Origin: Crambe crambe
Taxonomy: Eukaryota > Porifera > Demospongiae > Poecilosclerida > Crambeidae
Assembly (NCBI GenBank): GCA_963924555.1
Contig: OZ004593.1
Location: forward strand, 5,018,480 to 5,082,479
Direction of reading: 5' to 3'
DNA: 64,000 bases
The notes under the pieces: generated by a model
Seen by the model: the letters and a program-made list of their open reading frames with translations, nothing else
What the model was told of the DNA's origin: nothing
The model's database searches: none
Translations under genes and position numbers: made by a program
Part shown: piece after piece, positions 1-64,000 of the stretch
Layout of the letters: every line of letters begins with the position of its first letter
How positions within the stretch are numbered: position 1 is the first letter of the stretch

Positions 1-1543
1 GGCCAATGTGACTAAATACCTTGTTTCCTGGCCTTCACTTGCTCAAATTGGATGAGGAAGGGAGGCTATTATTATTATACTATGGCGATGTGAAGCAAGT
101 GAGACCAGCCCTTCCTCTCTCCTCGCAAATAGAAACATGGTAGTACTCAGGTTAGTGGCTTAAAACAAGTAGTTAAGTGATCACTCATAGATCCTTTAAG
201 ATGAACATCATACTGGCTGGGCACCAAAAAGGGAGTTATCATAGTTATTATTTCTATATTATAAACTCCGATAAAAAAAAATTACTAACTAAACCATTAA
301 GAATCTCCTACATGTGTTTGTAGCTAGATTATCATATTTCTAAAATAAGTCCATTCCTTTTAGCTGCATGCTTCTCAATGAAATTTCAACACACTCAAGT
401 GGTCATTGTTATCACAAGTAATTCAATTTCAGAGTCAGGTGAGCATATTTCATTCTGCTTAATCTTTCCATGACATTTGTGAGAATCAATCTTCTGCAAC
501 TTGAATAATTCCATTATGTGGATGACAATTAAGTACAGCCTAGAGCTTATGTAGTTAGCTAAGTCATGCACAGTTGAGCTTGACAGCATGCATGGTCCAC
601 AGTAGATCACCTACCTTTCGTAGTAGCTACCAGCCAATCAACCAGAGTCCTTATTATTGCAGTTCAGTTCCCCTGTGCACACATGGGTAAAGTGATTGGG
701 CTTCGTGTCCAGGTATTAGCTATTATGTGTATACAATATACAAAAGAAAAAAATGCACCTTAGCAGTAGACTCATGTTGTGAAATGCTGGAAGATGCTTC
801 TGCATTCACTTTATACTCTTTTAGGGTCCAGTGGCAATTTCTGCACTCGACAATTCTGCAGTTTCTTTTAAAGACTTATGCACTGCATGCAAGGCCACAC
901 CCATTGTAATTTAATTCGCTCCATACCTACTGGAATTGCGTGGGGTCTCCCATTGGTATTTTTTTGTTGGTTTTTTTTTTTTTTTTTTTGTAGAAGTTCA
1001 CAATAATGTGTAGCTATAGTGAGTTATGTAGCCAAGTGAATATCAATTTTGTTGCTTGGAAAATTTGATGCATAGGACCAAGAATTACACAAGTTATCAT
1101 ATTTAGACTCCCAGACACTTATGCCCTACAATTTCCAAACTGAAGCTAAGCAGTTAAATCCCTCAACCAGGTCTGACTCATTGAAATATGAGGAGAACAG
1201 TCCCAGCGTGATGATGATGATTGACTCTTACTAGATGTGTATTGCCATGTAGTTCATAATACATGTTCATTTTAATAGGGGGAACATCAACTCTATTACG
1301 TGCTCTTCTTCCTATTTTGTGTCTCTAAGATTTATGCTCAACTCTGCAATGACATGGGTGAGTGATTTGATCATTTTAACATTTCAAATTAATTTTCATT
1401 ACACCACCACATGGTCATGTGAGCATGTGTGGCCAGTTCCCAGCATCACTGGGAGGGGGTTTCTTTGTGTTTGGGCTAGCCCTTCCTGGTGAATAAATGC
1501 TGGCTCAGTGCTAGCCATCACATGATGTCATCAATATATGATA

Positions 1544-1826
1544 CAAGTAAAGGGAAAAAATATTTATTCTAAATAAAAAAGGAGAAGTAGGAATGGCTGT
1601 GTGAACGTGAGTGAACTTCAGTCAAGCAACCCCTTACCCATCACCAACTACGAGCCAACTATTTACTTCACTCCCGAGTGAAGTAGGAATAGTTACTTCG
1701 TAGTTGGTGATGGGTAAGGGGTTGCTTGACTGAAGTTCATTCTCTTGTTGCTGAACTTTTTTGAACCGCACACAGCCATTCCTACTTCTCTTTTTTATTT
1801 TGAATAAATATATTTTCCTTTACTTG
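1544..1826. mobile_element. Palindromic MITE-like element
   Basis: Nearly the whole segment is one inverted repeat. It starts CAAGTAAAGG and ends CCTTTACTTG. The arms continue through an A/T-rich part, an AGAAGTAGGAATGGCTGTG block, and a block around 1616-1655 that recurs inverted at 1706-1745. The right arm carries about 25 extra bases. There is no coding capacity, and the element is absent from the paralogous copy B, so I read it as a foldback MITE. No target duplication is certain. Confidence 0.7.
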
Positions 1827-2057
1827 TTCAAATCTTTTTTTTTTGATGTAATGCTCTTATAGGCAACTGGATGCTGTGATGCTATCAAAAGTTAAAGTTC
1901 ACGTATTGTAGCTATGTAGTTTATTTGAGATTTCATCATAATATTGAAGATTTATACAGTTTATAATAAGATTGCCATTGACCTAATTTAATTTTTAAGG
2001 CCTTTACTGATATGTACCTGATATACTGTTGCATCAAAAACCGCTGTTTTCATCTGG

Positions 2058-2088
<31 letters not shown>

Positions 2089-2540
2089 AATAACTTATTT
2101 CAGAATGGTTTATTCTGCTATAATTCTTATACCAATCTACTCAGAAATGACTGCGCTATAATCCTTTACCTTTAAATTGACATGTTCAAAAATAGCACGT
2201 CACTTTCCAACTTGTTAGCTTTCAACCTACAATGAGGCAGACATTTTTATGCCCCGCCCTGTACACATGATTCTTAGACCTTGACCTCGCAACTGACTAG
2301 TCATTAGCTTTCTCGGTCTCTCGATGCTCAGAGCATAAACCCTAGGCACTAGTCTGGTTATGAATCAACCCTTGAGGTCGCTGTAAAATGATACTGCTTT
2401 GTTCTCTGCTCTTCATATTTGAGTCCTAGCACATTGAAGGTGTTCTGTCTTCAAGTTAGGAGTTGCTGACTGCAGGTGGTAAATATTCTGGAGTTAGCTA
2501 TGAAAGAAAATATTAAGTACTACTCCAATGGAGCATCCGT

Positions 2541-2580
2541 GCCATCCCTACTTAGAGAGTACTATTGTACTCTCTGATAA
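2541..2580. repeat. Dispersed repeat terminus with a hairpin
   Basis: The sequence TGCCATCCCTACTTAG is followed by a hairpin, AGAGAGT paired with ACTCTCT (2554-2575). The same arrangement with a different loop occurs inverted at about 53881-53920. This suggests the conserved end of a dispersed element whose other end I could not define. The hairpin recalls Helitron 3-prime ends, but no CTRR terminus is present. Confidence 0.4.
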
Positions 2581-3176
2581 ATGGATCGAGGTATGCAGAA
2601 TGGGGTTGGTGGTGGGAGTCAGACTGAGAGGACTTGGTTTATGGGCTTGTTCTGGCCTGACTGATGCTGATCTGCGTGCACATCCTGCTTACCATGTGGC
2701 ATTCCTTGCACGCATGCATGTTTCTAGAGACTCAGAAGCACATGCTATAGCTTTCTGCAGTGCTGGAAAGGTGTGGTCTTCTGGAGCTTAAGTGCAGCAC
2801 ATGGCATGTGCACATTAAGGAATGATGTGAGACCCTCCAATGATCATGAGTGAACAAAAAATTGTCAAACGTATGAGGTTGCCATGAATGTACGTATTAA
2901 GGGGCCATGTTTCATAAGTGTATGGTGCATGGCCTACCACAGTAGCTACACACTAAAAGAATAGATATGAACTGTCAGATGATCAACAGATAGATAAATT
3001 TTACTATTCTGATGAGAGGAACAATAATTATAGCCATAGTGATCCTTCCTATATTAATGGAGCTATAATTATGTTTCTTGAACATAAAAGAAAATAGCGT
3101 CCTCCATTGTCATGTCAGTATTGAAAGCTTACCTGTGTTTCATGGCTGATAAAGTGGTTTAATTTTCTGCTCTAGT

Positions 3177-4283
3177 ATGACAATAGTAATTATAAGTGTG
3201 AGGTAGCTAAATTAGGATTTGTGTATCTATTACTACAGCATTTGTGAATGCTTATCGATTGATCCCTGAATCTTTTCAAGGAACTCCATCTATTGAGCCA
3301 AATTCTCCTAGGTGCAATTCAGATGGTGTTCGAACTGTTTGTGATGGAGGAACTCTGTTAAATGATGACATGTTAGGACCTGAGGAGCCTGATATTAATA
3401 ACAGCACTTGTAGAAGGCAGTTTGTAGCATTGAGATCTGGTACCACAAATCCATATTTGGCTTTCGAACTTTTGAGTACTGAAAATATATTATTATCTGC
3501 TATTGATCTTTACATACTGAACTACCCAGGACAGAATATTGGCCTGCCAAAATTGAGCTTGTATCATACTTCTATGTCATCAACAGTAAATCCCACAGAT
3601 ATGGGGGTTGTGGAAATTCCTTTTCACATACTAGGCAATGACCAATTGTCTCAAAATGATTCTACTCGCAGGAAACTTACTTTACGTCCTCAGACACCAT
3701 TCTCAGTTACACCAAGAATAGAAGGAATTCTTCTCAGATGGGATTTCACAGGAGTAAGCAATGTAGACTGGTTCCTTCTGAGTGAAGTCAAATTTTGTAC
3801 AGACTCACAACCAAACTTTGAACCAGGTGTGGTGATGTTTCAAACCCCTGCAGTGGATACTCAGATAGTGCAACCAAGTGCTGAAGTCTTTGCTAGTCAG
3901 ACACTGACATTAACATGCACAGTGTTACTCCAAGGATCATATGAGTGGCGGTGGAAACAAGGCAGTGTTATACTCAATGGTACAAGTACTCAACATGAAA
4001 TCCTCAGTGCAGATGGAACTAGGACGAGCAAGCTAGTTTTAAAAAAATTAAACTTCTTGGATGCTGATATATACACATGTGAAGCTACTTATTCCTTTCC
4101 CGTCTCCTTCAGGTCAAGAATATTTGACTTACAATTTCCAGGTAAGTGTAGCACTGAATATTGATTGCTTTGTTTTATTATGGATAATCCTATAGCACTG
4201 ATTAATGGGGTTCCCAGCACTATCGGTTACTTGGGAGGAGGCTCAGTGGAACTCAGATGTGAGGTCCTTGGCTATGCCATGAC
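3177..4283 (+). pseudogene. Broken copy of the Ig-domain receptor (copy A paralogue of 12688-14686)
   Basis: Exon 2 (3239-4141, acceptor TACTACAG, donor GTAAGTG) is open. It encodes the unassigned N-terminal domain of about 195 residues followed by an Ig domain (LTCTV near the first Cys, WRW as the core Trp, DADIYTC at the second Cys), and it closely matches the intact receptor downstream. Two lesions make it a pseudogene. The signal exon at 3177 has lost bases before its donor, so its phase no longer fits exon 2. The second Ig exon (from about 4196) is cut after the residues GYAMT at 4281, where it joins unrelated sequence. No transmembrane exon follows. Exon 2 could still be expressed, but not as a membrane receptor. 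Confidence 0.75.
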
Positions 4284-4367
4284 AGTTTCTCTGTGAGAAT
4301 AGATTGTTCATACTTTGCTGCGTATATCACCTGATCAACTCTCCAACATTCTATGATGGAGCACAGA

Positions 4368-4507
4368 ACTGCTTGCGTGAAATGCTCAAACTCTGGCTAA
4401 AACAAGTCACAATCCGTCCTACTTGGCAGTCACTGGCAGATGCTGTGTCAGTGATTGACCCAAAAATTGCCTTAAAAAATTCAGAGACATACAAACCAAA
4501 TTTTTGA
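4368..4507 (+). pseudogene. Death-domain C-terminal fragment
   Basis: After an AG acceptor at 4366-4367 the frame reads NCLREMLKLWLKQ, then TWQSLADAV, and stops at 4505-4507. This resembles the last helices of a death domain (a REMLKxWL helix followed by a PTWxxLADAL helix). It directly follows the point where the copy A receptor is cut off. It is therefore probably a relic of another gene placed here by the duplication breakpoint, not a functional receptor-death-domain fusion. The family assignment rests on about 35 residues. Confidence 0.5.
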
Positions 4508-4841
4508 TTGAATATAGTTATTTTTTTATCGTGCACTTTAGTAGATTCTCTGTTTGGCAATATCTAATCTAGGTAATAATTAACTGATTAGCAAGTTTTT
4601 TCGATTAGGCAGAGGTCAGTTAGTGTATGGCAGTAGCTTAGTCTCGCACGCGCCCGCCCTTCCAAAATAAAATTTTGATCTAGCTATAATGGTATAGCTA
4701 TTCTTATCTGGGTTTCAGTATTTCTTATTTCCAAAATCCTCCTGCATGTGTGTAGATGGGGCGAAAGTATAGCTAGCTAGCTATAATTTTAATTAGCTAT
4801 GCATTATGCTAAGTAGCGGTGCGAGATCTGAGATCTGTGAC

Positions 4842-5662
4842 GGGTGTCTGAATTCACTGGACTGGACTACTGGACTGGATTACTGGAATGGACTACTGGA
4901 CTGACCTTTCACCTTAAACTTGATACTCAAATTACTGGGCAGTAATTATTGCTGGTAGCTACACTAGTATACTTGTTTAACATGCACTAGAAGTCAGGCC
5001 CAGTCAGACAACCAGATCAGGGGTAGATTTAGCATATTCGCCATGGATGAAGGGAGTTATGCCCCTAGGGAGTCCCAACTAGCAAATTTGGCTAGCTCTT
5101 ACAAGCAGCAAACATATCTTCATCTAGTAGACTCTATGGACCTATGCATGTTGTCTGAATATTGACTTTGAGCATGCACAACTTAGTAAGATCATTCATT
5201 TGAAGTTGTGCAGTTCCCCTATACATCAGCCACTGGTGACTGGACTACTGGGGCCAGGGAGGGAGGGAAGTGGAATGGAGGGGAGTGACTAAAACTTTCC
5301 AATTTATCTATTAATGCTAAACCTTCATCTAGCTATGGCTTTACCATTTTTTTTGTGCAAGAAACAAGTGTCATCCAGAGGTATGCACACTTCTAGTGGT
5401 AGACAAATTACGTAGACAAATTACCTGTGTAGCTGAAGTAATTACTAGTTAGTAACCCCTTAGTGTAGACGCTTATCTTTGATATGCACTTCTATAATCT
5501 CGTATGTACCAGGGTCTGTGGACTACCACTTCTAGTGTTACACAAAATTACTAGTTAACTTCCAGTATTTTAAGTGGCTATGATGTCACAAAGAATAATT
5601 TAAGGTGAAAGGTCAGTCCAGTAGTCCAATCCAGTAGTCCAGTCCAGTGAATTCAGACACCC
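4842..5662. mobile_element. Non-autonomous TIR transposon with a 9-bp target duplication
   Basis: The termini are inverted repeats of about 75 bp that begin GGGTGTCTGAATTCACTGG. They continue as an internal array of ACTGGACTACTGGA-type units and end with GACCTTTCACCTTAAA. The element is flanked by exact 9-bp direct repeats ATCTGTGAC (4833-4841 and 5663-5671). No transposase is encoded in the 821 bp. A 9-bp duplication with long, internally repetitive TIRs is typical of Mutator-like elements (inference). Confidence 0.85.
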
Positions 5663-5671
5663 ATCTGTGAC

Positions 5672-6111
5672 CGGTGGTAAAGAATGGTAAGTTACTAGCA
5701 AGAAAGTGTAGCAGCTAACTGTCCTATATAAATGTGGTAAAGACAAAAAAAGCTATAATAGCTAGCTATTATGCTGCATGAAAAGAGAGGGTATGTGCAA
5801 TTGTAGCTATAGTATAGAGCATACAAATGCCTAGCTATATGAGTTAGCTATAGCTACAAGTTCCTTGGAATAATTGAGGAAGGTCATTGTAGATGGTTGT
5901 GGTTATGTATTATAAATTTTAATAGCTCATAGACATAGGGAGAGTTTACCTTGCATGACAAAACTGGTAGCAAATATTATTGTAAAGCTTCAGTGGTCTG
6001 TAGGATTGCATTTCAGGCCTGAATCTTGCTTCCAACACCTCTGAACACACATTTCATTTTGCGAGGAGAGAGGAATGAGGCTAGCATAGGTAGATTTGAG
6101 GTACTCAAGAT
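5672..6111. other. Intergenic sequence, no gene seen
   Basis: AT-rich sequence with TAGC-type micro-repeats. The part just after the transposon (about 5672-5750) resembles 33830-33920 downstream of the I' receptor, so it is probably old receptor-gene 3-prime flank. Confidence 0.5.
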
Positions 6112-6181
6112 GGGTCAGTGGCTTAAATAAATACATGTGGGTAAGTGGGTCAGTGGCTTAAATAAATACATGTGGGTAAGT
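6112..6181. repeat. Two tandem copies of a 35-bp unit
   Basis: The unit GGGTCAGTGGCTTAAATAAA... is repeated perfectly at 6112-6146 and 6147-6181. It lies at the start of copy B of the duplication. The related sequence in copy A (about 150-185) has a single diverged unit. Confidence 0.9.
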
Positions 6182-7001
6182 GATCACTCATTATAGATTA
6201 TGTTCGTATAAACAATTCTGGCTAGGCTAATAGCACTCACTCATGCCCTTATGTACTGTAGCTACAGCTATAACAATTATGCACCAACAAGGGAGTTGTC
6301 ATAGTTAGTTATTATTTCTCAGAGTCAGATGAGCATATATCATCTTTCCACATTTGTGAGAATTAATCTTCTGCAACTTGGGTGTGTCGTCTTAATTCCA
6401 TTATGTGGATGACAAGTATTTGGGCACAGACTAGAGCTTATGTAGCTCAGTTAAGCTTGACAGCATGGTCCACAGTAGATCACCTACCTTTTGTAGTACG
6501 AGCCAATTAAATGGATACAACCACAGAGTCCTTATTAGCTGGGGGGGGGGGGGGGTCCTTTCTATTACAGTATTGCAGTTCAGCTCTCCCGTGCACACAG
6601 TCATGAGTAAAGTGATTGGGCTTGGTGTCCAGGTATATATTATGTGTATATAGCGTAAGTCATCAATATTCGACCATCTAACTTTACTACGTTATAACTT
6701 CCTTACCGTTGGTGCCAGACTGTTGGGACAAAGTTCATTGTGCTGAACGAAGACTAACAAGTGCAATCAATCAAAAATTAATACCATTACCAGCCACGTA
6801 GCTATTATAAAGGTACAAGGTACTAAAAACAATTATCGGCCGCAGATACCTCATTTCGGCCACTCATTGAATTTGTATTAACTCAATGTCGTCCAACTTA
6901 TCAATGACATTATTCGTTTTAATAATTAAATCATAGTAGTCCAAATAGTAGTCCAAATATTTTTGTTTTGATTGTTCTGAAGTGTATCAGAGAGATAAAC
7001 T

Positions 7002-10000
7002 TCACTTGAAAGTAAGATTGCATATATAACAAACATAACTATTCCCATCTGTGCTGAGGCAATCACAGTGCATCCACAGGCCACAGGTTTCATTAGTACA
7101 ATGGATCCATTCTTTTTGCAAAACTCCATCAATAAAATCATCCTCGTATGATCCCAAACATACAGAACATTCATTTTGCTCAGTTGAATTGCTTGTCCCA
7201 TGCCCAGCACAGCCTGTCCCAGCATGGCTTGTCCCAGAACCATCACCATCATTTTCCTTATTGGACTTCTTTTTCTTGTTACGAAGACGCAACTCTGCCT
7301 TCTTTTTCTTCAATGCTTCCTTTTCCATCACCACCTTTTTCTTAGCAGCTGCTTTTTTCTCCTTCTCTTCAGCTTTCCTCTTTGCTTCAATCTCTCTCAG
7401 GCGTTTCTTCTCTTCTCTCTCTTTCTTTCGCATTTCTTTAGCTAGTAATTCATCTTCCTTTTTCTTTGCTTTCATTTCCATAAGTGCTATAGCATCCGAG
7501 CTAGTCAGTACACGAGCACTTGCATTCACAGCTGAGGAATTCGACTTGGCTTTATTTGAAGTTACATTGGGGTAAGATAAAAATTGAGTTATCGGGGATA
7601 AAACCTTCCTTTTACCTGAGGGGGTTGATATTGTACGGTGAGGAGTATCAATGATACTGAGAGTGGGAGGTGAGATTGCTGAACTGACGGCAGAGTCTGT
7701 ACGTTGAGGAGTATCGATGATACTGGGAGTGGGAGGTGAGATTGCTGAACTGACGGCAGAGTCTGTACGTTGAGGAGTATCGATGATACTGGGAGTGGGA
7801 GGTGAGATTGCTGAACTGACGGCAGAGTCTGTACGTTGAGGAGTATCAATGATACTGGGAGTGGGAGGTGAGATTGCTGAACTGACGGCAGAGTCTGTAC
7901 GTTGAGGAGTATCGATGATACTGGGAGTGGGAGGTGAGAGTGCAGCAGAGCCTATGTGGTGAGGAGTATCGATAATACTGGGAGTGGGAGGTGAGAGTGC
8001 AGCAGAGCCTATGTGGTGAGGAGTATCGATAATACTGGGAGTGGGAGGTGAGAGTGCAGCAGAGCCTATGCGGTGAGGAGTATCGATGATGGGAGTGGGA
8101 GGTGAGATTGCTGGGCCTGTTCGGTGAGGAGTATCGATAATACTGGGAGTGGGAGGTGAGAGTACGGCAGAGCCTATGCGGTGAGGAGTATTGATGATGG
8201 GAGTGGGAGGCGATAGAGGGCAGAGCCTGGAGTATTGACAATACTAGAGATTGCTGGACTGATCGCAGAATCTGTGCAGTGAGGAGTATTGGTGATATTG
8301 GGAGTGGGAGGATAGACCTGTACGGTGAGGATAGGAGTGGGCATTGAAACTGTCAGAGGAAAGGGCAGAGGCTGTATGACTAGGAGGAGTACTGAACCCA
8401 CAAGAAGTGGAAAGCTCAAAGGGACCATATGGATCAGATCTATCAAAAAGAAAATCATCGTCATATAAGTAACATTCTGCATTGGGGTCTGAGTCATCCT
8501 CCGAATCTACATCAGGATTATTCTGCCGTCCATCTTGATTCACATGGGGTAGACTTTCAGGATAGTTCTTCTGTAGCCATGCAACATATTTTGCGTCATC
8601 ATACAGGTCATACCTAATAAAGAGTACAGTATTCTGTAACAGTATAACAAAGCTGTACATAGTGAAGTACATAGTAAAGTACATACAAGTTACTTCTAAT
8701 TACAGCACACCATCATTATAAAAGATAGTACCTACATTCCCATTTTCATAGCGAGTGCTGAATAGTTCCTGTTCTTCTTGACTGAAAATGATGTCAGAAT
8801 TGGGACATGGTAGACTTTCTGGATGGTTCTGTTGTAGCCATGCAACATATTGCACATCATCATACAGGTCGTACCTAATGCACATGTATGCACAAAGAGG
8901 ACAATAGCAATGGTGAAATAAGTACATATGAAACATTTCTAATTATAGCACACCATTATTACTACTAACTTACCCATTTTCATAGCGAGTGCTAAATAGT
9001 TCCTGCTCTTCTCGACTGAAAGTAACATCTTCAGGTTGATTTGATGATCCAGGTGTACTGCTGGTATCAGTATCTGCTGTCGATGAAGATGGCACAACAA
9101 TAGCTTCAGCATTGAAAGGACATATTCCAGCCTTCTGAAATCCCGACAGTATATTCTTTGGTTTTATTGCCTTGTACCAAGCCACTGAAAAGAGCGATGA
9201 AAACTGATATTTAGTGATAACCCGACCTGGATTATCCTGCATATATCCATGACAAGCTTCAGACCAATATACTTTTAAGAGTCGAAAAAAGCTGACATCT
9301 AAAGGTTGAGATACATGAGTGGTGTGTGGTGGAAGGCATAAAATAACAACTCCTTGCTTTGCTGCCAAACTAATAGTACCTGGCTCATAATGAGATGAAT
9401 GACCATCAAGAAGCAATATTATAGGACGGGCTGGAGGAATATGAGCAATAAATAAGTCAGACATCCAGTAACTAAAGAGTTCCATATCTGTCCAACCTTT
9501 ATCAGACATCCCATACAGGGTATCAGGGACTTCTCCCTTTGTCCATTCAGGGTTAAGACGTTTTCCTTCAAAAATCACCATTGGGGGGATCATACAACCG
9601 GCAGCATTACCACAAGCCAAGACTGTAATTTGAGCTTTATTGCCAGATGTCCGACAATGAACTTTTTTTCTTCCTTTTTGAACTATAAATTTTGGGGGCT
9701 TATGGTCGAGGGGCATACCCGTTTCATCCATGTTCCAAATGCGATTTGGAGAATTAAATATGCCATTCTTTTTTAGTGTCTCTTTTAATAGATCATAATA
9801 TTGCTTTATATTTGCAGCATTAACAGCATTTGCACGAGGCTGTGCTAGAGGATCACCTCTTCGAAGGGCTAACTTGGGCCACCGTTGCATGAAACGTAAC
9901 CACCACCCTTTCCCATTAAACGTAACTGGACCACCATTTTTCTCTTCCAGAGTCTTGTATACAATGCTTAACACATCATGCCGCCTTTTAGGATAGCACA

Positions 10001-10279
10001 TGTAATAATATAATTTACAAGCTCTTGTTCTTCACTAGCTGATAAATATGGTACTCTCCCCGGATTGGTTCCATGCTCAACTCTCCCTGATATTCTATCT
10101 TTTAGAGTAGATTTGGGAAGGCCAAATTCAACTGCTCCCCTGTTTATTCCCATACCTTCAGTAACTGCTCTCATTGCCCCAAGCATCGACTCTTTGTTCC
10201 ATTTTCTGTATTTTTTTGGACGATTCGATATTTCTTTTTCAGCCAGAGGTCTCTTTCTCTTTGTTTTACTTTTAGGCAT
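7002..10279 (-). pseudogene. Tigger/pogo transposase with C-terminal PHD finger, frameshifted
   Basis: Minus strand, starting at the ATG at 10279 (MPKSKTKRKRPL). In order it shows a psq/CENP-B-type helix-turn-helix (KSTLKDRISGR), a DDE nuclease core with acidic residues in MDETGM, LLLDGHSSHY and QPLDVSFF, a YDLYDD motif, an acidic Ser/Pro/Thr linker, a Lys/Glu-rich coiled coil (about 7290-7480), and a C4HC3 PHD-like finger (CSVC, CTNETC, MHCDC, CYIC) ending at 7002. Breaks: the frame shifts near 9990-10010 between the HTH half and the DDE half, and at least twice more in the repeat-filled linker (about 8215 and 8340-8380). A 99-bp intron (8875-8973) is absent from the otherwise parallel gene at 15883-18339. 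The block holding QEEQELFSTRYENG and YDLYDD is tandemly duplicated. Confidence 0.8.
7640..8230. repeat. 66-bp and 57-bp minisatellite in the transposase linker
   Basis: About ten units share the core GAGGAGTATCGATGATACTG followed by GGAGTGGGAGGTGAGA. Units of 66 bp (7640-7920) give way to units of 57 bp (7920-8100) and then irregular ones. Both periods are multiples of three, so copy-number change keeps the frame. On the minus strand the coding-compatible frame reads TPSIIDTPxRTDSAVSSAISPP, which suits a flexible Ser/Thr/Pro linker. Confidence 0.9.
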
Positions 10280-10469
10280 ACTAACCCTGCTGACATGTGG
10301 CGGCAAAATGGCGGTTTCCTGTAAATTTACGTATAACAGTGTGTTATGTTGCAATTGTACGTATATCTTTGTGCACCTCCGTATACTAAAGTGGTCGATT
10401 TCAGGTAACTGTGGTCGATTTTCTAGTGGTCGAATAATGGTGGTGGACGATTATTGATGACTTACGCTA

Positions 10470-11816
10470 ATGTACAAAAGAAAAAAACTGAATGGCACCT
10501 TAGCAGTAGACTCACGTTGTGAAATGCTGGAAGAGGCTTCTGCATTCACTTCATAAACTCTTTAGGGTCCAGTGGCAATTTCTGTCTCTCGACAATTCTG
10601 CAGTTTCTTTTAAAGCAACTTATGCACTGCCACACCCATCATAATTCAATTCGCTTGGAATCGCATGGGGTGTGAAATCTCCCATTGGTCTTTTTTGTTT
10701 TGGTTTTTTGTAGAAGTTCACAATAATGTGTAGCTATAGTGAGTTAGCTATGTAGCCAAGTGAATATTAATTTTGTTGCTTGATAAATTTGATGCATACA
10801 AAAAGGACCCAAGTTATCATAGCAAAAATATTTAGACTCCCAGACACTTATGCCCTATGACTTAGATTGCAAATTCCAAAAATGTAGCTAGCTAGCTAGC
10901 AGTTGAACCCTCAACCAGGTCTGACTTGTTGAAATAGTTATGAGGAGAACAATCACAGCGTGATGATGATGATTGACTCTTACTAGATGTGTATTGCCAT
11001 GTAGTTCATAATACATGTTTATTTTAATAGGGGAAACATCAACTGTATTACGTGCTTCTCTTCTTATTTTATGTCTCTAAGATTTCTGCTCAACTCTGCA
11101 ATAACACCAGTGAGTGATTTGATCAATTTTCATTACATCACCACATGGTTGTGTGATCGTGTGTGGCCAGTTCCCAGCATCACCGGGAGGGGGTTTCTTT
11201 TGTGTTTGGGGTAGCCCTTCTTGGTGAATAAATGATGGTGCCTTATGCTGGCTCAGCACTGTATATAGATGGATAGATATTAATGGAGGTAAGCAGAATG
11301 GGGTTGGTGGTGGGAGAGATGCAATTCAGACCGAGAGGACTTGGGACAGATGCTTTACGGGCTTGCTCTCTTGCCTGACTGATGCTGATCTGCGTGCACA
11401 TCCTGCTTGCCATGTGGCATTCCTTGCACGCATGCATGTGTCTACAAGGCTGTAGACAAAAAAGATAATTTGGGGGCTTGGGACAGAGAAAATGTTTACT
11501 AATGACACTACAAGATAGTTATTGGCTTATGAGTAGCTAACTATTTAATCGCTGTGATTTAACAAGAGGCAGCATGATATTATACCAGAAAATTTGGGGG
11601 GGCTGAAGCTCCCCCCCCCCCCCCCCCCTTGTCTAAGGCCTTGATCTTCTGGAGCTTTATAATAGCACTTGGAGCGCAGCACATGGCATGTGCACTATGC
11701 ATTAAGGAATGATGTGAGACTCTTTAATGAAATGAACAAAAAATGGTAGAGGTAGCTAGCTATGAGATTGCCATAAGTGGCCATGTTTCATAAGGTATGG
11801 TGCGTGGCCTACCGTT
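10470..11816. other. Noncoding part of duplication copy B
   Basis: This matches copy A: 10480-10690 with 735-940, 10700-11240 with 990-1510, and 11280-11820 with 2575-2940. It contains a cytosine run at about 11610-11629. I see no gene. Confidence 0.6.
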
Positions 11817-12617
11817 ATAGATTGTATAGACTACGTAACCGGGATTGGAAACGCAATATAAACTGCCCGGCCACTCCTTATTGCACATGCCTGCATTAAT
11901 TAATACAACAAGAAAAAAGATCAAATTTGGGTATTAAGTGTGCAGCCATTGATCCTGGTGATTTCTTTCAGGTTCTTCTTCACCTCTGCACCTTCTTGTT
12001 CTCTGCTCAAACTATGAGTGAAGATATTGAAGCCTCCCAGTCGATCATCCCTGAGGAATATAATATTAAAAATTAACGTACTCTAATCATTGAGCTTTTT
12101 CTCGGCAAGGGAAAGGAAAGCATAGGTGGAGGGCATGAAGGAATAACTACTTGTTATGAATATAAATTGGGGTCACTAGAAACAACTTCACTTTTTCAAA
12201 AAAGGTACGCAAAGATACACCCAGCAAATGTGAACTATTGGCTGAAACTCTTGAATACATGCAAAGTTCACTACATTTTAGATATGAGGGCATGAAGTAG
12301 AGTGTATACTAAACTCTGAAACTGTAAGTTGCAAATCTATTCTTTCATGTAAGAGGATACAGGTACACAAAGCCAAAACAGGCTAAAATAGGCTGGTATG
12401 CATGGGTGTCCTAGCAGCAAAAAATTTGCTTTTTGCACGAGTAAGGTGCTGAAGTTACTAGCTATGCTATGGACTTACTTCTGAACTTCAAGAGGTCGAT
12501 TCCTCCACGTTTGGCTTCTTCAGCTCTTCCACGCACCGCAATACGGATTGTACCACGCAGATTGTATTGTTGCTATGGGGCGTTTCCAATCCCGGTTACG
12601 TAGTCTATACAATCTAT
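11817..12617. mobile_element. TIR element of about 800 bp, possibly carrying gene fragments
   Basis: The ends are near-perfect inverted repeats of about 37 bp starting ATAGATTGTATAGACTACG and continuing through an AACCGGGATTGGAAACGC block. The flanks share CTACC(G/A)T on both sides, an imperfect direct repeat of about 8-9 bp. The paralogous copy A lacks the element between GGCCTACC and AGTAGCTACACAC. Inside, the minus strand has exon-like stretches near 12480-12560 (RGTIRIAVRGRAEEAKRGG, then a GTAAGT donor) and near 11950-12060. No transposase is seen. Confidence 0.75.
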
Positions 12618-12687
12618 GCTACCATAGTATAGCTATAGCTACACACTAAAACAAGATAGAATATTTAGTATAATTTTCTGCTCTAGT

Positions 12688-14686
12688 ATGACAATAGTGA
12701 TTATAAGTGTGATGGTAGGTATATTAGGATTTCAGAGTGCCCAGAGAAGTTTCATTATTTGTATGTATCTATTACAGCATTTGTGAATGCTTATCGATTG
12801 ACCCCAGAATCTTTTCGAGGAACTACATCTATTGAGCCAACTTCTCCTGGGTGCCATCTGGATGGTGTTCGAACTATTTGTGATGGAGGAACTCTGTTAA
12901 ATGATAACATGTTAGGACCTGAGGAGCCTGATATTAACAACAGCACTCATAGAAGGCAGTTTGTAGCATGGAGATCTGATACCATAAATCCATATTTGAA
13001 TTTCGAACTTATTAGTACTGAAAATATATTATTATCTGCTATTGATCTTTACATACTGAACTACCCAGGACAGAATATTAGCCTACCAAAATTGAGCTTG
13101 TATCATACATCTATGTCATCAACAATAAATCCCACAGGTTGGGGGGTTACGGAAATTCCTTTTCACATACTAGGCAATGACCAATTGTCTCAAAATGATT
13201 CTACTCGCAGGAAACTTACTTTATGTCCTCAGACACCATTCTCAGTTATACCAAGAATAGAAGGAATTCTTCTCAGATGGGATTTCACAGGAGTAAGCAA
13301 CGTAGATTACTTCCTTCTGAGTGAAGTCAAATTTTGTACAGACTCACAACCAAACTTTGAACCAGGTGTGGTGATGTTTCAAACCCCTGCAGTGGATCAG
13401 ATAGTGCAACCAAGTGCTGAAGTCTTTGCTAGTCAGACACTGACATTAACATGCACAGTGTTACTCCAAGGATCATATGAGTGGCGGTGGAAACAAGGCA
13501 GTGTTATACTCAATAATACAGGTGCACAATATGAAATCCTCAGTGCAGATGGAACTAGGACGAGCAAGCTAGTTTTAAAACAATTAAACTTCTTGGATGC
13601 TGATATATATACATGTGAAGCTACTTATTCCTTTCCCGTCTCCTTCAGGTCAAGAATATTTGACTTACAATTTCCAGGTAAGTGTAGCACTGAATATTGA
13701 TTGCTTTGTAGTAATACAATTTATTATGGATAATCCTATAGCACTGATTAATGGGGTTCCCAGCACTACTGGTTACTTGGGAGGCTCAGTGGAACTCAGA
13801 TGTGAGGTCCTTGGCTATGCCATGACCTCCGACCCCCCAATGTGGAGCAGTGATGATGGGGCAGACTTAATCAGCACTTCAAAATACATGATCTGCACCA
13901 CCAGCGATGGAGCTAACTCTCTGATCTACTCTGATGGCAGCACAGGACAAAGCATTGTGTCCATCTTGACCATATACCTACTAGATCCTGGGGACAGGGG
14001 GAACTACACTTGTACTACCCAAAGGAACCGAACCACCATTCAACTGCTAATCAGTTCAGGGACAGCTCCTCCCACTACAGGCCCTCCTAGTAGTGTATCT
14101 GCTACTACAAGTAATTTTAGTGTTCTAGAGCAGCTGCTGTAGGATAATACTTTTTAAAGAACGAGATGATCACATAAAGCAAAGTAAAATGATAGACTGA
14201 TGAATCGTACCACGAACACGAATAATCAGTGTTGCACGTGTTCTCTCACGTGATAGCTAATGATAATTAATAATGTCTTTACAGCTGCATGTGATAATTA
14301 CTGTTGCTAGGTATGCAATCCACTATTAATTGGTTGATTGGTTGATCTATCAAGGTTGTCTAACTAAAATGATAATTTGTGTTATTGACACTGCAGAGAC
14401 AATACCAGCAGCTGGGTCCTGCCTCGTAACTGCAGCCATATCTTGCATAGTCAGCTCTTTCCTGGCAGCTGTACTCACTGCAACACTCTTTCTCACATCA
14501 ATCATCTGCTATAAACGCAGGGGCAAAGATTCATCCTCCCCACCTGCCATCATGGAACCAAATGAAGCAGTTATGTATGAGGTGATTGATCAAGCAGGTT
14601 CAAGCAATCAACAAGCTGATGGTGGAGGCAGCATGACCATGAAACAAAATGAATCCTATGCCACTGTTTTGCAGACTGATATATAA
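12688..14686 (+). CDS. Ig-domain single-pass receptor with ITIM-like tail (type I)
   Basis: I reconstruct four exons, 12688-12718, 12778-13677, 13742-14110 and 14397-14686. All internal introns are GT-AG and phase 1, and the sum is 1590 nt (529 aa plus stop). Exon 1 supplies a short hydrophobic signal peptide (MTIVIISVMV, then AFVNA). Exon 2 holds an N-terminal domain of about 195 aa that I do not recognise with certainty, ending FLLSEVKFC, plus an Ig domain with a normal Cys pair and DADIYTC. Exon 3 is a second Ig domain (ELRCEV to GNYTCTT) and a Ser/Thr stalk. Exon 4 has a transmembrane helix (about AISCIVSSFLAAVLTATLF) and a tail with VMYEVI, which fits the ITIM pattern [VILS]xYxx[ILV], and SYATV near the C terminus. 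A surface inhibitory or adaptor-docking receptor is likely by analogy. The ligand is unknown. Confidence 0.8.
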
Positions 14687-15347
14687 TAGATAGTAAGTAC
14701 TGATAATCACACACACCATATGTTTGTATTGTGTTGTTTAGGGCCATTGTAGCAATTGAACTTTGTAGGTTTTACGTCATGTAGCTATGGCTACCCAGTT
14801 TATAATCCTGTAGTTGCTATTGATGTGAAATTGGTGGTAAGAAGACACCAAATTCCTTTAATTATTTCGTAGTACAATTCCTTCATTGGCCTCTACCATT
14901 TTCAGAAGAATCCATAACTGAGTCTGCACTGGGGTTGCTATGATTATTGAAGCAAGCTGAGCGAGCCCCATGCTAGTAACCATGGATGTAAGAACTCATG
15001 CCGTGAGTTCTTATATCCATGTAGCTAACAAGTTCCATGCCCAGTGGTTGCTCCTAGGGGGACTATTTATGTCAGCAAAATGGGATCAATTTTGCAACAT
15101 AAATTGTCTCCTGGGATGGGGGGACCAATTTTTGCATGACAGCCTCATACATCCATCCTAATAATAGTGTGTGCAGCTCATCATGCTGAGGTAAGCCAGG
15201 GTTTGTGATGCAGCAACACACAAAGACAGAATAAGGAGACATTGAAGGGCCCATTTTCTTGCAGTCAGAACTACATAGAATGCACACAGGTGGTGGAACA
15301 GGTAAGGCCAGTCAGGCCCAGGCCTGACCAATATTAATTATTATGCC
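14687..15347. other. 3-prime flank and intergenic sequence
   Basis: No gene seen. A hairpin lies at about 14978-15024 (CATGGATGTAAGAACTCA paired with its reverse complement). Open frames at 14970-15161 and 15072-15287 overlap on opposite strands and look like chance. Confidence 0.5.
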
Positions 15348-15349
15348 TA

Positions 15350-18300
15350 GCGTAAGCTGCCTACTATCGACCACTACATATTTGACTTATCATATCTTTG
15401 TCCCTGAAGGTCGCAGAGGACTGCAACTTGCACTGTCAGAAAGGTCATGACCTCGTCTTTACAGATATAGCAAATTTGACATTCGTTTAAATAGAATGAA
15501 CTTTGTATAGGCAATATTGCATGCTATACTCAAAATTTTATTATCGACGACCGATACCTACTATCGTCCGACCATACAAATTTGTATGATAAATTATCGA
15601 CCACTTTAACAGAAATCGATCATATCTCTGGATGTGTACCACTACAGAAAACTGGACAATACTATTTCATTTTATATTATCTAACACACATACAGCCAAA
15701 AAAATAGTCAAAATTAAAGAATTAATATATCCACTACATCTGCTGGAATGATCGAGTTCCATTATATCCACTACATCTGGTGGAATGAGATCCACCTAGC
15801 TATATACATCTGTTGGGATGATAACCTGCACCAACCCTCGCCATTAATTTTAATTAATAATATAGCTTTATAATAAAATAGTTCAGTTCAAACAAAAAGG
15901 ACAAAATCGCTCTGCACCATTTTCATCGATAGAAACATCCTCCATACACCTCTCGTGCACCCAACGATCACATGCGCACATCACCCACTCTTCACCATCA
16001 GCACAGAAGCTCCCATAGCAAAATACACATTCATAAGCCTCCTCTTGGTCACTGTCGGGTGTTTCAAGGCAAGGCTCAGAAGCAGTTCCTTGTACTGGGA
16101 GGTCAATGGTGGTAACATTGTCATGACCAGGGTCACCAGGGTTACCACAACTAGAGGTACTGGCACTATTATTAGCAGGATCACCAGAATTATTCCCTTT
16201 GCTCTTGGAACGACCTCTTCTTTGGGGCTGCCTTTTCTTGTTAGCTATCGCCTTCTGCTGGCGCTCAAGACGTTCCTCCTTTTTCTTCTTCTGTAGCTCC
16301 TCCCTCTCCAGTTTACGTCTCTTGCGTACCCTCATACGCTCTTCTTTCTCTTCTGCTTCTTTCTCTTTCTTCCTTTTCTTCTCTTCTAACATGTCCAAAC
16401 ATTCTTTGCTAGTAAGAACTGTGGCACGCCCTGTCTTTCTAGTACTCTTGGAGTCTTTTGGAATGGGAATAAGATATTTGCTTAAAGGAGACCCAAGATG
16501 CAATGCAGACACATTTGGGGAAATGGGTGCCAATGGTGAACGTCCCTGTGAATTTGATGGACTAACTAAATCGGCTGAATTCATAGGTGGAGTTTCTGGC
16601 ACACTAGTTTCAGGTGATGAGAATAGAGGTGGTGACTCAAATTCAGGTGGAGTATCTTCAGCCAATGGTGATGAACTTGAGGTACTAGAAGTTGAATTGG
16701 AACTGGCATCAGAAGTTGAACTACTTGAGGTTTGTGATGAGGAAGAGGAGGAGCTTTGGGGTGGAGTTTCAGAGGAAGAGCCACCAAGGTGAGACTCTGC
16801 TAGTCCAGTTGGAGTAGATTCGATGGAGCAAAGTGGATCAGCAACAGTTAGTGCTTCAGGATGCATAATAGATAGCCACTGCTCATAGTGATCGTCATAG
16901 AGATCATATCCTTCTTCAAAACGTCGAGAAAACAAAGTTTCTTCTTCATTGGAAAAAACTGGAGTGACCTTTGGACTTTCACTGGCAGAGTCCTTGCTGC
17001 CAGCACCAGGTTCGGTGGTGGAATTCACCTTTGAATTTGTGCAGTTGTTCTTGTCACACCGTATGTCCATACCCTCAGCATCATCACAATGAGGAAACCG
17101 TTTCTTGACACTCCCAGGATCAAATGGAATGATGCCTGCACGACGAAACCCAGCACAAATTGTTTCAGGTGTACAGGTCTTCATCCAGGCCTTTGCGAAC
17201 AACTCACAAAAGTTGTATTTGGTAACAATTCGACCTGGAGCAGCCTGGTAATATTCATGACATACATGACCCCAGTTGATCTTCAGAGGCCCAAAGAAAC
17301 TTACATCAAGGGGCTGCGCCTCATGTGTAGTATGAGGCGGGAGGCAGAAAATAATGATTTCGTGGTCTTTCGCAAACTTGATGGTCTCAGGATCATAGTG
17401 AGAACTATGACCATCAACTAAGAGTAGCAATGGACGTCCTGGAACAGCGTGCAAGAGAAAATGTTCAACAAGCCATCCATGAAACAGGCCTTTGTTTGTC
17501 CATCCTGTGTCGCTCAAGCCATACCGACTGCCAGGTACTTCACCACGAGTCCACTCATAGTTCAGCTGCTTGGCATCAAAGATAATAAATGGTGGAAGCG
17601 CCTGTCCTGTCCCACTGCAGCAGCCAAGGACAGTAATTTGTCCCTTGATCCCAGCACACCTATAGCGAACCTTCTTTTGTCCTTTTGCTGCCAGAACTTT
17701 TGGTGGCTTCGGATCCAATGGTATACCGCTTTCGTCCATATTGTATATCCTTTCAGGACTATCTTTAAAGTCAAATTCCTCAAAGATTTCTTTCAGAAGA
17801 TTAAAATAGTGTGTCAAATTTTCTTGACTTGTGGCCCTCATTCGAACATGTCCAGTTGCATCTCCAGAGCGAAGAGAGAGCTTGGGGTGACGTAAACGAA
17901 ATTTTTTAAACCAACCATCACTGATTCGAGACTTACGCAGGAGCCCTTTATCAACAGCAACTTTCTCGACCATGGATTTAACTTGGCTTCTGGTCTTCCC
18001 ATAACCAAGTTGGCTTGACTTAATAAGATATGATTCTAGCTCCATCTCTTCATCTTCAGTGAGATAGGAAGAACGGCCAGGCTTATTACCATCCACTACT
18101 CGTCCAGATAACCTATCTTTTAGAGTAGATGGAGGTACTCCATGGTCTCTAGCTGCCCTATTTATGGAGACGGAAACACCCGATTCAACAGCTCTGACAG
18201 CAGCTTCCATCTGCATTCTCGTCCATTGCATACGCTTTGCTGGCCTTCGACTTAGACTAGATGACTCTTCTGGCCTTGAACTAGGTAGGTTTGTTGGCTT

Positions 18301-18612
18301 AAAGCCGCCTTTCTTCTTCTTTTTGGAGTATCGTGGCATGCGCCTGTAATGACAAAAAAATAACATCAAATACTAAAATCTACAAAATGAATCTTTAATA
18401 TAGCTAAATTCAACTACAACTACCTTGAATAAGCACTGATTGCACAAAAAAAGAGCAGAATAAAGACAGCAGTAACAACTACAAATTATCACATGTCCAA
18501 CATTCCGTTAATTCTCCCGTACACTTCAACTGATATTCGGATACTTTGTTGGTCGATAATAGATCTGGAAATGGTCGATAGTAGTACCCAGTCGATAGTA
18601 GATTGCTTACGC
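15350..18612 (-). mobile_element. Tigger/pogo-like DNA transposon, intact-looking (element 2)
   Basis: The terminal inverted repeats begin GCGTAAGC and share CTACTATCGAC. They are flanked by TA (15348-15349 and 18613-18614). Subterminal TCGACCA and ATCGACC motifs recur at 15370-15620 and 18550-18600, as in element 1, and the GCGTAAG terminus is common to both, so the two are related families. The single long transposase reading frame is uninterrupted, which suggests relatively recent activity. Length 3263 bp. Confidence 0.93.
15883..18339 (-). CDS. Tigger/pogo-type DDE transposase with C-terminal PHD finger
   Basis: One uninterrupted 818-residue frame. I chose the ATG at 18339 (MPRYSKKKKK) because an ACAG acceptor-like site lies just upstream and element 1 starts at the equivalent residue. 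Domains: Lys/Ser-rich basic N terminus; psq/CENP-B helix-turn-helix at about 38-85 (STLKDRLSGR); second DNA-binding half to about 160; DDE nuclease with catalytic Asp at about 202 (MDESG), 309 (LLLVDGHSSHY) and 345 (QPLDVSFF), spacing DD35D; YDLYDD motif; Ser-rich linker; Lys/Glu coiled coil at about 660-730; and a terminal PHD-like C4HC3 finger (CVFC, CACDRWVHERC, CPFC). Role: cut-and-paste transposition at TA targets. The terminal PHD finger is unusual for Tigger elements and could bind chromatin (inference). Confidence 0.92.
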   Translation of the reverse strand: MPRYSKKKKKGGFKPTNLPSSRPEESSSLSRRPAKRMQWTRMQMEAAVRAVESGVSVSINRAARDHGVPPSTLKDRLSGRVVDGNKPGRSSYLTEDEEMELESYLIKSSQLGYGKTRSQVKSMVEKVAVDKGLLRKSRISDGWFKKFRLRHPKLSLRSGDATGHVRMRATSQENLTHYFNLLKEIFEEFDFKDSPERIYNMDESGIPLDPKPPKVLAAKGQKKVRYRCAGIKGQITVLGCCSGTGQALPPFIIFDAKQLNYEWTRGEVPGSRYGLSDTGWTNKGLFHGWLVEHFLLHAVPGRPLLLLVDGHSSHYDPETIKFAKDHEIIIFCLPPHTTHEAQPLDVSFFGPLKINWGHVCHEYYQAAPGRIVTKYNFCELFAKAWMKTCTPETICAGFRRAGIIPFDPGSVKKRFPHCDDAEGMDIRCDKNNCTNSKVNSTTEPGAGSKDSASESPKVTPVFSNEEETLFSRRFEEGYDLYDDHYEQWLSIMHPEALTVADPLCSIESTPTGLAESHLGGSSSETPPQSSSSSSSQTSSSSTSDASSNSTSSTSSSSPLAEDTPPEFESPPLFSSPETSVPETPPMNSADLVSPSNSQGRSPLAPISPNVSALHLGSPLSKYLIPIPKDSKSTRKTGRATVLTSKECLDMLEEKKRKKEKEAEEKEERMRVRKRRKLEREELQKKKKEERLERQQKAIANKKRQPQRRGRSKSKGNNSGDPANNSASTSSCGNPGDPGHDNVTTIDLPVQGTASEPCLETPDSDQEEAYECVFCYGSFCADGEEWVMCACDRWVHERCMEDVSIDENGAERFCPFCLN

Positions 18613-18614
18613 TA

Positions 18615-19049
18615 TCAATCAATAACTTTAGAATGAATATAGCGAATTGTATGGTCTGTGGGATTACGTTCAATTTCAGGCCTGACCGATCAAATTTTGC
18701 TTCCAACACCTCTGATGCATGCTTATGAATGAGAATTGTATTGCAACAGTACAGTCTCAGCATTGGTGCTTATATCAGTTAAAACTTCCTTCTGTTGCCA
18801 TTAGCTAGATCACAATTGACTCTGATTGCTATGATGATGCCATAGTAGCTAGCTAATTTTCCTGTTAATTCTCAAGGTATACTTAGTGTAATCCATCAAG
18901 GCCTACTTGCAATGCATTCTGCTTGTTATGGGTTTACCTACCATTATTATGTATGCTTGGCACACACCTTTTTTTAACTGGCTGGGCTGTATCATTATTA
19001 TTATGCTCTGTATATCATAATTATGCATTCTCCATCATCAGATGTTGAG
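18615..19049. other. Intergenic sequence, no gene seen
   Basis: The first 110 bp (CAGGCCTGACC... CTTCCAACACCTCTGA) match 6010-6050 and continue the sequence interrupted by element 2 at 15348. The rest is AT-rich without a supported gene. Confidence 0.5.
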
Positions 19050-19237
19050 ATAGGAAGAGACACGTTGAACCATGGAGGATTTGAAAGTGCAGCAATTGGT
19101 GGTACAGTCCATAGCATCCAAAATGCACCATTGTAGTTTAGGTACATCACAGAAGTAGTATGCCAACAAAATTAATGAGGAAGGATAGGGAGCATGGACA
19201 ATCAGAAGAATCACAGGGACAGTGAAAATAAATAGTG
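19050..19237 (-). pseudogene. Decayed fragment of the secreted Cys-rich gene family
   Basis: On the minus strand this aligns with the coding sequence at 23100-23290 (motifs GGAGGATTTGAAAGTGCAGCA, TGGTACAGTCCATAGCATCC and CATCACAGAAGTAGT versus their intact counterparts) but has many indels. The long-TIR element at 19248-22417 inserted into this copy. Its continuation resumes at about 22426. Confidence 0.6.
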
Positions 19238-19399
19238 TATCTTAGTATGGAAGCCGAGAAGTGCACTTTTTGATGATTGAAGTTCCGATCTGAAACTCCG
19301 CCGCGAAATGAAATTCCGACGCGAAATATTCGGCGCAAAATCGCGAGCTTTTTAACGATCCTTACCATAAAAAATTACTATAATTTTTATTGCTTAAGA

Positions 19400-20616
19400 A
19401 TGAGCGGAAGTTCTCGTGCAGGAACTATTCTGAATGCCTCTCTGGGTGGTAGGAGGCTAAATACAGAAGAACTAGAAAAAATTCGTCGAAGAGTGGACGA
19501 TTTACTGCCTGTGATGGCGAATATTCAAGCAGCAAAAGTAAAGCTATAAAAAGTATCTATTTAGAGCCCTCCTCTACTTCATCTTCCTTTACGCAATTGC
19601 CTGTAATGTTATCTGTTTCTATACTGAACAGATTCCCTCCTGGAGACACAAGGCATACAATGAGGGACCACCCAAAAGAAGGGGTATAGCATGGCAAATT
19701 CAATGTGATTGCTCATTCATACAAGACTCCATAATTCAGCTACACTGAAATTCATGTCTTCAAAGCTACACCTTACTGAAGGTGAATATATGGCAGTATC
19801 ATCTAGAGTGGTTGATCTATATTGTGCTAATGATATGAAGGTCATTGAGGAAGTTACTGTCGAATATAGCTATTCATATTGTGTATAGCTTTTTGGATAT
19901 TGTATGGATGTTCTGGTACCTGAAGTAGTCTTGAGAATGTATATGACAGACAGAAGTGTTGATTATGATATGCTATAAATAATAATTATGTGTCAAGTCA
20001 TTTTTGCTTATCAAGGCTGAAAAGGCAATGAAATCGAAGAGGTATGTACTGTACTATAGAACTTCCACAATCACGAGTTATTATTTATAGGAAGGACACC
20101 AGGCTCTAATGAACTCAGTCCAAGCTTCCCAAATGCAATCTGAAGTATCAGCATTAACTCGGTAAGTTATTAATACCCCCTCTCCCCTCTTCTACCACAC
20201 ACACACACACTGCATTTGAAATTTATAACTCCTTTAGCTTTCGCCATCCAAACATCTTACAATTGTGTGGGTTTTGCCCTAAGCCTCCTTGTTTGGTGTA
20301 TGAATATATGCCACAAGGTAGCTTACATGACTGGCTACACAAACACAAGGTATTTTCAATTCACTAGTTTGTATCATAATTAATTTTGCTAATCAATTTG
20401 TAGGAAGGTGAGGAGCATCTTAAATGGAAAAGCAGAATTGATATTTTGAAGGGAACATGTAAAGGGATGGTGTACCTTCACAGTGCCAAGTCCATCAAGA
20501 TATCAAGTCGTAAGTACTTTTACCCTTCAGAGGTAACCTCAGGTCACTTTAGCGACAGGAGTGATGTGTACTGCTTTGGGGTTGTAAGTTTGATCTTTGG
20601 TTGTACTCATCCCATC

Positions 20617-20703
<87 letters not shown>

Positions 20704-21098
20704 ATCACCATTCACAAAAAAGGTTGTAGTTGAAACATATACTGCCCAAGAAGTCTTCGATCAAACCAGAAGTGACAAAAAACTGGCAAGTCTACTTGAA
20801 TAACCTGGACCACTTACATATTAATTCATACACTACCATGTACAGATTGATCATCTTCAAGAAGATCTCTTGAATGAAGAAGGTTTTAATTTAATCCGTG
20901 ACCCATTTTTGGAGGAGGATAAAAAAAAATCCACTGTATTCTATGATATTCAAAAACAATGTCTAAGAAGTCACAGCAGGCGTCCTACATCATTGGAGGT
21001 GAATTATAATAATTTAACTATTTTAGGTTCACCTTGACACTGTTTACATTGTTGTGTAGGTTATGACCATGTGGAATTCAGCAGAAGACATTGAATAG
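19400..21098 (+). pseudogene. IRAK/Pelle-like protein kinase, defective
   Basis: Exon-like blocks with GT-AG borders: possible first exon 19400-19537 (MSGSSRAGTILN...), then about 20014-20040, 20091-20161, 20238-20349, 20404 to about 20510, 20717-20775, about 20848-20998 and a terminal 21061-21098. The translation shows the N-lobe and hinge (EVSALTRFRHPNIL, LVYEYMPQGSLHDWL), the start of the catalytic loop, the end of the activation segment and subdomain VIII-IX (YPSEVTSGHFSDRSDVYCFG), and the C-lobe (SRRPTSLEVM). This order is typical of IRAK/Pelle and plant RLK-like kinases. Lesions: the frame slips one base just before HQDIKS in the catalytic loop, and the DFG segment is missing. The gene sits wholly inside the TIR element, so it is a captured copy. 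Catalytic activity is very unlikely. Confidence 0.7.
20621..20701. repeat. (CT)n microsatellite
   Basis: About 80 bp of uninterrupted CT dinucleotides inside an intron of the captured kinase gene. The Ser-Leu repeat it would encode is not believable as protein. Confidence 0.97.
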
Positions 21099-21934
21099 CT
21101 AATGACTGTTGTGTCATAGTACTGGGAAAAAAAGCTTATTGACTTGGAGATAATTATAGTTCTTGTGCATTAAAAGAGTTTGTCCTAGTATTCCATCTGC
21201 CCAGTCTTTAAATTCAGCAGGGTAGATTCTCACTTTAATTCTGTGAGCATGAATTATTTAGCATCAACCCATCCCATAATTTATTATAGGTCTGCAACAA
21301 TAATATTAGCTATTACTAGTTTAGCAGTCTAGCTGAGCAGATATAGTTTGCACAATTAGGGTAGCTCATGCATTTTATTTGGTACTCCACAAGCTTCTAT
21401 CATAAAGGGACAATTTTAAAAGGGGATCATGCATGGAGGGGAGGTGGTAGTGGTGGAGGGAATTCTAGCCACAGAGCAAACACCACCTGCACATGACTAG
21501 CAAGTTAGAACTCAATTTTTTTTCACCCAGTTGTGCTCTAACAATGTAACCATATACCTTTATAGAGTCTGGTGTACCTTTATGTACACAGTTACACTTG
21601 CTCCTTATTTCCCTTTCACAAATGAAGAGATCACATACTTTGAAAAAGCTTCTCTCACTCGATAAAGTAGATGCAAGACTACAAGAAAACCTATGTGTAA
21701 TAACTGAAGTGAGTATGACGCATCAGAGCAGTGATTCTTACTGACACATCTATCAACTTGTCATAGCTGAGTATGCTATTAGCTATAAAGACTGTAACTT
21801 GAAGCAACAAAGGGTGATTATTTCTTTCTTCTTTCAGTAAAAGATGGATCTTCATCCTTAAAAATCGTTATATAGCTAGTGTCCCTACATGTTATAGTAA
21901 TATCAGGACCTGGGGATCTAGCTACATATAAATC

Positions 21935-22229
21935 TAGTCTCGCGTAGCCAGACCCAATTCTTTTGGGAGAATGGTCAACTACCATTGCGTTTTGTTCTGG
22001 CGCACCAGTGCGCGCTAATTGACCACAGCGCTAGCTAGCGGACGGTAAGGCGTCGTATTATGAATCTCATTAAAGTCTGCCTAATAAAGCTGCAATCCCT
22101 GCAAGGGTTAGTTAGCTAGCTCACTGTGACATAATTTCTTATCTGTCTCCTGTCGTTTCTGCCATTTTTTTCAACTGGGCTCAGACTTAATGAGATTCGT
22201 AGTACCACGGTGGTTATAATGCGAGACTA
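21935..22229. mobile_element. Small element with short inverted termini, nested
   Basis: A segment of about 295 bp bounded by TAGTCTCGC and GCGAGACTA. It is richer in GC than its surroundings and lies inside the long-TIR element. A TAGTCTCGCGGG terminus also opens the palindrome at 54258-54308, so this may be a family signature. No coding content and no certain target duplication. Confidence 0.4.
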
Positions 22230-22425
22230 ATAATTATAAATCCATCGAGCTTGAGTACATGCTTATCATGCAGGAACTTCCTCAATTAATTTCGCGTCGG
22301 AACTTCATTTTTCGCGACGGATTTCGCGTCGGAATCTCATTTCGCGGCGGAGTTTCATTTCGCGGCGGAGTTTCAGATCGGAACTAAATCATCAAAAAGT
22401 GCACTTCTCGGCTTCCATATCTTAG

Positions 22426-22990
22426 ACATTCTTCAAAATATTAAACAGATTACATCATCACCAAGTGCCCCTCTCCTCATGAATACATTTGGCAGCCATA
22501 GCTACTACTTCTTAGGAGATCAAGAAGACATTAATTTATAAAAACAAAGCAGGAGAGAACATTAAACTACTGAGTTTAACCAGATGACTACTGGGGAAGA
22601 AACTGGTAGCTACCATCATCATACCTCCTCAAAATAACAGCGAGTAAGGGGCGAAAGATATCAGAGAGACACTGATAACCAGTGACTTCCATTGAGGACC
22701 AACAGGGAGATATGATGAGGAGACTCATGAAACTAAAATGGATCTTCAAGGATAGCTATGCATACTGAGAGTTTGAACATTGAATGAAAGGGAGCGTGTC
22801 AACTGGATAAACTATACTTGCTGTGCTGATCTGAAATGTCTGTCCTGCCACAGCTTGTGATCACCCCTGCCTATGTATTCCATCAAACATTCCCATCTCA
22901 TCCATACAAATAATATTATTTCCTTCCAGGATAAATGTGAACTTGCAATCAATAATTCTCAAGATAGAAAAATTCGCAGTAGAAATTATA
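22426..22990. other. Upstream remnant of the Cys-rich gene family
   Basis: The first part (ACATTCTTCAAAATATTAAACAG and AAGTGCCCCTCTCCTCATGAATAC) is the continuation of the 19050-19237 fragment and resembles 34550-34640 and the sequence upstream of 23886. Nothing else supported. Confidence 0.4.
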
Positions 22991-23011
22991 AGTATAAATT
23001 TCCATGTCTAC

Positions 23012-23862
23012 TTATTGCACATAGAGTTGCATGAAGCTTAAGTGTACTCCTTTATCATCAAGAAGCTGATCGGAACAGATCCTCACTTCAATATCATCAG
23101 AGGTGGGAGCAGGGAGAGTCACACTGAACCACGGAGGATTGTTGAAGGTGCAGCAGTTGGTGGTGCAGTCCATGGCATCCCACAGTGCACCATTGTAGTC
23201 ACCATCACAGAAGTAGTTATTCCCAACGAATGAAGGGGGCAATAGAGCATATGAGCGATCCTGATTATCACAGGGGCAGCGAAAAGTCCCATCAGCAGGG
23301 ACCTGGATGATACCATGGCCAGCAGCAAAAGACCAAATGTGTTGTCGAGGGGAACCATGAGTCACACTGACACCATCTATGCATGTATGTTTATAGGACT
23401 TCTTAAGGCAAAAGCATCTGGTGTATTGTTACTATATCCTATGGCTCGCCCACAAATGCGACTGTAAGTCACACCAGATGTTGAAAAAATTGTTCCTGGG
23501 CAGCTTCTGGGTGTGGAAGCAAAACATGACCTTGCAGGTGATGAAGCGAATGTCCAAGAGGAAGGACATTGCTGAGATGTGATATTCATGTTGAAGTGAG
23601 CAACTTCAATCCACTTCCCACTACCACAATCAGGAACCACTTCACCTGGCAGAAGTTCTTGCAGGGAAGAACGAATAGACTCACTGAGATTCCTTCTAGC
23701 AGACTCGATACTGTCACTTGCAGGACAGGATTGACTATCTTGTCCACCACTTATAGCAACAGGAGGAACATGAGTAGGTAGCGGATTATTGAGAGGTGGT
23801 TGGGCCAACTCTACTGTGAACAGAGAGGCACTGACAACCAGCAAACAAGCTCTAACAGACAT
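23012..23862 (-). pseudogene. Secreted Cys-rich protein, one frameshift
   Basis: Minus strand from the ATG at 23862. MSVRACLLVVSASLFTVELA is a clear signal peptide. After it come CGSGKWIEVAHFNMN, CPSSW, YSRICGRAIGY and DAFA, then, in another frame, IDGVSVTHGSPRQHIWSFAAG, CPCDN, PPSFVGNNYFCDG, CTTNCC, NNPPWFSVTLP and DDIEVRIC, ending about 23012. I recall this pattern as an uncharacterised secreted metazoan family (sponges, cnidarians, fish). No function is known to me. The two halves join only if one base is gained or lost near 23395-23405. This is either a real mutation or a sequence error, because the rest shows no decay. Three worse-decayed relatives lie in this window. Confidence 0.6.
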
Positions 23863-24129
23863 TCTGGATTTATCTAAGTGCCCCACCCATCATGAATATC
23901 AGGCAATGAATACTGCATACTGATTTACATGCAGTTACGTAACTAACTACTTAGTCACTATTAAGAAGTAGCTACATAGAACATTTTTTTTTGAGTTTTA
24001 TGAACAGCAGGAACTTCACAGATATTAGCTAAGCACCACCTTCTTTGATCTTTGGAATGGGCAGACACAAAATACTTATATCCCTTGCACTTGGATATAA
24101 CTATTACATAGCTACCTCAGTGCAGAGGA

Positions 24130-24280
24130 CAAACAAGCTATAGTTTTAAACTTCTCAGATGCTGAAATATACACCTTATTCCTTTCCTGTCTCCTTTTGA
24201 TATTTAAGCACTGATTAATGGGCTTCCCAGCACTACCGGTTTCTTGGGAGAAGGCTCAGTTGAACTCAGATATGCAAATC
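24130..24280 (+). pseudogene. Fragment of a type I receptor
   Basis: Short stretches match the intact receptor at 12688-14686: AAACTTCTCAGATGCTGA and CCTTTCCTGTCTCCTTT from the first Ig exon end, then TTAATGGGCTTCCCAGCACT and GGCTCAGTTGAACTCAGAT from the second Ig exon. Intervening sequence is lost. Similar relics occur at about 27660-27740, 35690-35760 and 50030-50330. Confidence 0.65.
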
Positions 24281-24486
24281 AATTAACCAAAATTGTGTAC
24301 TGTGTTGTTTCAACTAATCTATTCATCATTTGCTAATATTAGCTATAGCTATATTTCATGTGCACTGATCATTATTCCATTATTATCATTATTTGGAAAT
24401 GTAAATATCATGTTTTAATGTCCCCTCTCAGTCACTGTTGGGACAAAATGGTATGCAGTAAACACTTTCATTTCTTATAGCTAGTG

Positions 24487-26685
24487 ATGGCAACTCCTGA
24501 AATGATTCTGCCAACTAACAAGATCTTCCTTTTCACAGTTATGATGATAACTGTCTCATTAATTGTAGCAAAAGGTTTGCAACTTATAATTAGCTAAGAG
24601 TTAGAGTTAGTCTCCTTATCCTTCAGTAGCTTCTTCAGTATTTGTAGAGGACCCAGGACCAAGACATCTGATATCTCCTGTTGGATTACAATTCCAGCTC
24701 AACTGCTCAGTGGCTGTGGGACATTGTATAGCATGGGCTGTGTTTGTCACACCATTAAACAGAGTGTTACTAAGTGACAGTGGCTTTGAGGAGACCCTCC
24801 TCCGTCAACGTGGCATCACAGTGAGAGAATTGAGCAATCATTCATCTCAACTAGTTGTAAATCCCACAACAGTCCAACTAATAAACTACATAGAATGTAT
24901 AGATCTAGATCCTATCAGTGGAAGAAGATCTAGGGGCCAACGAGTGAATGTGACAATATATGGTACAAAACTTTGCACTATAATGCATGCAGAAATTGAA
25001 GATGAGTTCGAATTCACAGGTCCACCTTCACCTCCTACTGATGTTATGCTCACACCACTCACAGTTAACTCCCTCAGAGTTAGTTGGTCCTCTCCTCCCA
25101 CCCCTCCTGGAGTGACCCTGTACTTCAAACTGATGATATTCAACCTCAACAGTTCCAGTTCTGAACAAGTGCTGATGAGGACAGACATACAGACATTGCA
25201 CTACAATTTCACTGATAACAACATGACTAGACCATGTGATGTCTACAGCTTCCAAGTCACTGCAAGGAATGATGTTGGGATTGGTAATCCAAGTGAGATA
25301 ATCACTGGGAGTCTCCCCTCATTACCTGACATATCAACTGTGGAGGACTCACTCCAACACTCTCTGAGAGTTCAATTTAATGTGAATAGTGAACTAGTTG
25401 TAAAAGATGTTTTACCATTGCATGCATGCAGGATGCCACGACATGTCCAGCATACCCAGTGATGAAGTACACATTAGTGCTGGAGGACTCTGAAGGTAAT
25501 AGGAATGAGACGTCTCTGTCACTCACAGGCAATGGGTCAATCAGTGGGTTAATGGAGAACGTACGCTACACCTATTATATTGTGGCAATCAGTAGTATCG
25601 GAAATAGCACATCTTCTTCAAAGAGTATAAGTAAGTCAGTCTTATTGATTACATTAATTAACATATTGCATGTGAGCTTCTTTTCATAGTGATCACTGAT
25701 GTCACGACCGTGACCATTTGCCAAAGAAGTAACAATGACACTGGTACGTACCTTAAATGTCACATTTTTTGGCCATGGAAAAAGTGCTTTTTGCAGAGAA
25801 GTTAGTTTATAGCTAGCTGCATTGCACTTCCATGGTCCACAAGTCATCAAATGAAGGGTATAAGAAAGTTGATTTTCCACATAAAATATTGCTGGCTATC
25901 AATTTGAAACCCTCTGAGTAATCTCTGTGCACTGTTTTTAATTGATAACATGTTTGTTATCACAACAAAGTACATGTACAGTATGTAATAACAGATTTGA
26001 AACTGTAGATACAAGCAATATCATCCAGTGTTCTAGCTAGCTAGCCCTAGCTCTGGAATAATGATGACTGTATGATCATATCCAGCAGCTGCTGCAGTTC
26101 CTAGTGCTGGACTGGACACCACTGCCATTGTCTTCATTGGACTATCACTGGTCCTGCTGGTGTGTGTCCTTCCTATTGCAACCACCATTGCTTTCATCTG
26201 TGGAAGGAAAAATGGTTAGCTACTTCTGCCTATCAGCTAGCTATGTGAGCTTTTCTTTTGATTATGTTGTGATTAAATTTATTGGGCTATTCTGCTAGCT
26301 CTCAGTCACTGTATTACATATTATGGGCTAGTGGTATGTCTTATCATTTATTTTAAGGAATGGAACTCAATAATAAAGTACAAAGACATGAACTTGAAAG
26401 TGCCACAGAAATGGGCATACCTGTCAATGGGTAAGGTGTGAAAGAAGCACATTATATTAACCTGTACCTTTGTATTAAATCAGTGAGGAGGCAAGTACCA
26501 CTCAGGAAGCTCATTCTGGAACAGTTAAGGCAAGGCTTGGTGCCATATATCATGTGTATTGAGTTAATATGCTAGTCTCCTCTTCACGTTAGGATATTAT
26601 TAGTCTTGAGCGGAACCAGGCATATGAAATGGTGAAAGTCAATCTCCCTACTCCAGAGTATGCTGAGATTAGCTACGTGATTTAA
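24487..26685 (+). CDS. Ig+FN3 receptor II-1 with ITAM-like tail
   Basis: Nine exons with GT-AG borders: 24487-24574 (second ATG 24502), 24639-24962, 25020-25381, 25432-25630, 25690-25743, 26089-26214, 26358-26430, 26484-26523 and 26593-26685. From ATG 24502 the sum is 1344 nt (447 aa). Exon 1 is a signal peptide (KIFLFTVMMITVSLIVA). Exon 2 is an Ig domain (LNCSVAVGH, IECID). Exons 3-4 are two FN3-like domains (PSPPTDVMLTPLTVNSLRVSW, then YTLVLEDSE to YTYYIVAIS). Exon 6 is the TM helix (TAIVFIGLSLVLLVCVLPIA). Exons 7-9 are a tail ending in YEMV, 8 residues, YAEI, with a unique SYVI end. Nine codons near the start of the second FN3 are deleted in frame, as in II-4. A plasma-membrane recognition receptor is inferred. 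Confidence 0.82.
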
Positions 26686-27008
26686 AAAATGAGTTCAACA
26701 ATGCAAAACAACTTTTCTGTTATATAGTTATAATGCAATAGTTGTGTTTGTGCTGCCAAATCTAGGATTTTCGACTTTCACACAACCAGTCATATGGGAC
26801 AAACTCCCTAGCTAGTTTACACACACATGCAGCTGCTTATCAGTCTGTTTTGAGTTCCTTAACTGGATTATGCACATACATGCATGTACATAGCTATCCA
26901 TCTGTTTTTGAAAAGCCACACAAAATACATGCATGCATAAAACACTAAAGGATCATAATTTAGCTATAGCTCTCAGTTCAATGGATCAGATCTAAACGAG
27001 CAATAGCT

Positions 27009-27465
27009 AAAATGGTAATGAATACCAGTATCCTGAATTTAGTCATGATAGCTGTGTAGTGATACATGTGAGTGGAGATATTATGGATTATATTTCAGTA
27101 GCTTTTACTTTTTAATAGCTTATGTGACATTTATGTGTTTAGCTATCTCCATCTACATTTCGAGGAGTCACCTCCATTACTCTGAACTTGCCTGACTGCT
27201 CTTTGGACCGTGCTAATAGCTAATGCTGTCACTCTTTGTGATGGGACGAATGTGTTACTGGATGGTGTCTTAGGTCCACAACGTCCAAACCTCAACAACA
27301 CTGAAGATAAAAAGAAGTTTGTTGCATGGAATTCTAGTGGTGGTCCATATTGACCATACATATTCTTTGAAATGTGAGACCCATCTATACAGATAACACT
27401 CAGCTTAATGAGTGAGTCATCTCAGGAAGTGAGCAGATACATGAACAAAACGGTTAGTACTATCA
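27009..27465 (+). pseudogene. Fragment of an I' receptor (copy a)
   Basis: It starts with the remains of the signal exon (ATGGTAATGAATACCAGTAT, shortened) and continues at 27130 with the N-terminal domain exon (TTTCGAGGAGTCACCTCC). Small insertions (for example GCTA at about 27143 and again near 27220) and an in-frame TGA at about 27350 break it. It ends about 27465, before the Ig part. Confidence 0.8.
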
Positions 27466-28070
27466 GTGCAGCATGATTAGAGAGGGGTCCTTTTAATTAA
27501 TACACAGCAGAATTATGATTTTAGGAAACTGATTAGGGAGTCCATATAAACAACCTTTTCTTGTTGTTGGGAACTAGCTCAGCTGGTTAGTATACAAGAG
27601 ATCAGGGTATACCCATTCACAGACATTAAGCACCACTTTTCTTTGATCTTTGGACTAGGCAGACTTATATCCCTCACACTTGGGATAAACCAGCTATTAG
27701 GACAAGCAAGCTAATTTTAAAGATGCTGAAATCATAAATGTAAGCAAACACATACATGATGATCTATATTGATATGGTCCAGGCTATATAGCTTATAATT
27801 AAGCTTGTGGAGGGTGTAGCTATGTATGTAGGCTACTGACTACAGAGTTGGACCATAACATGCAGTTGTGATTATTAATGCTCAACATCAGCTTCTCCAA
27901 GTCCTCCCTCAGGCTCATTGTAGAGATACAGACCTACACTGTAACTATCTGTTTGGATTGCACACATTGACTGCTTACTTAATGCAACTGTGATCACATG
28001 TGGCTGGAATTGCTTACTATAACCCTTAAAATAGAACTTTGAACCCTGGACATAGCTAAAAACTCCTGAA
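27466..28070. other. Spacer between receptor copies
   Basis: It contains a short type I relic (about 27660-27740) and a block (about 27790-28065) that also precedes II-3 (35790-36060) and, in part, II-4, II-6 and II-7. That block is the shared 5-prime flank of the tandem II genes and would hold any common promoter. No specific site can be named. Confidence 0.5.
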
Positions 28071-30262
28071 ATGATTCTGCTAACTAACAAGATCTTCCTT
28101 TTCACAGTTATGATGATAACTGTCTCAGTAATTGTAGAAAAAGGTTTGCAGCTTATAATTAGCTAAGAGTTAGAGCTAGTCTCCTTCTGTAGCTTCCTCT
28201 GTATTTGTAGAGGATCCAGGACCAAGACATGTGATATCTCCTGTTGGATCACAATTCCAGCTCAACTGCTCAGTGGCTGTGGGACATGGTGTAGCATGGG
28301 CTGTGTTTATCACACCATTAAACAGAGAGTTACTAAGTGACAGTGGCTTAGATGAGACCCTCCTCCGTCAATGTGGCATCACAGTGCGAGAATTGAGCAA
28401 TGATCATTCATCTCAACTAGTTGTAAATCCCAACTAGTAAACTACATAGAATGTATAGATCTAGATATTATTAATGGAGTCAGAACTAGGGGTCAACGAG
28501 TGAATGTGACCATTTATGGTAGGTGCATGCTGTTCATAGACTTGGTTGATTATTAGTCATAATTCTTCACAGGTCCCCCCTCACCTCCTACTGATGTTAT
28601 GCTCACACCACTCACAGTCAACTCCCTCAGAGTTAGTTGGTCCTCTCCTCCCACCCCTCCTGGAGTGACCCTGTACTTCAACCTGACGACATTCAACCTC
28701 AACAGTTCCAGTTCTGAACCAGTGCTCATGAGGACAGACATACAGACACAGCACTACATCTTCACTGATAATGATAGGGCTAGACCATGTGATGTCTACA
28801 GCTTCCAAGTCACTGCAAGGAATGATGCTGGGATTGGTAATCCAAGTGAGATAATCACTGGGAGTCTTCCCTCATTACCTGACATATCAGCTGTGGAGGA
28901 CTCACTCCAACACTCTCTAGCTAAGGCTAATGGAAGTGTCACTCTGAGAGTTCAATTCAATGTGAATAGTGAATTACAAACTATGACTTACCAAGTTGTA
29001 AAAGATGTTTTACCTTTGCAGGAGGCTATGGCATGTCCAGAATACCCAGTGATGAAGTACACATTAGTGCTGGAAGACTCTGAAGGTGATAGGAATGAGA
29101 CATCTCTATCACTCACAGGCAATGTGTCAATCAGTGGGTTAATGGAGAACGTATGCTACACCTATTATATTGTGGCAGTAAACAGTGTTGGAAATAGCAC
29201 ATCTTCTTCAAGGAGTATAAGTAAGTCAGTCTTACTGAATACATTAACATGAGCTTCTTAAATTTTCATAGTGATCACTGATGTCACGACCATGACCATT
29301 TGCCAAAGAAGTAACAATGACACTGGTACGTACCAGATTTTTGGCCATGGAAAGTGCTTCAGAGAAGCTAGTTTATAGCTATATAGCTATGATATTAATT
29401 GGCATCTGCTTAGCTAATGGCTACACTTAAAAAAGTAGATTGCCACATAAGATGTTGCTAGCTATCAGTAATCTGTGCACTGCTTTTAATTGATCAATTA
29501 TCTACAACCATGGACATAGCTACACAGCAGCCTGTATATGTGGTTGTTGATAACAAATCTTGCTGATTTGAAGAGCATCATCAAAAACTATCAGTGTTGT
29601 ATCTATACATAGCTAGCTACTGATGACTGTATGGTGATCATATCTAGCAGCTGCTGCAGTTCCTAGTGCTGGACTGGACACCACTGCCATTGTCTTCATT
29701 GTACTATCACTGTGTGTGTCCTTCCTATTGCAACCACCATTGCTTACATCTGTGGAAAGAAAAATGGTTAGAACTAGGCTTGAACACATTGTGAGCTACT
29801 TCTGCCTATTAGCCAGCTATCCTTCTAGCTTTGTCTTTTGATCGTATGTTCATGATTTATTGGGCTATTCTGCTAGCTATAAGTCACTGTATTATTGTGG
29901 GCTAGTGGTATGTCTTATCATTTATTTTAAGGAATGGAACTCAATAATAAAGTACAAAGACATGAACTTGAACTTGAAAGTACCACAGAAATGGGCATAC
30001 CTGTTAATTGGTAAGGTGTGAAAAGAAGCATATTGGTTTCTGTATTAACTCATACCTTCATATTAAATCAGTGAGGAGGCAAGTATCACTCAGGACGCTC
30101 ATTCTGGAACAGTTAAGGCAAGGCTTGGTGCCATATCATGTGTATTGAGTTAATAATTATTGGCTAGTCTCCTCTTCATGTTAGGATACTATTAGTCTTG
30201 AGCGGAACCAGGCATATGAAATGGTGAAGGTCGATCTCCCTGCTCCTGAGTACGCCTCTTGA
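28071..30262 (+). pseudogene. Ig+FN3 receptor II-2, inactivated
   Basis: The same nine-exon plan as II-1. Lesions relative to intact copies: the exon 2 acceptor CCTCAG has become CCTCTG (the next AG, 8 bp on, keeps the frame); 10 bp are missing in the Ig exon near 28430, giving a stop at 28435-28437; about 10 bp are missing in the transmembrane exon near 29708; and the tail ends PEYAS instead of PEYAEI. FN3 exons 28573-28961 and 29022-29220 are still open. The first tail tyrosine (YEMV) remains. Confidence 0.85.
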
Positions 30263-30665
30263 CCAGAGAGAGGGTCATGAATATTAAGAGTGTACTAGCT
30301 GTTGTAGGTGGGTAGTTGTATACACTTAACAATGCAAGACAACTTTCAACTTATTAGCTAATTTTTAAAAATGCAGTTATGCAATAATAGTTGTGTTTGC
30401 ACTGCCAAATCTATAGGATTTTCAACTTTCAATATGTTGTTATGACACAACCATTCATATGGGACAAACTCCCTAGCTAGTTTACACACACATGCAGCTG
30501 CTTATCAGTCTGTTTTGAGTTCCTTAGCTGGATTATGCACACATGTAACTAGCTATGTTTATCTGTCTGTTATGAAAAGCTACACAAAATACATGCATAA
30601 AACCGCTTCACTAAAGGATCATAATTGAGCTATAGGTCTCAGTTTAGTGGCTCGAAAGTCTAAAA

Positions 30666-33034
30666 ATGGTAATGAATACCAGTATCCTGCTGATATTGAA
30701 TTTAGTCATGATGGTGAAGGGACAGCTGTGTAGTGATACATGTGAGTGGAGATATGGGTTATATTTAAGTAGCTAGCTATTCAGTAGCTTTTGTTGTTAA
30801 TTAACTTTTCTATAGCTTATGTAACATCTATGCGTTTATCTCCATCTACATTTCGAGGAGTCACCTCCATTACTCCGGACTTGCCTGGCTGCTCTTTGGA
30901 TCGTACCAATAATGCTGTCACTCTTTGTAATGGGACGAATGTGTTACTGGATGGTGTCTTAGGTCCGCAACGTCCAAACCTCAACAACGATGAAGATAAA
31001 AAGAAGTTTGTTGCATGGAATTCTAGTGGTGGTCCATACATATCCTTTGAAATGCAAGACCCATCTATACAGATAACAGCTATTGATCTCTACATACTGA
31101 ATTACCCAGGACAGAATATTAGCATGCCAAATATGCAGTTGTATCGAACCTCTAATCCCACAACCACAGATCCAAACATTCCCTTCACAGAGTTCATCGA
31201 TTTTTACTTGCTAGACAATGATGAGTTATCTAAAAATGATACTACTCGTAAGAAGGTCATTTTACGTCCTAGGACACCATTTTCCAGTGGAAGTATTCTC
31301 CTCAGATGGACATTCAGGGGACTATACAAAGTGCACTGGTTCCTCCTGAGTGAAATCAGGTTCTGCAAAGACTCACAGTCAGATTTCATTCCAGGTGTTG
31401 TGTTATTTCGAACCCCTCCATTAAAGATTAAGACACTTCACCCGAGTGCTGAAGATCTTGCCAGAGGGTCACTGGCATTAATATGCACAGTACCACTCCA
31501 AGGATCTTTCAACTGGCGGTGGAGAAAAGGCCAGGTAACTCTGCGAGATTCCAACAAATTCTCAATCCTCGGTGCAGATGGTACCAGAACTAGCAGACTG
31601 ATCATTCATCAGCTGGACTACATGGATGCTGAGAATTACTCTTGCGACGCTACGTATTCAATTCTGGTTTCATATCGAACAAGAAAATATGACGTGCAAT
31701 TTCCAAGTAAGTTTTGAATATAGGACTTAGCTAGTTCAATGATGTGCTAGCTATTCATCAAAATCCACCTATAATTCTCATTAGCTATCCTTCCTAATGG
31801 TAATGATGTAATGATGTGATAACAGTAGCTAACTGTTATGGTTTATACTAGCTTGAGCTAGTCGTACGTAACCTCTTGGCTTGTGAATGCTGACATAATA
31901 GAGAAACTGTTCACCTGGGTATCACACTTAACTATTTATCTCCTAGAGGAGTCAGAAAGATAGACTGTGAACTTTTAAGCTATTTTTTTAAAATGTGATT
32001 CGAAATTCATATGCTGCAGCGATAATAGAGGGAGTGCCAACATCTATAGGATTCTCAGGAGAGGAATCTGTGTCCCTGCCCTGCGAGGTCCATGGCTATA
32101 TAACTACCTTTAATCCTCCTGTTTGGACAAGCTATGGAGCAAGTTTCATCAACGTTTCTAAATATACTGTCACAGTCAGTGCTGGTTCTAATAAATCACT
32201 CATCTTCCCCAATGGTTTTGAAAAACGGTCTATCATTTCAACTCTGACGATTCATCAGCTCAGTGCTGAACATGAAGGCAGTTACACGTGTATGACAGAG
32301 GGTAACAGAACCGTGACTCAACTCCTGATCATGTCAGCATCAAATAGTACCAGCTCCTCTCCCTCTGCTTCCAGTACTATACCCAAAGGAAATGGTGAGA
32401 AGCTAGCTAGCTATAGCTAGAACCTTTATAGTTAGCACAGAAGTGTGGCCCAACTTTTAGAGTCTTGGTTGTAGAACTTGGTTAACTTTATACTAGCTAC
32501 AAATGACTAGCTAACTTGTTACTATTCTGGCCTTCTCCTATATACAGATCATGAACATTATCAGCTAGCTAAATGATCATTGTTTTGTTTCTTATAGCTA
32601 AGTCCTTTGATAGGAGGTTATTGTCTTCAATAATAATAATTGTGTTTGCTTGTAAATACTGCTCTACATGTGCAGGTGCATCTGAGAAGACTAGCTGCTC
32701 CCACTTCACAGAAGTGATCATATCATGTGCAGTCTGTTTGGCGATCCTTATAGTGTTTGCCACTCTACTAGTGACAGCTGCTATTGCTTGTGCTAAACGA
32801 AGAAGAGGCCACATGTCATCAGCTCCTCCCACTGAGTTACGAACAAGAGAGGAGACACATCATGAGATTTCTCGTAGGTCTTGGGGTCTTGATAACGAGA
32901 CTTATGTGGAGATGAATGGTGCATCTTGCATAAGGTTGGAGGACAATTATGAGAAAATGAACAGTGTGTCTTGTAGGAATGAAATATATGAAAAAATTGA
33001 AGATCTGAGCAAGAACTCATACTGCAATAACTGA
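30666..33034 (+). CDS. I' receptor: N-terminal domain, two Ig, TM, tail with YxxM motifs
   Basis: Four exons, 30666-30741, 30816-31706, 32020-32394 and 32676-33034, with phase-1 GT-AG introns. The sum is 1701 nt (566 aa). Exon 1 encodes a signal peptide (MNTSILLILNLVMMVKG); I took its donor as GTGAGT at 30742 because only that phase fits exon 2. Exon 2 holds a domain of about 195 aa (TFRGVTSITPDLPGC, AIDLYILNYPGQNI, ILLRWTF, FLLSEIRFC) and an Ig domain (ALICTV, FNWRW, ENYSCDA). Its beta-rich pattern recalls galactose-binding or discoidin-like folds, which is unproven. Exon 3 is a second Ig (SLPCEV, GSYTCMT). Exon 4 has a TM (VIISCAVCLAILIVFATLL), a basic stop-transfer KRRR, and tail tyrosines YVEM, YEKM, YEKI and YCNN. 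YxxM suggests PI3-kinase docking and YxN suggests Grb2 (family knowledge, not shown here). Confidence 0.82.
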
Positions 33035-34059
33035 TTTTGTTTTATAAATATGTCGTGTGGTAGCTACAGCATCATGCTTAATTATTTTGAAGGTCTAATA
33101 TTTTGCATAAAATTGAATCAAAGAAGTCCAAAAATCCTTTGCCCAGATCCACCTAAATTTACTCCACAGTGTGGTCAGTCATTTGACTCACAGGTGTGAT
33201 GATTAAGGAAATGACCTTGAAAGTGCAAGCCAAAATGGATGATGATTGTGTCATGCATATCTTTGACCAGATGATTGCTGAGGCTCATGAGGCCCATGCC
33301 ACATGCTGCCAAGATACACTGTATGCAAACACCACAATGTAACAGCATTATAATGGCTATTCATGTCACTAATATTATCTGGGTTTCATTTCTGGTTCCC
33401 AAAATCCTGAATGTCACATATGCAACTCCACTCTGACATCTGTACTGTATAAAGTTTGTGTGTGTGCAGATGGGGCTATCACACCTTGGCCTAAGGGGGC
33501 TGACCAAGCCCCCGCTAGAGGCTAGTTGCTTTTTAGGGGAACTGAAAAATGAAGTGGTAAGCACTTGACATGTAGTTATACTAGCTACGTATACTCATTA
33601 TGTTCAGCTCTACAGTACATTCGAAATCACTCAACCATTAGCTACCAGTGTTGATAATGTACTCTCTGTACTGACAACACCAGAACCTGACTTGTCATTT
33701 TATCATCATTTTAAACCTTTTGCTGTGATATATCCTCCCTCAGACACACTTTAGTTCTTCTTTTTTTTCTGTTTCACCTGTACGCTTTTCCCTTTGGGCG
33801 TGAACTGATTTAATTGCAAAGTACTGTAGGTAGTGGTGACCGTCTGACTGATGGTAAATAAGTTACTAGCTAGCATAAGTAATGGAAGAAAGTAGCAGCT
33901 AGCTGTCCTACATACTTTAATGGCTAGCTATTGATAACCCCACTTCTGTATTTTGAACAACCATGTGCCACAATATATGATCATAGCTAGCTAACAGCTA
34001 GATTTCCCTCAGTTTTTCTCTCCCCAATTTTAAAAACAAACAGGATATCTGTCCCCTTT
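33035..34059. other. 3-prime flank of the I' receptor
   Basis: No gene seen. 33370-33490 and 33830-33920 resemble 4700-4780 and 5670-5750, showing that the flank of the first duplication block and this flank share ancestry. Confidence 0.5.
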
Positions 34060-34650
34060 GGCAAGTTTGTCTATGACCCTCTCCTTTCATATAGCCTGTG
34101 TGCAGCAGTTGATGTTGTACACTCCACAGCATCCCACAGTGCTGCTGGCATTGTAGCATAGACTTGTAATGTATCTCCAACCATTCTGCTTGCTGCATGA
34201 TCAACCTTATCATTATGTATCACAGTATGTGATGCTTGGTTACACACCTTGACTGGGCTCATTATTATGGCATGCCCTATAGCTCTGTATCAAATCAGAC
34301 ATACATATTCTACATGCTTGTAGCTAACATGTGAGAATACAGCCCATGCAGCCAGATATTAGGGCATTTCTGTAACCTATAAGAAAAATTTCTCCAGAAA
34401 GCCCAGCCCATCTGCCAGATTTGTCTCACTTCAATATCATGGAGGATTGTTGAAAGTGCGGCAGTTGGTGCCAAATGCAGCAGTTATTACTGACAAATGA
34501 AAGAGTTTAGAGGAATCACAGGGACAGTGAAATAAATAAGCCCATATCACAGACATTCTTCTTCAAATAACAGCTGGATTAGCGGATCATCACCAAATGT
34601 AAGTGCCCCTCCCCCTCATAAATATCAGACAATGAAGATACATACTTAAC
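34060..34650 (-). pseudogene. Decayed copy of the secreted Cys-rich gene
   Basis: On the minus strand, pieces match 23100-23300 (GCATCCCACAGTGC, GGAGGATTGTTGAAAGTGC, CACAGGGACAGTGAAA) in scrambled and indel-rich form. The region from 34500 to 34640 matches both flanks of the long-TIR element at 19248-22417, without the insertion. Confidence 0.6.
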
Positions 34651-34934
34651 ATCTAGCTACCCCTCTTAGAAGGAGATGATAGAAACAAAGCAGGAGAGAA
34701 CATTAAACTTCACATGCATAGTACTATGTACATCAGATGACTAGGTAAAACTAAGGAAGAAACTGATACCATGACCTACTCAATGGGCCAAGTATGGCAC
34801 TGATAACCAGCAAACAAGCTGCATGTGTATAGCTAGTTTAGCCAGGACACGAACATTCTGGACCTAATAGCTACCATTGTAGAAGCTTGGCACAGTGCAC
34901 CATTCCATCACAGAAATAAATGAATGGGGCTGTC

Positions 34935-35055
34935 ATGCCAAAAGTGGACCGGGAAAAAAGTGGACCCGGTCCAGTTTCACTGCCATGAGCTCGACAGGTC
35001 CACTTTTGGCAAGGGAAAAAAGTGGCCCCAGTTCAGTTTCACTGCCAAAATCTTG
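34935..35055. repeat. Two diverged tandem units rich in AAAAAAGTGGAC
   Basis: The unit GCCAAAAGTGGACC... GGGAAAAAAGTGG... CAGTTTCACTGCCA occurs twice about 70 bp apart with partial internal palindromes (GGACCGGG / CCCGGTCC). Function unknown. It may be the end of an unrecognised repeat. Confidence 0.5.
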
Positions 35056-36069
35056 GCAAGTCACTATTAAGTGATTTTTAGCATTTAGCTAGTACTGGTC
35101 ACATGACTTGTGACTGATCAGATCCTCTGAAAAGTGTGCTTTAAAGTGCACTTTTATATTAATGTTTAGTGCACACTTGAGGAACTGTGCTGAAGGTACA
35201 CAGGAGCCTAGTATAAGATCCACTGACTAGAACTATGACCTTCCAGCCTCAGTCCAGGAAAACCGCCTCATTTATTTTTTTGAATTTGATTGATTAATAA
35301 TTGAAACCCAATGTGTGTCAGAGCTTGCTAGGTACTATAAAAGAAAGAGTATGGTGAGTCATAAGAATGTTCTGTGGAATTTGATCAGACCCAAGTCATG
35401 TGATCAGCACTAAATTGTTAAGATCACTCTTAATGCATGGTGCACTTGAATGATGCTAGCTATAGCTAATGCTCTCGGTGATGTAATGCACTCACCTTCA
35501 GCTCATGCATTACATTCACCTCAAGCATATCATTCTCGTGCAGGTGCATAAGAGTGAACCTAAATATTAGCTAGCTACTTAGAACAAGTTTTCAAGTTTT
35601 GTGTCGAAAACTTCACAGACATTAAGCACCACTTTCTTTGATCTTTGGAGCAGACACAAAATACTTATCCCTCACACTCAGGATAAACTAGCTATTAGGA
35701 CAAGCAAGCTAATTTTAAAGCAATTAGCTAAACTTCTCAGATGCTGAAATCATAAATGTAAGCAAACACATACATGATGATCTATTGATATGGTCCTGGC
35801 TAGCTATATAGCTATAGAGCTTGTAATTAAGCTTGTGGAGTGTAGGCTACTGACTACAGAGTCTGACCATAACATGCAGTTGTGATTATTTGTGCCTCCA
35901 AGTCCTCCCTCAGGCTCATTGTAGAGATACAGACCTACACTGTAACTATCTGTTTGGATTGCACACACTGACTGCTTACTTAATGCAACTGTGATCACAT
36001 GTGGCTGGAATTGTTTACTAACCCTTAAAAGGGAACTTTGAACCCTGGACATAGCTAAAAACTCCTGAA
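35056..36069. other. Spacer before II-3
   Basis: No gene. It contains a type I relic (35690-35760) and the shared 5-prime flank of II genes (35790-36060), here with deletions relative to 27790-28065. Confidence 0.5.
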
Positions 36070-38456
36070 ATGATTCTGCATACTAACAAGATCTTCCTTT
36101 TCACAGTTATGATGATAACTGTCTCAGTAATTGTAGCAAAAGGTTTGCAACTTATAATTAACTAAGAGTTAGAGCTAGTCTTCTTATCCTTCTGTAGCTT
36201 CCTCAGTATTTGTAGAGGACCCAGGACCAAGACATGTGATATCTCCTGTTGGATCACAATTCCAGCTCAACTGCTCAGTGGCTGTGGGACATCGTGTAAC
36301 ATGGGCAATATCAGTACCATGGTTTGGCAGAGAGTTGACTAGTGATCGTTCTGTGGATGAAGAACTCCTCTGTCAACGTGGTATCACAGTGAGAACCTTA
36401 GACCGTTCATCTCAACTAGTCGTTAATGTCACAGAAATCCAACTAGTAAACTACATAAAATGTGTAGCAGAAGACAGTGGTGGAACTGTAATTAGGGACC
36501 AACAAGTGAATGTGACCATTTATGGTAAGTGCATACTGTTCATAGACTTGGTTGATTGTTGATGCTTTCATACTCACAGGTCCCCCCTCACCTCCTACTG
36601 ATGTTATGTTCATACCAATCACAGTCAACTCCCTCAGAGTTAGTTGGTCCTCTCCTCCCACCCCTCCTGGAGTGACCCTGTACTTCAACCTGACAATATT
36701 CAACCTCAACAGTTCCAGTTCTGAACCAGTGCTGATGAGGACAGACATACAGACACAGCACTACATCTTCACTGATAACAACAGGGCTAGACCATGTGAT
36801 GTCTACAGCTTCCAAGTCACTGCAAGGAATGATGCTGGGATTAGTAATCCAAGTGAGATAATCACTGGGAGTCTCCCCTCGTTACCCGATATATCAGCTG
36901 TGGAGGACTCACTCCAGCACTCCCTAGCTAAGGCTAATGGGAGTGTCACTCTGAGAGTTCAATTTAATGTGAATAGTGAATTACAAACTATGACTTAGCC
37001 ACCATGTCTTTAAGATGTTTTATATACCTTTGCAGGAGGCCACGACATGTCCAGCATACCCAGTGATGAAGTACACATTAGTGCTGGAGGACTCTGAAGG
37101 TAATAGGAATGAGACATCTCTATCACTCGCTGGCAATGTGTCAATAAGTGGGTTAATGGAGAACGTACGCTACACCTATTATATTGTGGCAATAAACAGT
37201 ATCGGGAATAATACATCTTCTTCAAGGAGTATAAGTAAGTCAGTCTTACTGACTACATTAACATATTGCATGTGTCTCTGAGCTTCTTTTCATTGTGATC
37301 GATCACTGATGTCACAACCATGACCATTTGCCAAAGAAGTAACAATAACACTGGTATGTACCTTAAATATCAGATTTTTTGGCCATGAAAGTGCTTCAGA
37401 GAAGTTAGTTTATAGCTAGCTAGATAGCTGATGGTAGATTGCCACATAAGATGTTGCTAGCTATAAATTTGAAAACCTCTTGAGTAATCTGTCCACTGCT
37501 TTTAATTGATCAGTTACACAGCAGTGTTCTATCTAGAAATTATAATTTGGGGTAGAAGTGTGTGTTCTGATGACAAATTAGTCCATTTTCATCAAGAGGC
37601 AAGCTAGTTAAGCTAGAGTATTTGGGGTAGAAGCTTCTACTACACCTACCCCAGTGAAACCTGCACAGTAGCCTGTACGTGCATGGTTGTTGATAACAAA
37701 TCTTGCTGATTTCAAACTGCACAAGGAACATCATCAAAAACTATCAGTGTTGTATCTATACATAGCTAGCTACTGATGACTGTATGATCAATATTATCCA
37801 GTAGCTGCTGCAGTTCCTAGTGCTGGACTGGACACCACTGCCATTGTCTTTATTGTATTATCACTGGTCCTGCTGGTGTGTGTCCTTCCTATTGCAACCA
37901 CCATTGCTTACATCTGTGGAAAGAAAAATGGTTAGGACTAGGCTTGACCACATTGTGAGCTACTTCTGCCTATTGGCTAGCTATGTGCTTTCCAGCTTTG
38001 TCTTTTGATTGTATGTTCATGATTTATTGGGCCATTCTGATCTGCTAGCTATCAGTCACTGTATTATTGTGGCCTAGTGGTATGTCTTGTCATTTATTTT
38101 AAGGAATGCAACTCAATAAAGTACAAAGACATGAACTTGAACTTGAAAGTACCACGGAAATGGACATACCTGTCAATGGGTAAGGTGTGAAAAGAAGTAC
38201 ATTGGTTTCTGTATTAACCTGTACCTTCGTATTAAATCAGTGAGTAGGCAAGTACCACTCAGGAAGCTCGTGCTGGAACAGTTATTAAGGCAAGGCTTGG
38301 TGCCATATCATGTGTATTGAGCTAGTCTCCTCTTCATATTAGGATATTATTAGTCTTGAGCGGAACCAGGCATATGAAATGGTGAAGGTCAATCTCCCTG
38401 CTCCAGAGTACGCTGAGATTGCAACCTATCATCTCACAGTCAGTAATACCTCTTGA
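36070..38456 (+). CDS. Ig+FN3 receptor II-3, tail-truncated by a stop in exon 8
   Basis: Exons 36070-36142, 36207-36524, 36580-36968, 37036-37234, 37805-37930, 38104-38179 and 38241 onward are open and in phase. The short exon 5 (about 37300-37350) has lost its AG acceptor, but skipping it keeps the frame. In exon 8 the usual GAGGAG reads GAGTAG, so translation stops at 38245-38247, before both tail tyrosines. The last exon (38343-38456) still encodes YEMV and YAEI downstream of the stop. Its Ig domain is the most divergent of the seven (VTWAISVPWFGRELTSDRS, IKCVAEDSGG). The product would be a membrane receptor without signalling motifs: a possible decoy, or an early pseudogene. Confidence 0.7.
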
Positions 38457-38742
38457 CCAGAGGGTGTCATGAATATTAAGAGTGTACTACTAATAATTAA
38501 GAGTAGCTGTTGTACTTAACAATGCATTATTAGCTAATTTTAAAAAATGAATGCTTTCCTGTTGCAATAGTAATTGTGTTTGCGCTGCCAAATCTACTTT
38601 CAATATGTTGTTATGACACAACCAGTCATATGGGACAAACTCCCTAGCTAGTTTACACACTACAGCTGCTTACCAGTCTATTTTGAGTTCCTCAGCTGGC
38701 TTATACACACATTCTAAATGAAAGTCTATAGCAATAGCTAAA

Positions 38743-39175
38743 ATGGTAATGAATACCAGTATCCTGCTGATATTGAATTTAGTCATGATGGTGGAGGGAC
38801 AGCTGTGTAGTGATACATGTGAGTGGAGATATGGGTTATAGCTATTTAAGTAGCTATTCAGTAGCTTTTGTTGTTAATTAACTTTTCTATAGCTTATGTG
38901 ATCTCTATGTGTTTATCTCCATCTACACTTCGAGGAGTCACCTCCATTACTCCGGACTTGCCTGACTGCTCTTTGGATTGTGCCAATAATGCTGTCACTC
39001 TTTGTAATGGGACAAATGTCAAGTGTTACTGGAGGTCCGCAACGTCCAAACCTCAACAACACTGAAGATGAAAAGAAGTTTGTTGCATGGAATTCTAGTG
39101 GTGGTCCATACAAATTTGCGAGACCCATCTATACAGATAACAGCTATTAACCTCTACATATTGAATAAAAAGCAC
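38743..39175 (+). pseudogene. Fragment of an I' receptor (copy c)
   Basis: An intact-looking signal exon (from 38743, ATGGTAATGAATACC) with its GTGAGT donor, then the start of the N-terminal domain exon at about 38893. The frame is lost near 39020, where part of the DGVLGPQ segment is deleted, and homology ends at about 39165 after AACAGCTATTAACCTCTACA. Confidence 0.8.
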
Positions 39176-39218
39176 TGAAGTGCTAACCCTCTGCACACAA
39201 TATGTGTTTGCAGATATT

Positions 39219-39319
39219 GAGCAGATCACTGATGAGGAATATTATTTTGAATCAATTATCTATAAAGCATTCCATAGATGATTGATTCAAAATAATATTC
39301 CTCATTGGTGATCTGCTTC
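39219..39319. repeat. Long hairpin between receptor copies
   Basis: Two arms of about 40 bp (starting GAGCAGATCACTGATGAGGA and its near-perfect reverse complement) surround a loop of about 20 bp. If transcribed it would fold into a stem of miRNA-precursor size, but nothing else points to an RNA gene. A relic of a foldback element is equally likely. Confidence 0.75.
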
Positions 39320-39429
39320 ATTGTAGAGTTATTTGCACACACTGACTGCATACTTAAATGCTTGCAACTGCGATGACATGTGACTGGAATTGTTTACTAA
39401 CCCTTAAAATAGAACTTTGAACCCTGGAC

Positions 39430-41656
39430 ATGGCAACTCCTGAAATGATTCTGCAAACTAACAAGATCTTCCTTTTCACAGTTATGATGATAACTGTCTC
39501 AATTGTAGCAAAAGGTTTGCAACTTATGATTAGCTAAGAGTTAGAGTTAGTCTTCTTATCCTTCTGTAGCTTCCTCAGTATTTGTAGAGGACCCAGGACC
39601 AAGACATGTGATATCTCCTGTTGGATCACAATTCCAGCTCAACTGCTCAGTGGCTGTGGGACATCATATAGCATGGGCTGTGTTTGTCACGCCAATAAAT
39701 AGAGAGTTACTAACTTATGGCTTTGATGAGACCCTCCTCCGTCAACGTGGCATCACAGTGAGAGAATTGAGCAATGATCATTCGTCTCAACTAGTTGTAA
39801 ATGCCACAACAGTCCAACTAGTAAACTACATAGAATGTATAGATCTAGATCCTGTCAGTGGAAGGAGATCTAGGGGCCAACGAGTGAATGTGACAATTTA
39901 TGGTACAAAACCTTTGCACTATAGCTAATGCATGCAGAAATTGAAGATGAGTTTGAATTCACAGGTGCACCTTCACCTCCTACTGATGTTACGCTCACAC
40001 CACTCACAGTCAACACCCTCAGAGTTAGTTGGTTCTCTCCTCCCACCCCTCCTGGAGTGACCCTGTACTTCAACCTGACGATATTCAACCTCAACAGTTC
40101 CAGTTCTGAACCAGTGCTGATGAGGACAGACATACAGACATTGCACTACAATTTCACTGATAACAACATGACTAGACCATGTGATGTCTACAGCTTCCAA
40201 GTCACTGCAAGGAATGATGTTGGGATTGGTAATCCAAGTGAGATAATCACTGGGAGTCTCCCCTCATTACCTGACATATCAGCTGTGGAGAACTTATTTC
40301 AACACTCCCTGAGAGTTCAATTTAATGTGTGAATAGTGAACTATATATATTATACCAAGTAGTAAAAAATATTTTACCTTTGCAGGAGGCCACGGCATGT
40401 CCAGCATACCCAGTGATGAACTATACATTAGTGCTGGAGGACTTTGAGGGTAATAGGAATGAGATGTCTCTCTCTCTCACAGGCAGTGGATCAATTAGTG
40501 GGTTAATGGAGAACATACGCTACACCTATTATATTGTGGCAATCAATAGTATTGGAAATAGCACATCTTCTTCAAGGAGTATAAGTGAGTTGATCAGTCT
40601 TACTGAATACGTTAACATGAGCTTCTTAAATTTTCATAGTGATCACTGATGTTACGACCGTAACCATTTGCCAAAGAAGTAACAATGACACTGGTATGTA
40701 CCTTACCTATCAGAAATATCAGATTTTATTGGCCATGGAAAGTGCTTTTTGCAGAGAAGTATTAATTGGCACTTAATTAGCTTAGCCATAATAGCTAATG
40801 GCTACACTTAAAGTAGATTGCCACATAAGATGTTGCTAGCTATAAATTTGAAAAACTCTTGACTCTTGAGTAATCTGTGCGCTGCTTTTAATTGATCAGT
40901 TATCATAACCACATACACAGCAGCCTGTATATTACAAATCTTGCTGATTTAGGAACATGGTCAAAACCATCAGTGTCGTATCTACGTATGTAGCTAGCTA
41001 GCTACTGATGACTATGTGATCATATCCAGCAGCTGCTGCAGTTCCTAGTGCTGGACTGGACACCACTGCCATTGTCTTCATTGCACTATCACTGGTCCTG
41101 CTGGTGTGTGTCCTTCCTATTGCAACCACCATTGCTTACATCTGTGGAAGGAAAAATGGTTAGGACTAAGCTTGGCCATATTGTTATAGTTATACTCCTG
41201 CCTATTATCTATGTGGTTTCCAGCTTTTCTTTGATTGTGTGGGCCATTTTGCTAGCTATCAGTAACTGTATCATTGTGGGCTAGTGGTATGTCTTGTATT
41301 CATTTTATTCTGCAAAAAGGAATGCAACTCAACAAGCATGAACCTGAAAGTACCACAGAAATGAGCATGCCTGTTAATGGGTAAGCTGTGGAAAGAAGCG
41401 CGTTGGTTTCTGTATTAACTTGTATCTTTGTACTCGTATTAAATCAGTGAGGAGGCTGGATCTGGTACCACTCAGGAAGCTCATACTGGAACAGTAAAGG
41501 CAAGGCTTGGTGCCATATCATGTGTATTGAGTTAACTAAATCACCTTTTCATGTTAGGATATTATTAGTCTTGAGCGGAACCAGGCATATGAAATGGTGA
41601 AGGTTAATCTCCCTGCTCCAGAGTATGCTGAGATTCCCACAACCCATGTCAATTGA
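39430..41656 (+). CDS. Ig+FN3 receptor II-4 with ITAM-like tail
   Basis: Complete: exons 39430-39514 (second ATG 39445), 39579-39902, 39965-40326, 40386-40584, 40640-40693, 41033-41158, 41320-41380, 41448-41493 and 41558-41656. From ATG 39445 this is 1341 nt (446 aa). Signal peptide about 1-23; Ig about 24-131; two FN3-like domains about 132-318; short linker; TM about 345-370 (AIVFIALSLVLLVCVLPIA); tail about 375-446. The tail has YEMV-KVNLPAPE-YAEI near the end, then PTTHVN. The 62-bp intron after the Ig exon contains stops, unlike in II-1, II-6 and II-7. Exon 8 carries a short insertion (GSG) relative to the other copies, and exon 7 is shorter. Confidence 0.85.
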
Positions 41657-41948
41657 ACTTGTCATCTCACAGTACTAATCTTGAACAGAGGGTCATGAGC
41701 CTTAATTGGTTACATTAAGCAATTTAACAGCTGTGCACTCAATTAAAAACTTTACTATAATAAAAATCACTCATTGCATACATAGCTAGCTATAGCTAAT
41801 ATAACTTTCAATTGTTATTATGTGCTAGCAAATAGCCCTTACCGACACACGAACATGTATTTGTTTTTCATCTGTTTTACATACACACCGTGGTTCTCAT
41901 ATGAGATTAGATAATCATAATTAGCCAACTGAACTCCTGAGAAAGGAA

Positions 41949-44106
41949 ATGATTCTGCTAACTAACAAGATCTTCCTTTTCACAGTTATGATGATAACTG
42001 TCTCAGTAATTGTAGCAAAAGGTTTGCAGCTTATAGTTAGCTAAGAGTTAGAGTTAGTCTTCTTATCCTTCTGTAGCTTCCTCAGTATTTGTAGAAGACC
42101 CAGGACCAAGACATGTGATATCTCCTGTTGGATCACAATTCAAGCTCAACTGCTCAGTGGCTGTGGGACATATGGTGCAGCATGGGCTGTGTTTGTCGCG
42201 CCATTCAACAGAGAGTTTCTAAGTGACGGTGGCTTTGATGAGACCATCCTCTGTCAACGTGGCATCACAGTGAGAGAATTGAGCAACGATCATTCATCTC
42301 AACTAGCTAGTTGTAAATGCCACGACAGTCCAACTAGTAAACTACATAGAATGTATAGATCTAGATCCTGTCAGTGGATGCAGATCTAGGGGCCAACGAG
42401 TGAATGTGACAATTTATGGTACACTATAATGCATGCAGAAATTGAAGATCAGTTTGAATTCACAGGTCCACTGTCACCTACAGTCAACTCCCTCAGAGTT
42501 AGTTGGTCCTCTCCTCCCACCCCTCCTGGAGTGACCCTGTACTTCAACCTGACCTCAACAGTTCCAGTTCTGAACCAGTGCTGATGAGGATAGACATGCA
42601 GACACAGCACTACATCTTCACTGATTACAATAGGGCTAGACCATGTGATGTCTACAGCTTCCAAGTCACTGCAAGGAATGATGCTGGGATTGGTAATCCA
42701 AGTGAGATAATCATTGGAAGTCTCCCCTCATTACCTGACATATCAGCTGTGGAGGACTCACTCCAACACTCTCTAGCTAAGGCTAATGGGAGTGTCACTC
42801 TGAGAGTTCAATTCAATGTGAATAGTGAATTACAAACTATGACTTACCAAGTTGTAAAAGATGTTTTACCTTTGCAGGAGGCTATGGCATGTCCAGAATA
42901 CCCAGTGATGAAGTACACATTAGTGCTGGAGGACTCTGAAGGTGATAGGAATGAGACATCTCTATCACTCACAGGCAATGTGTCAATCAGTGGGTTAATG
43001 GAGAATGTATGCTACACCTATTATATTGTGGCAATCAACATTATCGGAAATAGCACATCTTCTTCAAGAAGTATAAGTGAGTCGATCAGTCTTACTAAAT
43101 ACATTAACATGAGCTTCTTAAATTTTCATAGTGATCACTGATGTCATGACCATGACCATTTGCCAAAGAAGTAACAATGACACTGAAATATCAGATTTTT
43201 GGCCATGGAAAGTGCTTCAGAGAAGTTAGTTTATAACTAGCTATGATATTAATTGGCACCTGCTTAGCTAATGGCAACACTTAAAAAAGTAGATTGCCAC
43301 ATAAGATGTTGCTAGCTCTCAGTAATCTGTGCACTGCTTTTAATTGATCAGTTATCACAACCACATGCACAGCAGCCTGTATATGTGGTTGTTGATAACA
43401 AATCTTGCTGATTTAAAGAGCATCATCAAAAACTATCAGTGTTGTATCTATACATAACTAGCTACTGATGACTGTATGATCATATTCAGCAGCTGCTGCA
43501 GTTCCTAGTGCTGGACTGGACACCACTGCCATTGTCTTCATTGCACTATCACTGATCCTGCTGGTGTGTGTCCTTCCTATTGCAACCACCATTGCTTACA
43601 TCTGTGGAAGGAAAAATGGTTAGGACTAGCATTGTGAGCTATTAGCTAGCTAGCTATGTTTTTCTTTTGATCGTATGTTCATGATTTATTGGGCTATTCT
43701 GCTAGCTATAAGTCACTGTATTATTGTGGGCTAGTGGTATGTCTTGTCATTTATTTTAAGGGATGGAACTCAATAATAAAGTACAAAGATATGAACTTGA
43801 ACTTAAAAATACCACAGAAATGGGCATACCTGTTAATGGGTAAGGTGTGAAAAGAAGCACATTGGTTTCTGTATTAACTCATACCTTCATATTAAATCAG
43901 TGAGGAGGCAAGTATCACTCAGGAAGCTCATTCTGGAACAGTTAAGGCAAGGCTTGGTGCCATATCATGTGTATTGAGTTCTAGTCTCCTCTTCATGTTA
44001 GGATATTATTAGTCTTGAGCGGAACCAGGCATATGAAATGGTGAAGGTCAATCTCCCTGTTCCAGAGTACACTGAGATTGCTACGACTATGACCCATATC
44101 AATTGA
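41949..44106 (+). pseudogene. Ig+FN3 receptor II-5, broken extracellular part
   Basis: The signal exon (41949-42021) is fine. The Ig exon has a 2-bp insertion near 42172 and a 4-bp CTAG duplication near 42308. They restore the frame overall, but a TAA lies between them. The first FN3 exon lacks about 27 bp (DVMLTP region) and about 10 bp near 42552. Downstream FN3-2, TM and tail exons (tail YEMV-KVNLPVPE-YTEI, stop 44104-44106) are undamaged, so the copy may be a recent loss or a conversion donor. It follows II-4 directly without an intervening I' copy. Confidence 0.85.
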
Positions 44107-44555
44107 ACTTGTCATCTCACACTCAGCAATACCTCTTGATCAGAGGTATTATTAAGAGTAGCTGTTGTAGGTAGGCAGTTGTACACACTTAACAATGCAA
44201 GACAACGTTCGCTAATTTTAAAAAATGTAGTTATGCAATAACAACTTTTCTTGTTATAATGCAATAGTTGTGTTTGTGCTGCCAAATCTAGGATTTTTGA
44301 CTTTCAATATGTTGTTATGACACCATTCATATGGGACAAACTCTCTAGCTAGTTTACACACACATGCAGCTGCTTATCAGTCTGTTTTGAGTTCCTTAGC
44401 TGGCTTATGCACACATGTAACTAGCTATGTTTATCTGTCTGTTATGAAAAGCTACACAAAATACATGCATAAAACCACTTCACTAAAGGATCATAATTTA
44501 GCTATAGCTCTCAGTTCAGTGGCTCAGATCTAAACAGAAGTCTATAGCAATAGCT

Positions 44556-45360
44556 AAAATGGTAATGAATACTAGTATCCTGCTGATATTGAATTTAGTC
44601 ATGACATTGCGGACCTAAGACACCATCCAGTAATATGTTCGTCCCATTACAAATACAAAGAGTGACAGCATTATTGGCACGATCCAAAGAGCAGTCAGGC
44701 AAGTCCGGAGTAATGGAGGTAACTCCTCGAAATGTAGATGGAGATAAGCGCATAGATGTCACATAAGTTATAGAAAAGTTAATTAACAACAAAAGCAACC
44801 CACATCTCCACTCATATGTATCACTACACCACCATCCAAACCTCAGCAACGATGAAGATAAAAAGAAGTTCGTTGTGGAATTCTAGTAGTGGCCTTTGAA
44901 ATGCGAGACCCATCTATACAGATAACAGCTATTTATCTCTACATAAATTACCCAGGACAGAATATTAGCATGCCAAAAATATGCAGTTATATCGAACTTC
45001 TGATCCAAACATTCCCTTCACAGAGTGCATAGATTTTTACTTGCTGAACAATGCGAGTTATCTAAAGATGTCATTTTATGTCCTAGGACATCATTTCTAG
45101 TGGAAGTGTTCCTACTGAATGAAATTAGGTTCTGCAAAGACTCGCAGTCAGATTTCATTCCAGGTGTTGTGTTATTTCGAATCCCTTCATTAAAGATCCA
45201 GACACTTCACCCGAGTGCTTGCCAGAGGGTCACTGGCATTAATATATACACACTCCAAGGATCTTTCAACTGGCAGTGGAGAAAAGGCCAGGCAACTCTG
45301 CGTGATTCCAACAAATTCTCAGTCCTCGGTGAAGATGGGACAATAGCAGACTGATTATTC
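44556..45360 (+). pseudogene. I' receptor relic with internal inversion (copy d)
   Basis: The signal exon begins at 44559. At about 44604 the sequence switches to the reverse strand: 44605-44835 is the inverted segment from the signal-exon donor through the start of the N-terminal domain exon, so it reads MRLSPSTFRGVTSI on the minus strand. Forward homology resumes at about 44836 (CCAAACCTCAGCAAC). The remainder carries many deletions and stops and ends within the first Ig exon at about 45355. Confidence 0.85.
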
Positions 45361-45629
45361 CTAGCTAGCTATTAAATTTGCCACATTGCTAATATGCAGC
45401 TATGATTGTTTATGCTCCTCCTCCCTTGTGCTCATTATTGAGTTACAGACCTACACTGTATAGTTATCTGTTTGGATTGCACACATTGACTACTTACTTA
45501 ATGCAACTGTGATCACATGTGGGTGGAATTGTTGACTAATCCTTAAAATGTCAAGGGATAATGCTATGAAACTTTGAACCCTGGACATGTGCTATTGGGA
45601 CAAAATTAATGGTGTGCAATTTTATAGTG
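45361..45629. other. Shared 5-prime flank of II-6
   Basis: Matches the flanks of II-1 to II-7 (GTGATCACATGTG, GAACTTTGAACCCTGGACAT). No gene. Confidence 0.5.
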
Positions 45630-47832
45630 ATGGCAGCTCCTGAAATGATTCTGCAAACTAACAAGATCTTCCTTTTCACAGTTATGATGATAACTGTCTC
45701 ATTAATTGCAGCAAAAGGTTTGCAGCTTATAATTAGCTTAAGAGTTAGAGTTAGTCTTCTTATCCTTCTGTAGCTTCCTCAGTATTTGTAGAGGACCCAG
45801 GACCAAGACATGTGATATCTCCTGTTAGATCACAATTCCAGCTCAATTGCTCAGTGGCTGTGGGACATGGTGTAGCATGGGCTGTGTTTATCACACCATT
45901 AAACAGAGAGTTACTAAGTGACAGTGGCTTTGATGAGACCCTCCTCCATCAACATGGCATCACAGTGAGAGAATTGAGCAATGATCATTCATCTCAACTA
46001 GTTGTAAATCCCACAACAGTCCAACTAGTAAACTACATAGAATGTATAGATGCAGATCCTGTCAGTGGAAGCAAATCTAGGGGCCAACGAGTGAATGTGA
46101 CAATTTATGGTACAAAACTTTGCACTATAACGCATGCAGAAATTGAAGATGAGTTTCAATTCACAGGTCCACCTTCATTTCCTACTGATGTTATGCTCAC
46201 ACCACTGACAGTCAACTCCCTCAGAGTTAGTTGGTCCTCTCCTCCCACCCCTCCTGGAGTGATCTTGTACTTCAACCTGACAATATTCAATCTCAACATT
46301 TCCACAGTGCTGATGAGGACAGACATAGAGACAAAGCACTACATCATCACTGATAATAATAGGGCTAGACCATGTGATGTCTACAGCTTCCAAATCACTG
46401 CAAGGAATGATGCTGGAATTGGTAATTCAAGTGAGAGAATCACTGGGAGTCTCCCCTCATTACCTGACATATCAGCTGTGGAGGACTCACTCCAACATTT
46501 CCTAGTAAAAGATGTAGAACTCAATGTAGCTAATTTGACTGTTTCTTTTGATGTAAGTTAATGATAAACATGTGGCTAGTTAAATTAAATATTTAATACC
46601 ACTATAGGAAGCTGATGCATGTCCTGATTTCCCTGTGACAGACTACACTTTAATACTGGAGGATTCTGAAAGATATCGGACTGAAATACCACTCTCATAT
46701 GAGACATTCATGGACAGTATTATGATGAACTGGTCTTTAGTGGAGAACAAACACTACACATATCACATTGTGGTAACCAATGTGATGGGAAGTAGTACAT
46801 CTTCTCTGAGAAGAATAAGTAAGTATGGAAATAATTTTTCATATTGTATATTATTGCCATTTGACCTCTTATCATAGTGACCACAGATGTTCAAGATATA
46901 ATTATATCTCATATAAGAGGGAGCAACTACTTCATCCAGTGCAGCTACATCACTGGTAGTGATGCTCGTGGGTGTGAATACACCTTGGTGAGTAAGGTGA
47001 AGGGGGTGGAAAATATCACAGGCAACATAGAGAGGACCAACTCTGAAGGAGTGATGGTAGAGGTTCGTACTGCAAGTTGCTACTCTGGTGAAGTGTTGGC
47101 CAAGGACTGGGAGAGAGACAATACCACTGGTATTCTACCAGTCAGAAGAAATATCACATTAGTTGGCCATGGAAAGTGCTTCACACAGACATGTTAGTTT
47201 ATAGGTGCATAGACGCATTACTTCACTTGCTGTAGTGGTTTATCCAATATTAAATGGTAATTGTAAACATAATCAGTGTATCATAGTGACTTTTATTCGG
47301 GTGATATTATGTTAGTATAATCTGCACATATTTGCTGCAGTTGCTACTATTCAGACAGAGTTGAGTGCCACTTCCATTGCCTTCATTGTGTTATCACTAG
47401 TACTTTTATTCTGTGCGGTTCCTGTTGCATTTGCCTGTGGCTATCTACAAGGTTATCTGTATATTCCTTTGAAAATTTTATTATCATTTCTGCATATTAA
47501 ATCATACTCATAGGATCAAGAAGAAAAACTGCACAAAAACATAGTGTTACTGAAATGGCTACACCTGTCGATGAATTGAAAGTGTGAGTCTTGCACAAAT
47601 ACCTATTATGTAATAATAATTTAACTGTTAGGTATCCAGTGAGGATGTTGATACTCACAGGCAGGAAAATGAAGTAAGCATTGTGGTGAATGATGCAATA
47701 TTTAGCTATGGCATTGCATATCAATTGTAGGGGATTAATCTTGAGCAGAACCAAGCCTATGAAGCAGTGAAGATCAGTAGCTCAAAAGTCCCTGCTCCAG
47801 AGTATGCTGAAATCACAACTCTTGTCAGTTGA
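45630..47832 (+). CDS. Ig+FN3 receptor II-6 with extra extracellular domain
   Basis: Complete: exons 45630-45717 (second ATG 45645), 45783-46109, 46167-46552, 46608-46818, 46878-47192, 47341-47451, 47514-47583, 47640-47673 and 47731-47832. From ATG 45645 this is 1629 nt (542 aa). Exons 1-3 (signal, Ig, first FN3) are near-identical to the other copies. From the last codons of exon 3 onward the protein is strongly diverged. Exon 5 is 315 nt and encodes a full third domain (TTDVQDIIISHIRG, YFIQCSYITG, VRTASCYSGE), of which the other copies keep only 45-54 nt. The TM differs (SIAFIVLSLVLLFCAVPVAF). The tail keeps YEAV and YAEI with 11 residues between them. This copy best preserves the ancestral layout. 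Confidence 0.83.
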
Positions 47833-48785
47833 ACAACACTTGTAGTTATAAGATAGATATGTACACAGTAACTTGCAGTTTATACAACTTGACGTGTAAA
47901 TAGCTAATGTGTGTGTAGCTATACAGCTATGACTATTATTCATCATGGGATTGAAGTTGACCAAATAAGATCATCCGATGTGATGTAGCTAATAGAAAGA
48001 GCTCAAAAATGACATGCTAGGTTCAAAGGTGCTTTTTTTCAATTAAAGTGTTTACTATTTTGCTTCATGGGGTAGAATAGTATGCTGTATATTGGACAAT
48101 TTCATGGAACCATCTATAGAAACAAGAAGAAACCAGATACATATAAGCATACACCATCAAGCAAGCAACTAGCTGATATTGTAATGCTGTCATATAGTGA
48201 TCTTTGTCAAGCATAACTGCATGGTCCAGATGCCAGGCCTATCACCTTTGAATCTGCTACAAGTCCCACTGTGAGTTGAAATGATCTTCTGTCTCTTATT
48301 CACACTCACTGTAAAGAAGAAAGCGTTTACTGCAACTATTTTGTCCCTACACACACTTTTAATGTGTGTATTGGGACAATTTAGACACATGCAGTTTTGC
48401 TTTTACAGTGCATATACATAGCTATGTAGGGAATTCCCCAATAATTATTAGAAACCTACAGAACCTTAGAAACCATCCCATTAGCAAATCATTTTAGCAC
48501 AACTTTCTGGTAAATTAAGTTAAGGAGCCCCTGCAGATCTTGGATTGGACTGTTCTTTAAAGATACCAGCTTTCACACAGCTACATAACTGTCACCAAAC
48601 TTCACTTGCAACTCAACTGTTAATTCAAGACTATGTTGGCTAACATCTTCCTCACAGTTGAAAAAGAAACTTATGTGAATGACCGGGTCAAGCCCATATG
48701 CACAAAAGAATGTGTAGGAGGAGTAGGAAGTGGCTCTTTGTTGATCCATAGCTAAATCAAATGATACTAAATTTTATACACAAAT
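47833..48785. other. Unique intergenic sequence, no gene seen
   Basis: This stretch has no match to the tandem repeats around it. Short open frames on the minus strand (47782-47964, 48190-48390) lack any domain or splice context. Confidence 0.5.
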
Positions 48786-49894
48786 TTAGTCATGATGGTG
48801 AAGGGACAGCTGTGTAGTGATACATGTGAGTGGAGATATTTAAGTAGCTATTCAGTAGAATTAACTTTTCTATAGCTTATGTGACATCTATGCGTTTATC
48901 TCCATCTACATTTCGAGGAGTCACCTCCATTACTCCAGACTTGCCTGACTGCTCTTTGGATTGTGCCAATATTGCTGTCACTCTTTGTAATGGGACGAAC
49001 GTGTTATTGGATGGTGTCTTAGTGCTGAAGATCTTGCCAGAGGGTCACTGGCATTAATATGCACAGTATCACTCCAAGGATCTTTTAACTGGCGGTGGAG
49101 AAAAGGCCAAGTAACTCTGCGAAATTCTCAATCCTCGGTGCAGATGGAACCAGAACTAGTAGACTGATCATTCATCAGCTGGACTACATGGCTGAGAATT
49201 ACTCTTGCGATGCTACATATTCAATTCTGGTTTCATATCAAACAAGAAAATATGATGTGCAATTTCCAAGTAAGTTTTGATATAGCTAGTTCAATAATGT
49301 GCTAGCTAAATTAATCAAAATCTACCTATCCTAATGGTAATGATGTAAGGATGTGATTTGTTACTATACAAGTTAAACCTCTTGGTTTATGAATGACTAA
49401 AATAGAGAAACTGTTCACCTGGTATCACACTCAGCTATTTATCCCTAGAGCAGCCAGAAAGATAGACTGAACTTCTATAACTATTAATTTGAAATTCTTA
49501 TTATTTTAATATGCTGCAGCGATAATAGAGAGAGTGCCAATATCTATAGGATTCTCAGGAGAGGAATCTGTGTCCCTGCCCTGCGAGGTCCATGGCTATA
49601 TAACTACCTTTAATCCTCCTGTTTGGACAAGCTATGGAGCGAGTTTCATCAACGTTTCTAAATATGCTATCATTGTCAGTGCTGGTTCTAATAAATCACT
49701 CATCTTCCCCAATGGCTTTGAAAAACAGTCTATCATTTCAACTCTGACGATTCATCAGCTCAGTGCTGAACATGAAGGCAGCTACACGTGCATGACAGAG
49801 GGTAACAGAACTGTGACTCAACTCCTGATCATGTCAGCATCAAATAGTACCAGCTCCTTTCCCTCTACTTCCAGTACTATGCCCAAAGGAAATG
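48786..49894 (+). pseudogene. I' receptor relic (copy e)
   Basis: Part of the signal exon (48786-48835), then the N-terminal domain exon from 48876. About 465 bp are deleted at 49020, joining DGVL to the start of the first Ig domain out of frame. Further small deletions follow at about 49124 and 49190. The second Ig exon (about 49521-49894, donor GTGAGA) is open and about 95 percent identical in protein to the intact copy. No TM exon follows. Confidence 0.85.
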
Positions 49895-50029
49895 GTGAGA
49901 AGCTAGCTAGCTATAGCTAGAAGTTAAGAACCTTTATAGTTAGCACATGAAATTTGATCTTCGAAATGGGCAGATACTAAATAGCTACTTATATCCCTCA
50001 CACTTGGGTATTACATACCTCAGTGGAGA

Positions 50030-50330
50030 TGAACTAGGACAAGCAAGCTATAGTTTTAAACTTCAAATATACATATGAAGCTACTTATTCCTTTCCTGTC
50101 TCCTTTTGATGATTTAAGTATAATTAATGGGGCTACCAGATACCGGTTTCTTGGGAGAAGGCTCAGTTGAACTCAGATGTGACTATTATGCCATTACCTT
50201 TAACCCTCCTATGTGGATCGAGCGGTGATGATAGGGCAGAATTAATCAACACTTCAAAAAATACATGATCACCCCAGTGATATCCAAGGTGGACACAATG
50301 CTCGATCCTGTGCTGCCATTACTCCATCAC
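50030..50330. pseudogene. Type I receptor relic with a local inversion
   Basis: Forward fragments match the first and second Ig exons of 12688-14686 (GGCTCAGTTGAACTCAGATG, CCTATGTGGA, TCAACACTTCAAAA). From about 50284 the sequence GTGGACACAATGCT... TGTGCTGCCAT is the reverse complement of the same exon (13942-13970 of the intact gene). Confidence 0.65.
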
Positions 50331-50867
50331 TGCATGGTGGTGATCATGGTGGTGATCATGTTGTTGTTGTTTTTAAGTGCATCACTGCTCCACCACATTG
50401 GGGGGTTAGCTAGAGGTAATGGCATGTAGCGGCCAGAGAGTTAGTTCCATAATTGTTATTCTAGATCAGAGATGAATAAATAAATAAGTGTGATAATAAG
50501 GGATTGCATATCATGGTACAATCATGTCATATCTTGCATAGTCAGCTCATTCCTGGCAACACTCACTGCAAATCAACTAAAATACATGTACTGAGTGTGT
50601 ATTGTGTTGTTTCAACTAAATAAATATTGATTTGTAATGGTATATTATGCATGCATGGCTCATTGTTGAGTTACAGACCTACACTGTATAGTTTTCTGTT
50701 TGGATTGCAATTATTAAATACACACTGACTACTTACTTAATGCAACTGTGATCACATGTGGGTGGAATTGTTGACTAATCCTTATACGTAGCTACTATGG
50801 AACTTTGAACCCTGGACATGTGATGTAGCTATTGGGACAAAAATTAATAGTGTGCAGTTTTGTAGTG
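50331..50867. other. Spacer and shared 5-prime flank of II-7
   Basis: 50640-50867 matches the flank of II-6 (45430-45629), including GTTTGGATTGCA and GTGATCACATGTGGGTGGAA. 50520-50580 contains a short TM-exon relic of the type I receptor (CATATCTTGCATAGTCAGCTC). Confidence 0.5.
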
Positions 50868-53381
50868 ATGGCAACTCCTGAAATGATTCTGCTAACTAAC
50901 AAAATCTTCCTTTTCATAGTTATGATGATAACTGTCTCATTAATTGCAGCAAAAGGTTTGCAGCTTATAATTAGCTTAAGAGTTAGAGTTAGTCTTCTTA
51001 TCCTTCTGTAGCTTCCTCAGTATTTGTAGAGGACCCAGGACCAAGATATGTGATATCTCCTGTTAGATCACAATTCCAGCTCAACTGCTCAGTGGCTGTG
51101 GGACATGGTGTAGCATGGGCTGTATTTGTCACACCATTAAACAGAGAGTTACTAACTGATAGTTTTGATGAGACCCTCCTCCGTCAACGTGGCATCATAG
51201 TGAGAGAATTGAGCAATGATCATTCATCTCAACTAGTTGTAAATCCCACAACAGTCCAACTAGTAAACTACATAGAATGTATAGATACAGATCCTGTCAA
51301 TGGAAGCAGATCTAGGGGCCAACGAGTGAATGTGACAATTTATGGTATAAAACTTTGCACAATAATGCATGCAGAAATTGAAGATGATTTTGAATTCACA
51401 GGTCCACCTTCACCTCCTACTGATGTTATGCTCACACCAATCACAGTCAACTCCCTCAGAGTTAGTTGGTCTTCTCCTCCCATCCCTCCTGGAGTGACCC
51501 TGTACTTCAACCTGACGATATTCAACCTCAACAGTTCCAGTTCTGAACCAGTGCTGATGAGGACAGACATACAAACACAACACTACATCTTCACTGATGG
51601 CAATAGGGCTAGACCATGTGATGTCTACAGCTTCCAAGTCACTGCAAGGAATGATGCTGGGATGGGTAATCCAAGTGAGATAATCACTGGGAGTCTCCCC
51701 TCACTACCTGACATGTCAGCTGTGGAGGACTCACTCCAACACTCTCTAGCTAAGGCTGATGGGAGTGTCACTATGAGAGTTCAATTCAATGTGAACAAAC
51801 TATGACTTAGCTACCATGTCTTAAAAGATGTTTTACCTTTGCAGGAGGCCACGGCATGTCCAGCATACCCAGTGATGAAGTACACATTAGTGCTGGAGGA
51901 CTCTGAAGGTAATAGGAATGAGACGTCTCTATCACTCACAGGCAATGTGTTAATAAATGGGTTAATGGAGAACGTACGCTACACCTATTATATTGTGGCA
52001 GTAAACAGTATCGGAAATAACACATCTTCTTCAAGGAGTACGTCAGTCTTACTGAATACATTAACATAATGCATGTGAGCTTCTTAAATTTTCTTAGTGA
52101 TCACGACCATGACCATTTGCCAAAGAAGTAACACTGACACTGGTATGTACCTTACCTTTCAGATTATTTAGCCATGGAAAGTGCTTTTTTTGCAGAGAAG
52201 TTAGTTTATAGCTAGCTACTCATAATTATTATTGGCACCTGCTGAACTAGCTAATAGCTACACTTAAAAGTAGATTGCCATATAAGATGTTGCTAGCTAT
52301 CAATTTGAAAACCTCTTGAGTAATCTGTCCACTGCTTTTAATTGATCGGTTATCACAACCACATACGCAGCAGTGTTCTATCTAGAAGTTATAATTTGGG
52401 GTAAAAGTGTGTGTCCTGACAAATAGTCCATTTTCATCAAGAGGCAAGCTAGTTAAATAACTAGTAAGCCATTATTATGTGGACAAGCTGCACGTCATCA
52501 TTTCATCACTGGTAGCTAGCTAGGCATGTAGTGTTAATTAAGTGCTACTCTCAATATTTTAAGACTGCAGGCAAGTTTTGCTAGAGTGCTTGGGGTAGAA
52601 GCTTCTACCCCACCTACCCCAGTGAAACCTACACAGCAGCCTGTATGTGGTTGTTGATAACAAATCTTGCTGATTTGAATGAGCATCATCAAAAACTATC
52701 AGTGTTGTATCTATACATAACTAGCTACTGATGACTGTATGATCATATCCAGCAGCTGCTGCAGTTCCTAGTGCTGGACTGGACACCACTTCCATTGTCT
52801 TCATTGCACTATCACTGGTCCTGCTGGTGTGTGTCCTTCCTATTGCAACAACCATTGCTTACATCTGTGGAAGGAAAAATGGTTAGGACTAGGCTTGACC
52901 ACATTGTGAGCTACTTCTGCCTATTAGCCAGCTATCTTTCTAGCTTTATCTTTTGATTGTATGTTCATATTTAATTTTATTGTGCTATTCTGCTAGTCAC
53001 TGTATTATTGTGGGCTAGTGGTATGTCTTGTCATTTATTTTAAGGAATAGAACTCAATAAAGTACAAAGACATGAACTTGAACTTAAAAGTACCACAGAA
53101 ATGGGCATACCTGTCAATGGGTAAGGTGTGAAAAGAAGCACATTGGTTTCTGTATTAACTGGTACCTTCGTATTAAATCAGTGAGGAGGCAAGTACCACT
53201 CAGGAAGCTCATGGTGGAACAGTTAAGGCAAGGCTTGGTGCCATATCATGTGTATTGAGTTCTAGTCTCCTCTTCATGTTAGGATATTATTAGTCTTGAG
53301 CGGAACCAGGCATATGAAATGGTGAAGGTCAATCTCCCTGCTCCAGAGTATGCTGAGATTGCTACAACCAATGTCAATTGA
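50868..53381 (+). CDS. Ig+FN3 receptor II-7 with ITAM-like tail
   Basis: Complete: exons 50868-50955 (second ATG 50883), 51021-51344, 51402-51790, 51845-52037, 52098-52142, 52756-52881, 53045-53120, 53182-53221 and 53283-53381. From ATG 50883 this is 1365 nt (454 aa). Signal peptide, Ig, two FN3-like domains, short linker, TM and a tail ending YEMV-KVNLPAPE-YAEI then ATTNVN. A 6-bp deletion removed the usual exon 4 donor, but a GTACGT at 52038 in the same phase can replace it. Exon 5 has lost 9 nt in frame. These compensated lesions suggest the copy has been kept functional. Confidence 0.83.
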
Positions 53382-54257
53382 ACTTGTCATCTCACAGTCA
53401 GTGATACCTCTTGACCAGGGAGAGGGTCATGAATATTAAGAGTGTACTACTAATAATTAAGAGTAGCTGTTGTAGGTAGGCAGTTGTATAAACTTAACAA
53501 TTCAAGACAACTTTCAAGTTATTAGCTATTATTTTTCAAACAACAAAAATGGCAGTGAAAACAACAAGGCAATACTGGCTAGATTAAAAACAACGTAAGT
53601 TACAGCATGTTTACAATTAACCAAGAAGGACACAAAGTAAATAAATAAACCTGAATAGAAATCAAATGAGATGGGGATCCGGAAACATGGAGAATCAAAA
53701 ATAAAATGTCAACCAAAAAAAAACAAAAAAAAAAAAAACCCGTAAATCGGTGTTGAAAATATTCGGGATGAAATATTTCGTGTAAAATTAATTTCGTAAA
53801 CATGGATTCAAAATAACGCACGCGCGCACGTATCATGTGCTTTTATTAGAGTAGCAGCAGTTGGGAGGTACTACCATATCAGAGAGTGCGGTAGCACTCT
53901 CTAAGTAGGGATGGCAGGTCAAAGGTCATTAAGACTGTATAAACTAAAAAACTCTTCTTTCTCTTCTACCCTTACTCTACAGGTTCTCACAAGTCATGGC
54001 CCTATCCCTACATCTACACAGAAGATAGGACAACGTATAATAATCTAAAATTCATTCTATAACATTAACAAAAAACGATTTCAAAAAATTGACTTTTGTT
54101 CAACATAATAATAATCAGATCGGCGTACTGACTAACTGGCTATAGTTGTCACAATTATAACATGGCGATCAGATAGAGCGGCACCTAGAGGCTGATCTTT
54201 TGCTATTAGTTTTCACTACAGTTCTATTTCACAATTCAGTGATATCCAACACTAGCT
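53382..54257. other. Region downstream of the receptor cluster
   Basis: No gene seen. It contains an A-rich run (53717-53740) and the hairpin repeat end at 53881-53920 described for 2541-2580. The open frame at 53600-53836 (minus) is low-complexity and not convincing. Confidence 0.5.
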
Positions 54258-54308
54258 ATAGTCTCGCGGGCCACGCCCCTTCGGAAGGGGCGTGGCCCGC
54301 GAGACTAT
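54258..54308. repeat. Perfect 24-bp GC-rich palindrome
   Basis: The arms are exact reverse complements (ATAGTCTCGCGGGCCACG... and its mirror) around a 3-bp CGG centre. The arms are much richer in GC than the surrounding DNA. It is probably a minimal foldback element. It would also form a very stable RNA or DNA hairpin. Confidence 0.9.
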
Positions 54309-54347
54309 GATGCACTTACTGCGTACGTACGCACTGACAAGCACATT

Positions 54348-54660
54348 ACTAGGGTATGTTCGTGTAACATATTCAATCGGCGAGCGAAGCAGTTGGTGAA
54401 AGTCATTTGTACTTTGACTTACTAAGATATTGCAGCTGCATACATAGGAGGCTGTATAATGCTTACCACAAGCACTTAGAAAGCCAAGCGCCTACAATCC
54501 ACTTAGCACCTCTACGACAAAATGCTGTAGAAAACAATAAGCTCGAGCTGTTTGTTCTAAGTGCTATGGGCATGTTTCATTTGTGGGGTCAAAGGTCAAA
54601 CGAACGTGCGCATGCGTATTATTAATTATGCCCGCTAGCTATTGACGTACGTATATGTGA
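54348..54660. repeat. Direct repeat DR1 (partner 56990-57306)
   Basis: About 310 bp, from ACTAGGGTATGTTCGTGTAA to GACGTACGTATATGTGA, repeated with about 90 percent identity at 56990-57306. The two copies bracket the TIR elements at 54661-56923, so the arrangement arose by duplication or by transposition into a repeated host sequence. Confidence 0.9.
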
Positions 54661-55112
54661 CCGGTGTCATAAAGTTTTGGGGACCCCGTAGTTCTAGGTA
54701 CCCCCCGTCCCTAAATCTACCGTAGATATGGGGACCCCCTCATAGATATAGGGACCCCCAGTCCTCGCGCTTTATATGCGCTTTATATCTCTACATAGCT
54801 GACAAAACAAAAGTGAGGGAGAGTGAAATATTCAGTTCGAGCTGGGTAAGTTAGCCATCTGTAGCTAGTACTTATTTTACTGTTTTAGGGTTGAATAATA
54901 GCTATGAGGAAGTGGGCTATTCAGTTTGAGGCTATCATCCATATGGACCACATGCAGTTTTGGCCCTCCAATAGTTTAATATTAAAATACAAAATTACAT
55001 TATCCTAGCTTGCATTAATTATTATCTATATTAATTTTTAATCACTACTACAACTACTACTATTATATTATTTAGTTTCATAATGCTTATTTAATGATAA
55101 TAACGATAATAA

Positions 55113-55114
<2 letters not shown>

Positions 55115-55158
<44 letters not shown>
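55115..55158. repeat. (TAA)n microsatellite
   Basis: About 15 uninterrupted TAA/ATA units inside element a. Confidence 0.95.
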
Positions 55159-55364
55159 GGTCAGATTCCTCTACCACACTTTCAGCAAAAATCCAACATA
55201 GATTTAACGACCTCCAATAGCTAATATATCTGTAGATTCAATGATACAATATCTGTACTGGCATCCACTAAAAATTTGACACCACTAAATTACCTCATCT
55301 GTGACCCCATCCCCAAATGTATGAATCTATTATAGCTAGCTAAGTAGCTACAGTACCCTATCTG

Positions 55365-55715
55365 TAGATATGGGGACCCCATCCCCAAATGTAACTCATC
55401 CAGATATACCGTAGGTACCATTTCTCCATCTGTAGATATGGGGACCCCATCCCCAAATGTATGCTTATCATAAAAGATACCTCATCCAGATATACCGTAT
55501 GTACCATTCTCCATCTGTAGATATGGGGACCCCATCCCCAAATGTATGTTTATCAATAAAGATACCTCATCCAGATATACCGTAGGTACCATTCTCCATT
55601 CTGTAGATATGGGGATCCCATCCCCAAATGTATGTTTATCAATAAAGATACCTCATCCAGATATACCGTAGGTACCATTCTCCATCTGTAGATATGGGGA
55701 CCCCATCCCCAAATG
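55365..55715. repeat. 85-bp minisatellite
   Basis: Five copies of TGTAGATATGGGGACCCCAT, whose GATATG cores start at about 55369, 55435, 55520, 55606 and 55691 (spacing 66, 85, 86, 85). Each full unit includes CTCATCCAGATATACCGTA and GTACCATTCTCCAT. Confidence 0.92.
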
Positions 55716-56262
55716 TATGTTGATCAAAGGATATCTCATCCACGAATCTTCATAAATAATTGTAGGAACCTTTTTAGATGGTCTACTTCACTTGTATCTT
55801 CTTTCTCCTACTCACGAGGTGGTCTCTCATCTGCAACCTGCTCCTTCGTAATGCTGGCCAAGGATTGCTTGTTTGAAAACCTCTGTTTACCTCTCTGTCT
55901 CAGTTTGCAACAGTGAGGCACCCTCAGACATCTTGCCCCAAATTGAAACAGCTAGCTATAGCCTATTATTGTGGTTTATATTACGTATACCAAGCATGCT
56001 ATATGAATATAGAGGGGAACAGCTTAGTTCCCAGACTGATTTTTTCTCCCCGAGCTTGCTATTAGCAATACTATTGCTACTTGGCCAGATCTGGCTACTT
56101 TGGCTGGGGTCCCCATATCTACGCAGGGATCCCCATATCTACCGTAGATATGGGGACGGAGGTTCCCATATCTACGTAGATTTAGGGATGGGGATCCCCA
56201 TATCTACGTAGATATGGGGACGGGGGTCCCTGAAATAGGGGGGTCCCCAAAACATTATGACA

Positions 56263-56923
56263 CCGGCTCTGGGAAAACCCTCCGTCGGGTGAAAATTAAA
56301 AATTTTTTGTTATGGTAAAATTTATTATCTATGGCCCTTTGGCTCTTTATTGCGCAAATTTCAAAGCTATAGCTTTTATGACGCCTGAGGAACAGCTCTT
56401 AGAAAGATCGAGGTAGCGTCCATTAGCATTATTGTTTTTTCGAGAAAAGCTGACTAAGCAACGTGAACATTATTTCCGGACATGCCCGTGGACTAGTAAA
56501 TTGACGGTGGGTGGGGTTTCGAACTGTAGTTAGTAAGAAGCTAGTTTCTTGCCTTTTGGCTCGAGAAAGGTCCAACCGAAGCTCCGAGAAGAGAAGCAAG
56601 GTACCGAAGGTAGCGCAGATAGCTTAGTAAGTTCATATTTCCCAGCGCATAAGCTGGAAAGCCTCCCTAAAGTTCAATGAATTTCAGCCTGACTAGAATC
56701 TCCGTGCACGAAGCTTCAATGGCTGACTAGCTAACTTTAGCGCTTCATTTGAAGCCTTTGTACTTGTAGTCTGAGCTCCAAACTTCATCTGTGCTTTGTT
56801 CAAGGATCATATTTGTCATTTATGCTTAAAAAATTTTTTTGCCAAATTTTGGCACTGCCAACTAAACGTGCTCATATCTGATAATTGATTTTTGCACCGG
56901 ACGGAGGGTTTTCCCAGAGCCGG
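56263..56923. mobile_element. TIR element b
   Basis: Inverted termini CCGGCTCTGGGAAAACCCTC with a further matching CGTC(G/C)GGTG. 661 bp with no open frame of note. It abuts element a. The outer flanks of the a+b pair read ATATGTGA and TCACATAT, so both may lie within one older palindromic target. Confidence 0.85.
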
Positions 56924-56989
56924 TCACATATATATATCTCGAGCTCCCGTTGACATGACCAGAGAGTGGCTCGCTTCGCTCGCCAAATA

Positions 56990-57306
56990 ACTAGGGTATG
57001 TTCGTGTAACATATTCAATCGGCGAGCGAAGCAGTTGGTGAAAGTCATTTGTACGTCTTATTGGGCTGCAGTGGTTGTGGCAGCTGAATACACATGAGGC
57101 TGTATAATGCTTACCACAAGCACTTAGAAAGCCAAGCGCCTACAATCCACTTAGCGCCTCTATGACAAAATGCTGTAAAAAGCAATAAGCTCTAGCTGTT
57201 TGTTCTAAGTGCTATGGGCACGTTTCATTTGTGGGGTCGAAGGTCAAACGAACGTGCGCATGCGTATTACTAATTATGCCCGCTAGCTATTGACGTACGT
57301 ATATAT
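56990..57306. repeat. Direct repeat DR2 (partner 54348-54660)
   Basis: See DR1. The copy lies just inside the left arm of element e and ends where element c begins. Confidence 0.9.
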
Positions 57307-57666
57307 GTGACAGGATTTAGGAAAAAGGGGAATATCGCGCGCTTATCAATATGCAATAATGACATGTTTTAGTGTGCTCAACCAAAAAAAAATTTTTTTT
57401 TCTAAGAATTTTTTTTTACCTCAAATATATCTTAGATCTTTGGTCTACTTCCATGCCAAGTTTGAAGAGTCAGAAACCATTAGAAGTAGGCAAGCGCGCT
57501 GTTAGAAGTTTCTTCAAAAACTTACCAAGCGTATAAACGGACTCTACGTTACAATTTACGGCTTACGTAAACCTAGTAGTGCGCAGTTAATCTGGGACTT
57601 TCCCTTGTTTAATTTTTTGTTACCACAGTAACCACAAAATACAATTCATAGTAGTATTGAATTTCA

Positions 57667-57876
57667 ATGGCTAAGTATTGTGCTAGTGAAGCAGCAACAG
57701 CTATCAATCAGCTTCTGCAACTCTCTGAAGATGATCAGGAGTCTATGATGGAGGTCATCAGTGACTTCTTTGACCCTTCTTGCAGAGATGATGAGGAGCA
57801 GCTGGATGATGTCAATGACGATTTTGGAATCTCCGAACCTGAAGAGAGAGGTTTATTGCATTTAAGACTTAAATAA
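57667..57876 (+). CDS. Small acidic ORF in element c
   Basis: 69 codons, starting MAKYCASEAATAINQLLQLS, followed by an Asp/Glu-rich stretch. The composition is protein-like, and it could be the first exon of an element-encoded or captured gene; a GT follows at about 57851. I do not recognise it. A single-exon 69-aa protein is possible but weak. Confidence 0.3.
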   Translation: MAKYCASEAATAINQLLQLSEDDQESMMEVISDFFDPSCRDDEEQLDDVNDDFGISEPEERGLLHLRLK

Positions 57877-58272
57877 GACTTAAAAATGATTTAAATTGAT
57901 TGTAGCTGGATATGTTTAAGTTAGAAAATTTTACGGCATTCATACGAGCAAAAGGAGAACAACAAAGTTAAGCTCACTGCTAAGAAAACTTATGCAACAC
58001 CATTAATGGCTTTAGTGCTCTTTAGTGCTCATTATAACAAGAGTGATACTGAATTTTTTTTTGAGATAGGATGTTAGGTGTGCATCATTAAGAAAGGGAT
58101 CTATAGAAGTAATGTTAGATACAACGGATGAATAATTAAATAGATTACACAATACAAAGGATAAGTGTGCACTGTAAAGAAAGGGGTAGTTGTTAAGTGT
58201 GCATTATTAAGAAAGGGATCTAAGTTAGTGCAATGAACGAATAATTAAATTGTAGTACAACAAAGGGTAGTT

Positions 58273-58812
58273 ATGATAAGTAAACTATCTTACATAGGTA
58301 CATTTTACCTCTACAATAGTGGTGCACATTTGGTGGATGATGGTGTGCATGGTGATCTTGGGAGGTTTGATGACTGGTTGGGAGAGAATGGTGAGGTTGG
58401 AGTGGCTTGTACAGAGGGAGGGAGTAGTAGCGGTATAGAGGTGGAAAGTGGTAGAGGTGCATGTGATATGAATGGAGGAGATGGTGACGAGTATGTAGAG
58501 TTGAGCACTGAGGAGTTGGTTGAGGAGGCAATGAGGCGTGTGGACTTTGGTGGTGAGGTGAAATTTGAGCTGATGCCGGGTGAGATGAAGGAAGATTTGT
58601 TTGTGGGGCAGTTCATGGAGGGGGGTGTGGATGTGTGTGGAAAGGAGATCAGCTCATTACAAAAGAACACGACATCAATAAGTGAGGTACCTAACTTTAC
58701 AATAAAGTTCTTACCCCATGTGTTCTTGATCCTTTCTCATGGTAGATTACAAGGTTACAAGCTAAAAAGCATAACATACAAGGTATCTTACATCTTCAGC
58801 TTAACAAAGTAA
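58273..58812 (+). CDS. Acidic Gly/Glu-rich ORF in element c
   Basis: 179 codons. The central part (about residues 20-125) is rich in Gly, Glu and Asp with helix-like segments such as STEELVEEAMRRVDFGGEV, and an acceptor could precede it. The last 50 residues look like read-through into noncoding DNA. No family recognised. A captured exon is possible. Confidence 0.3.
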   Translation: MISKLSYIGTFYLYNSGAHLVDDGVHGDLGRFDDWLGENGEVGVACTEGGSSSGIEVESGRGACDMNGGDGDEYVELSTEELVEEAMRRVDFGGEVKFELMPGEMKEDLFVGQFMEGGVDVCGKEISSLQKNTTSISEVPNFTIKFLPHVFLILSHGRLQGYKLKSITYKVSYIFSLTK

Positions 58813-59352
58813 CTCACCTAATTGTAGTGCTTCATCCTCTCTGCTTCAGAATAGCCTATTTTTAAGGTTATAGAAGCGCTAGAGACAAGCGAAATAGCAG
58901 TTACTTGGTAAGCTTCATAAACAGTTAAACTTCAATACTGCCCTTTAAAAAATTACCTCTTGTATTCTTCCAGTAGTAGTTCATTTCCAGACTTAGTCCG
59001 TTGCTAGAGGTAGGGTTACATGAATGACTAAACACATACAAAAGAAAGCTTCCTTCTCCTTCCTTTCTTGCTACCACGCAGTTACATTTAAATCAATGAT
59101 GTAATCCATAACGCGGAACTACGTGAAAGATTACGGACCAAGACTAAAGAAGAGGAAATGAAGTAATCAATGATTTAACTTCCTCCTGAGGCAAAGAATT
59201 CAGCGCGCGTGTAACTTAGTGATCGTTTAGAATTTGGCTTCGGGCCTAGTACCAATCTACTCCCCGAGGTATGAACTACCACACTATGTAAATAACTCAA
59301 TTTTAAATTTTTGCGCGATATTCCCCTTTTTTCCAAATCCTGTCACATATAT

Positions 59353-61212
59353 GTGACTCAATTTAGGAAAAGGGGGCACTTCACGCAAGATAAATTTTTG
59401 AGATATGCGCGTTTAAACTAAAGTCTATTCGCGTTCACCTTGACCTTCTTATATCCGCGATAACTTGCTCAATTCTTGACCAATTTCAAAATTTCAAATA
59501 CCAGCAGCTAGCTAATTATCTGAGATTTATGATGATGCTTTTTATAAGGACTCATTCCTTACCAGTAAGAAGTTAGCTGTATGTCCCATAAGCAAAGTAT
59601 GGAGCTGCCTTTCACCACAAGGAATGTAGTGCGCGCGCATTGCGCGCGATAGAGCAAAACAATGGCTGCCAGATGCTACTGATTCTCGAGTAAGTTAGCT
59701 AGCTTACGCGAGTAACTGCTGGTTAAAACTAAGAAATATGAATTATAGAATAGCTTAGCTAACTAGAAAACTGAATCACAGAATCTTTTAGCTAACTAGA
59801 TCGATAGAATCAATGAGAAGTCACATTATCAAGTTTAACTACAATATTCGAATCACTGCTAAGCTTCCCGGCAGTTTAGCTTATACAGAACATACAGAAT
59901 AATCATTGCTAAACCCTCCAGGAGTTGCTGGGATCAGGAAAGGAAGGAGCAGGCTTGAGATGTCAGCTAAACCACCCTACCTCTCTGGGGATTGTCCAGT
60001 AGAAGACAGGGCAGAAGTCCAGGGAGAGTCATGGCAGGCATGAGAGAAAGTCACGCAAAAACGAGAAAAGAAACGAGAAAAGAACTTGATCTAAACTGAT
60101 AACACGTGGCTTGCCTCCAATTACCCGCGCATACCTCTAGCCATAACTATGTGGCTAATTGGATTAACACGCGTTCTTACGTAAGCTTACTATACCACAG
60201 CTACTTCCGGGGCCAAGGTGAACGCGAATAGACTTTAGCCTTAGGTAAAAAAAAATTATTTTTATCCACTTCTTTTTCCTTGCCTCCACAGTATCTTCAG
60301 TCCTTTATCTAACTTCCTGCCAAATTTCAGGAAGTAGGAAGGCTTTGAAGTAGGCAAGCGCTCGAGTTGAAGTGAGCTACTCACCCGGAACTTATTTCAC
60401 ATCCTACGTGCCCAAATTTCAATCTTCAATTACGGAGGATGTATGAGCATAATGCGCGGAAATGAGGGAAATTCCCCACACAAAATAAAAATTCATATTG
60501 ATGATTTCTACTGAATACAAAGTAGCTACAAAGATATTTAGCTAGCTACAGATAGGAAGAGGTTGTGGTAGGAGCCATCCAACTTCATATGTCAGAAGAT
60601 CCAGATATGGAGGTGCTGGATGAATTCTATGTCTCCTTCAACCCCAAGACAGTAGTCAAACACAGCCCAGATCCTACCAGTGTCTAGATTCCAACTCAGG
60701 CTAACACCACTTCCACAGGAATCAACCAATACAGCAGAGATAGGATCATAAAACTTACAAGTACTATTAAAACTACTGATGTACAAACATCTATCTACCC
60801 AAACTTTACCTGATCATTATTCAGAACTTGTTCCATATCTAGCATGCCTCAGATAACCCAAGCGCTCAAAGATAACAACGTAGTAAAGCTAAGTCTACTT
60901 CTTCTCCACACAGCTGCTACACGAGGTGAGAAAAATTGAATGATGTCATCGCGTTATACGGACTTACGTAAGGATTTACGGAGCATTGGGTATTGACCGG
61001 AAGTTCAATGTTTAGACGCCGTTTATTGCAAAACGCTTATTCAATCTTTCTCTGAGGTGATGCACTTCAAGCGCTTATAGCTCCGCGGTGGTTTAAGATT
61101 TAGCCTCAAGCGTAGTATCGGTGAAATTCTAAGGTAATGAGCTATAGCGTGGTATTAATAACTCCATTTTAAATTTTTGCGTGAAGTGCCCCCTTTTCCT
61201 ATAGCCTGTCAC
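59353..61212. mobile_element. TIR element d
   Basis: Inverted termini GTGAC(T/A)(C/G)... TTTAGGAAAAGGGGGCACTT on the left and the matching reverse at 61175-61212. The terminal GTGAC and AGGAAAAGGGG are shared with element c, so both belong to one superfamily. Elements c and d are separated only by ATATAT (59347-59352). No transposase; 60592-60786 (minus) is a weak open frame. Confidence 0.85.
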
Positions 61213-61286
61213 ATATATATAAATATATTTATTGGCGAGCGAAGCGAGCCACTCTCTGGTCATGTCAACGGGAGCTCGAGATATAT

Positions 61287-62031
61287 ATTTATATATATAT
61301 TTATATTTATTATGTAGTTACTGAGCATGTCCCATAGAGAATAGTAGTATCACAACTAGGGTGATATTTTACCATATCGCGTAGTCATATCGCGTAGTCA
61401 TATTACGTCCCCCTGGGCAATCTTTGCATAATGATTTATTTTATAGCCATGATAATATAATTATATATGTATAACTAGACTTTACTTCCTTTAGCTACAA
61501 GAGTTTAAAAAATAAGAAATAAAAAAAAAAAAAAAACATTCTGCATGAACTCCTAGGGGGAAAAAACCAGTAGCTAATTACCTATACTATGGCAACGTGC
61601 AACACTTGACAACAAGTAAAGCAAGTAAAAATATTTGACAGCAAGTGAAGCAAGTACAGCTATACCTTTTAGATGTGCCTCAACTCCTTAGCTAGCTGTT
61701 GTAGTAAGCGGCAGTTCAGCCTGGCAGCTGCATACAGAGGAAGCTGTAATGCTAGCAACAAAGCACATAGTGCATACAATAGATAATTATAAGACTAGTA
61801 GCTATAGTGTCTACAATTAGAAACGCTGTAGAAATCAATTACAACTGTAACCATAGATACTGTACATACATGAGTAGGGATAGGAAACGCGCGCAATTAA
61901 TTGATTCTATTTTTGATCATCCGCGTTATGCTCACGTGATAATAATAATCAATGTTGTTGCTAAGAGAAATTGTCTACTCCCGGAATTATATGCTCGCAA
62001 AATAATGAATAAGGTCAAGAAAGTAATTTCT
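61287..62031. other. Intergenic sequence, no gene seen
   Basis: It contains TATCGCGTAGTCA repeated at 61375-61403, an A-run at about 61530, and a diverged relative of the DR1 interior at 61690-61770. The open frame 61807-62139 overlaps the transposase exon on the other strand and is not supported. Confidence 0.5.
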
Positions 62032-63491
62032 TTAATTCTTGAAAGCCCAGAGTACCTTCTGGATACACTTCAGTTGATTGTTCACATCACCCAAATCAAT
62101 GAATCCAATAATCTCATATGTGTGTTTGTTATAGACTAGGTCCTCCTTAATTTTTATTTCATCAAATACAACTGCAACATATTTTTGCCATTCTTCCAAA
62201 TCCTTCACTTTGGCTTCCTTCATAAGCTGGACACTGACTTCTGGTTGAATACCAGTAGCTGCCTTAATAAGATGAGTATAATCTCTCAAAGTGCGTTCAG
62301 ATGGTAACTTGATAAAGCCTGATGATCTCATAGCATGATACGCTGCAGATGAAATTATCTTTAGATGAAGACACCATTTTATAATCATAGGATGCCACCT
62401 CAACTGTCTATCATTCTTCACTGAAAGAGATTGCATTTGCTGGTTCCAAAATAGACGTTGGAATGAATCTTCTGGAAAATCTTTAATGATTTTGCCTTGG
62501 TTATCATGCATTATTTTGGATAGATCATGGTTTAGATTGTTGTCCACTTCAATGTTGCTTGATGTAATCAATTTACTTATGCTCTCTTTGAGCCTTTTCA
62601 CTTTCTTTTCTGCTGCAACACATCTAGCCTTTAAGCCTCTATATCGCTTGAATTTCTGAGGTGTATTCAGATATCGCATGTTAGTGTGACTTGAGGTAGA
62701 AGCATGCACAGAAGGTGACATAGTGGATACAGTGTGTGCACGATAGTGCATTGCTCTAAGGTTGCTCCTATATGAAGTCCAAACATTACATCTCTTTCCA
62801 GTGATCAGGATAACTTCACACAAAGTGGTTCTAACTGTAGCCGGGAGTGCCTGTCATGCAATACACATTACATAGCACTGTTAAATGCAGTACACTTGTA
62901 TGGTGTCTTACCTTGGTGTTATCTAGATATGCCACTACTCTACCATCTGACGAGACAACATTCTTCTCTTCACGCTTAGCAATCATATCTACAAACTTCC
63001 TATTTTCATTACCATGGCATAATGTTGAATTGTCAAGAATTTCTAATAATGATGATATTGAGTTGTGGTCAACCCTAGATGGAACTGTATCAAGTGCTCT
63101 GCAACAGTGAGGTTGAATTTTCTGTCCACACACATGAACAGTCCAAGAGCTATCACTTTTGATGGTAAGGCAGTTTTTCATCATAGTACATTCAGCAGAC
63201 ATTTTACAGAAAGTAATGCATTCATTCGTGAGTGGTGAGACATCCTTCCATTCTGAACAAGGGAGAGTTATGCGCTGTTTTATGGAAGCCAATTTCATAT
63301 TCACCTATACACAGGAGTTGACATTATTTTTTAGGTACCTATGATCATAGAGTACCACTTACTCTCTGCTTATAATCTCCATAACGTTTTGTACCCTTCT
63401 TTGGTGGGCGCCCTTTGGGCCTGATGATGTACTCTGCTGTCTTTCTTTCTTCGTTTTTTTCAACCTTGAGGCGTAATTTTCGCTTCCCCAT
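62032..63491 (-). CDS. P-element/THAP9-like transposase-related gene, apparently truncated
   Basis: Three exons on the minus strand with phase-0 GT-AG introns: 63363-63491, 62912-63304 and 62032-62850. The sum is 1341 nt (446 aa). Exon 1 starts MGKRKLRLKV and holds an AT-hook-like RPKGRPPKKG. Exon 2 has a Cys/His-rich segment and HGNENRKFVDMIAKR, SDGRVVAYLDN. Exon 3 has CEVILITGKRC, a coiled coil, then QLRWHPMIIKWCLHLKIIS, SGFIKLPSERTLRDYTH and VVFDEIKIKEDLVYNK, a motif order I know from P-element/THAP9-like transposases. FDEIK may hold a catalytic Asp. Such proteins are usually longer. Here the frame stops soon after IGFIDLGDVNNQ, so the C-terminal half is lost or lies on exons I cannot see (GTACTC after IQK is a possible donor). 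Confidence 0.65.
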
Positions 63492-64000
63492 TACTTGCTT
63501 CTGTTTATACCAAACAAAGATTCCTTATATTTATGGCATGTAGTAACCATTACTATGTATAATGATAAGAAATGGAAATTGAAGAAACTTATATGCCTTG
63601 AGAAAGAATCCCGCAAACTCTGTCTAGAATGTCACTAAAAAAAACACTAAAACCAGCAATGAACATAATACCTATCATTCTAAATGGGATAATGGCATGT
63701 AGTTGTGTAGAAACTGCCTGTTGAAAATACCTATACTATTGTGTCTATTTAATATCATCCAAAAAATTCCCACAAAGTATTATCCTCAGCATTAAGAATT
63801 TGCATGCACAGTTGCATGGTACGTGCAGAACCTCAAAGCAGACTATGACAATTGACACTTACTAGAATTTAGAACCTTTTTACATTGATAATCCTCCAGT
63901 TATCAATTTCGGAGGAGACAGCTTAGACCACCGAAAACTTCCCTACTCGCATAAATAACCGTTACTATGCAGGTACCGTAACGAGCTAATTCCATCGCTG
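63492..64000. other. Upstream of the transposase-like gene
   Basis: AT-rich sequence with no supported gene, no clear terminal repeat and no recognisable promoter motif. The window ends here, so the right end of any element is not visible. Confidence 0.4.

Follow-up and report, generated by a model that had tools for sequence, protein, structure and literature searches.

A tandem array of Ig-like and FN3 receptor genes in the sponge Crambe crambe, a candidate recognition or adhesion locus

Receptor genes of the cluster

We analysed a window of 64,000 nucleotides from Crambe crambe (contig OZ004593.1, assembly GCA_963924555.1), in which predicted receptor genes of three types, here called I, II and III, were found. 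The exon chains of all genes are predictions from DNA, and the features lie as follows.

3157..4284, plus strand: second type III copy, truncated; 91.6% DNA identity to 12668-13826
12688..14686, plus strand: type III gene, a relative of type I; intact, 539 aa, 4 exons (12688-12748, 12778-13677, 13742-14110, 14397-14686)
24487..26685, plus strand: II-1, open, 438 aa, 8 exons (24487-24574, 24630-24962, 25020-25381, 25432-25630, 26086-26214, 26358-26430, 26484-26523, 26593-26685)
27047..27434, plus strand: type I remnant behind II-1; N-terminal domain in fragments without an intact frame
28056..30255, plus strand: II-2, broken, with 10-base gaps in the Ig and TM exons
30666..33034, plus strand: I', intact type I gene, 562 aa, 4 exons (30666-30729, 30816-31706, 32020-32394, 32676-33034)
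36070..38247, plus strand: II-3, open, 399 aa, tail-less; tract of Ig core and intron 2 divergent
38740..39166, plus strand: type I remnant behind II-3; retains the signal peptide and a portion of the N-terminal domain
39430..41656, plus strand: II-4, open, 437 aa, 8 exons
41927..44106, plus strand: II-5, broken copy adjoining II-4
44559..45342, plus strand: type I remnant behind II-5, locally inverted (44607-44768, minus strand)
45630..47832, plus strand: II-6, open, 550 aa, 9 exons
48783..49947, plus strand: type I remnant behind II-6; retains an N-terminal fragment, parts of Ig1, and Ig2
50868..53381, plus strand: II-7, open, 448 aa, 8 exons

Self-blastn and multiple alignment showed that the seven type II copies run head to tail from 24487 to 53381 and that their pieces share 79-92% DNA identity, bearing out a sequence-only reading that had described seven head-to-tail Ig+FN3 receptors. 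The ends of this interval coincide exactly with the ATG of II-1 and the stop codon of II-7. As that reading had also proposed, II-1, II-4, II-6, II-7 and I' form complete spliced reading frames with GT/AG introns, one copy is tail-less (II-3, which has lost its tyrosine tail to a stop early in the tail, at 38247) and the other copies are broken. The 10-base gaps of II-2 break the frame and the end of its last exon is lost, while II-5 carries gaps of +2, +4 and -10. The frame of II-7 is open only with an exon 4 donor (AGGA/GTACGT) a few bases upstream of the site in the other copies. The third related type, placed at 12688-14686, proved to be an intact four-exon gene, and its truncated copy breaks off inside the second Ig exon.

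A second receptor type had been said to alternate with the first. Type I sequence does lie behind five of the seven type II copies (II-1, II-2, II-3, II-5 and II-6), but I' is the only whole type I gene in the cluster. Because I' stands behind the broken II-2, none of the seven units has both genes whole; no type I piece was found between the neighbours II-4 and II-5. A single alignment of 3169 columns (78.9%) spans II-1 with its type I piece and II-2 with the start of I', and the predicted genes are shown to have been copied as a unit, a type II gene followed by a type I gene. We rejected the assembly of two haplotypes as tandem copies as the main cause of the array, since the type II pieces are 8-21% apart and stand in order in one window without N.

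The predicted II-1 protein consists of a signal peptide, an Ig-like domain, an FN3 domain, a second FN3-like domain, a TM segment and a tail with YEMV-x8-YAEI. In a profile scan, the FN3 family PF00041 scored above its cut-off in two stretches of II-1 (E 3e-13) and in one stretch of II-6 (E 3.1e-10). The N-terminal domain of type II, taken for Ig in the sequence-only reading, was not recovered as such by profile: with E allowed up to 10, no Ig family of Pfam matched any of five copies, two of the five each gave one non-Ig Pfam match (E 0.13), and a profile search of PDB at E up to 10 returned nothing. Likewise, hhalign did not connect the alignment of this type II domain with the exon 2 profile of types I and III, and no tie of type II to the PDB chains 8ovq and 8qpx was found. 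Cys26, Trp36 and Cys90 are invariant in all five copies, and the putative Ig identity of the domain rests on this Cys-Trp-Cys pattern together with a low-confidence structure model. Both AlphaFold2 models were of poor quality (mean pLDDT 50.4 and 42.6), and we drew no evidence from the listed Foldseek matches, most of which were antibody entries, with TM-scores of at most 0.41. No identifying match was found for domain X of II-6 or for the N-terminal domain of types I and III.

The predicted I' protein comprises a signal peptide, an N-terminal domain of about 197 aa, two Ig domains (Pfam Ig_3, E 1e-10), a TM segment and a tail with YVEM, YEKM and YEKI; the type III tail carries VMYEVI and YATV. 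The Ig pair of I' matched PDB chains 8ovq (E 4e-17) and 8qpx (E 3.9e-16), the next best match being 8.8e-9, and type III matched the same chains over residues 229-421 (8ovq, E 3.8e-16) and 235-420 (8qpx, E 6.6e-16; next best 3.3e-5). The chains are titled "Cell recognition molecule, long form" (8ovq_A) and "Receptor tyrosine kinase (Fragment)" (8qpx_A), and we take them to be the SAM and RTK proteins of the sponge Geodia cydonium. As the top PDB matches they indirectly favour a sponge origin of the genes; neither entry code turned up in the 15 papers listed out of 34. A profile scan of I' and III, whose tails measure 81 and 59 aa, found no kinase profile.

The sequence-only reading had listed tail variants among the hallmarks shared with vertebrate paired receptor clusters. 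The complete type II genes (II-1, II-4, II-6 and II-7) share one tail type with two tyrosine sites in common, and both tyrosines are kept in II-6 although its tail has diverged; the sole variant is the lost tail of II-3, which has no tail tyrosines and no charged residues in its TM segment. The strict ITIM pattern is [ILVS]xYxx[ILV] and the ITAM pattern is Yxx[IL]-x6-12-Yxx[IL]. Among seven tails examined, a strict ITIM occurs only in type III (VMYEVI, shuffle P 0.073), I' and all five open type II genes lacking one, and a strict ITAM occurs in none. A relaxed ITAM form with V is present in II-1, II-4, II-6 and II-7 (shuffle P 0.004-0.016). Claims of strict ITAMs, and of ITIMs in types I and II, were dropped after the shuffle tests.

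Exchange between copies and selection on reading frames

In II-3, a foreign tract with sharp bounds covers the Ig core, at positions corresponding to 51121-51396 of II-7, whose Ig exon spans 51012-51344. Mismatch rises to 27-29% inside the tract from 3-3.5% outside, a contrast that none of 200 shuffles reached in either of two tests. Synonymous divergence of the Ig exon is raised too, with dS of 0.26-0.36 in pairs that include II-3 and 0.04-0.14 in other pairs, and the tract is therefore imported old divergence rather than the product of fast change alone. The divergence of synonymous sites and of intron 2 led us to reject rapid positive selection as the only cause of the unusual Ig exon.

II-6 has a comparable break at position 51742 (II-7 positions), where mismatch jumps from 2.9% to 31.0% (0 of 200 shuffles). 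Against II-7, its intron 1 is 100% identical and its intron 7 only 41%, and it carries an extra membrane-proximal domain at 46878-47192. The predicted II-6 gene is, on this alignment, a chimera with a 5' part like the other copies and a 3' part from an older, longer receptor lineage, and the six short copies are shown by comparison of predicted exons to have lost most of one membrane-proximal exon. Trees from different blocks conflict, and the alignments show exchange of Ig-exon tracts between divergent copies. The array has grown through copying of two-gene units together with swaps of outward-facing domain pieces between copies, a pattern common in recognition gene families. The earlier proposal of birth-and-death evolution with local exchange is well supported by the broken and tail-less copies and by the sharp tracts in II-3 and II-6.

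We also examined how far gaps respect the reading frame, leaving II-6 out of the count. In II-1, II-3 and II-4 aligned to II-7, 17 of 18 exon gaps are multiples of three, compared to 23 of 84 intron gaps (Fisher P 1.2e-7), which indicates that selection acted on the lines of II-1, II-3 and II-4 during most of their past. In the broken II-2 and II-5 the corresponding figure is 6 of 13 exon gaps. The pooled pN/pS of the type II Ig exon is 0.76, not clearly above 1, and the FN3 exons are under constraint (0.42 and 0.35). The excess of Ig over FN3 reaches a permutation P of 0.019 with II-3 included and is not significant without it (0.164 and 0.080).

Candidate role of the array

We propose, at a probability of about one half, that this tandem array of predicted single-pass cell-surface receptors is a variant recognition or adhesion set whose binding domain is renewed by recombination. 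Its source is a duplicated two-gene unit, type II then type I. The predicted type II product carries a signal peptide, an Ig-like domain, an FN3 and a second FN3-like domain, a TM segment and a tail of the form YxxV-x8-YxxI, and the predicted type I product the domain of about 197 aa, two Ig domains of the SAM/RTK sort, a TM segment and a tail with YxxM sites. The outward Ig-like domain may bind a ligand on another cell or a microbe, and the tail tyrosines could be phosphorylated by a separate kinase and so recruit SH2 proteins; renewal of the binding domain by recombination would then supply the variant receptors of the set. Signalling in recognition or adhesion is likely. Against this reading count the pooled Ig pN/pS, the loss of a significant Ig excess over FN3 once II-3 is removed, the missing profile match of the type II Ig-like domain and its missing link to exon 2 of types I and III, the poor structure models and the lack of any unit with both genes whole.

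Sponges tell self from non-self, as stated in the abstract of an Amphimedon grafting study (PMC5450542), and the parts of the sponge literature covered here deal with aggregation factors and with a receptor kinase and an adhesion molecule of Geodia that contain Ig domains. Among the literature matches listed, at the level of titles and abstract openings and with subscription papers mostly outside scope, none named a sponge Ig/FN3 receptor cluster. Relatives of the I' exon 2 protein and of the transposase were sought in viral and in genome contigs, and relatives of the II-7 Ig-FN3 protein in viral contigs, without a match; as these collections are viral and prokaryotic, the null result is uninformative on sponges.

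The array might instead reflect a routine expansion, within this lineage, of receptors for adhesion or development: unequal crossing over would make and remove copies, binding would be under little selection, and the receptors would have neither an immune nor a self/non-self role. We regard this as possible, though not the favoured account. It would suit an Ig pN/pS below 1 beside constrained FN3 exons and the general abundance of Ig and fibronectin domains that the portion of PMC4704026 consulted describes in four haplosclerid sponges; the Amphimedon grafting transcriptome, moreover, is presented without enrichment of adhesion genes, and a term search of its main text gave no mention of immunoglobulin, fibronectin or receptor (PMC5450542). 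Such an expansion sits poorly with an imported II-3 tract centred on the Ig core, and with an Ig exon that is no better conserved than intron 1 in 20 of 21 copy pairs. Unlikely is a largely decaying array in which most copies are dead or promoterless and one or two, such as I' with II-4 or II-6, still work. The broken II-2 and II-5, the truncated II-3, the shifted donor of II-7 and the loss of every in-cluster type I copy but I' would all be expected from decay, and the proximal 5' flank of the other copies is absent from II-1 and II-5 (their flanks match that of II-1 only in pieces ending at least 169 bases before its ATG), whereas the 17 of 18 in-frame exon gaps point to long selection on the II-1, II-3 and II-4 lines.

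Vertebrate paired receptors share one ectodomain between a long form with an ITIM and a short form with a charged TM residue. That the cluster holds activating and inhibitory forms of this sort seems very improbable to us: near-identical clustered ectodomains, the tail-less II-3 and the strict ITIM of type III recall such a system, but type II has no opposing tails, an adaptor would find no charged residue in the TM segment of II-3, strict ITIMs are missing from I' and from all open type II genes, and the type III match has a shuffle P of 0.073.

Our preferred reading of a variant recognition or adhesion set stops short of a dedicated sponge recognition complex, in which types I and II, type I being kin to the long-suspected sponge SAM/RTK molecules, would be contact receptors copied as a unit, their specificity renewed as the Ig core exon is swapped and the stalk, TM segment and tail kept; we think this doubtful. 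If true, this would be the first Alr- or fuhc-like locus from a sponge, serving allorecognition or symbiont recognition, and would make Ig receptors rather than aggregation factors the recognition locus. With SAM/RTK-like Ig receptors, a second receptor family and exchanged Ig-core tracts in one compact locus, the array offers a definite starting point for work on the receptor side, and it would bear on whether clustered Ig recognition receptors are older than the split between sponges and other animals or arose repeatedly.

Comparison with known receptor systems

The sequence-only reading had seen hallmarks of the vertebrate KIR and LILR clusters. The likeness holds for the tandem IgSF cluster, the open and broken copies, the exchange and the tail-less form; it fails for opposing tail types, which are lacking here, for the uncharged TM segment of II-3 and for the FN3 stalks, and no sequence tie of KIR/LILR to the cluster was found. 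The comparison with paired receptors is therefore weak.

Three other systems are nearer than KIR/LILR. The chains 8ovq_A and 8qpx_A align in one stretch with the two Ig domains of types I and III, so that the sponge SAM/RTK Ig pair is tied to the cluster by sequence, although types I and III have the extra N-terminal domain of about 197 aa before the Ig pair and I' and III lack the kinase profile, kinase belonging to the RTK form only. Botryllus FF/FcoR, in the part of PMC12065747 covered, consists of adjacent pairs of two receptor families; Y-x-x-[ILV] cores in the tails occur there as here, and in the sponge cluster type I sequence follows five of the seven type II copies. FcoR has V-Ig, sushi and C2-Ig domains according to the same source; unlike FcoR, II-1, II-6, I' and III gave no sushi profile, and no unit of the sponge cluster has both genes whole. 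The portion of PMC11067881 consulted describes Hydractinia Alr as clustered single-pass IgSF receptor genes, many of them likely pseudogenes, as in the present cluster; allelic control of fusion has been shown there, and the likeness drawn here is one of cluster arrangement.

Type II receptor copies and their gene models

As the sequence-only reading had proposed, seven type II receptor copies (II-1 to II-7) lie in a single orientation; self-blastn of the window recovered them in pieces 79-92% identical. The cluster limits given by that reading, 24487-53381, run from the opening base of II-1 to the final base of II-7 in our gene models. The predicted exon order is signal peptide, Ig-like, FN3, second FN3-like, transmembrane (TM) and three tail exons, with one exon more in II-6. 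All five frames previously called complete (II-1, II-4, II-6, II-7 and the type I gene I') were rebuilt as open predicted genes; the copy described as tail-less is II-3, and II-2 and II-5 are indeed broken. Introns of the predicted receptor genes are mostly short and GT/AG. ARAGORN found no tRNA or tmRNA genes in the window.

Predicted receptor genes
II-1: open, 438 aa, GT/AG introns
II-3: open, 399 aa, stops in seventh exon
II-4: open, 437 aa, GT/AG introns
II-6: open, 550 aa, GT/AG introns
II-7: open, 448 aa, GT/AG introns
I' (30666-33034): four exons, 562 aa
Type III (12688-14686): four exons, 539 aa, layout as I'

The exon models gain support from the keeping of frame in exon gaps. When II-1, II-3 and II-4 were compared with II-7, gaps in multiples of three made up 17/18 in exons and 23/84 in introns (Fisher P 1.2e-7), II-6 being omitted owing to the divergence of its 3' half. 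The sole exception, a +2 gap at the end of exon 3 in II-4, lies beyond the modelled exon. For the broken II-2 and II-5, 6 of 13 exon gaps were multiples of three.

A 5' flank common to II-2, II-3, II-4, II-6 and II-7 comes up to 0-80 bases from the start in different pairs; that of II-1 matches other copies only in pieces ending at least 169 bases before the ATG, and the 600-base flank of II-5 had no match to other copies at E 1e-5. The first ATG is absent in II-3 and II-2, where the start would fall five codons later, and II-7 requires a donor lying a few bases before the one used in the other copies. Intron 2, 57 bases long, carries no in-frame stop in II-1, II-6 and II-7 (II-7: 51345-51401, +), so that retention or splicing could both keep the frame; the II-4 frame runs into a stop within it.

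The claimed Ig plus FN3 composition of type II held for FN3, with a solid match to PF00041, and not for Ig in profile searches. The N-terminal domain was called Ig from a Cys-Trp-Cys pattern and from the strand pattern of a low-confidence structure model; no Pfam Ig model matched it, a PDB profile search gave no match, and hhalign did not connect it with the exon 2 profile of types I/III. This putative Ig assignment is the weak point of the cluster reading.

Other features of the window were as follows.
8970-10450 (-) and 15883-18372 (-): DDE_1 transposases with Psq helix-turn-helix, presumably pogo/Tigger-like; the latter forms an open frame of 829 aa whose end gives weak RING/PHD matches below the cut-off
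20404-20733 (+): kinase-like fragment (PK_Tyr_Ser-Thr, E 3e-4, below curated cut-off); a TC repeat forms its end
23012-23889 (-), adjoining the array: a pair of overlapping frames for a cysteine-rich protein that looks secreted; neither matched Pfam, and the single frame tried had no PDB match
62032-63304 (-): transposase pieces whose RNase H domain is TNP-like (PF21787, E 1.7e-9)

Type I and type III genes and the II-I unit

The related third type claimed at 12688-14686 was confirmed as a four-exon gene with the I' layout, its exon 2 being 52% identical to that of I'. Both predicted proteins comprise an N-terminal domain of ~197 aa, two Ig domains (Pfam Ig_3 at 1e-10 and 4.2e-12), a TM segment and a short tail. 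The ~197-aa domain had no Pfam match in either and, for I', nothing in PDB better than E 0.46. The I' Ig pair matched 8ovq_A at E 4e-17 and 8qpx_A at 3.9e-16 (next best PDB match 8.8e-9), and that of type III matched them at 3.8e-16 and 6.6e-16 (next best 3.3e-5). These entries, titled 'Cell recognition molecule, long form' and 'Receptor tyrosine kinase (Fragment)', are probably from the sponge Geodia cydonium; this kinship is the best clue to the source of the window and makes a sponge likely, though not proven. On sequence grounds, types I and III belong with this Ig pair, without the kinase, which is absent from the I' and III tails.

Upstream, self-blastn revealed a segmental duplication (429-4283 versus 6319-13826; pieces 735-1503/10469-11238, 2585-2938/11283-11813 and 3157-4283/12668-13826) containing both type III copies. 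The second copy, 3157-4284, ends abruptly inside the second Ig exon; behind it, 4360-4480 (+) has no Pfam match and may resemble the end of a Death domain. Type I/III second-Ig fragments also lie before II-1 (24208-24333, +) and before II-7 (50130-50216, +).

The alternation of two receptor types proved partial: type I sequence lies behind five of the seven type II copies, as pieces behind II-1, II-3, II-5 (partly inverted) and II-6 and as I' behind II-2, and not behind all seven. The other pieces share 77-91% DNA identity with I', within the range between type II copies. A single alignment of 3169 columns (78.9%) joins II-1 and its type I piece to II-2 and the start of I'; since it spans both genes, the copied unit held type II and type I. 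The two types share a unit history, which does not by itself prove joint action of their products. Such action is disfavoured because no unit retains both genes whole, I' sitting behind the broken II-2.

Exchange, selection and tails

Local conversion between copies, as proposed earlier, was upheld by breaks in II-3 and II-6 and by trees of five blocks that group the type II copies differently. In II-3, 27-29% of sites differ across 51121-51396 (II-7 positions), compared with 3-3.5% on both sides (0/200 shuffles as strong in each of two tests). The block runs from about the conserved Trp of the Ig core to the exon end and through intron 2; its intron part recurs in II-2 (11/13 II-3-specific sites, in one 40-base bin). 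Ig exon dS was 0.26-0.36 across the six II-3 pairs and 0.04-0.14 across the remaining fifteen, and this rise in synonymous change marks the block as imported old sequence.

The 5' part of II-6 is close to II-7 (signal exon 95.5%, intron 1 100%, Ig exon 96.4%), with identity dropping inside exon 3 and standing at 57% in intron 3 and 41-47% in the introns that follow; at the breakpoint, II-7 position 51742, mismatch rises from 2.9% to 31.0% (0/200 shuffles as strong). Beyond it, II-6 retains an extra membrane-proximal domain, domain X (46878-47192, +; ~104 aa, several Cys), with no Pfam or PDB match. Domain X is mostly deleted in the six other copies, where blastn found its 3' end in 6/6 and its 5' end in 4/6; the survival of these outer ends around the deletion shows that the short copies share a loss. 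II-6 thus has an older body beneath a newer front.

The Ig exon had a pooled pN/pS of 0.76, the two FN3 exons had 0.42 and 0.35, and TM plus tail had 0.73, II-6 entering for the Ig exon only. In 20 of 21 copy pairs, conservation of the Ig exon did not exceed that of intron 1. The Ig excess over FN3 gave P 0.164 (II-1, II-4, II-7), 0.080 (II-1, II-2, II-4, II-5, II-7) or 0.019 (II-1, II-3, II-4, II-7). The Ig domain thus shows relaxed or mixed pressure, and diversifying selection is not proven.

The tails of II-1, II-4 and II-7 carry YEMV-x8-YAEI and that of II-6 YEAV-x11-YAEI; II-3 has neither tyrosine motif. All four tails fit a relaxed ITAM-like pattern (shuffle P 0.004-0.016), and type II has no strict ITAM or ITIM. 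In the I' tail, YEKI accompanies two YxxM sites (shuffle P 0.003), and the type III motif VMYEVI conforms to ITIM (shuffle P 0.073). Once phosphorylated by another kinase, these tails may signal through SH2 proteins.

Comparison with known systems

The recognition-type receptor cluster is real and lively. Its products likely function as recognition or adhesion receptors, with allorecognition as one candidate role. The words immunoglobulin, fibronectin and receptor do not appear in the main text of an Amphimedon grafting transcriptome paper, and adhesion/aggregation-factor genes were not significantly enriched there (PMC5450542). The suggested likeness to KIR/LILR paired receptors fails on their defining feature, opposing tails, which are absent from the array. 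The II-I unit invites comparison with FF and FcoR of Botryllus, whose genes are reported to be paired (PMC12065747), but here no unit has both members whole. A Geodia cydonium receptor tyrosine kinase contains an Ig domain (PMC12018476; PMC11000336), and types I and III match the 8ovq/8qpx (SAM/RTK) Ig pair but differ in that I' and III lack a kinase. The cluster is better described as an array built from II-I units, with exchange of Ig cores and a tie to the SAM/RTK proteins.
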